Shown: one piece after another, positions 1-64,000 of the stretch | Layout: each line of letters opens with the position of its first letter | How positions within the stretch are numbered: position 1 is the stretch's first letter | DNA from: Sabellastarte sp. h YS-2021 | Taxonomy: Eukaryota > Annelida > Polychaeta > Sabellida > Sabellidae | Direction of reading: 5' to 3' | DNA length: 64,000 nucleotides | NCBI GenBank assembly: GCA_964017235.1 | Contig: OZ024932.1 | Location: forward strand, 80,541,451 to 80,605,450 | Notes under the pieces: model-generated | Told to the model about the DNA's origin: nothing | What the model saw: the letters and a program-made list of their open reading frames with translations, nothing else | The model's database searches: none | Made by a program: the position numbers and the translations under genes

Positions 1-870
1 GAAATTTCACTATGTTATAGCTGACCCAAAAGTAGGTGAACAACATATTTAAGCAAAATACTGTAAATGCAATAGTTTTCAAGTTACAACTGATTTACTC
101 AATAGTGATGACCTAAAAGTAGCTATTACTCAGCTATGCCATGAGCTACAGGTCTGAAATTTTACTATGTTATAGCTGACCCAAAAGTAGGTGAACAACA
201 TATTTAAGCAAAATACTGTAAATGCAATAGTTTTCAAGTTACAACTGATTTACTCAATAGTGATGACCTAAAAGTAGCTATTACTCAGCTATGCCATGAG
301 CTACAGGTCTGAAATTTTACTATGTTATAGCTGACCCAAAAGTAGCTGAATAACATATTTATACGAAATTCTCTAAATGCAATAGTTTTCCAATTACAAC
401 TGATTTACTCAATAGTGAGAACTTCAAAGTAGCTATTACTCAGCTATGCAATGAGCCACAGATCTGAAACTTCACTATGTTTTAGCTGATCCCAAAATAG
501 GTGAATAACATATTGAAACAAAATACTCTAAATGCAATAGTTTCCAAGTTATAAGCCATTTACTCAACAGTGATAACCTAAAAGTAGCTATTACTCAGCT
601 ATGCCATGAGCTACAGGTCTGAAATTTTACTATGTTATAGCTGACCCAAAAGTAGCTGAATAACATATTTATACGAAATTCTCTAAATGCAATAGTTTTG
701 AAGTTATAAGCGATTTACTCAACAGTGATAACGTAAAAGTAGCTATTACTCAGCTATGCCATGAGCTACAGGTCTAAAATTTTACTATGTTATAGCTGAC
801 CCAAAAGTAGCTGAATAACATATTTATACCAAATTCTCTAAATGCAATAGTTTTTAAGTTACAAGTGATT
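1..870 (+). repeat. 155-bp tandem array (M155), core of HLE-A copy 1
   Basis: About 5.6 head-to-tail units; the phrase actatgttatagctgac recurs at 9, 164 and 319, a period of 155 bp. The array enters from outside the window and runs into a degenerate last unit. It is almost identical to about 43.6-44.4 kb, so the two HLE-A copies are recent relatives. Confidence 0.95.
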
Positions 871-1462
871 CTACTCATGATGGAAGTTACTGAAAAGCCC
901 AAAAGTAGCTATTACTCACTTAGCTATTGAGACAGGCACCCAACTTACTCACCATATTGTAGCTATGAAAAAAGTAGCTGAATAACATATTTTAACAAAA
1001 TGCTCTAGATGCAACAGTTTTCAAGTTATAAATGATTTTGTGCATGATTTCATGAATGTTAATGCATTAAAAATTATTAAAAAAATTTATTAAAAAAAAA
1101 GTCAGACAGATCCAGGTCTCATACTCACACAAGAGAATCTACCTGTGGCCTAGTACATATATGCAAGATATGAGAGAAATCCCTGCAATAGTCACTGAGA
1201 AAATTGTGATTAAGTGTTGAAATTTTCACACTTTTGGTGGGGGTACCCCCCTTGTAATGTCTCTAGCAAACAGACGAACAGACAGATTTGCATGCCTTGT
1301 ACAATTTTTCATCCTCGATAGATAAGGTATCTTTTAAAAAAAACAGCACGTCTCTAGGCCTTGTAGTTTTGGAGGAGAAGTTGTTCACGCGTACGCGTAC
1401 GCGTACGCCCACGCCGCAGAGTGACGACATAATGCCAGCTGACTGACAAGTCAGCTGACATA
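870..1462 (+). mobile_element. 3' tail of HLE-A copy 1 (Helentron-like)
   Basis: Degenerate last monomer, then a non-repeated tail matching 44430-45016 nearly base for base and 54700-55294 more distantly. The tail holds a GGGGGTACCCCC palindrome near 1240 and a short CGTACG-rich run near 1388, and finishes with a hairpin followed by GACATA. Placing the terminus at 1462 rests on the nested copy at 45016, where the flank is resolved. The 5' end lies outside the window. No protein is encoded; the Helentron link is inferred from the shared end structure. Confidence 0.7.
1437..1456 (+). other. 3' terminal hairpin of HLE-A copy 1
   Basis: Perfect 8-bp stem AGCTGACT / AGTCAGCT around the loop GACA, a few bases before the element end. 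The loop has the same orientation as in copy 2 and the reverse complement of copy 3. Confidence 0.9.
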
Positions 1463-1463
1463 A

Positions 1464-2400
1464 AAACACATAATCGGCTATTTTATAACCCCAGTTTGAC
1501 CCATACGGGGGGATCCGGGGGTAAATCTGACCAGCTACCTAGACTCTTCACACAAGGTTTCCCAATACCTCTTAATACATTCTAAACTCTAAAAGCAAGA
1601 ATAAAGGAGATATAAGGCAAAAACACAAAATCAGCTATTTTATGACCCCCAGTTTGACCCATAAGGGGGGGTCCGGGGGTAAATCTGACCAGCTATCTAG
1701 ACTCTTCACATATGGTTTCCCAATACCTCTTAATACATTCTAAAGCTGTAAAAGCAAGAATAAAGGAGATAAAGGCCAAAACACAAAATCGACTATTTTA
1801 TGACCCCAGTTTGACCCATAAGGGGGATGCGGGGGTAAATCTGACCGGCTATCTAGACTCATCACATAAGGTTTCCCAATACCTCTTAATACATTCTAAA
1901 ACTGTAAAAGCAAGAATAAAGGAGATATAAGGCAAAAACACAAAATTGGCTATTTTATGACCCCAGTTTGACCCATAAGGGGGGGTCCGGGGGTAAATCT
2001 GACCAGCTATCTAGACTCTTCACATATGGTTTCCCAATACCTCTTAATACATTCTAAAGCTCTAAAAGCAAGAATAAAGGAGATAAAAGGCAAAAACACA
2101 AAATCGGCTATTTTATTACCTCCAGTTTGACCCATAAGGGAGGGTCTGGGGGTAAATATAACCGGCTATCTAGACTCTTCACATATGGTTTCCCAATACC
2201 TCTTAATACATTCTACAGCTCTAGAAGCAAGAATAAAGGAGATATAAGGGGAAAAGATGAAATTGGCTATTTTATGACCCCAGTTTGACCCCTACAGGGG
2301 GGTCGGGGGGAAATTTGACTTGCTTTCTAGACTCTCCACATATGGTTTCCTACTACCTCCCAATACATTTTATGGCTCTAAATGCAATACTTAAGAAGAT
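1464..2400 (+). repeat. 157-bp tandem array (M157), core of HLE-G
   Basis: Six units; gtttgac recurs at 1494, 1652, 1809, 1966, 2125 and 2283 (period 157-159 bp). Each unit has a G-rich stretch (agggggggtccgggggt type). It is distantly similar in layout to the 147-bp array at 39285-40210. HLE-A copy 1 ends exactly against it, so HLE-A probably inserted into this array. Confidence 0.93.
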
Positions 2401-2810
2401 AATAGGGGGGTTCACATGAATTTTAAGCTTTCTGATTGGTACCTGTGAGAAAATTACTCATAAATCGGTCAATTTTCATCGGATTGCTCCCAAAATCTAG
2501 TCAGCTCACGTTTTTGATAGTATAAACATGTGTATGAAGTTACAAGCCTCTGCAGTCAGTAGATTTTCCTGAACTGCGATGACGGGCGGGTGTACCCGAA
2601 AAAACTATTTTTTGATCATGTGACCTTGATAAAGATCAAAGGTCAAATTTAAGCATGTGGAAAAATTTTTCCATGTCTAAGGTATATAACTGCCAAATAT
2701 GGTTAAAAAGCTTGCAATAATAAGGGAGATATTCACTGGAGACCATAATGCGGCGGCGGCAGTGAGGAAACTGACACGAAACCAAATAAGCGCCCTTTCA
2801 GGGATGCTTA
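2400..2810 (+). mobile_element. 3' tail of HLE-G ending in a hairpin
   Basis: Unique tail with the layout of the HLE-B tail: a 'tcatgtgacc' segment, a 'gccaaatatgg' segment, a GGC-rich stretch near 2750, then an imperfect hairpin (AAGCGCCCT / AGGGATGCTT, 2788-2809). The last base before the flank is the A at 2810. The flanking sequence at 2811 also occurs uninterrupted, inverted, at about 3040-3064, which supports the boundary. Confidence 0.6.
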
Positions 2811-3064
2811 ATTACTTAAATGTAACTTTTATAAGCTACAAGCTTACTATGTGGAACAGAATGCTAATCTCGAGAGGCCGCAGGCATCCGGCCAACGTAG
2901 CCTCAGGTTGTACTCTCGTGGAACTCTTCTCAACTCTTCCTCCTTTTCTCGTTGCAATTTTGAACCATACCCCTCAGCTGTAATACAGCCGAGAGGCAGG
3001 GTGGGACTCTTCAGTTCCACATGGTAAGCTTGTAGCTTACAAAAGCTACATTTAAGTAATTAAA
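2811..3064. repeat. Inverted repeat of about 50 bp arms around a GC-richer spacer
   Basis: The segment beginning attacttaaatg at 2811 reappears inverted ending near 3064, and both arms include cttac(c/t)atgtggaac. The motif CTTACCATGTGGAACTG is the same one that forms the ends of the adjacent DIRS-type remnant, so this is probably a further terminal-repeat piece of that family. The short open frame at 2699-2983 crosses the HLE-G boundary and is not a gene. Confidence 0.6.
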
Positions 3065-3072
3065 ATTTTCAA

Positions 3073-3114
3073 TTTTATTGCGCTACAATAACTTACCATG
3101 TGGAACTGAATGCT
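3073..3114 (+). repeat. Left terminal inverted repeat of DIRS-type remnant
   Basis: 42 bp that pair with 4898-4939 as an inverted repeat with only a few mismatches. Inverted terminal repeats are usual for DIRS1-group retroelements. On the minus strand the segment reads through AATAAA, which could serve as a poly(A) signal for the element. Confidence 0.8.
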
Positions 3115-3569
3115 GAATCCAACCGCTCGGTGGAGGGATTACAGCTGAGACTGGAACAAGTAGTCAATTTTTCTTGGATTTTGAAATAGTAGAATAGAAT
3201 GTAAGTTTAGAAATACCAGTCTGAGTCCCATTTACAGTGCCCAAGTCCCCAAGACTGGGTCTGTAGAGAGCCATAAATCCGAAAAGAATGAATGACAGTG
3301 CTAAAAAACTGTCTGGATCTTTTGATTAGAGGAGAGACGTGCAGCCTATACTCACTTCTGAAGAGTAAAGCCCCTAGAGCTAAGCCACGATGAAAACAAG
3401 CCCTAGGCTTGGGAATCTCATAATTTTTGCCACTCTAAAGTGAGATTAATGACAACCTTAATAAGTCCTTAATACATAATACAATATATACTGAAAAAAT
3501 GAAAAGACCTTACCCAACATCCTGATGAGGTAAGCTTATACCTAGACCCTGGGATTTAGACTCCTGAAG

Positions 3570-4617
3570 ACTTGGTTGTAGCGGATATGCCCCACCTTCT
3601 TTTCTTTCCGAGGATAACTGGTCTGAGGGGAAGGGTCTAGGACTTGTTGTGCCGCCACTACTGGACCCAGATACATATTGTTGTCGTTGTCTGATCAAGT
3701 AAGGTCTTTAAGGTAAAAATTAGTAAATGTGTTGTGAGCTTTCTAGTGACAGGCTTGCATGATTTGGTCCGATACCCCAACATAAAAGGCCTTAGAGGCC
3801 GCGAAGGCCCTAATGTCATGTGCTTTAACTTGGACCAAGTCCAAAGATTGTTGGTCTGCTTGTTTGTAACAAAGTAGGATGGTTTGTTTCAACCAAGAAG
3901 AGAGCGTAGCAGGTCTGAGGTGTGTCCTTTCTTGAAGGAAATGAAGAGTAGGGATCGAGACCCTCTCAGGTCTTTGGTTTGATCCAAATAATACCTCAGG
4001 GCCTGTACGGGACACAAGGTCCTGTCTTCTCTGAATTGTCTATCTACAATGGTAGTCAAAGCAGGAATAGTCACCAGACACACTTTGAGAACCTTCTCTT
4101 GCTAGTTGGTTTTTGGCTATGAAATCAAAAGAAGGGAACAAGGCAACCTTTTCCCATTGGCCTAGATTAGATACATTGTTTGCAACCCAGGCATTAATTT
4201 CGCTTGCAGTGCTTGCTGGAGGCCAAAGCTAGCAAGAAAGCAGCTTTGAGAGTAAGATGTTTGAGGTCTGTGTCTTTCATAGGCTGAAAAGTTGCTTTGG
4301 TAAGCTCATTAAGGATAACAGAAAGGTTCCATTTTGGAAGATTCCTGGAACTTTTGGGACGATCCCTGTGAAAACTGGAGAGCAACCTGTTAAGGTCTGA
4401 GCTTTGGGAAATATGGTGCCCAGTTGGGCCCAAGGTGTCAACAATGGCCGTCCTGTAACTATCTATGACCCAGGGGCGCTTGTTTAGATCTTGATCTTGG
4501 TACAGATACATGAAAAAGTCTGAGACTTGTTTCACATAGAGGGTGGCGAATTCCACCGAATTTTCTCTGCCCCATTTCTCAAATAGGGCCCACTTTGACT
4601 TGTAGATGGTCCTTGTG
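3570..4617 (-). pseudogene. DIRS-type tyrosine recombinase (broken)
   Basis: This integrase-like enzyme would insert the circular DNA copy of a DIRS-group retroelement. Read on the minus strand, an N-terminal core-binding segment (4194-4617) contains NLPKWNLSVILNELTKA and LTLKAAFLLALASSK. The catalytic part lies in other frames: CPVQALRYYLDQTKDLRGS near 3950-4020, then WLKQTILLCYK, then the KAHDIRAFAASKAF block near 3800 with the H-x-x-R motif. Near 3700 comes FTNFYLKDLT, with the likely nucleophilic tyrosine. At least two frameshifts and a stop just after FYLKDLT break it. The first catalytic arginine region reads SSKHCKRN, so it may also be altered. Family assignment rests on the order and spacing of these blocks, which is characteristic. 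It is dead as written. Confidence 0.85.
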
Positions 4618-4860
4618 TCACCTCCACAGAGAAGCCTTGTTCTTAGAGCTGTCCACTCCTAGACACCAGGCGTGGAGATTGAGATGTTGTGGATTGCTGT
4701 GAAACACGTAATTGTGGGACTGTTTGAGAAGGGTTGTTGACACTGGTAGCTGAAGTGGGATCTCTGTTGAGAGCTGCACTAGGTCCCAAAACCAGGGCAT
4801 CCCTGGCCAGCCTGGGGCTATTACAACTAGACTACGGCCAACACTAAACATCTATTTCTC
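4618..4860 (-). pseudogene. DIRS polyprotein linker upstream of the recombinase
   Basis: Minus-strand frame with PWFWDLVQLSTEIPLQLPV, then TLLKQSHNYVFHSNP and LNLHAW. In DIRS-group elements a comparable segment joins the RNase H domain to the tyrosine recombinase. Here it starts close to the right terminal repeat, so reverse transcriptase and nearly all of RNase H are absent: the copy is internally deleted. No start codon is meaningful; this is the middle of a former polyprotein. It reads in frame into the recombinase N-terminus only after a stop near 4617. Confidence 0.6.
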
Positions 4861-4897
4861 TTGGACGTTGGCCGGATACCTGCAGCCTCCCCAGATT

Positions 4898-4939
4898 AGC
4901 ATTCAGTTCCACATGGTAAGCTATTGTAAAGCAATAAAA
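4898..4939 (-). repeat. Right terminal inverted repeat of DIRS-type remnant
   Basis: Reverse complement of 3073-3114. Together the two define a 1.87-kb deleted element (3073-4939), against several kilobases for a complete DIRS element. Confidence 0.8.
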
Positions 4940-5324
4940 TGTGTCTTAGAACTGCTATTCTGTAACAAGTGGATAGAACTTGCTCTTCTTTGGCTATTGA
5001 CTGCATCTGGATATAGTGTGTAGATCTACCAGAGAAGGGATTTGCTGTATTTTGGATGTCCATATCTTGAAGCCAACAGTATATTTGTGCAAACTCTCTG
5101 AATATCTGTATACAGGACTTTTGTATCAGTTAATGCTGAAAGGATCACAGGATACAGACATTTTGAGTTCGTGGACTCAGCAAGGAACATAAGATAGAGA
5201 CATTGTACAGACTGTGGTCAGATCAGATTGGTTCATATTTGTATGTTTATTTTATTATATGAACTAGACCAAGGACGCATCTGTGGCCAGATGCAAGATG
5301 TATCCACCGGCAAAGGCAAAAGTA
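4940..5324. other. No recognisable gene
   Basis: AT-rich sequence with no long frame, no repeat shared with the rest of the window that I can see, and no RNA gene. Confidence 0.5.
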
Positions 5325-5689
5325 GCTATTACTCAGCTATGCCACGAGCTAGAGGTCTGAAATTTTGCTATGTTATAGCTGACCCAAAAGTAGGTGAATA
5401 ACAGATTAATTTGCAGAAAATTCTCTAAATGCAATAGTTTTCAAATTACAAGTGATTTTACTCATGATGGAAGTTAGTGAAAAGTCAAAAAATAGCTATC
5501 ACTCACTTACCTATTGAGATAGACACTCAAGTTACTCACCATGTTGTAGCTATGGAAAAAGTAGCTGAATAACATATTTTCACAAAGTGCTCTAAATGCA
5601 ATACTTTTCAAGTTATAATTGATTTAGTGCATGATTTCATTAATTTTAATGCATTAAAAATTATTTAAAAAATTCATAAAAAAACTTTA

Positions 5690-7945
5690 GCATGTGAAAG
5701 CTCTCCAAAATGTAGGTGAATGAGTTATTTGAGAAATACTGGCTATCTGCAATACTTTTAAGAGATAATTTGCATTTACTCATTTTGAGTAGGTGAGTAA
5801 TCATCTACGGGTCTGAAACTTCACCAAGTGAAAGCTCTCCCAAAAGTTGGTGAATGAGTTATTTGAGAAAAATTGGCTATATGCAATACTTTTACAGATA
5901 ATTTGCATGTACTCATTTTTGAGTAGGTGAGTAATTACCTACGGGTCTGGAACTTCAACATGTGAAAGCTCTCCCAAAAGTAGATGAACAAGTTATTTGA
6001 GAAAAATTGGGTATCCGCAATACTTTTAGAGATACTTAGCATTTACTCATTTTGAGTAGGTGAGTAATTAGCTACGGGTCTGAAACTTCACCAAGTGAAA
6101 GCTCTCCCAAAAGTAAGTGAAGGAGTTATTTGAGAAAAATTGGCTATCTGCAATACTTGTAGAGATAATTCGCATTTACTCATTTTGAGTAGGCGAGTAA
6201 TTAGGTACGGGTCTGAAACTTCACCATGTGAAAGCTCTCCCAAAAGTAGATAAATGAGTTATTTGATAAAAATTGGCTATCTGCAATACTTTTAAGCGAT
6301 AAGCCACCTGCCAAATATGAAAGAAATGTGGACTGTAGGTCGTTAAGAAGCAATATTCCACATTTTAGACATTTTTGTCTACCTCAGGCCTAATTTAGAC
6401 ATAAAGCCTACCAAAAAGATAGGGTGGCGAGTCCTCTAGCATACCAAGCCACCTGCCAAACATGACAGAAATCTGGAAAGAAATGTGGACTGTAGGTCGC
6501 TACCAAGCAATATTCCACATTTTAGACATTTTTGTCTACCACAGGCCTAATTTAGACATAAAGCCTACCAAAAAGATAGGGTGGCAAGTTCTCTAGCATA
6601 CCAAGCCACCTGCCAAATATGAAAGAAATCTGGAAAGAAATGTGGACTGTAGGTTGCTAACAAGCAATATTCCACATTTTAGATATTTTTGTCTACCTGT
6701 AACAGGCCTAATTTAGACATAAAGCCTACCAAAAAGATAGGGTGGCGAGTCCTCCACCATATCAAGCCACCTGCAAAATATGAAAGAAATCTGGAAAGAA
6801 ATGTGGACTGTAGGTCGCTAACAAGCAATATTCCACATTTTAGACATTTTTGTCTACCACAGGCCTAATTTAGACATAAAGCCTCCCAAAAGTAGGTGAA
6901 TGAGTTATTTGAGAAAAATTGGCTATCTGCAATACTTTTAGAGATAATTCGCATTTACTCATTTTGAGTAGGTGAGTAATTAGCTATGGGTCTGAAACTT
7001 CACCAAGTGAAAGCTCTTCCAAAAGTAGGTGAATGATTTATTTGAGAAAAATTGGCTATCTGCAATACTTTTAGAGATAATTCGCATTTACTCATTTTGA
7101 GTAGGTGAGTAATTAGCTATGGGTCTGAAACTTCACAGAGTGAAAGCTCTCCCAAAAGTAGGTGAATGAGTTATTTGAGAAAAATTGGCTATCTGCAATA
7201 CTTTTAGAGATAATTCGCATTAACTCATTTGGAGTAGGTGAGTAATTAGCTATGGGTCTGAAACTTCACCATGTGAAAGCTCTCCCACAAGTAGATGAAT
7301 GAGTATTTGATAAAAATTGGGTATCCGCAATACTTTTACAGATAATTAGCATTTACTCATTTTGAGTAGGTGAATAAATAGCTATGGGTCTGAAACGTCA
7401 CAGAGTGAAAGCTCTTCCAAAAGTAGGTGAATGAGTTATTTGAGAAAAATTGGCTATCTGCAATACTTTTAGAGATAATTCACATTTACTCATTTTGAGT
7501 AGGTGAGTAATTAGCTATGGGTCTGAAACTTCACCATGTGAAAGCTCTTCCAAAAGTAGGTGAATGAGTTATTTGAGAAAAATTGGCTATCTGCAATACT
7601 TTTAAGAGATAATTTGCATTTACTTATTTTGAGTAGGTGAGTAATCATCTACGGGTCTGAAACTTCACCATGTGAAAGCTCTCTCAAAAGTACATGAATG
7701 AGTTATTTGATAAAAATTGGGTATCCGCAATAGTTTTTAAGATAATTAGCATTTACTCATTTTGAGTAGGTGAGTAATTAGCTACGGGTCTGAAACTTCA
7801 CCAAGTGAAAGCTCTTCCAAAAGTAGGTGAATGAGTTATTTGAGAAAAATTGGCTATCTGCAATACTTTTAGAGGTAATTCGCATTTACTCATTTTGAGT
7901 AGGTGAGCAATTAGCTATGGGTCTGAAACTTCACCAAGTGAAAGC
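5690..7945 (+). repeat. 133-bp tandem array (M133), interrupted at 6299-6884
   Basis: The phrase aaagctctcccaaaagtag recurs every 133-134 bp (5831, 5965, 6098 and onward). Each unit has the dyad ttactca ... tgagtaa. M133 shares much of its wording with M155, M143 and M321, so these are divergent branches of one ancestral monomer. Confidence 0.95.
6299..6884 (+). repeat. 158-bp tandem array embedded in the M133 array
   Basis: Four units beginning aagccacctgc at about 6301, 6446, 6604 and 6764, unrelated to M133. Units contain the inverted pair tagaca / tgtcta. The M133 pattern resumes directly after it at 'gcctcccaaaagtagg'. It could be an insertion of another element or an array swap; no terminal motifs were found at its edges. 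Confidence 0.85.
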
Positions 7946-7949
7946 TCTT

Positions 7950-9345
7950 TGGGATAGCTGCTCTGCAGAGATACCCTGAAGATCAAAAATTTCGTCGAAA
8001 TTGCTCTATGTAGCACGGTTTTCGAAATATTAGCATTTTTGTGTTTTGCAATTTTTGCGCAAAAATTCAAAAATTCAAAATGGCCGCCATTTTTGGCAAG
8101 ACAAATTTTTTTTGAAAATCGGCATGGGTATTCTCCAGAGATACCCTGTAGGTCAAAAATTTCGTCGAAATCGCTCTATCTAGCACGGTTTTCGAGATAT
8201 AAGCATTTTTATGTTTTGCAATTTTTGCGGAAAATTCAAAATGGCCGCCATTTTTGGCGAGACAAAATTTTTTTGAAAATTGGCATGGATACTCTGCAGA
8301 GATACCCTATGGGTCAAAATTTCGTCGAAATCGCTCTATCTAGCAGGGTTTTCGAGATATAAGCATTTTTATGTTTTGCAATTTTTGCAAAAAATTCGAA
8401 AATTCAAAATGGCCGCCATTTTTGGCGAGACAAAATTTTTTTGAAAATTGGCATGGCTACTCTGCAGATATACCCTGTCTGTCAAAAATTTCGTCGAAAT
8501 CACTCTATCTAGCAGGGTTTTCGAGATATAAGCATTTTTATGTTTTGCAATTTTTGCGAAAAATTCGAAAATTCAAAATGGCCGCCATTTTTGGCGAGAC
8601 AAATTTTTTTTTTAAAATAGGCATGGCTACTCTGCAGAGATACCCTGTGGGTCAAAAATTTCGTCGAAATCGCTCCATTCGAAAATTCAAAATGGCCGCC
8701 ATTTTTGGCGAGACAAAATCAAAATTGGGATAACTACTCTGCAGAGATACCCTGTGGGTCAAAAATTTCGTCGAAATCACTCTATCTAGCACGGTTTTCG
8801 AGATATAAGCATTTTTGTGTTTTGCAATTTTTGCGAAAATTTCGAAAATTCAAAATGGCCGCCATTTTTGGCGAGACAAAAATTTTTTGAAAATTGGGAA
8901 AACTACTCCACAGAGATATCCTGCGGGTCAAAAATTTCGTCGAAATTGCTCTATCCAGCACGGTTTTTGAGATATAAGCATTTTTGTGTTTTGCAATTTT
9001 TGCGAAAATTTCGAAAATTCAAAATGGCCGCCATTTTTGGCGAGACAAAAATTTTTTGAAAATTGGGAAAACTACTCCACAGAGATATCCTGCGGGTCAA
9101 AAATTTCGTCGAAATTGCTCTATCCAGCACGGTTTTTGAGATATAAGCATTTTTGTGTTTTGCAATTTTTGCGAAAATTTCGAAAATTCAAATGGCCGCC
9201 ATTTTGGGCGAGACAAAAATTTTTTTGAAAATTGGGAAAACTACTCCGCAGAGATACCCTGTGGGTCAAAAATTTCGTCGAAAACGCTCTATCTAGCACG
9301 GTTTTCGAGATATAAGCATTTTTGTGTTTTCCTTATTTGGAAAAT
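7950..9345 (+). repeat. 169-bp tandem array (M169)
   Basis: Eight units. Each contains 'ttcgtcgaaatcgctctatc', 'cgagatataagca' and the dyad AAAATGGCCGCCATTTT. Because 169 is not a multiple of three, open frames of 60-137 codons appear staggered every 169 bp, with repeated residues such as MFCNFCEKFENSKWPPFLAR. They carry no coding signal. Confidence 0.95.
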
Positions 9346-9703
9346 TCATAATGATTAATTAATCATTAATTACTCGGCCATTTCTTGACCAATCAATGCC
9401 AAAATCTAATGATTTCCAGATTTTAATAGAATGAATGTATTTGCCAAGTTTCAGGTGAATTGATAAAATTCCTTTCAAGTTATCATCCGGACAAGCTTCC
9501 CCATCGAAAAAAGACATTTTTGGTCATGTGACCTCTCTGATTGGTTGAAATGTCACTGCAGCATATTCAAAAAAATTCCCCAAGGCTACTGCCTAAACCT
9601 GCCAAATTTGAAAAGAATCCGCCTAACGGTTACAGAGTTATAAGGAAAACAAAATGCGGAACCGGCGGATCCGGCGGAGCCTGAAGGTCTCCCATACACA
9701 AAC

Positions 9704-9725
9704 AAGCGTCCCGCAAGGGACGCTT
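9704..9725 (+). other. 3' terminal hairpin of HLE-B copy 1
   Basis: Perfect 9-bp stem AAGCGTCCC / GGGACGCTT with loop GCAA; the element ends one base later (A at 9726). The loop is the reverse complement of that in the other two HLE-B copies. Confidence 0.92.
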
Positions 9726-9726
9726 A

Positions 9727-10045
9727 ATGATACTTTAAACCATTGCGAATTTTAGTTTAGTCTGACCTCACAAGGTTTGTATTTAAGGATAAATAATACA
9801 AGCTCTGAAAGTCTAAAAAGGTAACGATACCGAACTAACCTTCATTGAAAATGATGGGCACCATAATATGATGTTCAAAAGGCAACATTTTGTAATATCT
9901 GAATAATGGTTAAAAATCTAATCTGTAAGAAGTTGCTCAGCTTTAAATCTAAATTTGACACAATATAAAGCTGCAATTATTTATTGTGTGAATAGAAGTT
10001 TTTTAATGTTTACAAAACTCGATTATTTGTAACGCCAAAACTTAC
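9727..10045. other. AT-rich sequence, possible intron
   Basis: No repeat or frame recognised. If the minus-strand exon candidate at 10046-10153 is real, this is the start of its first intron. Confidence 0.3.
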
Positions 10046-10153
10046 CATACACATCCAAACAAGGATTAAAGTAATTGTCTTGATCCAAACTGACACAGGA
10101 ATTTTATTACTATCTTTCTTTTCAACAGCATCCAAGTCCAGCTTTTTATCCAT
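10046..10153 (-). CDS. Candidate first coding exon, small membrane-protein start
   Basis: Minus-strand frame of 36 codons from an ATG at 10153 to a strong splice donor (ATG|GTAAG, 10046/10045), in phase 0. The peptide starts MDKKLDLDAVEKKDSNKIP and ends in a hydrophobic stretch (WIKTITLILVWMCM) that could open a membrane segment. The first stop lies beyond the donor. Upstream on the same strand, at 10356-10363, is CCGGAAGT, an ETS-type promoter motif, with a second partial one near 10425; this suits a transcription start about 200 bases before the ATG. I do not recognise the family, and no second exon was found to the left, where transposons begin. It could be chance; the donor and promoter motif are the only support. 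Confidence 0.3.
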
Positions 10154-10355
10154 GGTGTTTTCTGAATTTGTAAAACAGCAATAAATGGTATTTTGACAGG
10201 CCAAATCAGTTTCCTCAAAATTTATATTAGTACACAATATTGATATTTATAAGTCGCAAAATGTGTTGCATGCAGATAAATATATTGGACACTTATATGG
10301 CAAATTTTTAATAACAGCTATTCACAGTCGTCGATCGACACTGAGAGAAATGTAC

Positions 10356-10363
10356 ACTTCCGG
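10356..10363 (-). promoter_or_regulatory. Possible ETS-type promoter motif
   Basis: CCGGAAGT on the minus strand, about 200 bases upstream of the candidate ATG at 10153. ETS/GABP motifs are common near animal transcription starts. A single 8-base match is weak evidence. Confidence 0.2.
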
Positions 10364-10653
10364 CAAGACTATCACAAACTTGTTTAAGACTTAAATAACA
10401 AAAAAATCAATCAACTTCCGTAAATATAAGGAAAGGAAATGTCCTGATGAGGCAAGTCCTGAAATATGTGATAGATAAATGAAGGGATACTTGGAAACCA
10501 TTCACATTTTAAAATATTTTGTTGTATTTGAATTATAGCATTTTCAGTGTGTATGAATACCAGTTCCATGTGTGATCAAAATGCTATGAACACCTGCACA
10601 ATGTGTGATTTATAGTTTTGTTTTTGCGGGTTATGTGCATAATTTGTCAACAT

Positions 10654-11288
10654 TCAGGACTTTTCAAAGTAAAAAACACCGGATTTTCCAATTTGAAATT
10701 GAAATAATGGCGAACTTGACAAAGGTGGCTGTTTCTTCCTTTTAACTCCTGCTGTTTTTCCCCCTGGGGAGGGGGCTGGAGTAGGGTTTATAGCAGCAGC
10801 CATTGTAAAAGTGTGCAGATTTTGCCATGGTTCTTGACCAGCCAGATTCGCTGACACAATACTCTGAAACTGGACAGTATTTTTTTCAGGCAGCATATTT
10901 CAGGTGTTGTCATATTTATTTATTTATTTGGGGTTTTACGTCGCTTTCAACACTGTACAGGTCATATCACGACGGGTAGTTGGAAGGGCAGAGGAAACCA
11001 GTACATAGAGTTCGCTAGGGTTATGTACTGTAAACTGCCGACCAACGGCAAGCAACTACCAGCTTTCCCACCTAAGGCCGTCACGGGGATCGAACCCCGG
11101 CCTCAGAGGTGGGAGGCGAGAGTGTTACCACTCTGCCACCGTGGCCCCCAGGTGTTGTCATATGAAAAACATTTAATTTAATTGATTTTTGTTTAACTAT
11201 GTCTTCAACATTTTCGAGTGAGTCGCCGGACATGTACTTCAAAAGAGGCTCATAAATATGTAATGCAGAGTTTGGCATAAAGATATAC
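10654..11288 (-). pseudogene. Exon-like stretch interrupted by a SINE
   Basis: On the minus strand a pyrimidine-rich acceptor (cttctgtag) near 11290 precedes a frame beginning MPNSALHIYEPLLKYMSG and running to 11164, where a SINE interrupts it. Removing the SINE and one target copy leaves two options: the same frame for about 40 more codons, or a frame one base away that stays open to 10654 and contains PTPAPSPGGKTAGVKRKKQ. I do not recognise either product. It may be a former terminal exon of an upstream minus-strand gene or a stray open frame. The SINE is younger than the sequence it splits. Confidence 0.22.
10916..11148 (-). mobile_element. tRNA-derived SINE with 15-bp target duplication
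   Basis: Minus-strand element starting GGGGCCACGGTGGCAGAGTGG, with a pol III A box near 11127-11138 and a B box (GGTTCGATCCC) at 11086-11096. A non-tRNA body follows, and it ends in AAATAAATAAATA. The same 15 bases (caggtgttgtcatat) flank it at 10901-10915 and 11149-11163, a perfect target-site duplication showing LINE-mediated insertion. Such SINEs are widespread in bivalves. Only one full copy is seen in this window. Confidence 0.93.
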
Positions 11289-11289
11289 T

Positions 11290-11512
11290 ACAGAAGAACA
11301 AGAATTCAATAGGATTGTACTGTGTCACCAGCCTTGGTTAAAGACTGAAGCAAATGAAATTCGAAAGGACAAAAATTATGCTGGAGTAATTGCCATGGCA
11401 ACACTTGTTACCTGTTCATGCCAAAAAGCTAATTAGCCCCATTTCCCTTTGCAACAAACATATCCCGAGAATCCCATATCAGAAGTCTGAAAACAATACA
11501 GAACAAGAGGGT
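11290..11512. other. No recognisable gene
   Basis: Possible intronic or intergenic host sequence between the exon-like stretch and HLE-H. Confidence 0.4.
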
Positions 11513-11815
11513 CAAAGATGCCCTAAGGTTAGCGATTGCTGTAATTAAATTTAGAAACAAGGAAAGAAATGTTAGGTCACCCAGTTAAGGTGAATGTGTT
11601 AGGCATGCTAAGAAATGTAAAACCTGTAATCTAGGTTACATAATTGTATCTATGCTATAAACGGACAAACGAAAGGACGGAATTACACCAAGTTCAAAAG
11701 CAACTTAGCTATGATGGTGATCTATGTCCCTGTCAAGTTTGAATTCGATTGGACAAAACGTTTTCAAGTTAGAGCCCGGAAACGGAACTGTTGACAGGCA
11801 GATAAACGGACAGAA
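11513..11815 (+). mobile_element. HLE-H fragment with 5' end
   Basis: Begins ACAAGAGGGTCAAAGATGCC directly after an A, as the other HLE families do, and runs into one unit of the 'aattcgattggacaaaacg' repeat. The same segment lies inverted at 48275-48608 and as an array at 24900-25820. It breaks off where M169 sequence starts near 11816, so the 3' part is lost or was replaced. Confidence 0.65.
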
Positions 11816-12668
11816 CAAATTCAAAATGGCCGCCATTTTGGGTGAGACAAAATTTTTTTGAAAATTGGGATGGCTACTCTGAAGACATACCCTGTGGGTC
11901 ACAAATTTTGTCGAAATCACTCTATCTAGCATGGTTTTCGAGATATAAGCATTTTTGTGTTTTGCAATTTTTGCAAAAAAATTTGAAAATTCAAAATAGC
12001 TGCCATTTTGGGCGAGACAAAAATTTTTTTGAAAATTGGGATGGCTACTCTGCAGAGATACCCTGTGGGTCAAAAAATTTGTTGAAATCGCTTACCTAGC
12101 ACGGTTTTCGAGATATAAGCATTTTTGTGTTTTGCAATTTTTGCGAAAAATTCAAAATGGCCGCCAGTTTTGGCAAGACAAAAATTGTCTCAAAATTGGC
12201 ATGGCTACACTGTAGAGATACCCTGTGGGTCAAAAATTTCGAAATCGCTCTATCTCACACAGTTTTCGAGATATAAGCATTTTGGTGTTTTCCTTATTTG
12301 CAAAATTCGTAGTGATTAATTAATCATCAATTACACGGCCATTTCTTAACCAATCAATGCCAAAATCTAATGATTTCCAGATTTTAATAGAGTGAATGTA
12401 TTTGCCAAGTTTCAGGTGAATTGATAAAATCCCTTTTAATTTATCATCTGGACAAGCTTACCCATCGAAAAAAAAAGACATTTTTGGTCATGTGATCTCT
12501 CTGATTGGTCGAAATGTCACTGCAGCATATTCAAAAATATTCCCCAAGGCTACTGCATACACCTGCCAAATTTGAAAAGAATCTGCCGAACAATCACAGA
12601 GTTATAAGGAAAACGAAATGCGGAGCCTGATTTTTTTATCCAAACAAGCGTCCCTTGCGGGACGCTTA
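11816..12668 (+). mobile_element. HLE-B copy 3 (5'-truncated)
   Basis: About 2.7 M169 units (11816-12300), the conserved HLE-B tail and the terminal hairpin. The tail carries several substitutions relative to copies 1 and 2 and has lost the GGCGGATCC-type run. The right flank (12669 onward) is HLE-D sequence, so this copy inserted into HLE-D. Confidence 0.8.
12646..12667 (+). other. 3' terminal hairpin of HLE-B copy 3
   Basis: Stem AAGCGTCCC / GGGACGCTT with loop TTGC; opposite loop orientation to copy 1. Confidence 0.92.
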
Positions 12669-12819
12669 AATACAAAGATTTGCATACTTTCAGAGTAGTG
12701 TTAGTTAAATAATGTTCAAGAAAAAATAACATCCAAGAGAAAGAAAATGTATGTAAAGGTTAAGTATTAAAACAAGACAATTCAATAGCTAGATGACAGC
12801 ATTAATTCTTACACTAAAA
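12669..12819 (+). mobile_element. HLE-D copy 1, left part
   Basis: Matches 52928-53050 of HLE-D copy 2 (gatactttcagag, then taagtattaaaacaagac). Its continuation is at 16109, beyond the inserted HLE-C. Confidence 0.7.
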
Positions 12820-12944
12820 ACAAGCATTCTGACGCATGCATTTATCTCCCGCCATATAAATTAGATGTACTAAAGATAGTGGAATATAAATTTTCTTGTG
12901 AGATGGAGGCACATGTAGAAGTGACAACAAGTTTAATGTTTGAT

Positions 12945-14290
12945 TGCAATACTTTTAAAGACAAAAGGCATTTACTCGCTTTAGTCGCTATTACTCTGCC
13001 ATCCAAAGAGCTACAGTTCTGCAACTTTATTATGCAGTAGATCAACCCAAAGTAGGTAAGGACGTATTTAGAAGAAATTGTCTACCTGTAATACTTTTAG
13101 AGATAAAAGACATTTACTCATTTTAGTAGCTATTACTCAGCTATCCAAAAAGCTACAGTTCTGCAACTTCACTATGTGGTAGATCACCCAAAAGTAGGTG
13201 AATGACTTATTTAGAAGAAATTGCCTACCTGTAATACTTTTAGAGATAAAAGACATTTTCTCATTTTAGTAGCTATTACTCAGTTATCCAAAGAGCTACA
13301 TTTCTGCAACTTCACTATGTGGTAGATCACCCAAAAGTAGGTGAATGACTTATTTAGAAGAAATTGCCTACCTGTAATACTTTTAGAGATAAAAGACATT
13401 TACTCATTTTAGTAGGTATTACTCAGCTATCCAAAGAGCTACAGTTCTGCAACTTCACTATGTGGTAGATCACCCAAAAGTAGGTGAATGACTTATTTAG
13501 AAGAAATTGCCTACCTGTAATACTTTTAGAGATAAAAGACATTTACTCATTTTAGTAGCTATTACTCAGCTATCCAAAGAGCTACAGTTCTGCAACTTCA
13601 CTATGTGGTAGATCACCCAAAAGTAGGTGAATGACTTATTTATAAGAAATTGCCTACCTGTAATACTTTTAGAGATAAAAGACATTTACTCATTTTAGTA
13701 GCTATTACTCAGCTATCCAAAGAGCTACAGTTCTGCAACTTCTCTATGTGGTAGATCACACAAAAGTAGGTGAATGACTTATTTAGAAGAAATTGTGTAT
13801 CTGTAAAACTTTTAGAGATAAAAGACATTTACTCATTTTAGTAGCTATTACTTAGCTATCCAAAGAGCTACAGTTCTGCAACTTCACTATGTGGTAGATC
13901 ACCCAAAAGTGGGTGAATGACTTATTTAGAAGAAATTGCCTACCTGTAATACTTTTAGAGATAAAAGACATTTGCTCATTTTAGTAGCTATTACTCAGTT
14001 ATCCAAAGAGCTACATTTCTGCAACTTCACTATGTGGTAGATCACCCAAAAGTAGGTGAATGACTTATTTAGAAGAAATTGCCTACGTGTAATATTTTTA
14101 GAGATAAAAGACATTTACTCATTTTGGTAGCTATTACTCAGCTATCCAAAGAGCTACAGTTGTGCAACTTCACTATGTGGTAGATCACCCAAAAGTAGGC
14201 GAATGACTTATTTAGAAGAAATTGCCTACCTATAACACTTTTAGAGATAAAAGACATTTACTCATTTTAGTAGCTCTTGCTCAGCTATCT
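12945..14290 (+). repeat. 143-bp tandem array (M143)
   Basis: About 9.4 units; gtagatcac recurs at 13179, 13322 and 13465. A branch of the M133/M155 family. HLE-C copy 2 has an M133 array in this position instead. Confidence 0.94.
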
Positions 14291-14329
14291 ACTCACTTAG
14301 CTATTGACCTACATCTGCAAAAGCAACAA

Positions 14330-15850
14330 AAATATAAAGGACACAGGAAAGTAAGCTTTTGAAAAACTAGATGAATAACAAATGAAAGGATCTGCCTAAC
14401 TTTGGTACTTGTGAAGGTATTTGACATTTATTTCCATCATAATTTTGCTACAAATAAGAAAATAGCTATTGCTCACTTATGACATGCAATGGAACCCCAA
14501 ACGATATGCCGTCTTATAGTTAAGGAAAAAGTAGCTGAACAAATTATTTTAGGAAAATCCTGTAACTGCAGTAGTTTTTCAGTTACAAGGGATTTACTCA
14601 ACAGTCACAATTTCAAAGTAGCTATTACTCAGCTGTCCAGTGTGCAACAGGTTTGCTGCTTTACTGTCTGATAGCTCATCAAAAACTAGATGAATAACAT
14701 ATTTGAAAATATTTCCCTAACTTGAATACTTTTGAAGATATTTGAAATTTACTCATGTCTTTATTTTGCTTCAAATAAGGAAATAGCTATTACTCACTTA
14801 TGGCATGCAATAGAATCCCAAACTATATGCCATCTTATAGTTAAGGAAAAAGTAGCTGAATAACATATTTTAGGAAAATACTCTAACTGAAATAGTTTTG
14901 GAGTTACAATGGATTTACTCAACAGTCACAATTTCAAAGTAGCTATTACTCAGCTATCCAATGTGCAACAGGTCTGAAACTTTACTATGTGATAGCTTAT
15001 CAAAAACTAGATGAATAACATATTTGAAAAGAATTCCCTAATTTTAATACTTTTGAAGATATTTGAAATTTACTCCTGTTGTTATTTTGCTTAAAATAAG
15101 GAAATAGCTATTACTCACTTATGGCATGCAATAGAATCCCAAACTGTATGCCATCTTATAGTTAAGGACAAAGTAGCTGAATAACATATTTTAGGGAAAT
15201 ACTCTAACTGCACTAGTTTTGGAGTTACAATGGATTTACTCAACAGTCACAATTTCAAAGTAGCTATTACTCAGCTATCCAATGTGGAACAGGTCTGAAA
15301 CTTTACTATGTGATAGCTTACCAAAAACTAGATGAATAACATATTTGAAAAGAATTCCCTAACTTTAATACTTTTGAAGATATTTGACATTTACTTATGT
15401 CATTATTTTGCTACAAATAAGAAAATAGCTATTACTCACTTATGACATGCAATAGAACCCCAAACTATATACCATCTTACAGTTAAGGACAAAGTAGCTG
15501 AACAACATATTTTAGGAAAATACTCTAACTGCACTAGTTTTGGAGTTACAATGGATTTACTCAACTGTAGAATTTCAAAGTAGCTATTACTCAGCTATCC
15601 AATGTGCAACAGATCTGAAACTTTACTATGTGATGGCTTATCAAAAAGTAGATGAACAACATATTTGAAAAGAATTCCCTAACTTTAATACTTTTGAAGA
15701 TATTTGACATTTACTTATGTCATTATTTGGCTACAAATAAGAAAATAGCTATTACTCACTTATGGCATGCAATGGGACCCCAAACTATGTACCATCTTAT
15801 AGCTAAGGACAAAGTAGCTGAACAACATATTTGAAGAAAAAGTTGTAACT
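14330..15850 (+). repeat. 321-bp tandem array (M321), HLE-C copy 1
   Basis: A dimeric monomer: two related halves of about 160 bp that have diverged ('aacatattttaggaaaatac' versus 'aacatatttgaaaagaattcc'). As 321 = 3 x 107, the same reading frame recurs in every unit and gives recurrent 60- to 95-codon frames that are not genes. Confidence 0.92.
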
Positions 15851-16033
15851 GCAATAGTTTTTGAGTTATGAGCCTTTTACTCCAAGTAGCTAAGATTGCT
15901 ATTACTCACTTATCTTTAGGCCTAAGTCCATAAAACCAAAAAAATTTTCGAGGGCGTGAAAATTCATTGGGACAATTAATTTACAAAAAATCTGTAGCTG
16001 TAGTAGTTTTGGAGAAATGTGCATGACTAACTA

Positions 16034-16064
16034 ACGCACACATGCACACACACACACACAGGCA
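16034..16064 (+). repeat. CA microsatellite in the HLE-C tail
   Basis: Short (CA)n run about 20 bases before the terminal hairpin, also present in copy 2 at 47566-47595. A microsatellite next to the 3' hairpin is a reported Helentron/HINE feature. Confidence 0.85.
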
Positions 16065-16083
16065 TCATTTCATAATCTCCCTC

Positions 16084-16099
16084 CCGGGCTAAAGCCCGG
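16084..16099 (+). other. 3' terminal hairpin of HLE-C copy 1
   Basis: CCGGGCT / AGCCCGG stem with a two-base AA loop, followed by CGGGAGATA at the element end. Confidence 0.88.
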
Positions 16100-16244
16100 C
16101 GGGAGATAATTATGAAGCTGTACAGTTTATTAATTGGAGAATAGCTGTCAATGGAAAAAGTACAATTATGTAAAAGTTCATATACTATTAATAATCAGTT
16201 GCAGCAATCCATATATCTTTGTCGTAAGAGAAAGACCTCTCAAA

Positions 16245-17540
16245 TATGGCAGGTGAACACACTTTGGCAGAGCCAAAGTTAAAGGTCACACAATGATGCA
16301 CACCTACACCCCCTAACCAATGTCCATACCAAGTGTCAACCTTCTATACCTTATGGAATCAGAGAAATAGCCCAGACAAGATTTTAAAACTCATGGTCAC
16401 TATGACAAGGTCAAAGGTCAAATCAAGGACACACTATGATGTTGCACACATACAACCCCCCAACCAATATCTCTACCAAGTTTCTACATGTCACGGTTTC
16501 CGAGATATAGCTCGGACAAGATTTTATAGGTCAAGATCACTACGGCAAGGTCTAAGGGAAACTCAAGGTCACACCATGATGTTGCACACCTACACCCCTT
16601 AACCAATGTCTCTACCAAGTATCAACTTCCTACACCTTACGGTTTCTAAGATATAGCCCGGACAAGATTTTATAGGTCAAGGTCACTATGGCAAGGTCAA
16701 AGGTCAAATCAAGGTCGCATCATGACGTTGCACACCTATAACCCCTCACCAATGTCCCTAACAAATATCAACTTCCTACATCGTACGGTTTCTGAAATAT
16801 AGCCCAGATATTTTATAGGTCCAGGTCACTATGGCAAGGTCAAAGGTCAAATCAAGGTAACACCATAACATTGCACACCTAGAGCCCCTAACCAATGTTC
16901 CTACCAAGTATCAACTTCCTACACCTTATGGTTGATGAGATATAGCCCGGACAAGATTTTATATGTCAAGGTCACTATGGCAAGGTCAAAGGTCCAATCA
17001 AGGTCACACCATGATGTTGCACACCTACACCCCTTAACCAATGTCCCTACCAAGTATCAACTTCCTATACCTTACGGTTGTTAAGATATGGCCCAGGCAA
17101 GATTTTATAGGTCAAGGTGACTACTGCAAGGTCAAAGGTCAAATCAAGGTCACCATGACAATGCACACCTATAACCCTTAACCAATATCCTACCATGTAT
17201 CAACTTCCTACACCTTACGGTTTCCCAAGATACAGCCCGGATAAGATTTTATAGGTCAAGGTCACTTCAGCAAGGTCAAATCAAGGTCACATCACGACGT
17301 TGCACACCTACAACCCCTAACTAATGTCTCTACCAAGTATCAACTTCCTACACCTTATGGTTGCCGAGATATAGCCCAGATAAACTTTTCAAACTCAAGG
17401 TCACTGCGGCCAGATCAAAGGTCAAATCAAGGTCAGACCATGACGTTGCACACCTACATCCCCTAAACAATGTCGCTACTAAGTATCAACTTCCTACACC
17501 TTACGGTTTCTGAGATACAGTCTAGACTAACTTTTACCCC
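16245..17540 (+). repeat. About 147-bp tandem array with AGGTCA direct repeats
   Basis: About nine units, each with two blocks of AGGTCA half-sites (caaggtcaaaggtcaaatc and ataggtcaaggtcac), separated by ttgcacacctacaccc and caacttcctacacc. Half-site spacing gives DR0, DR1 and DR5. Some units have lost sites by point changes. Confidence 0.92.
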
Positions 17541-17590
17541 TTGCCAACTCGACTGCACATCCAGACACCATGGATGAAAACAATACCCCG

Positions 17591-17608
17591 ACAGCCCTTA
17601 AGGGCTGT
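17591..17608 (+). other. 3' terminal hairpin of HLE-D copy 1
   Basis: Perfect self-complementary 18-mer ACAGCCCTTAAGGGCTGT. Confidence 0.9.
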
Positions 17609-17769
17609 GGGATAAAAAGTGTCACCATGGCAACAGTTATTACCAAAAAGTTGCCAAAATGTGTAATCACTCCTCTTTTAGTTCCTCTTGCCAAAAATAT
17701 GTCCTGAAACTATTGGCAAAAATCTTTGCATGGGTTTTCCTTATAAAAGAACCCACCAAATTAAAAGTG

Positions 17770-17950
17770 AAAATATAGCATCAGAGATGCCGGTACCCCA
17801 CAGCCTGGGGAAATAATTTGTCAAGAGAGAAACAGGTCTGAAATATGGCAAGTGAAAAACCTTTGGCAAAGCCAAAGTTAAAGGTCACACCATGATGCAC
17901 ACCTACACCCCTATCCAATGTCACTCCCAAGTAAACTCACAGTTACCATG
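17770..17950 (+). mobile_element. HLE-D 5'-end fragment
   Basis: Contains GCATCAGAGATGC and taccccacagcc, as at 52850-52875, then the 'ttggcaaagccaaagttaaaggtcac' stretch that opens the array in copy 1. TACCCCACAGCC is nearly the reverse complement of the HLE-D 3' end (GGCTGTGGGATA), which identifies the 5' subterminal repeat. Truncated after less than one monomer. Confidence 0.65.
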
Positions 17951-18150
17951 ACAAGGTCATGTCCTGGACTTGGTTTAATTGTCTTTAGTTTCCAACTTCT
18001 TTTGTTCAAAAAGACACCACAAACAGTTCACCAACACAACTTCTCCCAACACCTATTTCTTCACTACAATATTCTATTCGATCATCCAGTATCAAATACA
18101 CCTTTTCAAACAATTTGGTAAATTGAATTAATGACCAAATTAGTTATAGA

Positions 18151-20000
18151 ACTAGACATTGCGTCTCGACACAGTGTATCTCCAGACGGGACCTGGTTGA
18201 AGCATGAATGTGTCGGGCTTGAGCCTTTTTCCTGGAGCACTAGGTCAGGATTCGCCATAGTAGTGCACAAAGAGGGCCCGACTTACTCCCCCCCCCTCCC
18301 CTCCTTAAATAGGCAACCACCATGGTGTTGTCCGTAGCTATGATAGCAATAAGGAACTCTTTTAGGGCCAAAAGACTGCCTTGGTTCCAGACACTTTATG
18401 TGTAACTTGCTTCTGGAAGGGACCAAGTTCCCCTTGCAGTGTGTTCCCCTAAATGAGCGCTCGCCCTTCTTGATGCATCTGTAAGGATTTGCAGAGCATA
18501 TTTAAGTAGGTGTAATGGTTGACCTTGAAACACATTGTCATCCTACAACCACCATTTTAGATGGGGTGGAGTGAACTGGGATCACCTTTTCTAGTGAGTC
18601 TGGTACCCTTCAGCTGTTCTTCAAGTGCCATTGTATCGGCCTCATGTGGAGGCGACCTAGGTGGACTTGCTTCTGTATGGGTGTCAGTAACCCACACAAC
18701 CCCAATGTGGAAAACACTAATAGTCATTTATGAGAACTGTGACCCCTGGTCTGATTAACAGATAAATTTACCATTGCTTGAGTTGTGAAAACCGGCAAAT
18801 GGGTTATAATCTTGAGGGGAAGGCTGAGTTTAGAAACTCGTTCCCCTGGTGTCAGCTGACACTGCTCACAGGCTGGGTAAAAGGCAAGCTGGGTGGCCAG
18901 TCTAGGAGGGTGGATCACTGTATCTCACCGGAACCTGTAAGAAAAACTTGATGAACCTCCGCAGTAACTGATACAGCAGACTTCTTGCTGGCAGTAGGCT
19001 GACCAGTCTGGTTGAGTTTGGCATCTCACGGGACCAGTAACTGGCTGGTGTGGGGTCTGATAAGATAAGGCTGACAGGTAGTTGGACAAATCTTGTTGGG
19101 AAGTCTTCTTATCTATAGTCACTTTCGACCAGCTAGGAGGTCCTGACAGTAGGCTGGCTGACTGGTGTCATAGGTTCAGACAAGTCATCTCGCCAAGACC
19201 AATGATTGGTATAAGAATTTATCTGTAACCAATTTCCGTGGGCAGTAACTGGTTGGTCTGACGCGGCCACTTGGACCCTTAAAAGGCTACTGCTGATCTG
19301 TTAGCCAGTCCTGTGGACCTGCCCAGTAAAAGGGCCTGACCGGCTATAGGTGAAACAATGCTCTGTAACCAGTTCCTGTTGGCTCTACAGTACTGCGACA
19401 ACTCATAGGGGCTGGCAGAACTGGGCGAATTAGGCTACATCTTGGCAGGGGTAGGCTTATATGAAACATTAACTGCCTTCTTCCTCTCCGTAACTGTGGA
19501 ATCAGCAGATTTTCTTTGTAACCAACAATCCTCTGTAACCAGTAAGTCTGGATACTGGTATTTCATCATGTACTCACCTCCAAAGCGATTTTCAATAGTT
19601 TCCATGCAATATAGTCAGTAATAAGCGTGAAAATATCTCCAAAAAGGCCAAAAATGACCTCGGTTGGGTACTTTGGATGACCTGTGGATGACCTTCAATG
19701 AAGAGCTTCAAGGTCAAATTTCTGCATGCTTACAGAGGACATATATATGTATTATATACACCAGCCATAGGATGATCTAACTTTCTGTATATGAGAACTG
19801 GGCCAAAATGTGAAAAATGCGGTTTCAGAGTTTAGTTTTCAGAGGCCACCAGTGACCATGAAATTGAAGGTCAAGGTCACAAAACAATAGCGTTCGTGAC
19901 ATTGCCCATATTTACCCACATACCAAATTTGAAAGGTCTAACTAAAATATTTTTAAGTTATCGCATCCGAAAGGAAATCTATGCGGCAGTGGCAGGAGAT
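18151..20000 (+). mobile_element. HLE-E copy 1, plus orientation, 3'-truncated
   Basis: Begins ACTAGACATTGCGTCTCGAC after an A. The 1.85-kb body is GC-richer than its surroundings and has no long frame; degenerate 'taaccagttcctg' phrases recur. It is the inverted counterpart of 21390-23272. It stops short of the terminal hairpin: M155 sequence begins at about 20001. Confidence 0.8.
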
Positions 20001-21255
20001 ACAACTAATTTAGTCGACAGTGAAAACCTCAAAGTAGCTATTGCTCAACTATGCAATGAGCTATAAATCTGCAATTTGACTATGTTATAGCTGACCTAAA
20101 AGTAGGTGAATAATATATTTAAATAAAATACTGTAGATGCAATAGTTTTCAAGTTACAAATTATTTACTCAACAGTGATAACCTCAAAGTAGCTGTTGCT
20201 CAGCTATGTCATGAGATACAGGTCTGCAATTTTACTATGTTATATGTAACCCAAAAATAGGTCAATAACATATTTAAAGAATTACGGTAAATGCAATAGT
20301 TTTCAAATTAGAACTGATTTACTCAACAGTGAAACTCTAACTGCAATTGTAAAGTAACTATTACTCAGCTATACAATAAGCTACAGGTCTATAACTTTAC
20401 TATGTGATAGCTGACCCATAAGTAGGTGAATATCATATTTTAAAACAAAATTCTCTAAATTGAATAGTTTTCAAGTTATAACTGATTTACTCAACTGTGA
20501 AAACCTCAAAGTAGCTATTGCTCAGCTATATAATGAGCTACAGGTCTGCAATTTTACTAGGCTATAACTGACCCAAAAGTAGGTGAAGAACATATTTTAG
20601 GAAAACATTCTAAATGCAGTAGTTTTCAAGTTATAACTGATTTACTCAACAGTGAGAAATTCAAAGTAGCTATTACTCAGCTATGCAATGAGCTACAGGT
20701 CTACCATTTTACTATATTATAGCTGACCCAAAGTAACTGAATGCCATATTTATGCAAAATACTGTAAATGCAATAGTTTTCAAGTTACAACTGATTTACT
20801 CAACAGTAAGAACCTCAAAAAGGCTATTGCTCAGCTATGAAATAAGCTACAGGTCTGCAATTTTTCTATGTTATAGTTGAACCAAAACTAGGTGAACAAC
20901 ATATTTAAACAAAATATTCTTAATGCAACAGTTTTCAAGTTATAACTGATTTACTCAACAGGGATAACATCACAGTAGCTATTACTCAGCTATGGAATGA
21001 GCTACATGTCTACACTTTCACTATGTTATAGCTGACCCAAAAGTATCTGAATAACATATTTATACAAAATACTGTAAATGTAATAGTTTTCAAGTTACAA
21101 CTGATTAACTCAACAGCGAGAACCTCAAAATAGTTATTGCTGAGCTATGAAATAAGCTACAGGTCTGAAATTTTACTATGTTATAGCTGATCCATAAGTA
21201 GGTGAATAACATATCAAAACAAAATTCTCTAACTGCAATTATACTATTCAAGCTA
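20001..21255 (+). repeat. 155-bp array (M155) between two inverted HLE-E copies
   Basis: About eight units of M155, more diverged from each other than those at 40210-44430. No HLE-A end is recognised on either side. Confidence 0.9.
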
Positions 21256-21389
21256 CAACTGATTTAAGCTACTTTAAGAGGCCAGTGAGTGAGTGTGAAC
21301 TAGCATGTCCCCCTAGTGGTCATGTGACCACGCCAGTAAACAATCTTCATTATTTTTGTTGGCCATCCTAGAGTGTGGATGTATATTAT
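21256..21389 (-). repeat. Host locus X, copy 2, part a
   Basis: Near-identical inverted copy of 54217-54345 (taggatgg, gaccactagggggacatgctag and so on). Part b is at 23273-23420. HLE-E copy 2 sits between them. Confidence 0.88.
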
Positions 21390-23272
21390 TGTATCCCCGG
21401 ACGAAAGTCGGGGATACTTAGGATTCAGTATGGTCACGCCGCCGCCACAGAGATTTCCTTTTGAACGGGATAACTTTAAAAATATTTTAGTAAGACCTTT
21501 CAAATTTGGTATGTGGGTATATATGGGCAATGCCACGAACGCTATTGTTTTGTGACCTTGACCTTCAATTTCATGGTCACTGGTCACTCTTAAAGGTCAG
21601 ATTTTGGCCATTTTTCACATTTTGGCCCAGTTCTCATATACAGAAAGTTAGATCATCCTATGGCTGGTATATATAATACATATATATGTCTTCTATAAGC
21701 ATGCAGAAATTTAACTTTAAAGCTCTTCATTGAAGGTCATCCACAGGTCATCTAAAGTACCTGACCGAGGCCATTTTTGGCCTTGTTGGAGATATTTTCA
21801 CACTTACTGCTGACTATATTGCATGGAAACTATTGAAAATGGCTTTGCTGATTCCACAGTTATGGACAGGAAGAAGGCAGTTGTTTAATATAAGCCTACC
21901 CCTGCTGAGATGTAGTCTAATCTTGCCCAGTTCTGCCAGCTCCTATGAGTTTTCGCAGAACTGTGGAGCCAACAGGAACTGGTTACAGAGAATTGCTTCA
22001 CCTATAGCCGGTTAGGCCCTGGTACTGGGCAGGTCCACAGGACTGGCTAACAGACCAGCAGTAGCCTTTTAAGGGTCCAAGTGGCCATCTCAGATCAACC
22101 AGTTACTGCCCGAGGAAATTGGTTACAGATAAATTCTTATACCGGTCATTGGTCTTGGTGAGATGACTTGTCTGAATCTACCACACCAGTCAGCCAGCCT
22201 ACTGTCGGGACCTCCTACCTGGTCGAAAGTGTTAGACCAACCAGTTACTGCCCGAGGAAATTTGGTTACAGAGAAATTCTTGTACCAGTCACTGGTCTCA
22301 GTGACATGACTGTCTCAACCTACCAGACCAGTCAGCCAGCCTACTGTCAGGACCTCCTAGCTGGTCGAAAGTGACTATAGATAAGAAGACTTTCCCAACA
22401 AGATTTGGTCAGCCTACTGCCAGCAAGAAGTCTGCTGTATCAGTTACTGTGGAGGTTCATCAAGTTTTTCTTACAGGTTCCAGTGAGATATAGTGATCCA
22501 CCCTCCTAGACTGGCCACCCAGCTTGCCATTTACCCAAAGTGTGAGCAGTGTCAGCTGACAACAGGGGCCTGAGTTTCCAAACTCAGCCTTCCCCTCAAG
22601 ATTATAACCCATTTGCCGGTTTTCACAACTCAAGCAATGGTAAATTTATCTGTTAATCAGACCAGGGGTCACAGTTCTCATAAATGGCTATAAGTGTTTT
22701 CCACAGTGGGTTGTGTGGGTTACTGACACCCATACAGAAGCAAGTCCACTTAGGTCGCCTCCACATGAGGCCGATACAGTGACACTTGAAGAACTGCTGA
22801 AGGGTACCAGACGCACTAGAAATGGTGATCCCAGTTCACTCCACCCCATCTAAAATGGTGGTTGTAGGATGACAATGTGCTTCAAGGTCAACCATTACAC
22901 CTACTTAAATATGCTCTGCAAATCCTTACAGATGCATCAAGAAGGGCGAGTGCTCATTTAGGGGAACACACTGCAAGGGGAACTTGGTCCCTTCCAGAAG
23001 TAAGTTACACATAAAGTGTCTGGAACCAAGGCGGTCTTTTGGCCCTAAAGGAGTTCCAAGACCTCTGCTTGAACCTTATTGCTACCATAGCTACGGACAA
23101 CACTATGGTGGTTGCCTATTTAAGGAGGGGGGGGGGGTAAGTTGGGCCCTCTTTGTGCCTTACTATGGAGAATCCTGACCTGGTGCTCCAGGAAAAAGGC
23201 TCAAGCCCGACACATTCACGCTTCAACCAGGTCCCGTCTGGAGATACACTGCGTCGAGATGCAATGTCTAGT
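21390..23272 (-). mobile_element. HLE-E copy 2, complete, 1883 bp
   Basis: On the minus strand it begins ACTAGACATTGCATCTCGAC and ends with the hairpin and GGGGATACA. The uninterrupted relative at 54216|54217 fixes both edges, with A|A at the junction and no target duplication. It carries a 144-bp internal direct duplication (starts near 22094 and 22238) that copy 1 has once. Its 3' part resembles the HLE-F tail (atcgc / aggaaatct / GGC-rich / TCCCCGACTTTCGTC), so E and F share an end. No protein is encoded. Confidence 0.85.
21394..21414 (-). other. 3' terminal hairpin of HLE-E copy 2
   Basis: Minus-strand TCCCCGAC, loop TTTC, GTCCGGGGA; stem with one bulged base. Same hairpin as HLE-F at 60398-60418, in the same loop orientation. 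Confidence 0.85.
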
Positions 23273-23420
23273 TTTATTTCGGATTTTTATTAAGTTTTGG
23301 AGTTTTTGTACCTTACTGAGTTCTGTGATGAGGCATATGTTTGGACAATGTCTTCTCAGGGCAAAATTAGGTAACAACAGAGGAAGAATTATTAGTTTAT
23401 GGACATTGGAACTAGTGGTG
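23273..23420 (-). repeat. Host locus X, copy 2, part b
   Basis: Inverted match to 52748-52846 plus 54185-54216. It lacks the HLE-D element present there, so 23304|23305 is the empty site of HLE-D copy 2. Confidence 0.85.
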
Positions 23421-24899
23421 GGATCGCCAGCTTAAATGACAGATCGAGCATCACTTGTTAGAAGCGAGTTGAACTCGAGTCAAACTCGAGTAATTTTCGG
23501 GATAAAGTATTTCGTTTATTAGCGAAAATATTTTACATAACCGTACATGAGGCAAAACTTTGAACTGGAAATAGGCTTTCGCAATATAATTTAAGTTAAA
23601 TCTTCATTAATTTAAGCCAAAATAAAGTAAAAATGCAACATATTTTTGAAAATTTCAGATATTTCGGTTGTTTTGGTGAAGTGTCAGCCTTAGATGGTGA
23701 AAATATATACATTTTCAAAAACTCGAGTTTCACTTGCGCCGATCGATGTGACCCCCAATTATCGCCCATCGAGTTGTAACTCGAGTTTGCGTCAACTCGT
23801 CCTAGCACTAGTTGGAACATCCACCATTTTTGTAACATGGCGGCACTGGTATTTCTTTGTTGCAGGAAGACGAGTCTTCAATTCAGAAATTTTCTTTAAA
23901 AACCAGGTATTTAGAAGGAATTTGGACAAGTGCATTTATATACATTTGCAATTTTTTCACAAATATGAAAGATTTGGGACAATAATTTTCTGAAACTGTC
24001 GGCAGTCATTCTAGCTCCGACAGGGACAGTTTACATGTTGCTATGCAATGAAGGAAGGCATTCTGAAGAGCAGAGACAATTCAATTAATCAGGTTTCCTT
24101 GTTGGGCAGTTCTTTGTTGTCTAACAGGAGGGTTTGACATAGTTCTTCTAACATTTCTGTGAAGATGACTTTAGTAGACTGATCAATGCATTTTTCACTC
24201 CTAAGGAGTTTTTTCCTGGTGCACCCATTGTCAGATTTCCATGGAACTTCATTCTTTATAGGATGTCATTGGAGAAAGGACTGCTACACATGACTGGGAA
24301 AGGAACAACAGGTCGGATAGTACAGTAAATTAAATTACAAAATCCTCTTCATCAGCTAGAAACAGAAGGGGATCTTTCTTCCAGTCCTTTTACAGGCAGA
24401 GTTAGGAGGAGGAAGGAACTACCTGGGTTCAGGAAGCGTTTTTTCAGGTATACTTTTCCTTATCCTGATAGCAAGATGATAATTTTCAGCCATACTTTTT
24501 CACAGAAGAGAGGGTAGCAGGAAGGTTTGCTTGTCCATGTTCCTAAAGCAGTTGTGGACAGGTGCTTTGAAAGTAAAAAGAAAATGTAAGAGACAACAGT
24601 TTTGATAAAAGCTGTTTATGAAATGATCGACAAAAGCCTGATAACACCAGTCAAATGGTCATGTTGTTGCAATTTTACAGTTTATCGGTTGTGAGAAGCT
24701 GGGAAGAGATGGCTACCACTAATAGTCGAGGCCAGGTGAACAAGCCTTTACATGTACCTTTAATATCACAAATATTGGAATAGTTGCATTTTGTTACTAG
24801 TAAGTGAATGGGTGTTTTCTCTCATTTCCTTACAGTAGCATTCTTTCATATCCTGATTCACGCAAATTTTTAGGCGGGCTGCATGTAACCAACCCACCT
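23421..24899. other. No firmly recognisable gene
   Basis: Contains repeated ACTCGAGT words at 23460-23490 and near 23725 and 23775. A short ATGGCGGC-type frame at 23836 stops after 20 codons. Several 'ttcc/gga' phrases occur at 24080-24600, but no domain could be read. It may be host intergenic or an unrecognised old transposon. Confidence 0.4.
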
Positions 24900-25820
24900 A
24901 TTAGATTGATGTGTCCGACGTCCATCTGTCTGTCCACATTTTCGTTTCCAGATTCTAACTTGAAAACGGTCCAATCGAATTCAAACTTGACAGGGAGATA
25001 GATCACCATCATAGCAAGGTTCCTTTCAAAATTGGTGTAATTCTGTCCGTTCGTTTGTCCGGTTTCTCTCTGTTTGTCTGTCCGTCAACATTTCTGTTTC
25101 CGGACTCTAACTCGAAATCTGTCAAAATTTCTGTTTCCGAACTCTAACTCGAAAACGGCTTGTCCAATCGAATTCAAACTTGACAGGGAGGTAGATTACC
25201 ATCACAGCTAGGTTCCTTTCAAAATTGGTGTAATTCCGTCTGTTTGTTTGTCTGTCCATCACCATTTCCATTTCTGGACACTAACTCAAAAATACTTTGT
25301 CCAATCGAATTCAAACTTGACAGGGGGATAGGTCAACCAACCTGCCTATTAGATTGATGTGTCCGACGTCCATCTGTCCGTCCACATTTCTGTTTCCGGT
25401 CTCTAACTCGAAAACGGTTTGTCCAATCAAATTTAAACTTAACAGGGATATAGATCACCCTCATACCTAGGTTCCTTTCGAAATTGGTGTAATTCCGTCT
25501 GTTTGTTTGTCCGGTTTCTCTCTGTTTGTCTGTCCGTCAACATTTCTGTTTCCGGACTCTAACTCGAAATCTGTCAAAATTTCCGTTTCCGGTCTCTAAC
25601 TCGAAAACAGCTTGTCCAATCAAATTCAAACTTGACAGGGAGATAGATTACCATCACAGCTAGGTTCCTTTCAAAATTGGTGTAATTCTGTCCGTTCGTT
25701 TGTCTGTTTTTTGTCTGTTTGTCTGTCCATCAACATTTCCATTTTCAGACACTAACTCATAGCTAGGTTCCTTTCGAAATTGGTGTAATTCCATCTGTTC
25801 GTTCGTCCGTTTTTTGTCCG
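24900..25820 (+). repeat. Irregular tandem array of the HLE-H monomer
   Basis: Five to six units with 'ccaatcgaattcaaacttgac' and 'ggttcctttcaaaattgg', starting at irregular 128-192 bp intervals because a 'tgtttgtctgtccg' pyrimidine-rich stretch varies in length. The same monomer occurs singly at 11700-11815 (inverted) and 48275-48420. The LINE is inserted at its right edge. Confidence 0.88.
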
Positions 25821-26016
25821 TTTTTTTTTTTTGTTTTTTTTTTTAATTCATATACAAGAGAAAAACAACTATACACGTGCACACAAAATAGAAAAAAAAG
25901 CATTTCTCAAAATACAGTAACGTGAAGTTAACTTTGAATAACCATTGATTCATAAACTACAAGTGTATAAAGTAAATAGTTAATTTTCAATTTAACTACA
26001 AGGCACTTTGATACTT
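25821..26016 (-). mobile_element. LINE 3' untranslated region and poly(A) tail
   Basis: Minus-strand sequence after the ORF2 stop, ending in a run read as T(12)GT(11) on the plus strand at 25821-25844, the poly(A) tail of the retrotransposed copy. Confidence 0.75.
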
Positions 26017-26301
26017 TCAGCTCCCTTTTATTCTCTCAAATATTGACCTAGTTGCTAGGAACTGTTCTAACTGGTTATTGGTTTTGGCTATATATTCTTG
26101 ATCAATGTATACACTTCTTAGAAAATTTTGAAAACCAAATAAATCAAGTATTTTTGAATTTCTAGAACATGTAAATATGTACTTTTTTGCAACAATAATA
26201 GTAATATTTTGGGGGAAAAAGTCTACTTCCTTTTCAAGTATACCAAAGATAACTAGAGGATCGCTCGCAAAAAAAAAAGATAATGTTTTTGCATAGCAAA
26301 A
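26017..26301 (-). pseudogene. LINE ORF2 C-terminus, separated from the rest by HLE-B
   Basis: Minus-strand frame ending at the TGA at 26017-26019. It contains DPLVIFGILEKEVDFFPQN, IVAKKYIFTCSRNSKILDLF and IAKTNNQLEQFLATRSIFER, typical of the very C-terminal end of L1/Tx1-type ORF2 proteins. It is the continuation of the segment ending at 31642, 5340 bp away, with HLE-B copy 2 in between. The frames at the junction differ by one base, so a separate frameshift (perhaps in the A10 run at 26269-26278) accompanies the insertion. It is non-functional. Confidence 0.85.
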
Positions 26302-26764
26302 ACAAAGCGTCCCAAAAAGGATATAAAGATGAGTGCTAAAGTATTAAGAAAATGCTTCGTTTCTAGCCTTATACTGTTGTGGCAACCAAAGTCAGCGCAG
26401 TCTGCTCTATCTAGCACTATTTTCAAGATATAAGCATTTTTGTGTTTTGCAAAAAATTAAAAAATTCAAAATGTCCGCTATATTTGGCGAGACAAAAATA
26501 TTTTGAAAATTGGCATGGCTACTCTGCAGAGATACCCAGCAGGTCAAAAATTTTGTTGAGTTCGCTCCATATAGCACGGTTTTCGAGATATAAGCATTTT
26601 TGTGTTTTGCAAAAACTTTGAAAATTCAAAATGGCCACCATTTTTGGGGAGTCAAAAATTTTTGTCAAGACCACTGCCGTGGTGTGTATCTCCCGCCGAG
26701 CATTAAAGCAGAAGAAATAGCTTTTCCGAGATATTCACAATTTTTCATTTTCGTGTGTGAAAGG

Positions 26765-29700
26765 TCTTCCAAAAGTAGGTGAATGAGTTATTTGAGAAAA
26801 ATTGGCTATCTGCAATACTATTAAGAGATAATTCACATTTACTCATTTTGAGTAGGTGAATAATTATCTATGGGTCTGAAACTTCACCAAGTGAAAGCTC
26901 TCCCAAAAGTAGGTGAATGAGTTATTTGAGAAAAATTGGCTATCTGCAATACTTTTAGAGATAATTCGCATTTACTCATTTTGAGTAGGTGAGTAATTAG
27001 CTATGGGTCTGAAACTTCACCATGTGAAAGCTCTCCCACAAGTAGATGAATGAGTATTTGAAAAAAATTGGGTATCCGCAATACTTTTACAGATAATTAG
27101 CATTTACTCATTTTGAGTAGGTGAATAAATAGCTATGGGTCTGAAACTTCACCAAGTGAAAGCTCTGCCAAAAGTAGGTGAATGAGTTATTTGAGAAAAA
27201 TTGGCTATCTGCAATACTTTTAGAGATAATTCAACATATTTGACAAAACTCCTTTAAATTGAATAGTTTTGCTGTTAAAGTGAAAGCTCTCCCAAAAGTA
27301 GGTGAATGGGCTATTTGAGAAAAATTGGCTATCTGCAATACTTTTAGAGATAATTCACATTTACTCATTTTGAGTAGGTGAATAATTAGCTATGGGTCTG
27401 AAACTTCACCAAGTGAAAGCTCTGCCAAAAGTAGGTGAATGAGTTATTTGAGAAAAATTGGCTATCTGCAATACTTTTAGAGATAATTCGCATTTACTCA
27501 TTTTGAGTAGGTGAGTAATTAGCTATGGGTCTGAAACTTCACCAAGTGAAAGCTCTCCCAAAAGTAGGTGAATGAGTTATTTGACAAAAATTGGCTATCT
27601 GCAATACTTTTAGAGATAATTCGCATTTACTCATTTTGAGTAGACGAGTAATTAGCTATGGGTCTGAAACTTCACCAAGTGAAAGCTCTCCCAAAAGTAG
27701 GTGAAAGATTAATTTGAGAAAAATTGGCTATCTGCAATACTTTTATAGAGATAATTCGCATTTACTCATTTTGAGTAGGTGAGTAATTAGCTATGGGTCT
27801 GAAACTTCACCAAGTGAAAGCTCTCCCAAAAGTAGGTGAATGAGTTATTTGAGAAAAATTGGCTATCTGCAATACTTTTAGAGATAATTCACATTTACTC
27901 ATTTTGAGTAAGTGAATAATTAGCTATGGGTCTGAAACTTCACCAAGTGAAAGCTCTGCCAAAAGTAGGTGAATGAGTTATTTGAGAAAAATTGGCTATC
28001 TGCAATACTTTTAGAGATAATTCGCATTTACTCATTTTGAGTAGGTGAGTAATTAGCTATGGGTCTGAAAGTTCACAGAGTGAAAGCTCTCCCAAAAGTA
28101 GGTGAATGAGTTATTTGAGAAAAATTGGCTATCTGCAATACTTTTAGAGATAATTCACATTTACTCATTTTGAGTAAGTGAATAATTAGCTATGGGTCTG
28201 AAACTTCACCAAGTGAAAGCTCTGCCAAAAGTAGGTGAATGAGTTATTTGAGAAAAATTGGCTATCTGCAATACTTTTAGAGATAATTCGCATTTACTCA
28301 TTTTGAGTAGGTGAGTAATTAGCTATGGGTCTGAAACTTCACAGAGTGAAAGCTCTCCCAAAAGTAGGTGAATGAGTTATTTGAGAAAAATTGGCTATCT
28401 GCAATACTTTTAGAGATAATTCGCATTTACTCATTTTGAGTAGGTGAGTAATTAGCTATGGGTCTGAAACTTCACCAAGTTAAAGCTCTCCCAAAAGTAG
28501 GTGAATGAGTTATTTGAGAAAAATTGGCTATCTGCAATACTTTTAGAGATAATTCACATTTACTCATTTTCAGTAGGTGAGACTCATTTTGAGTAGGTGA
28601 GTAATTAGCTATGGGTCTGAAACTTCACCAAGTGAAAGCTCTCCCAAAAGTAGGTGAATGAGTTATTTGAGAAAAATTGGCTATCTGCAATACTTTTAGA
28701 GATAATTCACATTTACTCATTTTCAGTAGGTGAGTAATTAGCTATGGGTCTGAAACTTCACCAAGTGAAAGCTCTCCCAAAAGTAGGTGAATGAGTTATT
28801 TGAGAAAAATTGGCTATCTGCAATACTTTTAGAGATAATTCGCATTTACTCATTTTGAGTAGGTGAGTAATTAGCTATGGGTCTGAAACTTCACAGAGTG
28901 AAAGCTCTCCCAAAAGTAGGTGAATGAGTTATTTGAGAAAAATTGGCTATCTGCAATACTTTTAGAGATAATTCGCATTTACTCATTTTGAGTAGGTGAG
29001 TAATTAGCTATGGGTCTGAAACTTCACCAAGTGAAAGCTCTCCCAAAAGTAGGTGAATGATTAATTTGACAAAAATTGGCTATCTGCAATACTTTTAGAG
29101 ATAATTCACATTTACTCATTTTGAGTAGGTGAATAATTAGCTATGGGTCTGAAACTTCACCAAGTGAAAGCTCTCCCAAAAGTAGGTGAATGATTAATTT
29201 GACAAAAATTGGCTATCTGCAATACTTTTAGAGATAATTCGCATTTACTCATTTTGAGTAGGTGAGTAATTAGCTATGGGTCTGAAACTTCACCAAGTGA
29301 AAGCTCTCCCAAAAGTAGGTGAATGAGTTATTTGAGAAAAATTGGCTATCTGCAATACTTTTAGAGATAATTCGCATTTACTCATTTTGAGTAGGTGAGT
29401 AATTAGCTATGGGTCTGAAACTTCACCAAGTGAAAGCTCTCCCAAAAGTAGGTGAATGAGTTATTTGAGAAAAATTGGCTATCTGCAATACTTTTAGAGA
29501 TAATTCGCATTTACTCATTTTGAGTAGGTGAGTAATTAGCTATGGGTCTGAAACTTCACCATGTGAAAGCTCTCCCACAAGTAGATGAATGAGTTATTTG
29601 ATAAAAATTGGGTATCCGCAATACTTTTACAGATAATTAGCATTTACTCATTCTGAGTAGGTAAATAATTAGCTATGGGTCTGAAACTTCACCATGTGAA

Positions 29701-29965
29701 AGCTCTCCCAAAAGTAGGTGAATGAGTTATTTGAGAAAAATTGGCTATCTGCAATACTTTTAGAGATAATTCGCATTTACTCATTTTGGGTAGGTGAGTA
29801 ATTGGCTATGGGTCTGAAACTTCACCATGTGAAAGCTCTTCCAAAAGTAGGTGAATGAGTTATTTGAGAAAAATTGGCCATCTGCAATACTTTTAGAGGT
29901 AATTCGCATTTACTCTTTTTGAGTAGGTGAGCAATTAGCTATGGGTCTGAAACTGCACCAAGTGA
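26765..29965 (+). repeat. 133-bp tandem array (M133), about 24 units
   Basis: Highly homogeneous. Two sub-variants differ at 'accaagtgaaagctc' versus 'acagagtgaaagctc' and at 'attcgcattt' versus 'attcacattt', and these partly alternate. A partial duplication lies near 28570-28600. Confidence 0.96.
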
Positions 29966-29974
29966 AAGCTCTTT

Positions 29975-31255
29975 GGGATAGCTGCTCTGCAGAGATACCC
30001 TGAAGATAAAAAATTTCGTCGAAATCGCTCTATGTAGCACGGTTTTCGAAATATTAGCATTTTTGTGTTTTGCAATTTTTGCGCAAAAATTCGAAAATTC
30101 AAAATGGCCGCCATTTTTGGCAAGACAATTTTTTTTTGAAAATTGGCATGGCTACTCTGCAGAGATACCCTGTGGGTCAAAAATTTCGTCGAAATCGCTC
30201 TATCTAGCACGGTTTTCGAGATATAAGCATTTTTGTGTTTTGCAATTTTGCGAAAAATTCGAAAATTCAAAATGGCCGCCATTTTTTGCGAGAAATTTTC
30301 TGTTTGAAAATTGGCATGGCTACCCTGCAGAGATACCCTGTGGGTCAAAAATTTTGTCGAAATCGCTCTATCTAGCAGGGTTTTTGAGATATAAGCATTT
30401 TTATGTTTTGCAATTTTTGCGAAAAATTCGAAAATTCAAAATGGCCGCCATTTTTGGCGAGACAAAATTTTTTTGAAAATTGGCATGGCTACTCTGCAGA
30501 TATACCCTGTGGGTCAAAAATTTCGTCGAAATCGCTCTATCTAGCACGGTTTTCGAGATATAAGCATTTTTATGTTTTGCAATTTTTGCGAAAAATTCGA
30601 AAATTCAAAATGGCCGCCATTTTTGGCGAGAAATTTTTTGTTTGAAAATTGGCATGGCTACCCTGCAGATATACCCTGTGGGTCAAAAATTTCGTCGAAA
30701 TCGCTCTATCTAGCACGGTTTTCGAGATATAAGCATTTTTATGTTTTGCAATTTTTGCGAAAAATTCGAAAATTCAAAATGGCCGCCATTTTTGGCGAGA
30801 CAAAAATTTTTTCAAAATTGGGATAACTACTCTGCAGAGATACCCTGTGGGTCCAAAATTTCGTCGATATCGCTCTATCTAGCACGGTTTTCGAGATATA
30901 AGGATTTTTGTGTTTTGCAATTTTTGCGAAAATTTCGAAAATTCAAAATGGCCGCCATTTTTGGCGAGACAAAAATTTTTTGAAAATTGGGAAAAGTACT
31001 CCGCAGAGATATCCTGCGGGTCAAAAATTTTGTCGAAATTGCTCTATCTAGCACGGTTTTTGAGATATAAGCATTTTTGTGTTTTGCAATTTTTGCGAAA
31101 ATTTCGAAAATTCAAAATGGCCGCCATTTTGGGCGAGACAAAAATTTTTTGAAAATTGGGAAAACTACTCCGCAGAGATACCCTGCGGGTCAAAAATTTT
31201 GTCGAAATCGCTCTATCTAGCACAGTTTTCGAGATATAAGCATTTTTGTGTTTTC
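29975..31255 (+). repeat. 169-bp tandem array (M169), HLE-B copy 2
   Basis: About 7.6 units matching 7950-9345 unit for unit, including the change from 'ggcatggctac' units to 'gggaaaactac' units toward the 3' side. Confidence 0.96.
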
Positions 31256-31618
31256 CTTATTTGGAAAATTCGTAATGATTAATTAATCATTAATTACTCG
31301 GCCATTTCTTGACCAATCAATGCCAAAATCTAATGATTTCCAGATTTTAATAGAATGAATGTATTTGCCAAGTTTCAGGTGAATTGATAAAATTCCTTTC
31401 AAGTTATCATCCGGACAAGCTTCCCCATCGAAAAAAGACATTTTTGGTCATGTGACCTCTCTGATTGGTTGAAATGTCACTGCAGCATATTCAAAAAAAT
31501 TCCCCAAGGCTACTGCCTAAACCTGCCAAATTTGAAAAGAATCCGCCTAACGGTTACAGAGTTATAAGGAAAACAAAATGCGGAGCCGGCGGAGCCAGAT
31601 GCTCTCCCATACACAAAC

Positions 31619-31640
31619 AAGCGTCCCTTGCGGGACGCTT
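31619..31640 (+). other. 3' terminal hairpin of HLE-B copy 2
   Basis: Stem AAGCGTCCC / GGGACGCTT with loop TTGC, as in copy 3 and reverse-complementary to the loop of copy 1. Confidence 0.93.
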
Positions 31641-31641
31641 A

Positions 31642-31862
31642 ATAATCTTTGGATTAAGATCTACGTACATGTTGAAGAACTGTTGGAGCCACAATTTTAA
31701 GCTATTCCAGAATTGTATGACCACTGGACAGGAAGTAAAAATGTGGTCTATAGTCTCTACAGACGTTTCACAAAACACACAGGTAGAGGTATTACTTATA
31801 CAAATTTGATTAAGATAAGCCCTTGTACCTAAAATTCTTTGGATATTCTGTATTGGAACCAA
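31642..31862 (-). pseudogene. LINE ORF2, Cys-rich C-terminal segment
   Basis: Minus-strand frame containing ILGTRAYLNQI, then CVFCETSVETIDHIFTSC, a Cys-Cys-His-Cys cluster followed by VIQFW, the zinc-knuckle-like motif of many LINE ORF2 proteins. The frame is one base off the preceding segment. It ends at the HLE-B boundary; the open frame continuing to 31554 is read-through into the HLE-B tail. Confidence 0.85.
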
Positions 31863-32422
31863 ATGAAGTCATTTTGTTTTAAGGTTTTAAAACAGATCTT
31901 ATAAATCATGTTCCAATCTTTTTTACTGATATCAGTATTAAGAATATGTGTCCATTTACTCTTCAAGTTTTTATTATCATATTGATCTTTTAAAATTTCA
32001 TAAAAATACCGACTTCCTTTATTATTATTAAGCAGTGTTTTCAAATATGGAGGAAAAATTGGTCTGTCAATCGAAAAATTATGTATATCGCATTTACCAA
32101 AAAATTGTTTCAAACATCTTTGAATTCGAAGGTATTCTAAAAAATTGCTTTTTAAGTTATAATGGCATTGAATATCAGCTAGCTTCATCAAACTTCCATT
32201 TTGCATTATGTCCAGTGGGACACATATCCCTGCATTATACCAATGTGAAAAGAATAGTGGTTCAGTGGATATCCCTGAGTTGTACCACATAGGACTTGAT
32301 AAGGCTTCAGTGGGACTAAGTGTTTTTTTGTCAAGGAATTCACCACAACCCATCAAAACTTCTTTCCAAAATGGGTTTGATATGGTATTTGCCAAAATTT
32401 TAGACCACAAAGATCCCAACAA
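31855..32422 (-). pseudogene. LINE ORF2, region between RT and Cys-rich end
   Basis: Minus-strand frame of about 190 codons (LLGSLWSKILANTISNPFW through IWFQYR). L1/Tx1-type ORF2 proteins have a long, weakly conserved linker here. It is joined by frameshifts to both neighbours. The last residues past IWFQYRI are out of frame with the Cys-rich segment. Confidence 0.8.
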
Positions 32423-32488
32423 ATAGAACTTATCTGGGCTTACTGTGGATGAAAATAATTTACTCCATGGAGAATCGGGAGATAGAAT

Positions 32489-32993
32489 CTAACGTTTCAC
32501 CCAAGCAAGCTTCTGAGCCCTAACAAAATTGTCCAAATCTATCATTTTTAGTCCTCCATTGAAAAAATCATTTGTCATTTGATCGTGACTAATCTTACTA
32601 TGTTTATTATCCCATAGAAAGGAATACATTAATTTATTTAAACTGCTAATTGTTTGTTTATCTGGAGAAGGAGGAGAAGCAAATATATGATTTAAACTGC
32701 TTAAAACAAATGTTTTAAGAACTGTAATTTTCCCAACTGGTGTCAAATTCCTTTTTCTCCACCTGATCAGAATTTTTTCTATTTTATTAAGTATCAAACT
32801 GTAATTCATTGCAGGTATTTTATTCAGATCAACCGAAAATTGTAACCCCAACAAGTTAAATTCAGTTGTACCCCAGTCAAGCTTCTGTGGGGTTTCATAC
32901 ATATCCTGAGAATATTTTTTTCCCCAACCATATTATTTTGGTTTTATCTGTATTCATTTTGAGTCCAGATAGAGAGCCAAATATTTCTAACGT
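32489..32993 (-). pseudogene. LINE ORF2, end of reverse transcriptase (thumb)
   Basis: Frame containing LLGLQFSVDLNKIPAMNYS, KIEKILIRWRKRNLTPVGK and ITVLKTFVLSSLNHIFASPP. The last two are the W-x-R-R-x-L-T-x-x-G-K block that follows the RT palm in L1/Tx1-type elements. It is in frame up to WVKR and then stops at 32489. Upstream, the frame continues to about 32993 in a different phase from the RT palm. Confidence 0.88.
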
Positions 32994-33885
32994 GTTTTAG
33001 TTAGTGTTGCAATTAGAGAGTCCCTACTTCCATCCAGAAATATTGTAGTATCATCAGCGAACTGTGTGATTTTATAACTGTGCTTCTTTATCGAAATTCC
33101 AGCAATACTGTTGTTATTATCAACCATGAGAAGAAGAATTTGCGCACACAGTAAGAACACATAAGCAGCTATGGGGTCACCTTGTCTGCATCCCCTCTCT
33201 ATGTTAAATGGCCTTGACAGAAATCCTGATTGTATCACAGATCCCTTGATATTTTTGTTGAAAACACTAATCCATTTACAAAAACTAGTCCCAAATTTAT
33301 AAAAGTTGAGCACATTTGACAAGAAGTTCCATGAAACAGAGTCAAATGCCTTTTGAAAATCAACAAGCATGAGGAGACCTTGTGAATTGTTTTTCTCTAC
33401 ACAATGCATGATATCATAGACAAGTCTTGTATTCTCCCCAATGAACCTCCCACTTATAAAACCAGTTTGTGATTTAGATATTAAGATGTCGAGTACTTTT
33501 TTCAAACGGTTTGCAATTGCTGAAGAGGCTATTTTGCATAAGACTGATAGTAAAGAGATTGGTCTCCAATTCTTCAAAAATTCACGGGGCTTATTTCCTT
33601 TAGGGAGACAGCTTATGATGCAAGTTCTTAATGAAACTGTCATTTCACCAGTATTATATGCATAATTTAATCCTCTAAGAACAAAATATTTAATACGTCC
33701 CCAAAATATTTTTAAAAACTCAGCTGGAAAGCCATCTACCCCAGGACATTTATTATTTTTCATCTGCTTTAAAGCTAGGATAATTTCATCAAGCGTTAAC
33801 TCCCCTTCTAGAATTTTTGATTCAGATAAAGACAGTTTTCTTACATATTTTTCTTTAAATAAAGTATCTAAATTTTGATCTTGTG
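32987..33885 (-). pseudogene. LINE ORF2, reverse transcriptase palm and fingers
   Basis: Minus-strand frame, open from an 8-A run near 33882-33889 to the stop at 32987. It would copy the element RNA at a nicked target. Numbering from the internal Met at 33763: CPGVDGFPAEF (6-16), LKNWRPISLLSVLCKI (63-78), QTGFISGR (99-106), motif A LMLVDFQKAFDSV (131-143), motif B RGCRQGDP (190-197), and motif C FADD (235-238) with both catalytic aspartates. Motifs are intact, so decay is recent. Frameshifts at both ends separate it from the endonuclease and thumb segments. Confidence 0.93.
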
Positions 33886-35241
33886 TTTTTTTTCAGAAAA
33901 GAGTGATGAACAGAAATTTTTAATCTCTTCCAGTATTTTTTTCTGGTCAGTAATGCGTTGACCATCTTGTAGTTGGATACTTTTTATTGTTTTTTCAGTA
34001 TAGTTATACTTTTCCAAAGAGCAGAAAAACTTGGAGGGTTTTTCACCTTCATTAAGCCATTGAGTTCTGGCACGAATAGCACTACCAATTGTAGATTTTT
34101 GTCTAATATTTTCTAATTCTGATTTTTTGATGTCTATAATTTCTGCTAAGGCCATATTGCCAATATTTTCAAGAAAATTGATCTCATATTTCAGTCTATT
34201 TTCATGTTTATTCTCTTCCTTTTTACGGTAAGATGCAAACTTAATTGTTTCACCCCTAATTCGGAATAATAGCAATTCCAAAAATTGTCCATCATTGACA
34301 GTAAAATTAACATCGACATCGGGAGCTATGTCCAAGTATCTTAAGTTGTATACTGGGAGAGCATATTTATATTTTTCTTCCTGAATTATAGAATTAACTA
34401 AATCGATATATTCCTGCTCTTTCAAGAGACTACAGTTAAATTTCCAGAGTCCCTTTCCTCGCTCAAATTTGTTAAGTAGTATTTTAATTTGTATACTTGA
34501 GTGGTCACTTCTATAACTAGGATTGATACAACAACTTGTTATGATATCACACATGGTATGTGATACTAAAAAATAGTCTAATCTGGCCTGACGGACTGGA
34601 TTTTTCCTTCTCCAAGTGTATCTCCTGACCAAAGGGTGAAATAAACGGAAAGTGTCCCTTAAATTAAAACTATTCATGATTTCTAAGAGAAGGTATCTGG
34701 ATTTAGGATTATTGATATGCTTATAATGGTCATAGTCTAGTAGAGGGTCAAGTACAAGGTTCAAATCCCCACATAAAAGTATATAAGTTTGGATATTTGA
34801 TTCAATAATATCTCTAATATGATTAAAAAATTCTGGTGAGTCTTTATTTGGAGCATATATGTTTAGCAGTTTTATAGATATATCTCCAATATTTAGGTCA
34901 AGTACTATCATATTGCCATCAACATCTTTAGAAACTGACATTACATTATATTCAAAATTAGTGTTTAGCAAAACTGCAACACCTCGTGAATTCGAGGATT
35001 CACCATTTAAAATACATTCTCCTTTCCACATTGACCTTACAGTGTTTTCATCTTTTGATGTCCAATGGGTATCTTGCAAACATATAATGCACGCTTTAGT
35101 GTTACTTAAATAATCAATTACATCTCGTCTTTTATATTTGTTTTGAAGACCCTGACAATTCGCTGATAATACTACAAGTTCTTCACCAACTGACATTAAA
35201 AATATCCTGAGACTCTCTGAGAAGCAATACAGAATCATCAA
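33868..35241 (-). pseudogene. LINE ORF2, apurinic-type endonuclease domain
   Basis: 457 codons from an ATG at 35241; a second ATG at 35196, codon 16, sits just before the conserved start of the domain. The EEP/APE endonuclease nicks target DNA for target-primed reverse transcription. Visible motifs: SANCQGL (26-32, N28), CLQDTHW (54-60, Asp57 where Glu is usual), NIYAPN (127-132), CGDLN (157-161), RLDYFLVS (220-227) and SDHS (245-248). The rest is the linker toward the RT. It ends by frameshift in the 8-A run near 33885. The Glu-to-Asp change at the metal-binding position could weaken activity or be a lineage variant. Clade: L1/Tx1-like, from motif wording. Confidence 0.93.
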
Positions 35242-35850
35242 TGAATGCTAAACATAAATTATACAAAAAGGCCACTTTGTATTTAAGGTGGATAAGCAAA
35301 TACTCTTCAAAATCACTTGTAAGTGTTAACATATGAGCACATAGTAATAATGTCACTGTAAATAAATTGTGTAAAAAATTAGGAGTGCACATGTATGTCA
35401 ATAAAAACATGACAAAAGAAACACAATACCTGATACAATTAACTTTTACAATCAACAGAGTTAGGTGCCGAATTTCAATCAATTGATTATTCTATTTGGG
35501 TCATATGATATTTGATCAGAGTATAAAAAATTAAGGCTTAGCCAATACTTACATGTAATAAACAATTCCAATGCCTTAACAACTAGATGCATAATAAATT
35601 TAAAAGTTACAACATTAACATTAGCACTTTTGCAAACACAAAAGAAAAAACCAGTGAAGATTATATTATTCAAAAAAGATAAAACTAAGACAGACTATTT
35701 TATCCAAACTAATAAGACTACGACAGACTATTTTATCAACATAATGTTAAATTAACCTGATAAGGTAAATAAATAATAGAACTGCATTAGACTACTTTAT
35801 CAGCTAATGTTAAATTAAATCTAACAGCCATTTTAATTAATTCTTTTTTT
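35242..35850 (-). mobile_element. Probable LINE 5' region, boundary not resolved
   Basis: AT-rich, with loosely repeated 'gacagactattttatc' phrases at 35690-35730 and a T14 run near 35845. No ORF1 protein domain (coiled coil, RRM or zinc finger) could be read. Either ORF1 is lost or the copy is 5'-truncated near here. Confidence 0.4.
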
Positions 35851-36148
35851 TTTTTTAAGAACAAAAAAACTATTAATCCATCCTGCAAAAGACTAGTGGT
35901 CTGCAAAGTCCCGTTGACTAGTAATCTGCAAAGTTTCACCCAATGTTATATAGCTATGTTCTAAAATAATGACAATTTACTTTTTCAAAATAATAACTTT
36001 ATAAAGAATGTTTTATCAACCTAAGCTAGAAAAAGTTTAGCTACTATCAATGGGAATTCATGTCAAATCACATGTATCTTAAGACACTTATAACATTTCA
36101 AGTAGTAAAGCTTACTAAATATTTTCATTGTAAGGTATATACATTGTA
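35851..36148 (+). repeat. Host repeat Y, unit 1 left part
   Basis: Runs from aactattaatccatcc to ggtatatacattgta. It matches 47742-47956 of unit 2. It is split by HLE-C copy 2; the rest is at 47643. Confidence 0.82.
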
Positions 36149-36319
36149 ACAAGCATTCTGACGCATGCATTTATCTCCCGCCATATAAATTAGATGTACT
36201 AAAGATAACATATTTTAACAAGGTGCTCTAAATGTAATACTTTTCAAGTTATAATTGATTTAGTGCATGATTTCATGAATTTTAATCCATTAAAAATTAT
36301 TTTAAAAATTCATTAAAAA

Positions 36320-38075
36320 AATTTAGCATGTGAAAGCTCTCCAAAATGTAGGTGAATGAGTTATTTGAGAAATATTGGCTATCTGCAATACTTTTAGTGA
36401 TAATAGGCAGTTACTCATTTTGAGTAGGTGAATAATTAGCTACGGGTCTGAAACTTCACCAAGTGAAAGCTCTTCCAAAAGTAGGTGAATGAATTATTTA
36501 AGAAAAATTGGATATCCCCAATACTTTTAGGGATAATTCACATTAGCTACGGATCTGAAAATTCACTAATTGAAAGCTCTCCAAAATGTATGTGAATGAG
36601 TTATTTCAGAAATACTGGCTATCTGCAATACTTGTAGAGATAATTCGCATTTACTCATTTTGAGTAGGTGAATAATTAACTACGGGTGTGAAACTTCACC
36701 AAGTGAAAGCTCTCCCAAAAGTAGGTGAATGAGTTATTTGAGAAAAATTGGCTATCTGCAATACTTTTACAGATAATTCACATTTACTCATTTTGATTAG
36801 GTGAGTAATTAGCTACGGGTCTGGAACTTCACCATGTGAAAGCTCTCCCAAAAGTAGATGAACGAGTAATTTGATAAAAATTGGATACCCGCAATACTTT
36901 TAGAGATAATTAGCATTTACTCATTTTGAGGAGGTGAATAATTAGCTACAGGTCTGAAACTTCACCAAGTGAAAGCTCTTAAAAAGTAGGTGAATGAGTT
37001 ATTTAAGAAAAATTGGATATCCCCAATACTTTTAGGGATAATTCACATTTACTCATTTTGAGTAGGTGAGTAATTAGCTACGGGTCTGGAACTTCACCAT
37101 GTGAAAGCTCTCCCAAAAGTAGATGAACGAGTAATTTGATAAAAATTGGATACCCGCAATACTTTTAGAGATAATTAGCATTTACTCATTTTGAGGAGGT
37201 GAATAATTAGCTACGGCTCTGAAAAATCACCAAGTGAAAGCTCTCCCAAAAGTAGGTGAATGAGTTATTTGATAAAAATTGGCTATCTGCAATACTTTTA
37301 CAGATAATTCACATTTACTCATTTTCAGTAGGTGAGTAATTAGCTACAGGTCTGGAACTTCACCATGTGAAAGCCCTCCCAAAAGTAGATGAATGAGTTA
37401 TTTGATAAAAATTGGATATCCGCAATACTTTTAGAGATAATTCACATTTACTCATTTTGAGTAGGTGAATAATTAGCTACGGGTCTGAAACCTCACCAAG
37501 TAAAAGCTCTCCCAAAAGTAGGTGAATGAGTTATTTGAGAAAAATTGGATATCTGCAATACTTTTAGAGATAATTCACATTTACTCATTTTGAGTAGGTG
37601 AGTAATTAGCTAAGGGTCTGGAACTTCACCATGTGAAAGCTCTCCCAAAAGTAGATGAACGAGTAATTTGATAAAAATTGGATATCCACAATACTTTTAG
37701 AGAAAATTAGCATTTACTCATTTTGAGTAGGTTAATAATTATCTACAGGTCTGAAACTTCACCAAGTGAAAGCTCTTCCAAAAGTAGGTGAATGAGTTAT
37801 TTAAGAAAAATTGGATATCCCCAATACTTTTAGGGATAATTCACATTTACTCATTTTGAGTAGGTGAGTAATTAGCTACGGGTCTGGAACTTCACCATGT
37901 GAAAGCTCTCCCAAAAGTAGATGAATGAGTTATCTGATAAAAATTGGATATCCGCAATACTTTTAGAGATAATTATCATTTACTCATTTTGAGTAGGTGA
38001 ATAATTAGCTACGGGTCTGAAACTTCACCATGTGAAAGCTCTCCCAAAAGCAGATGAAGCAGTTATTTGAGAAAA
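36320..38075 (+). repeat. 133-bp tandem array (M133), HLE-C copy 2
   Basis: About 13 units, a distinct subset from those in HLE-B: alternating 'gaaaaattggctatctgc' and 'taaaaattggatatccgc' units give a partial two-unit pattern. Its left junction, an M155-type unit ending 'aattcattaaaaa' then 'tttagcatgtgaaagctctcc', is shared with 5640-5710 in HLE-B copy 1. Confidence 0.93.
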
Positions 38076-38079
38076 ATTA

Positions 38080-38986
38080 TGTCATTATTTTGCCACAAAT
38101 AAGAAAATAGCTATTACTCACTTATGGCATACAATAGAACCCCAAACTATATGCATTTACCCTGCAGTCACAATTTCAAAGTAGGTATTACTCGGCTATC
38201 CAATGTGCAACAGGTCTGAAACTTTACTATGTGATAGGTTATCAAAAACTAGATGAATAACATATTTGAAAATATTTCCCTAACTTTAATACTTTGGAAG
38301 ATATTTGACATTTACTTATGTTGTTATTTTGCTACAAATAAGAAAATAGCTATTACTCACTTATGGCATGCAATACAACCCCAAAATATATACCATCTTA
38401 TAGTTAAGGGCAAAGTAGCTGAACAACATATTTGAAGAAAAAGCTGTAACTGCAATAGTTTTGGAGTTACAATGGATTTACTCAACAGTCAAAATTTCAA
38501 AGTAGCTATTACTTAGCTATGCAATGTGCAACAGGTCTGAAACTTTACTATGTGATAGCTTACAAAAAAGTAGATGAATGACATATTTGAAAAGAATTCC
38601 GTAACTTTAATACTTCTGAAGATATTTGACATTTACTTATGTCATTATTTTGCTACTAATAAGAAAAAAGCTATTACTCACTTATGGCATGCAATAGAAC
38701 CCCAAACTACATGCCAGCTTATAGCTAAGGACAAAGTAGCTGAACAACATATTTGAAGAAAAAGCTGTAACTGCAATAGTTTCAGAATTACAATGGATTT
38801 ACTCAACAGTCACAATTTCAAAGTAGCTATTACTTAGCTATGCAATGTGCAACAGGTCTGAAACTTTACTATGTGATAGCTTACAAAAAAGTAGATGAAT
38901 GACATATTTAAAAAGAATTCCGTAACTTTAATACTTCTGAAGATATTTGACATTTACTTATGTCATTATTTTGCTACTAATAAGAA
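38080..38986 (+). repeat. 321-bp array (M321), left part
   Basis: About 2.8 units; continues at 45017 after the HLE-A insertion. Confidence 0.92.
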
Positions 38987-38996
38987 ACAAGAGGAG

Positions 38997-39016
38997 AGTG
39001 CCCGTGAACGGGCACT
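38997..39016 (+). other. 5' hairpin of HLE-A
   Basis: Perfect 9-bp stem AGTGCCCGT / ACGGGCACT with a GA loop, ten bases inside the 5' end. Confidence 0.92.
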
Positions 39017-39284
39017 GTGTCAGCTGACTGAATGTTTTTGATTTGTGATGGTGATAATGAGAGGAAAGCATAATTATCAGGGAAAGGGCTGTACAGAAAT
39101 ACAGTAAATGGTAACTGAACACATGTTCGAAAGATATTCCGAAGCTGACAGAAGAAAACGACAAAAAAGTTGTGCCCTGCAAATGGTATTATGAAATAAA
39201 GTAACAAGGTAATTGTTCAAGGGTAAAAAGTAGGTTAAAAATATTTAAAGAAATACTATAAATGCAATATCCTCGTTCCACCAT

Positions 39285-40210
39285 GAAGAAGGGGTCCAAA
39301 GGTCAAATCTGACCATACCAAAAGATTCCCAGCCAAAGAATTTAGGATGGTTTACCATCCCAAACCTCTCGGACCAATAATAAGTGAGTTATAGGCACTT
39401 TTTAAGTTTGGCTCTCCTTGTTTGACCTTGAAGGAGGGGGTCCAAGGTCAAATCCGACCACACAAAAAAATTCCCAGCCCATGATTTCCTGTAGCTTGTT
39501 TACCATCCCAAACTTGTAGGACCAATAATAAGCGAGTTCTAAGCAATTGTAAGTTTGGCTATCCTCAACTGCCCTTGAAGGAGGGGTCCCAGGTCAAATC
39601 TGACCACACCAAAAGAATCCCAGCCCATGATTTCCTATATGTTGGTTTACCATCCCAAACCTCCAAGACCAATAATACGCGAGTTATAAGCACTTTAAGT
39701 TTGGCTATCTTCGTTTGACCTGGAAGGAGGGGGTCCAAGGTCAAATCCGACCACACAAAAAAATTCCCAGCCCATGATTTCCTGTAGCTTGTTTATCATC
39801 CCAAACTTGTAGGACCAATAATAAGCGAGTTCTAAGCAATTGTAAGTTTGGCTATCCTCAACTGCCCTTGAAGGAGGGGTCCCAGGTCAAATCCGACCAC
39901 ACCAAAAGATTCCCAGCCCATGATTTTCTATAGGTTGGTTTTCCATTCGAAACCTCTAGGACCAATAATAAGTGAGTTATAAGCACTTTTAAGTTTGGCT
40001 ATCCTCATTTGACCTTGAAGGAGGGGTCCAAGGTGAAATCCGACCACACCAAAAAATTCCCAGCTCATGATTTTCTATAGGTTGGTTTTCATTCCAACCT
40101 CTGGGACCAATAATAAGCGAGTTATAAGCACTTTTATGTTTGGCTATCCTCATTTGACCTTGAAGGAGGGTTCCAAGGTCAAATCGGACCATATTAACAG
40201 ATTCCCAGCC
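39285..40210 (+). repeat. 147-bp tandem array inside HLE-A
   Basis: About 6.3 units marked by 'aaggaggggtccaaggtcaaatc' or variants. The pattern (ggctat, tttgacc, G-run, ggtcaaatctgacc) parallels M157 at 1464-2400, suggesting a common origin. Confidence 0.92.
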
Positions 40211-43200
40211 CATGATTTCCTACAGGTTGGATACAATGATTTACTCAACAGTGAGAACCTGAAAGAAGCTATTGCTCAGCTATCCCATGACATAGAGGTC
40301 TGCAATTTCACTATGTTATAGCTGACCAAAACGTCTGTGAATAACATATTTAACAAAATACTCTAAATGTAATAATTTTCAAGTTACAACTGATTTACTC
40401 AAGAGTGAGAACCTCAAAGTAACTATTACTCAGCTATGCAATGAGCTACATGTCTGAATTTTTGCTCTGTTATAGCTGACCTAAAAGTAGCTGAACAACA
40501 TATTTAAGCAAAATACTGTAAATGCAATAGTTTTCAAGTTACAACTGATTTACTCAATAGTGAGAACCAGAAAATAGCTATTGCTCCACTATGCCATGAG
40601 CTATAGGTCTGTAATTTCACTATGTTATAGCTAACCCAAAAGTAGGTGAACAATATATTTTAACAAAATACTCCAAATGCAATATTTTTCAAGTTATAGC
40701 TGATTTACTCAACAGTCAGTGCCCGAGAACAGCTATTGCTCAGTTGTGCCATGAGCTACAGGTCTGTAATTTCACTATGTTATAGCTGACCCAAAAGTAG
40801 CTGAATAACATATTTGCACAAATTTCTGTAAAGGCAATAGTTTTCCAATTACAACTGATTTACTCAACAGTGAGAACTTTAAAGTAGCTATTACTCAGCT
40901 ATGCAATGAGCCACAGGTCTGGAACTTCACTATGTTATAGCTGACCCCAAAATAGGTGAATAACATATTGAAACAAAATACTCTGAATGCAATAGTTTTC
41001 AAGTTATAAGTGATTTACTCAACAGTGATAGCCTAAAAGTAGCTATTACTCAGCTATGCCATGAGCTACAGGTCTGAAATTTTACTATGTTATAGCTGAC
41101 CCAAAAGTAGCTGAATAACATATTTATACTAAATTCTCTAAATGCAATAGTTTTCAAATTACAAGTGATTTACTCAACATTGAGAACTTCAAAGTAGCTA
41201 TTACTCAGCTATGCAATGAGTCACGGGTCTGGAACTTCACTATGTTATAGCTGACCCCAAAATAGGTGAATAACATATTGAAACAAAATACTCTAAATGC
41301 AATAATTTCCAAGTTATAAGCGATTTACTCAACAGTGATAACCTAAAAGTAGCTATTACTCAGCTATGCCATGAGCTACAGGTCTGAAATTTTACTATGT
41401 TATAGCTGACCCAAAAGTAGGTGAACAACATATTTAAGCAAAATACTGTAAATGCAATAGTTTTCAAGTTACAACTGATTTACTCAATAGTGATGACCTA
41501 AAAGTAGCTATTACTCAGCTATGCCATGAGCTACAGGTCTGAAATTTTACTATGTTATAGTTGACCCAAAAGTAGCTGAATAACATATTTATACTAAATT
41601 CTCTAAATGCAATAGTTTTCCAATTACAACTGATTTACTCAATAGTGAGAACCTCAAAGTAGTTATTACTCAGCTATGCAATGAGCTACAGGTCTGAAAT
41701 TTCACTATGTTATAGCTGACCCAAAAGTAGGTGAACAACATATTAAAGCAAAATACTGTAAATGCAATAGTTTTCAAGTTACAACTGATTTACTCAATAG
41801 TGATGACCTAAAAGTAGCTATTACTCAGCTATGCCATGAGCTACAGGTCTGAAATTTTACTATGTTATAGCTGACCCAAAAGTAGGTGAACAACATATTT
41901 AAGCAAAATACTGTAAATGCAATAGTTTTCAAGTTACAACTGATTTACTCAATAGTGATGCCTAAAAGTAGCTATTACTCAGCTATGCCATGAGCTACAG
42001 GTCTGTAATTTCACTATGTTATAGCTGACCCAAAAGTAGCTGAATAACATATTTATACGAAATTCTCTAAATGCAATAGTTTTCCAATTACAACTGATTT
42101 ACTCAATAGTGAGAACTTCAAAGTAGCTATTACTCAGCTATGCAAGGAGCCACAGATCTGAAACTTCACTATGTTATAGCTGATCCCAAAATAGGTGAAT
42201 AACATATTGAAACAAAATACTCTAAATGCAATAGTTTCCAAGTTATAAGCGATTTACTCAACAGTGATAACCTAAAAGTAGCTATTACTCAGCTATGCAA
42301 TGAGTCACGGGTCTGGAACTTCACTATGTTATAGCTGACCCCAAAATAGGTGAATAACATATTGAAACAAAATACTCTAAATGCAATAATTTCCAAGTTA
42401 TAAGCGATTTACTCAACAGTGATAACCTAAAAGTAGCTATTACTCAGCTATGCCATGAGCTACACGTCTGAAATTTTACTATGTTATAGCTGACCCAAAA
42501 GTAGGTGAACAACATATTTAAGCAAAATACTGTAAATACAATAGTTTTCAAGTTACAACTGATTTACTCAATAGTGATGACCTAAAAGTAGCTATTACTC
42601 AGCTATGCCATGAGCTACAGGTCTGAAATTTCACTATGTTATAGCTGACCCAAAAGTAGGTGAACAACATATTTAAGCAAAATACTGTAAATGCAATAGT
42701 TTTCAAGTTACAACTGATTTACTCAATAGTGATGACCTAAAAGTAGCTATTACTCAGCTATGCCATGAGCTACAGGTCTGAAATTTTACTATGTTATAGC
42801 TGACCCAAAAGTAGGTGAACAACATATTTAAGCAAAATACTGTAAATGCAATAGTTTTCAAGTTACAACTGATTTACTCAATAGTGATGATCTAAAAGTA
42901 GCTATTACTCAGCTATGCCATGAGCTACAGGTCTGAAATTTTACTATGTTATAGTTGACCCAAAAGTAGCTGAATAACATATTTATACTAAATTCTCTAA
43001 ATGCAATAGTTTTCCAACTACAACTGATTTACTCAACAGTGATAACCTAAAAGTAGCTATTACTCAGCTATGCCATGAGCTACACGTCTGAAATTTTACT
43101 ATGTTATAGCTGACCCAAAAGTAGGTGAACAACATATTTAAGCAAAATACTGTAAATGCAATAGTTTTCAAGTTACAACTGATTTACTCAATAGTGATGA

Positions 43201-44430
43201 CCTAAAAGTAGCTATTACTCAGCTATGCCATGAGCTACAGGTCTGAAATTTTACTATGTTATAGCTGACCCAAAAGTAGGTGAACAACATATTTAAGCAA
43301 AATACTGTAAATGCAATAGTTTTCAAGTTACAACTGATTTACTCAATAATGATGACCTAAAAGTAGCTATTACTCAGCTATGCCATGAGCTACAGGTCTG
43401 AAATTTTACTATGTTATAGTTGACCCAAAAGTAGCTGAATAACATATTTATACTAAATTCTCTAAATGCAATAATTTTCCAATTACAACTGATTTACTCA
43501 ATAGTGAGAACCTCAAAGTAGTTATTACTCAGCTATGCAATGAGCTACAGGTCTGAAATTTCACTATGTTATAGCTGACCCAAAAGTAGGTGAACAACAT
43601 ATTAAAGCAAAATACTGTAAATGCAATAGTTTTCAAGTTACAACTGATTTACTCAATAGTGATGACCTAAAAGTAGCTATTACTCAGCTATGCCATGAGC
43701 TACAGGTCTGAAATTTTACTATGTTATAGCTGACCCAAAAGTAGGTGAACAACATATTTAAGCAAAATACTGTAAATGCAATAGTTTTCAAGTTACAACT
43801 GATTTACTCAATAGTGATGACCTAAAAGTAGCTATTACTCAGCTATGCCATGAGCTACAGGTCTGAAATTTTACTATGTTATAGCTGACCCAAAAGTAGC
43901 TGAATAACATATTTATACGAAATTCTCTAAATGCAATAGTTTTCCAATTACAACTGATTTACTCAATAGTGAGAACTTCAAAGTAGCTATTACTCAGCTA
44001 TGCAATGAGCCACAGATCTGAAACTTCACTATGTTATAGCTGATCCTAAAATAGGTGAATAACATATTGAAACAAAATACTCTAAATGCAATAGTTTCCA
44101 AGTTATAAGCGATTTACTCAACAGTGATAACCTAAAAGTAGCTATTACTCAGCTATGCCATGAGCTACAGGTCTGAAATTTTACTATGTTATAGCAGACC
44201 CAAAAGTAGCTGAATAACATATTTATACAAAATTCTCTAAATGCAATAGTTTTGAAGTTATAAGCAATTTACTCAACAGTGATAACCTAAAAGCAGCTAT
44301 TACTCAGCTATGCCATGAGCTACAGGTCTAAAATTTTACTATGTTATAGCTGACCCAAAAGTAGCTGAATAACATATTTATACGAAATTCTCTAAATGCA
44401 ATAGTTTTTAAGTTACAAGTGATTCTACTC
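40210..44430 (+). repeat. 155-bp tandem array (M155), about 27 units
   Basis: Very homogeneous. Blocks of several units recur in the same order (for example 41390-41700 and 43090-43560), showing recent multi-unit duplication. Confidence 0.96.
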
Positions 44431-45016
44431 ATGATGGAAGTTACTGAAAAGCCCAAAAGTAGCTATTACTCACTTAGCTATTGAGACAGACACCCAACTT
44501 ACTCACCATATTGTAGCTATGAAAAAAGTAGCTGAATAACATATTTTAACAAAATGCTCTAGATGCAACAGTTTTCAAGTTATAAATGATTTTGTGCATG
44601 ATTTCATGAATGTTAATGCATTAAAAATTATTAAAAAAATTTATTAAAAAAAAAGTAAGAGAGATCCAGGTCTCATACTCACACAAGAGAATCTACCTCT
44701 GGCCTAGTACATATATGCAAGATATGAGAGAAATCCCTGCAATAGTCACTGAGAAAATTGTGATAAAAAGTTGAAATTTTCACACTTTTGGTGGGGGTAC
44801 CCCCCTTGTAATGTCTCTAGCAAACAGACGAACAGACAGATTTGCATGCCTTGAACAAATTTTCATCCTCGATAGATAAGGTATCTTTTAAAAAAAACAG
44901 CACGTCTCTAGGCCTTGTAGTTTTGGAGGAGAAGTTGTTCACGCGGACGCGTACGCGTACGCCCACGCCGCAGAGTGACGACATAATGCCAGCTGACTGA
45001 CAAGTCAGCTGACATA
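44430..45016 (+). mobile_element. HLE-A copy 2 3' tail
   Basis: Nearly identical to 870-1462, with the GGGGGTACCCCC palindrome near 44795, the CGTACG run near 44950 and the terminal hairpin at 44991-45010 (loop GACA). Confidence 0.88.
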
Positions 45017-47390
45017 AAAAGCTATTACTCACTTATGGCATGCAATAGAACCTCAAACTACATGCCAGCTTATAGCTAAGGACAAAGTAGCTGAACAACA
45101 TATTTGAAGAAAAGGCTGTAACTGCAATAGCTTCAGAGTTACAATGGATTTACTCAACAGTCACAATTTCAAAGTAGCTATTACTTAGCTATGCAATGTG
45201 CAACAGGTCTGAAACTTTACTATGTGATAGCTTACAAAAAAGTAGATGAATGACATATTTGAAAAGATTCCGTAACTTTAATACTTCTGAAGATATTTGA
45301 CATTTACTTATGTCATTATTTTGCTACTAATAAGAAAATAGCTATTACTCACTTATGGCATGCAATAGAACCCCAAACTACATGCCAGCTTATAGCTAAG
45401 GACAAAGTAGGTGAACAACATATTTTACGAAAATATTGTAACTGCAATAGTTTTAGAGTTACAATGGATTTACTCAACTGTAGAATTTCAAAGTAGCTAT
45501 TACTCAGCTATCCAATGTGCAACAGATCCGAAACTTTACTATGTGATAGCTTATGAAAAAGTAGATGGATAACATATTTGAAATGAATTCCCTAACTTTA
45601 ATACTTTTGAAGATATTTGACATCTACTTATGTCATGATTTTGCTACAAATAACAAAATAGCTATTACTCACTTATGGCATGCAATAGAACCCCAAACTA
45701 TGTACCATCTTATAGCTAAGGACAAAGTAGCTGAACAACATATTTTAGGAAAATACTCTAACTGCAATAGTTTTGGAGTTACAATCGCTTTACTCAACAG
45801 TCAGAATTTCAAAGTAGCTATAACTCAGCTATCCATGGTGCAACAGGTCTGAAACTTTACTATGTTATAGCTTACCAAAAAGTAGATGGACAACATATTT
45901 GAAAAGATTTCCCTAACTTTAATACTTTTGAAGATATTTGACATTTACTTCTTCTGTTATTTAGCTACAAATGAGGAAATAGCTATTACTCACTTATGGC
46001 AAGCAATAGAACCCCAAACTATGTACCATCTTATAGCTAAGAACAAAGTAGCTGAACAACATATTTTAGGAAAACACTCTAACTGCAATACTTTTTTAGT
46101 TACAATAGCTTTACTCAACAGTCGGAATTTCAAAGTAGCTATTACTCAGCTATCCAAGGTGCAACAGGTCTGAAACTTTAGTATGTCATAGCTTACCAAA
46201 AAGTAGATGGACAACATATTTGAAAAGATTTCCCTAACTTTAATACTTTTGAAGATATTTGACATTTAGTTCTTCTGTTATTTAGCTACAAATGAGAAAA
46301 TAGCTATTACTCACTTATGGCATGCAATAGAACCCCAAACTATGTACCATCTTATAGCTAAGGACAAAATAGCTGAACAACATATTTTAGGAAAATACTC
46401 TAACTGCAATAGTTTTGGAGTTACAATCGCTTTACTCAACAGTCAGAATTTCAAAGTAGCTATTACTCAGCTATCCAAGGTGCAACAGGTCTGAAACTTT
46501 ACTATGTGACAGCTTACCAAAAAGTAGATGGACAACATATTTGAAAAGATTTCCCTAACTTTAATACTTTTGAAGATATTTGACACTTACTTCTTCTGTT
46601 ATTTAGCTACAAATGAGGAAATAGCTATTACTCACTTATGGCAAGCAATAGAACCCCAAACTATGTACCATCTTATAGCTAAGAACAAAGTAGCTGAACA
46701 ACATATTTTAGGAAAACACTCTAACTGCAATACTTTTTTAGTTACAATAGCTTTACTCAACAGTCAGAATTTCAAAGTAGCTATTACTCAGCTATCCAAG
46801 GTGCAACAGGTCTGAAACTTTAGTATGTCATAGCTTACCAAAAAGTAGATGGACAACATATTTGAAAAGATTTCCCTAACTTTAATACTTTTGAAGATAT
46901 TTGACATTTAGTTCTTCTGTTATTTAGCTACAAATGAGAAAATAGCTATTACTCACTTATGGCATGCAATAGAACCCCAAACTATGTACCATCTTATAGC
47001 TAAGGACAAAGTAGCTGAACAACATATTTTAGGAAAATACTCTAACTGCAATAGTTTTGGAGTTACAATCGCTTTACTCACCAGTCAGAATTTCAAAGTA
47101 GCTATTACTCAGCTATCCAAGGTGCAACAGGTCTGAAACTTTACTATGTGACAGCTTACCAAAAAGAAGATGGAGAACATATTTGAAAAGATTTCCCTAA
47201 CTTCAATACTTTTGAAGATATTTCACATTTACTTCTTCTGTTATTTAGCTACAAATGAGAAAATAGCTATTACTCACTTATGGCATGCAATGGGACCCCA
47301 AACTATGTACCATCTTATAGCTAAGGACAAAGTAGCTGAACAACATATTTGAAGAAAAACTTGTTACTGCAATAGTTTTTGAGTTATGAG
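45017..47390 (+). repeat. 321-bp array (M321), right part, with 642-bp higher-order repeat
   Basis: Units start 321 bp apart. From 45886 on, two unit types alternate: those at 45886 and 46528 are almost identical, and those at about 46207 and 46849 are almost identical, giving a 642-bp period. Confidence 0.93.
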
Positions 47391-47617
47391 CCCTTTAGTC
47401 AAAGTAGCTAAGATTGCTATTACTCACTTATCTTTAGGCCTAAGTCAATAAAACCAAAAAAATTTTCAAGGGCATGAAAATTCATTGGGACAATTAATTT
47501 ACAAAAAATCTGTAGCTGTAGCAGTTTTGGAGAAATCTGCCTGACTAACTAACGCACACACGCACGCACGCACTCAAGCACGCACACACACACAGACATC
47601 ATTTCATAATCTCCCTC

Positions 47618-47633
47618 CTGGGCTAAAGCCCGG
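47618..47633 (+). other. 3' terminal hairpin of HLE-C copy 2
   Basis: CTGGGCT / AGCCCGG with loop AA; one position of the stem is T-G relative to copy 1. Confidence 0.85.
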
Positions 47634-47642
47634 CGGGAGATA

Positions 47643-48250
47643 ACAAAGCACATTGATATGTACAGTTACCATCATTGTTTAAGATGACAAAAAATATTAT
47701 AGGAATTCCAATATGTAATCCCTTTTTTGAAAGAAACTATTAATCCATCCTTAGCTACAAAAGACTAGTATAAAGTAATGTCAATTTACTATTTCAAAAT
47801 AATAACTTTATAAAGAATTTTTTTATCAACCTAAGTTAGAAAAAGTTTAGCTACTATCAATGGGAACATGATGATTACATGTATCTTAAGACACTTGTAA
47901 CATTTTCAAGTAGTAAAGCTTATTAGATATTTTCATTGTAAGGTATATATGTTATAACAAAGCACATTGTTATGTACAGTTACCTTCATTGTTTCAGATG
48001 ACAAAAATATTATGGCAATTCCAAGATGTTAAAACAACTAGATTGAAACCTGAATTAATTGCATTCATTGTTTAAAATGCCAAAGATAATAAAAATTCCA
48101 TTATGATAAAACAACTAGATTAAAACTTGAATTAATACAGTTAACTATTCAAATTATCAAATATTGCCTTCTATAAAGTAGCCATAGAGCATTTTCTGTG
48201 ATTTTGCTGATACACTTTATTTATTAACAAACTTTTAGGTTTTGGTATTA
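47643..48250 (+). repeat. Host repeat Y: rest of unit 1 and unit 2
   Basis: acaaagcacattg...tacagttacc occurs at 47643 and 47957. Unit 2 is uninterrupted and is the empty site for HLE-C. Smaller repeats of 'aaaacaactagatt(g/a)aaac(c/t)tgaatta' occur near 48030 and 48110. No gene seen. Confidence 0.75.
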
Positions 48251-48274
48251 TTAAAAAAAATACAACTAAATATT

Positions 48275-48608
48275 CCGTTTTTTGTCTGTCTGTCCGTCAA
48301 CGTTTCCGCACTCTACCTCGAAAACGGTTTGTCCAATGGAATTCTAACTTGACAGGGACATAGATCACCATCATAGCTAAGTTGCTTTTGAAATTGGTGT
48401 AATTTTGTCCTTTTGTTTGTCTGTTTATAGCATAGATACAATTATGTAACCTAGATTACAAGTTCTACATTTCTTAGCAAGCCTAACACATTCACCTTAA
48501 CTGGGTGATCTAACATTTCTTTCCTTGTTTTTAAATTTAATTACAGCAGTCGCTAACCTTATTGCTGCCTGCGCAACCCGCCTTTTGGGGCATCTTTGAC
48601 CCTCTTGT
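48275..48608 (-). mobile_element. HLE-H fragment with 5' end
   Basis: Inverted match to 11513-11815. On the minus strand it starts ACAAGAGGGTCAAAGATGCC after an A (48609). A 25-bp stretch near 48560-48590 is absent from the other copy. Confidence 0.7.
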
Positions 48609-48959
48609 TATTTCCGCTTCAGTGTTGATGACAGATTATAGCAGTTCACTGTCTTTCCCTTCCTGTTTACTATGTTTGTAGACAGTGAGACTGGTGGATC
48701 TAAAAGAACACATCATGATCCACCAATATTGACCAGTTCACTGCCTTGCCCTTTGGAATGCCACTTTACTATGATAACAAAAGAGGTGAAACTGATGGCT
48801 GCAGTAGAAAGCATTGGGAGTCACCAGTTTATATACGCTTGGTACATGAGAGCAAGGTCAAAACATCAATACCAAGAGAATACCAAGGATTGGTTCATCT
48901 TGTCTAAGGCCAGGATTGGATCATGAATTATTGGGAAATCAGATTTAGTTCCAGCTCCA

Positions 48960-49600
48960 GAGTTAAATTTTGGGTTGCAAATTCGATCTCAGGGTAGGTC
49001 TTTTTACTCAAAACAAGATGCATTCACGAGTAAATGGTTTCCAAGGAAGCCATGTCTCTGGTTTCCTGCATGGCTTCATTGGAGAAGGACAATGCAATTG
49101 GGTCATTTGTTTATCAGGTCACCACAAGGCTACCTGCAAATGCACCAGAGATATTCTCAGTCTTTTGATATCCCAGTTTTCAGTGTCTCAGGTTCTCAGG
49201 GATCATCGTCAGTGGTGGACCAGCTTTTCAAGTTTGAAGGAGGGCTCACCTTTTCATCTCCTTCTGTTCACAGATGCTTTCCTTAAGGGTTGGAATGCTC
49301 AATTGAGGCATCGAACAGCCAGTGGTCTGTGGTATCATGAGGAGTCAAGGCTCCACATTGACATGGATACTAGCTTTAGAATCATTTGGAAGTCAGCTTC
49401 TGAATCAATATCTGTTGATTTTCACAGACAGTTCATCAGTGGTGGCCTATCTGAACAAGCAGGGAGGCACCCCCTCTCAGGGAATGTGTGCAATCAAGGC
49501 TTGGATAAATGCCAGGAGGATTCAGCTTCGGTCAAAACACATCCCAGGGTATCTTAAGTGTTCTGCCAGATTCCATGGCAGGAAGACATGGTGATTCAGT
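48960..49600 (+). pseudogene. DIRS-type RNase H region (broken)
   Basis: Plus strand, frames shifting several times. Blocks in order: SQSFDIPVF (frame of 48975), WWTSFSSLKEGSPFHLLLFTDAFLKGWNA with the first RNase H aspartate, TASGLWYHEESRLHID, then FTDSSSVVAYLNKQGGTPSQG (49322 frame) and LRSKHIPGYL. In DIRS/Ngaro polyproteins RNase H follows RT and precedes the tyrosine recombinase, as here. RT itself is not legible upstream; the frame at 48672-48926 is unassigned. At least three frameshifts. Not functional. Confidence 0.85.
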
Positions 49601-49990
49601 TTGAATGAGTTTTGAATCATCTGTTCAATCAGATGTTAAATTAAATCTGTCATTGATCAGATCAACCAATGATGGGTTTGTGTGCTACAAAGTTGAATCA
49701 CAAGCTTCTAATGTATCTGTCCTAGACTTTCAGGCTTGGGTTCAGATTCAGCTAAAACACATCCCAGGGAATGTAAGTGTTCTAGCACATTCCATATCCG
49801 GGAAAGACGGGGCGTTTCAATTGAATGAGTTTTGAATCATCCATTCAGTCAGGTGTTCAATCAAGTCTGATGGCATCAACTATTGATGGATTTCTTTCCA
49901 TTAAAGTTGAATCACAACCTTAATTCCAATGTATGTATCTTCTGTACTAGACTGTCAGGCTTGCAGGAACAGATACATTGAACATCTCTT
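49600..49990 (+). repeat. Direct duplication of the RNase H end
   Basis: The segment 'tgaatgagttttgaatcat' recurs at about 49601 and 49825, and 'aaaacacatcccaggg(t/a)at' recurs about 220 bp apart. The second copy reads LKHIPGNVSVLAHSISGKDG, which is closer to the expected DIRS sequence than the first. Confidence 0.75.
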
Positions 49991-50049
49991 GGGGGGTCTG
50001 GACGGCTTTGTGCTTGGTCCAGTGACCCTGATTCTTCAGGTGATTCGGA

Positions 50050-50925
50050 AGATGACCACCTACAGGTGCACAATTATCATGATTGCATCAGGGTGGCTAG
50101 ATGTCTAGGTTTGGTGGATTTGTGCACAAAGCTGCCAGTAAGGCTTCCCTTGTGGGTGAATCTGTTGACTCAGCTGAATAGATTATTGGCAAGTTTTTAT
50201 AGAGACAAACCAGTAGCCAATAGGTTTATCCTTCCTTGGCATTTGTCACTGGTCTTGTATGGACTCATGAAACAACCTTTTGCGCCTTTGGGGAAGGCTT
50301 CTTTGAAGTTATTACCTTTCAAGATAGTCTTTCTTTTGCCTTTGGCATTAGGCAAAAGAGGAAGTTAAATTCATGCTTGGACATATTCTTCTCTTAGTTG
50401 TAAGGAGAATTGGTCACTGGTGGCTCTGGTCATCAACTGCCATTTTAGCCAGGAACCAGTTGGCTTCAGATAGGCCTACTGCAATTAAGCCTGTGGTCAT
50501 TCCAGCTCTCAATCCTCATTTGGACAGCAGCTTCACTCAAGATTGATCTCTTTGTCCCATAAGGGCTTTCTAATACTACTTAGGTAAGACAAAGGATTTA
50601 AGGAGGCACAAGAATTTTTTGTTAGTAGTTCTTAAGGAGGGCTTTACAGGAGATATCTCCAGGGCAACTATCTCATCCTGGTTGAAGCAGACTATCTTTT
50701 TGGCTTGGGAGGAGTCAGGTTCTGAGTCTCAGCAATTATGTCAGATCAAAGCTCATGATGTACGTCTTATGACTGCATCTTTTGCTTATAAAGGTGGTGT
50801 TTCTGTACATGATTTTGAATGCATGTTACTAGAAACCATAATATTTTTAGCAATTTCTGACTCACGTCCTCTGTTGGCTAGGGGTCAGTTTTTGAATTGG
50901 TTCCTACACTTTGTTACTTTATAAG
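50050..50925 (+). pseudogene. DIRS-type tyrosine recombinase (broken), plus strand
   Basis: Core-binding segment at 50066-50368 (LLASFYRDKPVANRFILPW, LLPFKIVFLLPLALGKRG). After a gap with stops comes the catalytic end at 50619-50925: ISRATISSWLKQTIFLAWEES, then QIKAHDVRLMTASFAYKGGVS with the H-x-x-R motif. The tyrosine-bearing end is shifted out of frame and not intact. It is related to, but diverged from, the minus-strand remnant at 3570-4617 (same WLKQTI and KAHD(I/V)R blocks), so they come from different element lineages. Dead. Confidence 0.87.
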
Positions 50926-51959
50926 TATAGGTTCATACTTATATTTGTACTTTTGTATGCATTTCCATGTATGGGCCATACTGTATGTTTTGTATTACAC
51001 AATGTTTTACTTTATCCTGACTTGACAAGTATTATGCATTATGTTGATGACACTTTCAAGTTTGGGGTTTGATCTGGTGTGGGTGTTGTTAGTTTGTCTA
51101 TTTACAACATTCAACGGCTGTACAAACAGTGTTCCGCATTATGAAAACTACAATTACATACTACTATTTAGTGGTGTTTTTGGATGGTATGTGTGATTGT
51201 TGGAAGTTTATATGTTTTGAAGGCATGTAAATCTCAATGTAAAGTTCTCATGATATTTAGCTGTAGGTTAGGTTGGTTTCTAAATAATTTCGTCTTTCCT
51301 ACAAGGCTGTGTTGTTTTACAGTGCTCCTCAGTCCCACCGCCTCATGGGGAGGTGAGTTTTGGGTTTGATGCCTGTATGATTGTTTTGTGCATGGTAACT
51401 GTGCAGGGCTGTGTACTCAGTGTTGATTCTAGGAATTTCAAAAAGTGGGGGCGATCCCCCACCACTACACAAAATGTGGGGGAGGGGCTAAAAATTCTGG
51501 GGGACGACTTTATGATAAAGTTTAAACTAATAAAAAATACTTTTTCAGTTTATTTAGACATTTTTAACAGTGGACTGTTATTAATTAATGGTCAATTTTT
51601 ATTGTCTTGCCCAATAAAAATAAACTTCAAGGCTACTGATAGAATTTTAAAAAAAATACTAAAAATGGTTATTTACATCAAAGTAGCTCCTTGCCTGTCG
51701 CGGTATCGTGGTTTTAAGTTTTCATCTAAAGTCACGGCATCACAAATTCAGTCATTACACCATCAATTCGCACAAATATGTTGGAAAACCCCACAGAATA
51801 CCATGACGTCATGAATATTAATGAGTGGTCCACAAATTCTTCAAGTAAAATATTTTTTAAAAAATCCAATGGAATCGTCAAATATTTTTTACGCATATAT
51901 AAATATTCATGAGCTCTGTACAGTAGTCCATCTAGTATTTGATCTTAAAGCAGAAAAAA
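50926..51959. other. No recognisable gene
   Basis: AT-rich with scattered short frames. A perfect hairpin GTGGGGG / CCCCCAC around CGAT lies at 51445-51462, next to a second G-run. It resembles an HLE 3' hairpin, but no matching 5' end or TA terminus was found. Confidence 0.4.
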
Positions 51960-52048
51960 CTAAGAAACCACCATGAAAATCTGTGACCTCATTAATATTA
52001 ATGAGATGTCCGTGAATTTTGACCAAGTAAAATATTTTCTACACATAC

Positions 52049-52166
52049 ATTGTTGGGAAATCCGACAGATATGTACACCCATAGGGTCAGCACCGGCTTC
52101 ACTGCCAAGGTCTGTTGTGGTACTAACAATCCAGTCTACTGTAACTTTTGGTTTTCTTGCAGCCAT
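52049..52166 (-). CDS. Candidate first coding exon
   Basis: Minus-strand frame from an ATG at 52166 to a good splice donor (CAAT|GTATGT, 52049/52048). The peptide begins MAARKPKVTVDWIVSTTTD and continues LGSEAGADPMGVHICRISQQ. The composition looks protein-like, unlike the repeat translations. Upstream on this strand (52260-52530) the sequence is GC- and CpG-richer than anything nearby, which would suit a promoter/5' UTR. I do not recognise the family and no second exon was found. The frame could also close at 51960 without splicing. The plus-strand frame over 52299-52538 is an alternative reading of the same CpG-rich stretch. Confidence 0.28.
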
Positions 52167-52581
52167 TTTTTTTATAATCATCCACTTTCAGCTTAATTGT
52201 TTATGTTTTGGGGAATAATATGTCCAAATACTGTCTGTACCTCATAATATATTTGAGTTTGTAAACGATCTCGAAACCACAATCGTCAACAGGCATTATT
52301 GGAAGAACGTTTCGACGGAAAAATCAAAACCTCGACAAACTCTCGATCCGTGCAGTGTTTCGATTTTCTAGATTTCTCGTCTTTTCGCTTCATATATTTC
52401 CCGCATCACCTTGTGTACTACGCGTTCTCATACAATTTGGTCACCGCAGACTCCATGAAAATCCGCGTTTGTAGGCGAATTAATGCGCGATCCCGCGGAA
52501 AACGCATCCTAGAAGCAACAATGGTACTGGGTCTTTAAATTCTAGTACTGCCCTCCTTCCATGAAGGCTGCATTCAGCTAT

Positions 52582-52676
52582 GGCCAGGAAATGGTATGTG
52601 TATTTTCCGCAATAAAATTGAAAAATTTTGTTGTAATTTTAAGATTTATTAGATAAATACTTACCATTTCCTGACC
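52582..52676. repeat. 95-bp palindrome with AATAAA in its spacer
   Basis: Arms 52582-52599 and 52659-52676 match at 16 of 18 positions. The spacer holds CGCAATAAAATTGAAAA. The same layout, with different arms and the same spacer words inverted, is at 3012-3108. Confidence 0.8.
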
Positions 52677-52747
52677 AGGAGAGTCCCCCCCTTCCTCCCC
52701 GCAGATTTAGTACTAGGGGAGTATTTTCTGCAACAAAAATACTGAAG

Positions 52748-52846
52748 ATCATAAAATAATAATTCTTCCTCTGTTGTTACCTAATTTTGTCTTGAGAAGA
52801 CACTGTCCAAACATATGCCTCACCACAGAACTCAATAAGGTACAAA
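52748..52846 (+). repeat. Host locus X, copy 1, left part
   Basis: Matches 23305-23400 inverted (cttcctctgttgttacctaa, aaacatatgcctca). Continues at 54185. Confidence 0.87.
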
Positions 52847-53394
52847 AATAGCATCAGAGATGCCCATACCCCACAGCCTGGGAAAATAGTTTTCAACACC
52901 ATGAGATATAGAAGTAGTGAAACAGTACACAGATTGGGATACTTTCAGAGCAGTGTCCAAATAATGTTTAAGTAGACAAAATACCATCTAAGAGGAAGAA
53001 CTTGAATGTAAAGATTAAGTATTAAAACAAGACAATTCAGTAAACTAAAAATTATGAAGCTTTAAGACTTCTCCCAGTTTGATTTTCATTTGTATGGTCG
53101 AATTATGGTTGGGATGTTTTGAATATTACCCATACATAAAGATGTAGCAATACATGCTTTTATGTGGAATTGGGGCAAAACCTGTGGCTCACCTGATGCA
53201 ATACCATCTGTTACAATGGGAAGTTGCAAAAGTAAAACAGTTAATGACTTCTAATATGATTTTAACAGTGCTTAATCTACATCAAAATACACCCAAAGGT
53301 ATAACAACCAAGATTCAAGTAAAAAGACATGAGAGATATAAGAGAGATAAATAGTATCAGATATCCTCTTAGAGACATAAAATAGCATCAGATA

Positions 53395-54110
53395 TGAAAG
53401 ATCAAAGGTCAAATCCAGGTCACACCATGACGTTGCACACATATAACCCTTGACCAATGTCCCTGCCAAAAATATCAACTTCCTACATATTATGGTTTCC
53501 AAAATATAGCCCAGACAAGATTTTATAGGTCAAGGTCACTACGGCAAGGTCAAAGGTCAAATCAAGGTCACACCATGATGTTTTAGATCTACACACCCTA
53601 GCCAATGTCCCTACTCATTGTCAACTTCCTACAACTTACAGTTTCCGAAATATACCCCGGACAAGATTTTATCGGTCAAGGTCACTACGGCAAGGTCAAA
53701 GGTCAAATCAAGGTCAAACCATGACGTTGCACACCTACACCCCCTAACCAATGTCCCTATCAAGTATCAACTTCCTACACCTTACAGTTTCCAAGATATA
53801 GCCTGGACAAGATTTTATTGGTCAAGGTCACTACACCAAGGTCAAAGGTCAAATCAAGGTCACACCATGACGTTGCACACCTGCACCCCTTAAGCAATGT
53901 TCCTACCAAGTATCAACTTCCTACACCTTACGGTTTCCGAGATATAGCCCGGACAAGATTTTAGAGATCAAGGTCACTACGGCAAGGTCAAGGGTCAAAT
54001 CAAGGTCATACCATGACGTTGCCACCTACACCCCCTAACCAATGTCCCTACCAAGTGTCAACTTGTTATACCTTACGGTTTCTGAGATACAGCCCGGACA
54101 AACTTTTTCC
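53395..54110 (+). repeat. 147-bp AGGTCA-rich array, HLE-D copy 2
   Basis: Five units. In the unit at 53527-53570 the half-sites AGGTCA lie at 53527, 53533, 53547, 53554 and 53565, that is DR0, DR1 and DR5. Confidence 0.93.
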
Positions 54111-54158
54111 TGCCGCCCACCAGCCCATCCGCACACCATGGGTGAAAAGAATACCCTG

Positions 54159-54176
54159 ACAGCCCTTAAGGGCAGT
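54159..54176 (+). other. 3' terminal hairpin of HLE-D copy 2
   Basis: ACAGCCCTTAAGGGCAGT, the HLE-D palindrome with a TG-to-AG type change in one arm. Confidence 0.85.
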
Positions 54177-54184
54177 GGAGTAAC

Positions 54185-54345
54185 AACTCCAAAACTTAAT
54201 AAAAATCCGAAATAAAATAATATACATCCACACTCTAGGATGGTCAACAAAGATAATGAAGATTGTTTACTGGCGTGGTCATATGACCACTAGGGGGACA
54301 TGCTAGTTCACAGTCACTCACTGGCATCTTAAGGTAGCTTAAAAG
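54185..54345 (+). repeat. Host locus X, copy 1, right part
   Basis: Inverted match to 23273-23304 followed without interruption by 21256-21389. The point 54216|54217 is the empty site of HLE-E copy 2. Confidence 0.9.
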
Positions 54346-54429
54346 GTTTTGCAATGTTGGCCAGTGAGTTGGATGGCACCAACATATAGCTATGGTCAAC
54401 AAAATTTTTCAAATTGCTCAGATATGAAA

Positions 54430-55294
54430 TAAGCATTTTTCTATGCTGTAGCTGACCCAAAAGTAAGTGAATAACATATTTAAAGAACATATTCTAAACA
54501 TAATAGTTTTCAAGTATTATAACTGATTTACTCAACAGGGATAACATTAAAGTAGCTATTACTCAGCTATGCAATGAGCTACAGGTCTGAAATTTCACTA
54601 TGTTATAGCTGACCCAAAAGTAGCTGAATAACATATTTATATGAAATTCTCTAAATGCAATAGTTTTCATGCTACAAGTCATTTTACTCATTACTCATTT
54701 TACTCATTTACTCGGAAGTTACTGAAAAGTCAAAAAGTAGCTATTACTCACTTCGCTATTGAGATAGACACCCAAGTTACTCACAATGTTGTAGATATGG
54801 AAAAAGTAGCTGAATAACATATTTTAACAAAATGCTCTAAATGCAATACTTTTCAAGTTATAAGTGATTCAGTGCATGATTTCATAAATTTTAATGCATT
54901 AAAAATTATTTAAAAATTCATTGAAAGAATAATGAAGAAAGATCCAAATCTGATACTCACACAAAGGAATCTACTTGTGGCCTAGTACATATGTGCAAAA
55001 TATGAGAGAAATCCCTGCAATAGTCAATGAGAAAATTGTGATAAAGTGTTTAAATTTTCACTTAGGGTGGGGGTACCTCACTTATAATAGCTCTAGCAAA
55101 CAAACAGATCTGCATGCCTTGAACAATTTTTCATCCTAGATAGATAAGCTATCTTTTTAAAAATACAGCATGTCTCTGGGCCTTGTAGTTTTGGAGGAGA
55201 AGTTTTTCAGCCACGTGGATGTGTACGTGGATGCGTACACAGACGCCGCAGAGTGATGCCATAATGTCAGCTGACTTGTCAGTCAGCTGACATA
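54430..55294 (+). mobile_element. HLE-A copy 3, 5'-truncated
   Basis: Fewer than two M155 units, then the HLE-A tail with many substitutions and the terminal hairpin. It is the oldest HLE-A copy here. Confidence 0.75.
55269..55288 (+). other. 3' terminal hairpin of HLE-A copy 3, inverted loop
   Basis: Stem AGCTGACT / AGTCAGCT as in copies 1 and 2, but the loop is TGTC, the reverse complement of their GACA. Confidence 0.9.
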
Positions 55295-55505
55295 AAAAGA
55301 ACCCAAGGTGAGAAGCCACAGTTAGCTTAAACCTTTTGTACACAGTTTTAGGGGTACTGGCAAGATTCCAATCTAAGGGCTGTGGTGACTACAATAGACA
55401 TAATTCCAATTAGACACTAGCCAAGTGAATACAAATCAACAACAATAGGTTTTTCTAGCACTTCAATGGAAAATATACAGAAGCGATTTTGTTACAATGT
55501 ATCAA

Positions 55506-56982
55506 TGTTGGAGCCTAACTTAAGAGTCAGCCCATATCTTAAGATGGGCTATAGTCCAACTTAGGATGGGCTAAAACATATTAGCCCAACTCAGGATAAT
55601 TAAATCAAGAATGTCTTTAAAGCTAAAATTTAATATCAACCTGTTAGGCAGAATGTGCATAGCTTATTTTAGGATGATTTAATCAGCCAGTTTTTTTAAG
55701 TAGAAAAAATTTTGATTAAACAGCCTAAGATTGTGAATTGTGATTGTTATGTAAGTTTTTTTGCCCCTTTCTAAATATCTGCTTACATAAAACCAACTTA
55801 TAATTTGCACAGGTAGTTTTTATTGTCAAATTGAAATAATATTATTTACTTACTGTTTTAAATATATTTTTATTTATTTCACTATGTATTGACAGCATTA
55901 GTCTGAATTCATTGATTGTTCCAAGACTCTGTTTCCGCAAATTTGTTTGATAATGGGAAGGTCATAAGCTGACAAGGTGTCTACTTTTCAACCACTCCTT
56001 AGAACTTGATTTGTTTTACTTCTGGGGAGTGACTAGGCAACTGTATTAGACTGACTTGTCTATTGTATCAAGACTCTTTTGACCTTGATTTGTTTGACTG
56101 TGTGTGTGCACACAACTTGGTAACTGGATTAGTCTTAAGATTTACCTTTTGTTCTGGCATCACTTTTGAAGTTGAATTGTTTCACTTGTGATTGAGTGAC
56201 TAGTGAACAGGATTAAATAGGTATTGTAAGATTCTTTTAGGCTGTTTCAACATGTTTAAAGCAAAACAATTAACACAATCATATTTTTAAAAGCTAGCTA
56301 CTTAAATAAATAATTGCTGTTGTTGTTTAACTGCTTTTTATAAAACTTTGTTAAATTTTATAATATTAATCACCCATAAAATCACCTATTAGATGTGGTT
56401 TTATCCCCCCTTAAAGATGTGATAGGATTAAGCCTCATTGTATTTTGATATTAATTTGATGATTTGTTTCACTTTATGACCTGGGGTTTTGCCATTATGC
56501 ACTTCACCCGCCCCAAGTGAAACAAATCAACATCAATAAAATGTTGAAACAATGGACACAAATCGAATTGAGAAATTATTCCAATATATACAAATAAATC
56601 AACATCAAAGGAATATTGAAATGCTTCTCATGGCTCAAAAAACACAATTCATTTTAGTTTCTGCAATTTAAATAGTTTGTTGAGGTTTGATAAAATTCTG
56701 CATACTTTTTCTTTCCAAATAAAAAAAATAATCTTGTCATCTTATTCATGACAATGTTATATAACTTCCTTTCATTTGCACATGATTGTAAATATCTATT
56801 ATTATCTTATTATATTCAGAGTAAAAATCATTCTTAAATTTTATTATCTTAAGTTGGGCTGATATATTCTAGCCCATCTTGAGATAGGCTAGCCCATCTT
56901 AAGATAGGCTACTCAACTTAGGATCCTTAGTCGGGCTATGGCCCATCTTAAGATGGGCTGACTCCTAAGTTGGGCTCCAACA
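55506..56982. mobile_element. Non-autonomous DNA transposon with long inverted ends
   Basis: Ends TGTTGGAGCC and GGCTCCAACA open inverted repeats of roughly 60-150 bp made of short palindromic phrases (cccatcttaagatggg type). Flanks are TCAA (55502-55505) and TTAA (56983-56986), perhaps a decayed TTAA target duplication as in piggyBac-type elements. The interior has no transposase frame. Confidence 0.68.
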
Positions 56983-58339
56983 TTAACAGCAAATTTTTTT
57001 TTTTTTTATTTCATTTAGTTGATTATACTTAACCATTTATTTGAGAACTAACTGAAGAGTCACTCTAAAAAAGAATTAACAATTACTTTTTGGATGGGCC
57101 ATCATAATAATTTTTAAAAATATTTAAAAATTTGTAAGCAAAGGAGCTTACATTAGAACTAGATTGGGCCAACTCGGCGCCAACATATCCCCAGACAGGT
57201 CATCACTCACGCCACAGGTTTTGATCGGGAATTTTTTAAAACATAATTACCCATTATTATATGAACTTCAGCACATCAATCTACTCTGTTTATATCTTCC
57301 AAGGAAGATGGTGTATCCCCAGACGCCGAATACATAACTCAAATTATATTTTCAATCTTCCTGCAATGATAACTCTAAACCTATTTTCAAAGTATTTAAA
57401 TGATTGATGATTGAATGTCCATTCTAAAATAATAATCCCAAAAGAGCATATCTGTTTCTATATTTGTTGACAAATAAAATATTATTTTTAACTCAACTCA
57501 TCATACTTTTCAATCTTCCTTCAAAGTATTTAAATGATTGATGATTCAATGTCCATTCTAAAATTCATAATCCCAAAAGCGTATCTGTTTCTATATTTGT
57601 TCACAAATAAAATATTATTTAAAAAAAAATTATTTATATTATTATTTTATTATATTATTTTTAGAATTTGCAAATTGTTTTCAGTTATTCATTTCCTCTA
57701 TACCTATATATGTATGTGGTCCATATATATGCAACCTAAATATGTGACACAATCTCAGTTCTGACTCCCCTTTGTGTTATATGTAATGAAGCCCACCACC
57801 TCCCACCCCCACCCCTCTCCCCTTCTCCACACCTCTCTCACTATTACACAAGATCTGCAACCCCATTGAGTTCTTTGTTTCTCATCTGATATCATTAAAT
57901 ACCTTTGTTTATTTAGTGTCACTCAATATAGCTGGAGGTCCCAGAGGTGGGTGGGGGGAATCCGGGTGGGGGATGCATAAATGGTAAACAAACAATCTAT
58001 ATAAAAGGGGTACTCAAATACAAAAAGAATTGAGAATTTTAAGTATGTGATTATCAACTGAAATGAGTTCATAACTGTAGGAGCTGTGTCAAAATTAACT
58101 GAGGCAAGTTGAATAAAACTGGGCTAGTTGAGGGTTAAAAATCCCCTAGTTTTACTACATAAGGATATAATTTCATTAATATTGGGACTTAAAGCTCACT
58201 TAAAGTGTCCATTTTGTCTACTTGAATATGTTTAACCAGTTTCATTTTAAAAAGTTAAAAACTCAGCAAGCAGAGGTATAACACACAAAAATAAGTTCTT
58301 AAAAGACTAAGATAGCCATAACATTATTAATATTCAAAA

Positions 58340-60240
58340 TTTAAATAGACAGGCATTTCCTTTTAAAAATTCAAAGATTTCAGCTCTATAACCCACATAG
58401 TTTGACAGTTACTGGGCTTTAAAGTGGCATAATGTCCATAAATTGGGTTTCTGTGGGCATTTTACAATTGTTAAAGAGACCTTAGCAATTAAACAACAGA
58501 TCTGAAACTTTTTGGGGGACATACATAACAAACAAAAATTATATATAATACAGTTTAAGACTTGTCACACTAAGCATTTCCAAATAACAGGGCAAAATAC
58601 GGAAAAAATGTCCAAAAAGGCACTTGGGCGAGTGTCTATGGCCCTCATACACAGGTTAAATGTCTACTAAAAACCTTGATTTTCGGCATATGTAAAAAGG
58701 ACATAATAATGCATTCCCAGATGGGATTTCAGCTCCATCAATCACATAGTTAATAGTCACAGGGCTTAAAGGTGGTAAAAAGTCCAAATATTGGGTCTCT
58801 GTGGGCCTTTTAGAGATCTCGATGTGGCTTTCAAATTAAAGCTTCAGACTTAAAATTTGTTACATACTAAGATTACACATAGAATATGTATCTAATAAAG
58901 TTTGAAACTTCTCAGACTTACCATTTCCAAGTTACAGAGCAAAATATGTGAAAAATGTCTTAAAAGGGTCACTCAGGTGGGTGTTTAAGGTCCTCATACA
59001 CAGGTTAAATGTCTACTTGAAGCCTTGATTTTTGGCACATGTAAAAAGAACATAATAATGTATTCCCAGATGAGATTTCAGCTCTATCAGTCACATAGTT
59101 TAACAGTCACAGGCCTTAAAATTGGCAAAAAGTCCAAATACTGGGTCTTTATGGGGCCTTCTAGAGACCTAAATGTGGCCTTCAAATTAAAGCCTCAGAC
59201 TTAAAATTTGTCACATACTAAGATTACACATAGAATATGCATCTAATACAGTTTGAAACTTCTTAGACTTACCATTTCCAAGTTACAGGGCAAAATATGT
59301 GAAAAATGTCTAAAAATGGTCACTCGGGTGGGGATTTATGGTCCTCATACACAGGTTAAATGTCTTCTTAAAGCCTTAATTTTTGGCACATATATAAATA
59401 ACATACTAATATCTTCCCAGATAGGATTTGAGCTCTATCAGTCACATAGTTTGACAGTCACAGGGCTTAAAAGTAGCAAAAAGTCCAAATATTGGGTCTT
59501 TGGGAGCCTTTTAGAGACCTCAATTTGACCTTCAAAATTAAAGCTTCAGACTTAAAATCTGTTACATACTAAGATTACACACAGAATATATATCTAATAC
59601 AGTTTGAAACTTCTCAGACTTACCATTTCCAAGTTACAGGGAAAAAGATGTGAAAAATGTCTTATAAGGGTCACTCGGGTGGGTGTTTATGGTCCTGATA
59701 CACAGGTTAACTGTCTATTAAAGGCCTAAATGTTGGGGCACATATAAGAAAACACATAGATATATTCCCAGATGATATTTACCTTAGATGAGAGACATAG
59801 TTTGAAAGCTACAGTGCTTGAAAGTGGCAAAAAGTGCATAAATTGGGTCTCTGTGGGCACTTTTGAGACCTTAAGTCGACCCCTTTGGGTAAACCTACAG
59901 CCCTAAAATTTTCTACAGACAAGGATTACATATCAAAGTTATACCTAGCGCAGTTTGAGACTCATCAGAATTACCACTTCCAAATTATAGGGTAAAATAT
60001 GTGAAAAGTATAGCAAAAAATCCCCAAGTGGGGGTATTTATGGGCCTCAAACACAATTTTCTCCTCAACTTAAAGTCGAGATTTTCGGCACATGTACTAA
60101 GAACATATTAATGTGTTGTCAGGTAAAATTTCAGCCAGCTGAGCATCATAGTTTGTGACCTACAGGGCTCTAAGTGGCCAAAAGTCCAATTTCTGACCTT
60201 AAGGTGGCCATAAGTTCTTTTTTACTGGGAGTTTAAGGTC
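58340..60240 (+). repeat. About 350-bp tandem array (M350)
   Basis: Five to six diverged units; 'cccaga' markers at 58716, 59065, 59416 and near 59767 give 349-351 bp. Units contain 'cacaggttaaatgtct', 'tttgacagtcacagggctt' and 'aaacttctcagacttacc'. Confidence 0.92.
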
Positions 60241-60345
60241 ACCTTAAAATAGGGATCTTCCTTTGGGCACCCTTAATATGTGTACCAAGTTTGAAAAAAA
60301 AATATTAATTTGTTTTTGAGTTATCGCGTCCACAAGGAAATTTCT

Positions 60346-60375
60346 ACGGCGGCGGCGGCGGCGGCGGCGGCGGCG
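60346..60375 (+). repeat. GGC trinucleotide repeat
   Basis: About nine to ten GGC units just before the HLE-F terminal hairpin. HLE-E and HLE-G have two to three such units at the equivalent place, so it expanded here. Confidence 0.93.
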
Positions 60376-60422
60376 CGACGGACCTGAATCCAATATATCC
60401 CCGACTTTCGTCTGGGGATATA

Positions 60423-62040
60423 ATTATTGTGTCAGAATGTTAATGCGTAATTTGTGAATGTTTATAGCTGTTGAGCTTCATATATTTTATAAATATACAA
60501 CAACTGTATTGAAATCCACTAAGGGATGTAAAATATGGCAAGTGAACTTGCCATATATTACACAACCATACATTTATGTGGGGTGTAAAATCTGGCACTA
60601 CACCAGCTGGGACTGGAGCAACCATGAATACATTAAGGTAGATAGTAGCCAATTATTCTTTATTTGACCTTTGATGTTGAAAGGGGGATAAAACAACTTT
60701 ACTGTTTGGTCCCCACCATTAGAGCAAATGATGTAAATTTGTCAGGTTTTTTTTTTTTGGCACTTTTAGTTCTGCTACATCATAGTCACATTTTTTTTTC
60801 AATTTTTTTGTTTCAATAACTATGGTCCAACCCTGCATTATCTAAAATGGAAAAAAATAAAACTCACCTAGACACAGATTCACTCGGGGAGATGTTATTA
60901 TTTCATACAAAAAAAATCCATTATTATGACAGTGCATGGATGTAAATTTGCCGCTTTTTTAAAAAAAAATGTTTTTTAAGCATAATACCTAGCGTACCAT
61001 GTAAAATTTAAGTTAAATTATTATTTTACATCTTTTCTAGAAGAAAATTGTTATTAACATAGGCGTACGTAACTGTTCAAATTTTGTCCTGGAGAAGTTT
61101 AAAATTTTTGTTGGTTATTGTTAACAATTAATTGCAAAATTTAAACACTCTTTGAAGTCACTTAATTGTTAGAGTGCACCGTTCAAAAGTATACTTAAAA
61201 AGCAGAGAAAATATTAAAAAATTGGACAATAAAATCTTGTAGTAATAAAAGTTATTTGTTCTTTCTATTCGACCTTGTTATTTACACCACGGCTGTGTAC
61301 ATAAGGGTATTTCAGTTCTTTATGTACACCACGGCTGTCGAGTAATGCAATAATACACTACAATAATATAAAGTAAAACAAAAGCTGTTTTATCAGTGTT
61401 AGTTTGAAAATAAATGCAATTTCTCTCTTTTACAAGAATATATTTGATTAATGCTTATAAAGTTGAAACAGAAAGGCCAAAAACAAGTTGACATTGTCCT
61501 GTTCACTCTCCATGGATATGTATTTAGTGAGAAATATAGAATCTTAAAAAGAATGTTTTTCTTTTTGTATTTTTGCTATATATCACTTTTTTGTAAGGTG
61601 TGTAGATGGCCGTGTGTAGAGGCTTTCATGCCATTAGAACCTGGTACATTTGTAATGTATGTTACTTGTATGATTCTTGTTCCATGTGTATAATGAATAA
61701 ATAATGAAACCATAAAAAATCACATCTTCACTGTCTTTGTCATCTAAGTGTCATCCAACCCAAGTTAAGCCACAACTATTCGACCTGTGGGGATCAAAAG
61801 GCTAATTATGTAACAAATTTTACCTGGCTGGGTACACAACAAGGTGTGTATAAGAAATTTAATTTAGTTTCCTCAGTACAATAGTGGGGAAGACTAATCA
61901 TCCCATTTCTAGGGGGACTGACATAGCATGCACAATAAGGTGGTGTAGAAGACCATGTACATTAGCTTACCTACATTTTAGTGGTACACAAAATATCCCA
62001 AATATCTTGCATATGTACCCAAGATATTCAATCTAGCTTA
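60423..62040. other. No firmly recognisable gene
   Basis: AT-rich with several T-runs. An inverted repeat 'ggcaagtgaacttgcc' lies near 60537. 'tacaccacggctgt' occurs twice near 61280 and 61325. AATAAA near 61696 could be a poly(A) signal of a plus-strand transcript, but no exon is evident; the 80-codon frame at 61451-61693 lacks recognisable features. Confidence 0.4.
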
Positions 62041-62050
62041 CATAAACAGC

Positions 62051-62172
62051 GGTGGTGTACATAAGGGACATTATCTGGCTAATATACACAACGGTGGTGT
62101 ACATAAGAGACATTATCTGGCTAATATACACAACGGTGGTGTACATAAGAGACATTATCTGGCTAATATACA
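62051..62172 (+). repeat. 42-bp tandem repeat, three units
   Basis: ggtggtgtacataag at 62051, 62093 and 62135. As 42 is a multiple of three it gives an artificial repeating frame. Related single words occur near 61285. Confidence 0.93.
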
Positions 62173-62189
62173 CAATCCCAGATAGCAAG

Positions 62190-64000
62190 ACTCTGTAGGG
62201 CCACCGCTGGCCCACTGGCGGCATAGCTGTTGGTCCGACGTTGGCTGCAGGCGGTGGCCAGCCGTTGGCGTGACTGGCTGATAGGCAGTGGTCCACCGTT
62301 GGTAGCCGACAATACGGTTTTCTGATGGACCTTCAGTGGCCCACTGTTGGCAGCCAATGATAAGCTTTTCTATTGGCCCACCAGTGGCCCACCTTCAGTA
62401 GCCGACAAGGTTGACTGGTGGTCCACCAGTGGCCCACTGTTGGGTGCCATCAATGGTGGTTCTCTGGTGGCGTGACCAGCTGATAGACAGTGGCCCACTG
62501 TTGGCAGCCAACAATAAGGTTTACTGGTGGCCCATCAGTGGCCCACTGTTGAGTGCCAACAGTGGTGGTTCTCTGGTGGCGTGACCAGCTGATAGACAGT
62601 GGTCCACTGTTGGCAGCCAACAATAAGGTTTACTAGTGGCCCATCAGTGGCCCACTGGCTTTTTGGCCGGTGGATGTGTCGGTCTGACATTGGCAAGCCA
62701 CTGGTAAAATTTTACTACCACTATAATATAGCATCAGCCAATCAGATTGCAGCATGAAGTTATGTGGCCACTGTTTAACAGAAAGCAAATAATTGACAGA
62801 TTGTGGGTGGAATTTAGTTAAGGGAATCCCTGATAAGTCACATGACCAAACATAAACAATGGTGGAACAGTATCTTAGGATGATATGTTCCATAGTCAAA
62901 TAATAAAATTATAATGTTCAGAAACAACTTTTCTTACTGTGAATTTCTAATGAGAATGTTATTTTTATGTCTAAAATTGTTAAATAGTTAGTTAAAAATT
63001 GTGGGCCCACTGAAATATGATTTTTAGACATATCATAATAAATAATTTTTTATTAAGTGTCTCAATATCCCCTATTATTGCTCGCCGCCATCTTGAATAA
63101 AAAGCCACCATTGGCCCACCGTTGGCCCAACCTTGGCAGCCTGAGTTTTGGTTGGCAAGCCTTCATTGGGCCAGCGTTGGCATGGGTAATTCGGCCACTG
63201 ATTGGAATATATTTCAAGGGTAATTCAGCCACTAATTGGAATATGTTTCAAGTGTAATTATTCCTTTCAACTTAAGAAACTTTATATTTTATCGGACACA
63301 TACATATTGCAGCCAGTGGACCAAGGGTCGTCCAGTGGTGGCTACACCTCAACCCCAATTAATAGGGTTTTGATTGAATATCATATTTTTCTCCTGTACA
63401 TGTTTTATGGTTTGTTTACAGGGGAAACTTTCACTTCTGTTAACTTTTCTGTGTAATTATCAGATGATTTTATTGATTAGATCTAAAATCTGGGTGGAAA
63501 TTAGAAAATTCCCATCAGTGGCCCATCGATCATAGCTTATATACCACTGATATAGTTGGTGGGCTGCCAGTGGTAAATCTTGGAAGAAATTTGTGGCCCA
63601 AGAATGGGAAGAAAAGAAATATATATTAAGGCGGAGATGTGACATCTGTTATTTAAAAATGTTGGTGTCTCGGTGATATACACACACATACATAAAGTAT
63701 CCAATTACTTTGCCGTCTGTGGGCCACCGGTGGGCCAACAGTATGTGTACCATGCAGGCAGAAGGTGGACCACTGATGGACCACCAGTGGCAAATCTTAC
63801 AATTTTTTCATGTAATAAAATTCAGAACAGCTACTTTTGGAAAGTAATTCACTTGAAACAAATGAATTTAAGCCAAGACAGCCTCTCTTCAAGATCTGTC
63901 AAAACAAATGCCGTTCAGCAGAGCTTGAGGTGTAGCCACCAGAGGACCACCATTGGTCCACCAACTAAGTATAGCTCTTACAGATGATAGTTGCATGTGT
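62190..64000. repeat. Cluster of TGGCCCAC-type motif, partly in 109-bp repeats
   Basis: The words 'gtggcccac', 'gttggcagcc' and 'ttggcccacc' occur on both strands, densely at 62190-62690 (where tgatagacagtgg recurs 109 bp apart at 62481 and 62590), then more sparsely at 63105-63180, 63310-63350, 63515-63600, 63720-63795 and 63940-63965. Between them is AT-rich filler. No coding capacity; the class is unknown to me. Confidence 0.8.

Follow-up and report, generated by a model that had tools for sequence, protein, structure and literature searches.

Can the hairpin at the end of a Helentron-like element turn around in place? The question was raised by a stretch of 64,000 nucleotides from the annelid Sabellastarte sp. 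h YS-2021 (GCA_964017235.1, contig OZ024932.1, positions 80,541,451 to 80,605,450 of the forward strand), referred to here as the window. A sequence-only reading of the window had described three copies of one family, HLE-B, that share a 9-bp terminal stem and lie with their tails in the same orientation but carry the loop GCAA in copy 1 and its reverse complement, TTGC, in copies 2 and 3. A pattern scan confirmed this description, as AAGCGTCCC-N4-GGGACGCTT was found exactly at three sites on the + strand, with identical 9-bp stems (Table 1), and there were no matches in 100 shuffles of the window. All six of the tail signatures tested were present upstream, in the same orientation, in all three copies, and copies 1 and 3 were 93% identical across one block of the tail (235 bases) and 92% identical across another (157 bases). 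A diverged hairpin at 2788-2809 (AAGCGCCC...GGGATGCTT), which has three mismatches to the HLE-B pattern and is followed by AATTA, may be an older relative of the HLE-B terminus.

Table 1. Terminal palindromes, tails and other hairpins of the HLE-B and HLE-A families in the window
Feature	Position	Strand	Loop or form	Remarks
HLE-A terminal palindrome	1432..1461	+	GACA	one stem mismatch (left-arm C); window hairpin scan
HLE-B conserved tail, copy 1	9331..9703	+		follows 133-bp and 169-170-bp tandem arrays (6878-9330)
HLE-B terminal palindrome, copy 1	9704..9725	+	GCAA (minority form)	exact pattern match; G-type tail GAAGGTCTCCC
HLE-B tail, copy 3	12306..12645	+		follows 170-bp array (11817-12305)
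HLE-B terminal palindrome, copy 3	12646..12667	+	TTGC (majority form)	exact match; diverged tail, end branch 0.092 in tree
Internal palindrome of 169-bp repeat	31113..31131	+	CAAAATGG-CCG-CCATTTTG	control
HLE-B tail, copy 2	31255..31618	+		follows 133-bp and 169-bp arrays (26757-31254)
HLE-B terminal palindrome, copy 2	31619..31640	+	TTGC	exact match; pairs in tree with L059 (GCAA), support 97/89
HLE-A 5' hairpin	38997..39016	+	AGTGCCCG-TGAA-CGGGCACT	window hairpin scan
HLE-A 5' subterminal repeat	39017..39031	+	GTGTCAGCTGACTGA	inverted within terminal palindrome (AGTCAGCTGACA)
HLE-A terminal palindrome	44986..45015	+	GACA	left-arm C mismatch; window hairpin scan
HLE-A terminal palindrome	55264..55293	+	TGTC (minority form)	perfect 13-bp stem; tail co-oriented with the other two

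The published anatomy of Helitron2/Helentron elements and HINEs includes a 5' hairpin, a subterminal inverted repeat, a 3' palindrome, and central tandem arrays (PMC5148889, PMC7492417). Of these features, HLE-A, a second family found in the window, shows the 5' hairpin, the tandem arrays in its center, and a subterminal repeat of which an inverted copy lies within its terminal palindrome, and HLE-B has tandem arrays and a terminal palindrome. As judged from these features, both families resemble non-autonomous Helentrons (HINEs) in their anatomy, and by analogy the terminal palindrome would be the 3' end in each. In HLE-A the 5' hairpin was found 2.8 to 15 kb upstream and in fitting orientation for 25 of the first 30 terminal palindromes listed, where 0.7 would be expected at random (the comparison drew on 30 of the 100 places listed for the terminal palindrome and 33 of the 100 listed for the hairpin). 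The assignment of the AGTGCCCG hairpin to a third family was dropped in favor of the HLE-A 5' end because of this co-placement with the terminal palindromes. For HLE-B, neither a 5' end nor a subterminal repeat was found in the copies compared; an occurrence of AAGCGTCCC at 26305 was considered as its 5' end and rejected, as locus L067 shares the left-hand sequence there and not the right-hand. Elements of the HINE type insert at TT and do not duplicate their target. Our sample comprised 109 distinct oriented HLE-B copies, all with a flank like CAAAC, and on their right the first place was A in 107, the second A in all 109, and the third T in 86. The Rep domain Helitron_like_N (PF14214) had 24 matches in the assembly (best, 2.2e-31), several of them in long stop-free frames, and no match in 14 control genomes. 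Beside the HLE-B copy that ends at 31640, frames at 31829-35247 on the - strand looked by eye like a LINE-type endonuclease and reverse transcriptase.

To see how often each loop occurs, the assembly (1.786 Gb, 647 contigs) was searched by pattern, and the perfect HLE-B hairpin was matched 7203 times. With the loop orientation set by the upstream flank CAAAC, there were 5175 TTGC loops (2595 + 2580) and 631 GCAA loops (318 + 313), the latter being 10.9% of the 5806 copies. Intermediate loops, which in large numbers were to count against flipping, proved to be few. The 16 loops that mix TTGC and GCAA letter by letter (KYRM) gave 6054 oriented copies (3040 + 3014), of which the 14 intermediates, taken as the total minus TTGC and GCAA, made up only 248 together, and those seen among 100 listed KYRM matches were TCGC (twice), TCAC, and TTAC. 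This lack of intermediates argues against stepwise substitution.

Loops were also tallied for the two tail subtypes of HLE-B, C (younger) and G (older). Among the first 100 matches listed of 4749 for the C subtype, the loops were TTGC (86), TTGT (6), GCAA (5), ACAA (1), TTTC (1), and TTAC (1), and among the first 100 listed of 1676 for the G subtype they were TTGC (65), TTGT (11), GCAA (20), ACAA (3), and TTAT (1). In these 200 listed matches pooled, therefore, TTGC was present 151 times, TTGT 17 times, GCAA 25 times, and ACAA 4 times, TTTC, TTAC, and TTAT being one- or two-step variants of TTGC, and no loop halfway from TTGC to GCAA was seen in either set of 100. TTGT and ACAA look like the CpG-decay products of the two loop orientations. 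The two sets of 100 were taken from the top of the genome order, lie entirely on contig C1, and include a few local duplicates; a perfect right arm was not demanded of them, and one GCAA row (C1:46519303) lacks it. The loop tallies for the tail subtypes, HLE-A, the HLE-A 5' hairpin, and the shared junction described below were counted by eye.

The same change was observed in HLE-A, whose tails in the window are 98% and about 82 to 84% alike in the same orientation. In the window hairpin scan its palindrome was placed at 1436 and 44990 with GACA and at 55264 with TGTC. Across the assembly there were 6428 GACA loops and 66 TGTC loops (1.0% of 6494); in the search for GACA the right-arm A was required, whereas the search for TGTC allowed any base there, and with this A required the TGTC count is 65. 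The 96 T-initial HLE-A loops were TGTC (65), TACA (12), TATC (7), TGCC (3), TCTC and TTTC (2 each), and TGTT, TCTT, TAGA, TATA, and TGAC (1 each). A single substitution separates TACA from GACA, and likewise each of TATC, TGCC, TCTC, TTTC, TGTT, and TGAC from TGTC; the only two-step intermediate between GACA and TGTC among the T-initial loops was TATA, found once. This spectrum of T-initial loops is the mark of inversion.

The stem was perfect in 64 of the 66 flipped HLE-A copies, the mismatches being a left-arm C in one and a right-arm T in another, with no case of the mirrored right-arm G. Among the 100 GACA copies listed first, 10 had the left-arm C, versus 1 of the 66 flipped copies (Fisher P = 0.05). 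We had considered locating the inversion breakpoints by means of this stem mismatch, but the mismatch counts only suggest that perfect stems flip more. The HLE-A hairpin is longer and predicted to be more stable than that of HLE-B (about -14 versus -10 kcal/mol), yet its flips are about tenfold scarcer, a difference not foreseen by a simple model based on hairpin stability.

The terminal palindrome of parvoviruses occurs in both orientations, flip and flop, and near-equal numbers of the two are expected. The sequence-only reading had compared the HLE-B hairpin with these termini and had expected roughly balanced GCAA and TTGC. Obligate rolling-hairpin replication with termini of this type would account for a palindromic terminus in both orientations across thousands of copies, as in HLE-B, but it would also produce flip and flop nearly equally. 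Instead, the majority loop outnumbers the minority loop about 8:1 in HLE-B, and in HLE-A the ratio is about 97:1, so that the balance did not materialize. The flipped share also differed between the HLE-B subtypes: in the first 100 listed of each, 6 of 100 C-type copies and 23 of 100 copies of the older G subtype were flipped (Fisher P = 0.001), and estimates from the sampled copies were 7% (5 to 9) and 27% (15 to 53), respectively. We therefore consider it very unlikely that flip/flop is an obligate step of HLE replication.

Next, we considered whether the loop of HLE-B had changed once or repeatedly. Of the 109 sampled copies, 15 without the start of the core tail were excluded, leaving 94 in the alignment, and 3 more (two TTGT and one ACAA) were excluded to leave 91 in the tree. 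The GCAA copies were deliberately enriched; beyond the window they were drawn from contig C1 (1 to 141 Mb) and the TTGC copies from C1:1.5-15.9 Mb. The tree of 91 copies required at least 19 loop changes (19 to 23 in bootstrap trees), of which only 3 were forced by well-supported branches, and a single GCAA clade was rejected (p-AU = 0.0044). Among GCAA x TTGC pairs, 32 of 1560 had no differences at all in the core tail; these pairs share members, and they are the 1560 of 1798 that remained after pairs containing a copy with 20 or more gaps had been dropped. Both loops were present in all four tail haplotypes seen at least five times. The copies thus bear out repeated switching rather than two clean clades. 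When the loop labels were shuffled on the tree, the mean was 24.7 changes compared to the 19 of the real labels, and 2 to 3 of 500 shuffles were as low. The loop label is therefore partly clustered on the tree, as if some of the flipped copies had multiplied.

A single ancient inversion, or four substitutions, after which gene conversion or recombination carried the new loop from tail to tail, might also place both loops on similar tails, and some tail sites do show all four combinations with one another. However, tail sites s67 and s422 remain associated over 355 alignment columns (r2 = 0.60), whereas the association of the loop with s422, only about 26 bases away, is low (r2 = 0.13). This contrast argues against a simple recombinational shuffling of the loop, as does the occurrence of the same change in a second family against a single ancient event, and we regard such an origin as highly improbable. 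From the loop counts, the changes on the tree, and the pairs with identical tails and opposite loops, single-step inversion is well supported as the form of the loop change. The earlier proposal of one inversion rather than four substitutions is accordingly upheld by the scarcity of intermediates, the recurrence, and the like behavior of the second family.

How, then, might a loop be inverted within an intact stem? We propose that the HINE-like 3' terminal palindrome has probably been inverted in place, in one step and repeatedly, by template switching as a by-product of copying. Because both stem arms read as the same sequence from either strand, an inversion would keep the stem and replace the loop by its reverse complement (TTGC to GCAA in HLE-B and GACA to TGTC in HLE-A), which would explain why the stem is unchanged and only the loop is turned. 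A nascent 3' end that had copied one arm would pair with the opposite strand at the complementary arm, copy the loop from there, and then return. The flip would be a by-product at a hairpin-forming end, affecting a minority of copies, and the flipped terminus would seemingly still be functional. We infer template switching as the cause; the flip may take place either in host replication after insertion or in the element's own single-strand copying.

Inversion of hairpin loops has precedents, and here it is found at the ends of Helentron-like transposons, in two families. In rRNA hairpins, inversions of loops that typically have four bases have been described, and template switching has been proposed for them (PMC8794818). 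As in HLE-B, the whole loop is inverted and the stem is intact, but among the 69 rRNA cases reported as loop inversion only, 85.5% of the loops are partly their own reverse complement, whereas TTGC agrees with GCAA at no position. HLE-B also differs in presenting 631 flipped copies in one family, a count of copies rather than of events. The small inversions reported for plastid hairpins have the same stem with a loop in either orientation, as in HLE-B, and run in both directions on the tree (PMC6824564); there, however, the DNA is that of an organelle and the inversions concern 11 loci across species, compared with thousands of nuclear transposon ends in one genome. Since loop inversion is thus reported outside transposons (PMC6824564, PMC8794818), a hairpin-ended transposition intermediate is not required. 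Homoplastic microinversions in birds are, like those of HLE-B, recurrent and nuclear, but their hotspots are described as not associated with stem-loops (PMC3123225). In a literature search by titles and the beginnings of abstracts, with subscription journals mostly outside its reach, no report of loop orientation polymorphism at Helitron ends was found. The available text on Cg_HINE, the non-autonomous Helentrons of the Pacific oyster, likewise does not describe the polymorphism seen in HLE-B (PMC7492417).

The frequency of the flip was then related to the age of the copies. C-type copies (25 TTGC and 35 GCAA) had a median divergence of about 0.3% from the majority row of their subtype, G-type GCAA copies (n = 27) had a median of 1.2%, and two G-type TTGC copies had values of 1.5 and 2.5%. 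Within the young C subtype there was no difference in divergence between GCAA and TTGC copies (P = 0.43), a comparison of low power in which the copies are too uniform in age. The rounded mean divergences gave a very rough rate of 14 to 18 flips per hairpin per substitution per site. By comparison, human-chimpanzee microinversions of 17 to 33 nt, all flanked by inverted repeats, are reported to be five orders rarer than substitutions (PMC8755829). That the HLE-B rate is far above this published nuclear background suggests that the terminal palindrome is often single stranded, with something, such as transposition, exposing the HLE-B end in this form.

Two further observations bear on a role for transposition. 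In the internal palindrome of the 169-bp repeat, no flips were found in 156 oriented CCG sites, where identical contexts were counted once and two apparent flips were misoriented sites; for about 82 others no orientation could be assigned. The stem of this control is weaker and has eight bases, and a flip of its three-base loop alters one letter. In the HLE-A 5' hairpin there were likewise no flips, as the loop was TTCA (as the pattern reads) in all 33 loops displayed of 7779 matches, a number still compatible with a 1% rate. An occasional flip coupled to transposition, in which the displaced single strand folds at the 3' palindrome and nicking, self-priming, or resolution inverts a fraction of the termini, would be consistent with flips at the terminal palindromes of both families and their absence from these two controls. 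It would also fit the rate far above the microinversion background, the Rep domains in the genome, and the clustering of the loop label, which suggests multiplication of some flipped copies. Against it, no intermediate has been seen, the internal control has the weaker stem, the 33 loops are compatible with a rate of 1%, and flipped copies make up a greater proportion of the older subtype. We thus view coupling to transposition as the leading alternative, possible although doubtful. A more specific and rather unlikely version is that a Helentron-like intermediate with its 3' palindrome folded is nicked and recopied, and that the terminus is thereby turned in a fraction of transpositions. The elements would then be an occasional flip/flop system whose flip fraction, differing about tenfold between the families, would record the use of this route.

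Under the favored explanation, template switching during copying, as under coupling to transposition, the flipped ends are of interest for the function of the hairpin. In Helraiser, the palindrome near the Helitron 3' end acts as a transposition terminator; a changed loop, together with a broken pair at its base, was reported to be at the level of the hairpin deletion, and an exchanged stem kept about 90% (PMC4778049). Helraiser ends are of another type (TC/CTAG), and in HLE-B the inverted loop is common. The thousands of little-diverged copies with either loop in two families amount to a natural mutagenesis of the 3' hairpin signal, and the HLE copies suggest that inversion of the loop is tolerated. 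Little is known of how Helitron-type ends are handled, and the HLE loops offer a natural test of how these ends are copied; the measurable flip fraction could reveal when the 3' end is single stranded. A further lesson, relevant to subfamily trees, is that hairpin loops can come to differ at four positions through a single event.

Several local arrangements were also noted. At 21391-21417 and 60394-60422 the window contains two related hairpins whose nine-base loops look reverse complementary by eye; the 62 bases around them match on opposite strands, so that this may reflect strand only and not a flip. At the loci L030 (TTGC) and L105 (GCAA), all 55 flanking bases compared were shared, and the likeness continues at 98 to 99% with one gap (L116). 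This flank is itself a repeat, with an element-free version at 57628-59120 of the window, and an identical junction in it carries 12 HLE-B hairpins genome-wide, 11 with TTGC and 1 with GCAA, which points to either a favored target or a composite element. Of 138 array positions, L105 has 12 that differ from those in both L030 and L117; L117 is identical to L030 over these 138 but departs from it at 5 of 340 tail positions. The shared flank of L030 and L105 was not used as a demonstration of a flip after insertion, since the target is repeated and independent insertion into a favored target is possible. Finally, the locus L040 has hairpins at 1468 and 1501 (locus + strand) that represent a 33-base tandem duplication of the HLE-B hairpin and 11 flanking bases; both are TTGC in the orientation of the element, and the duplication is perhaps the product of slippage or of an error in termination.
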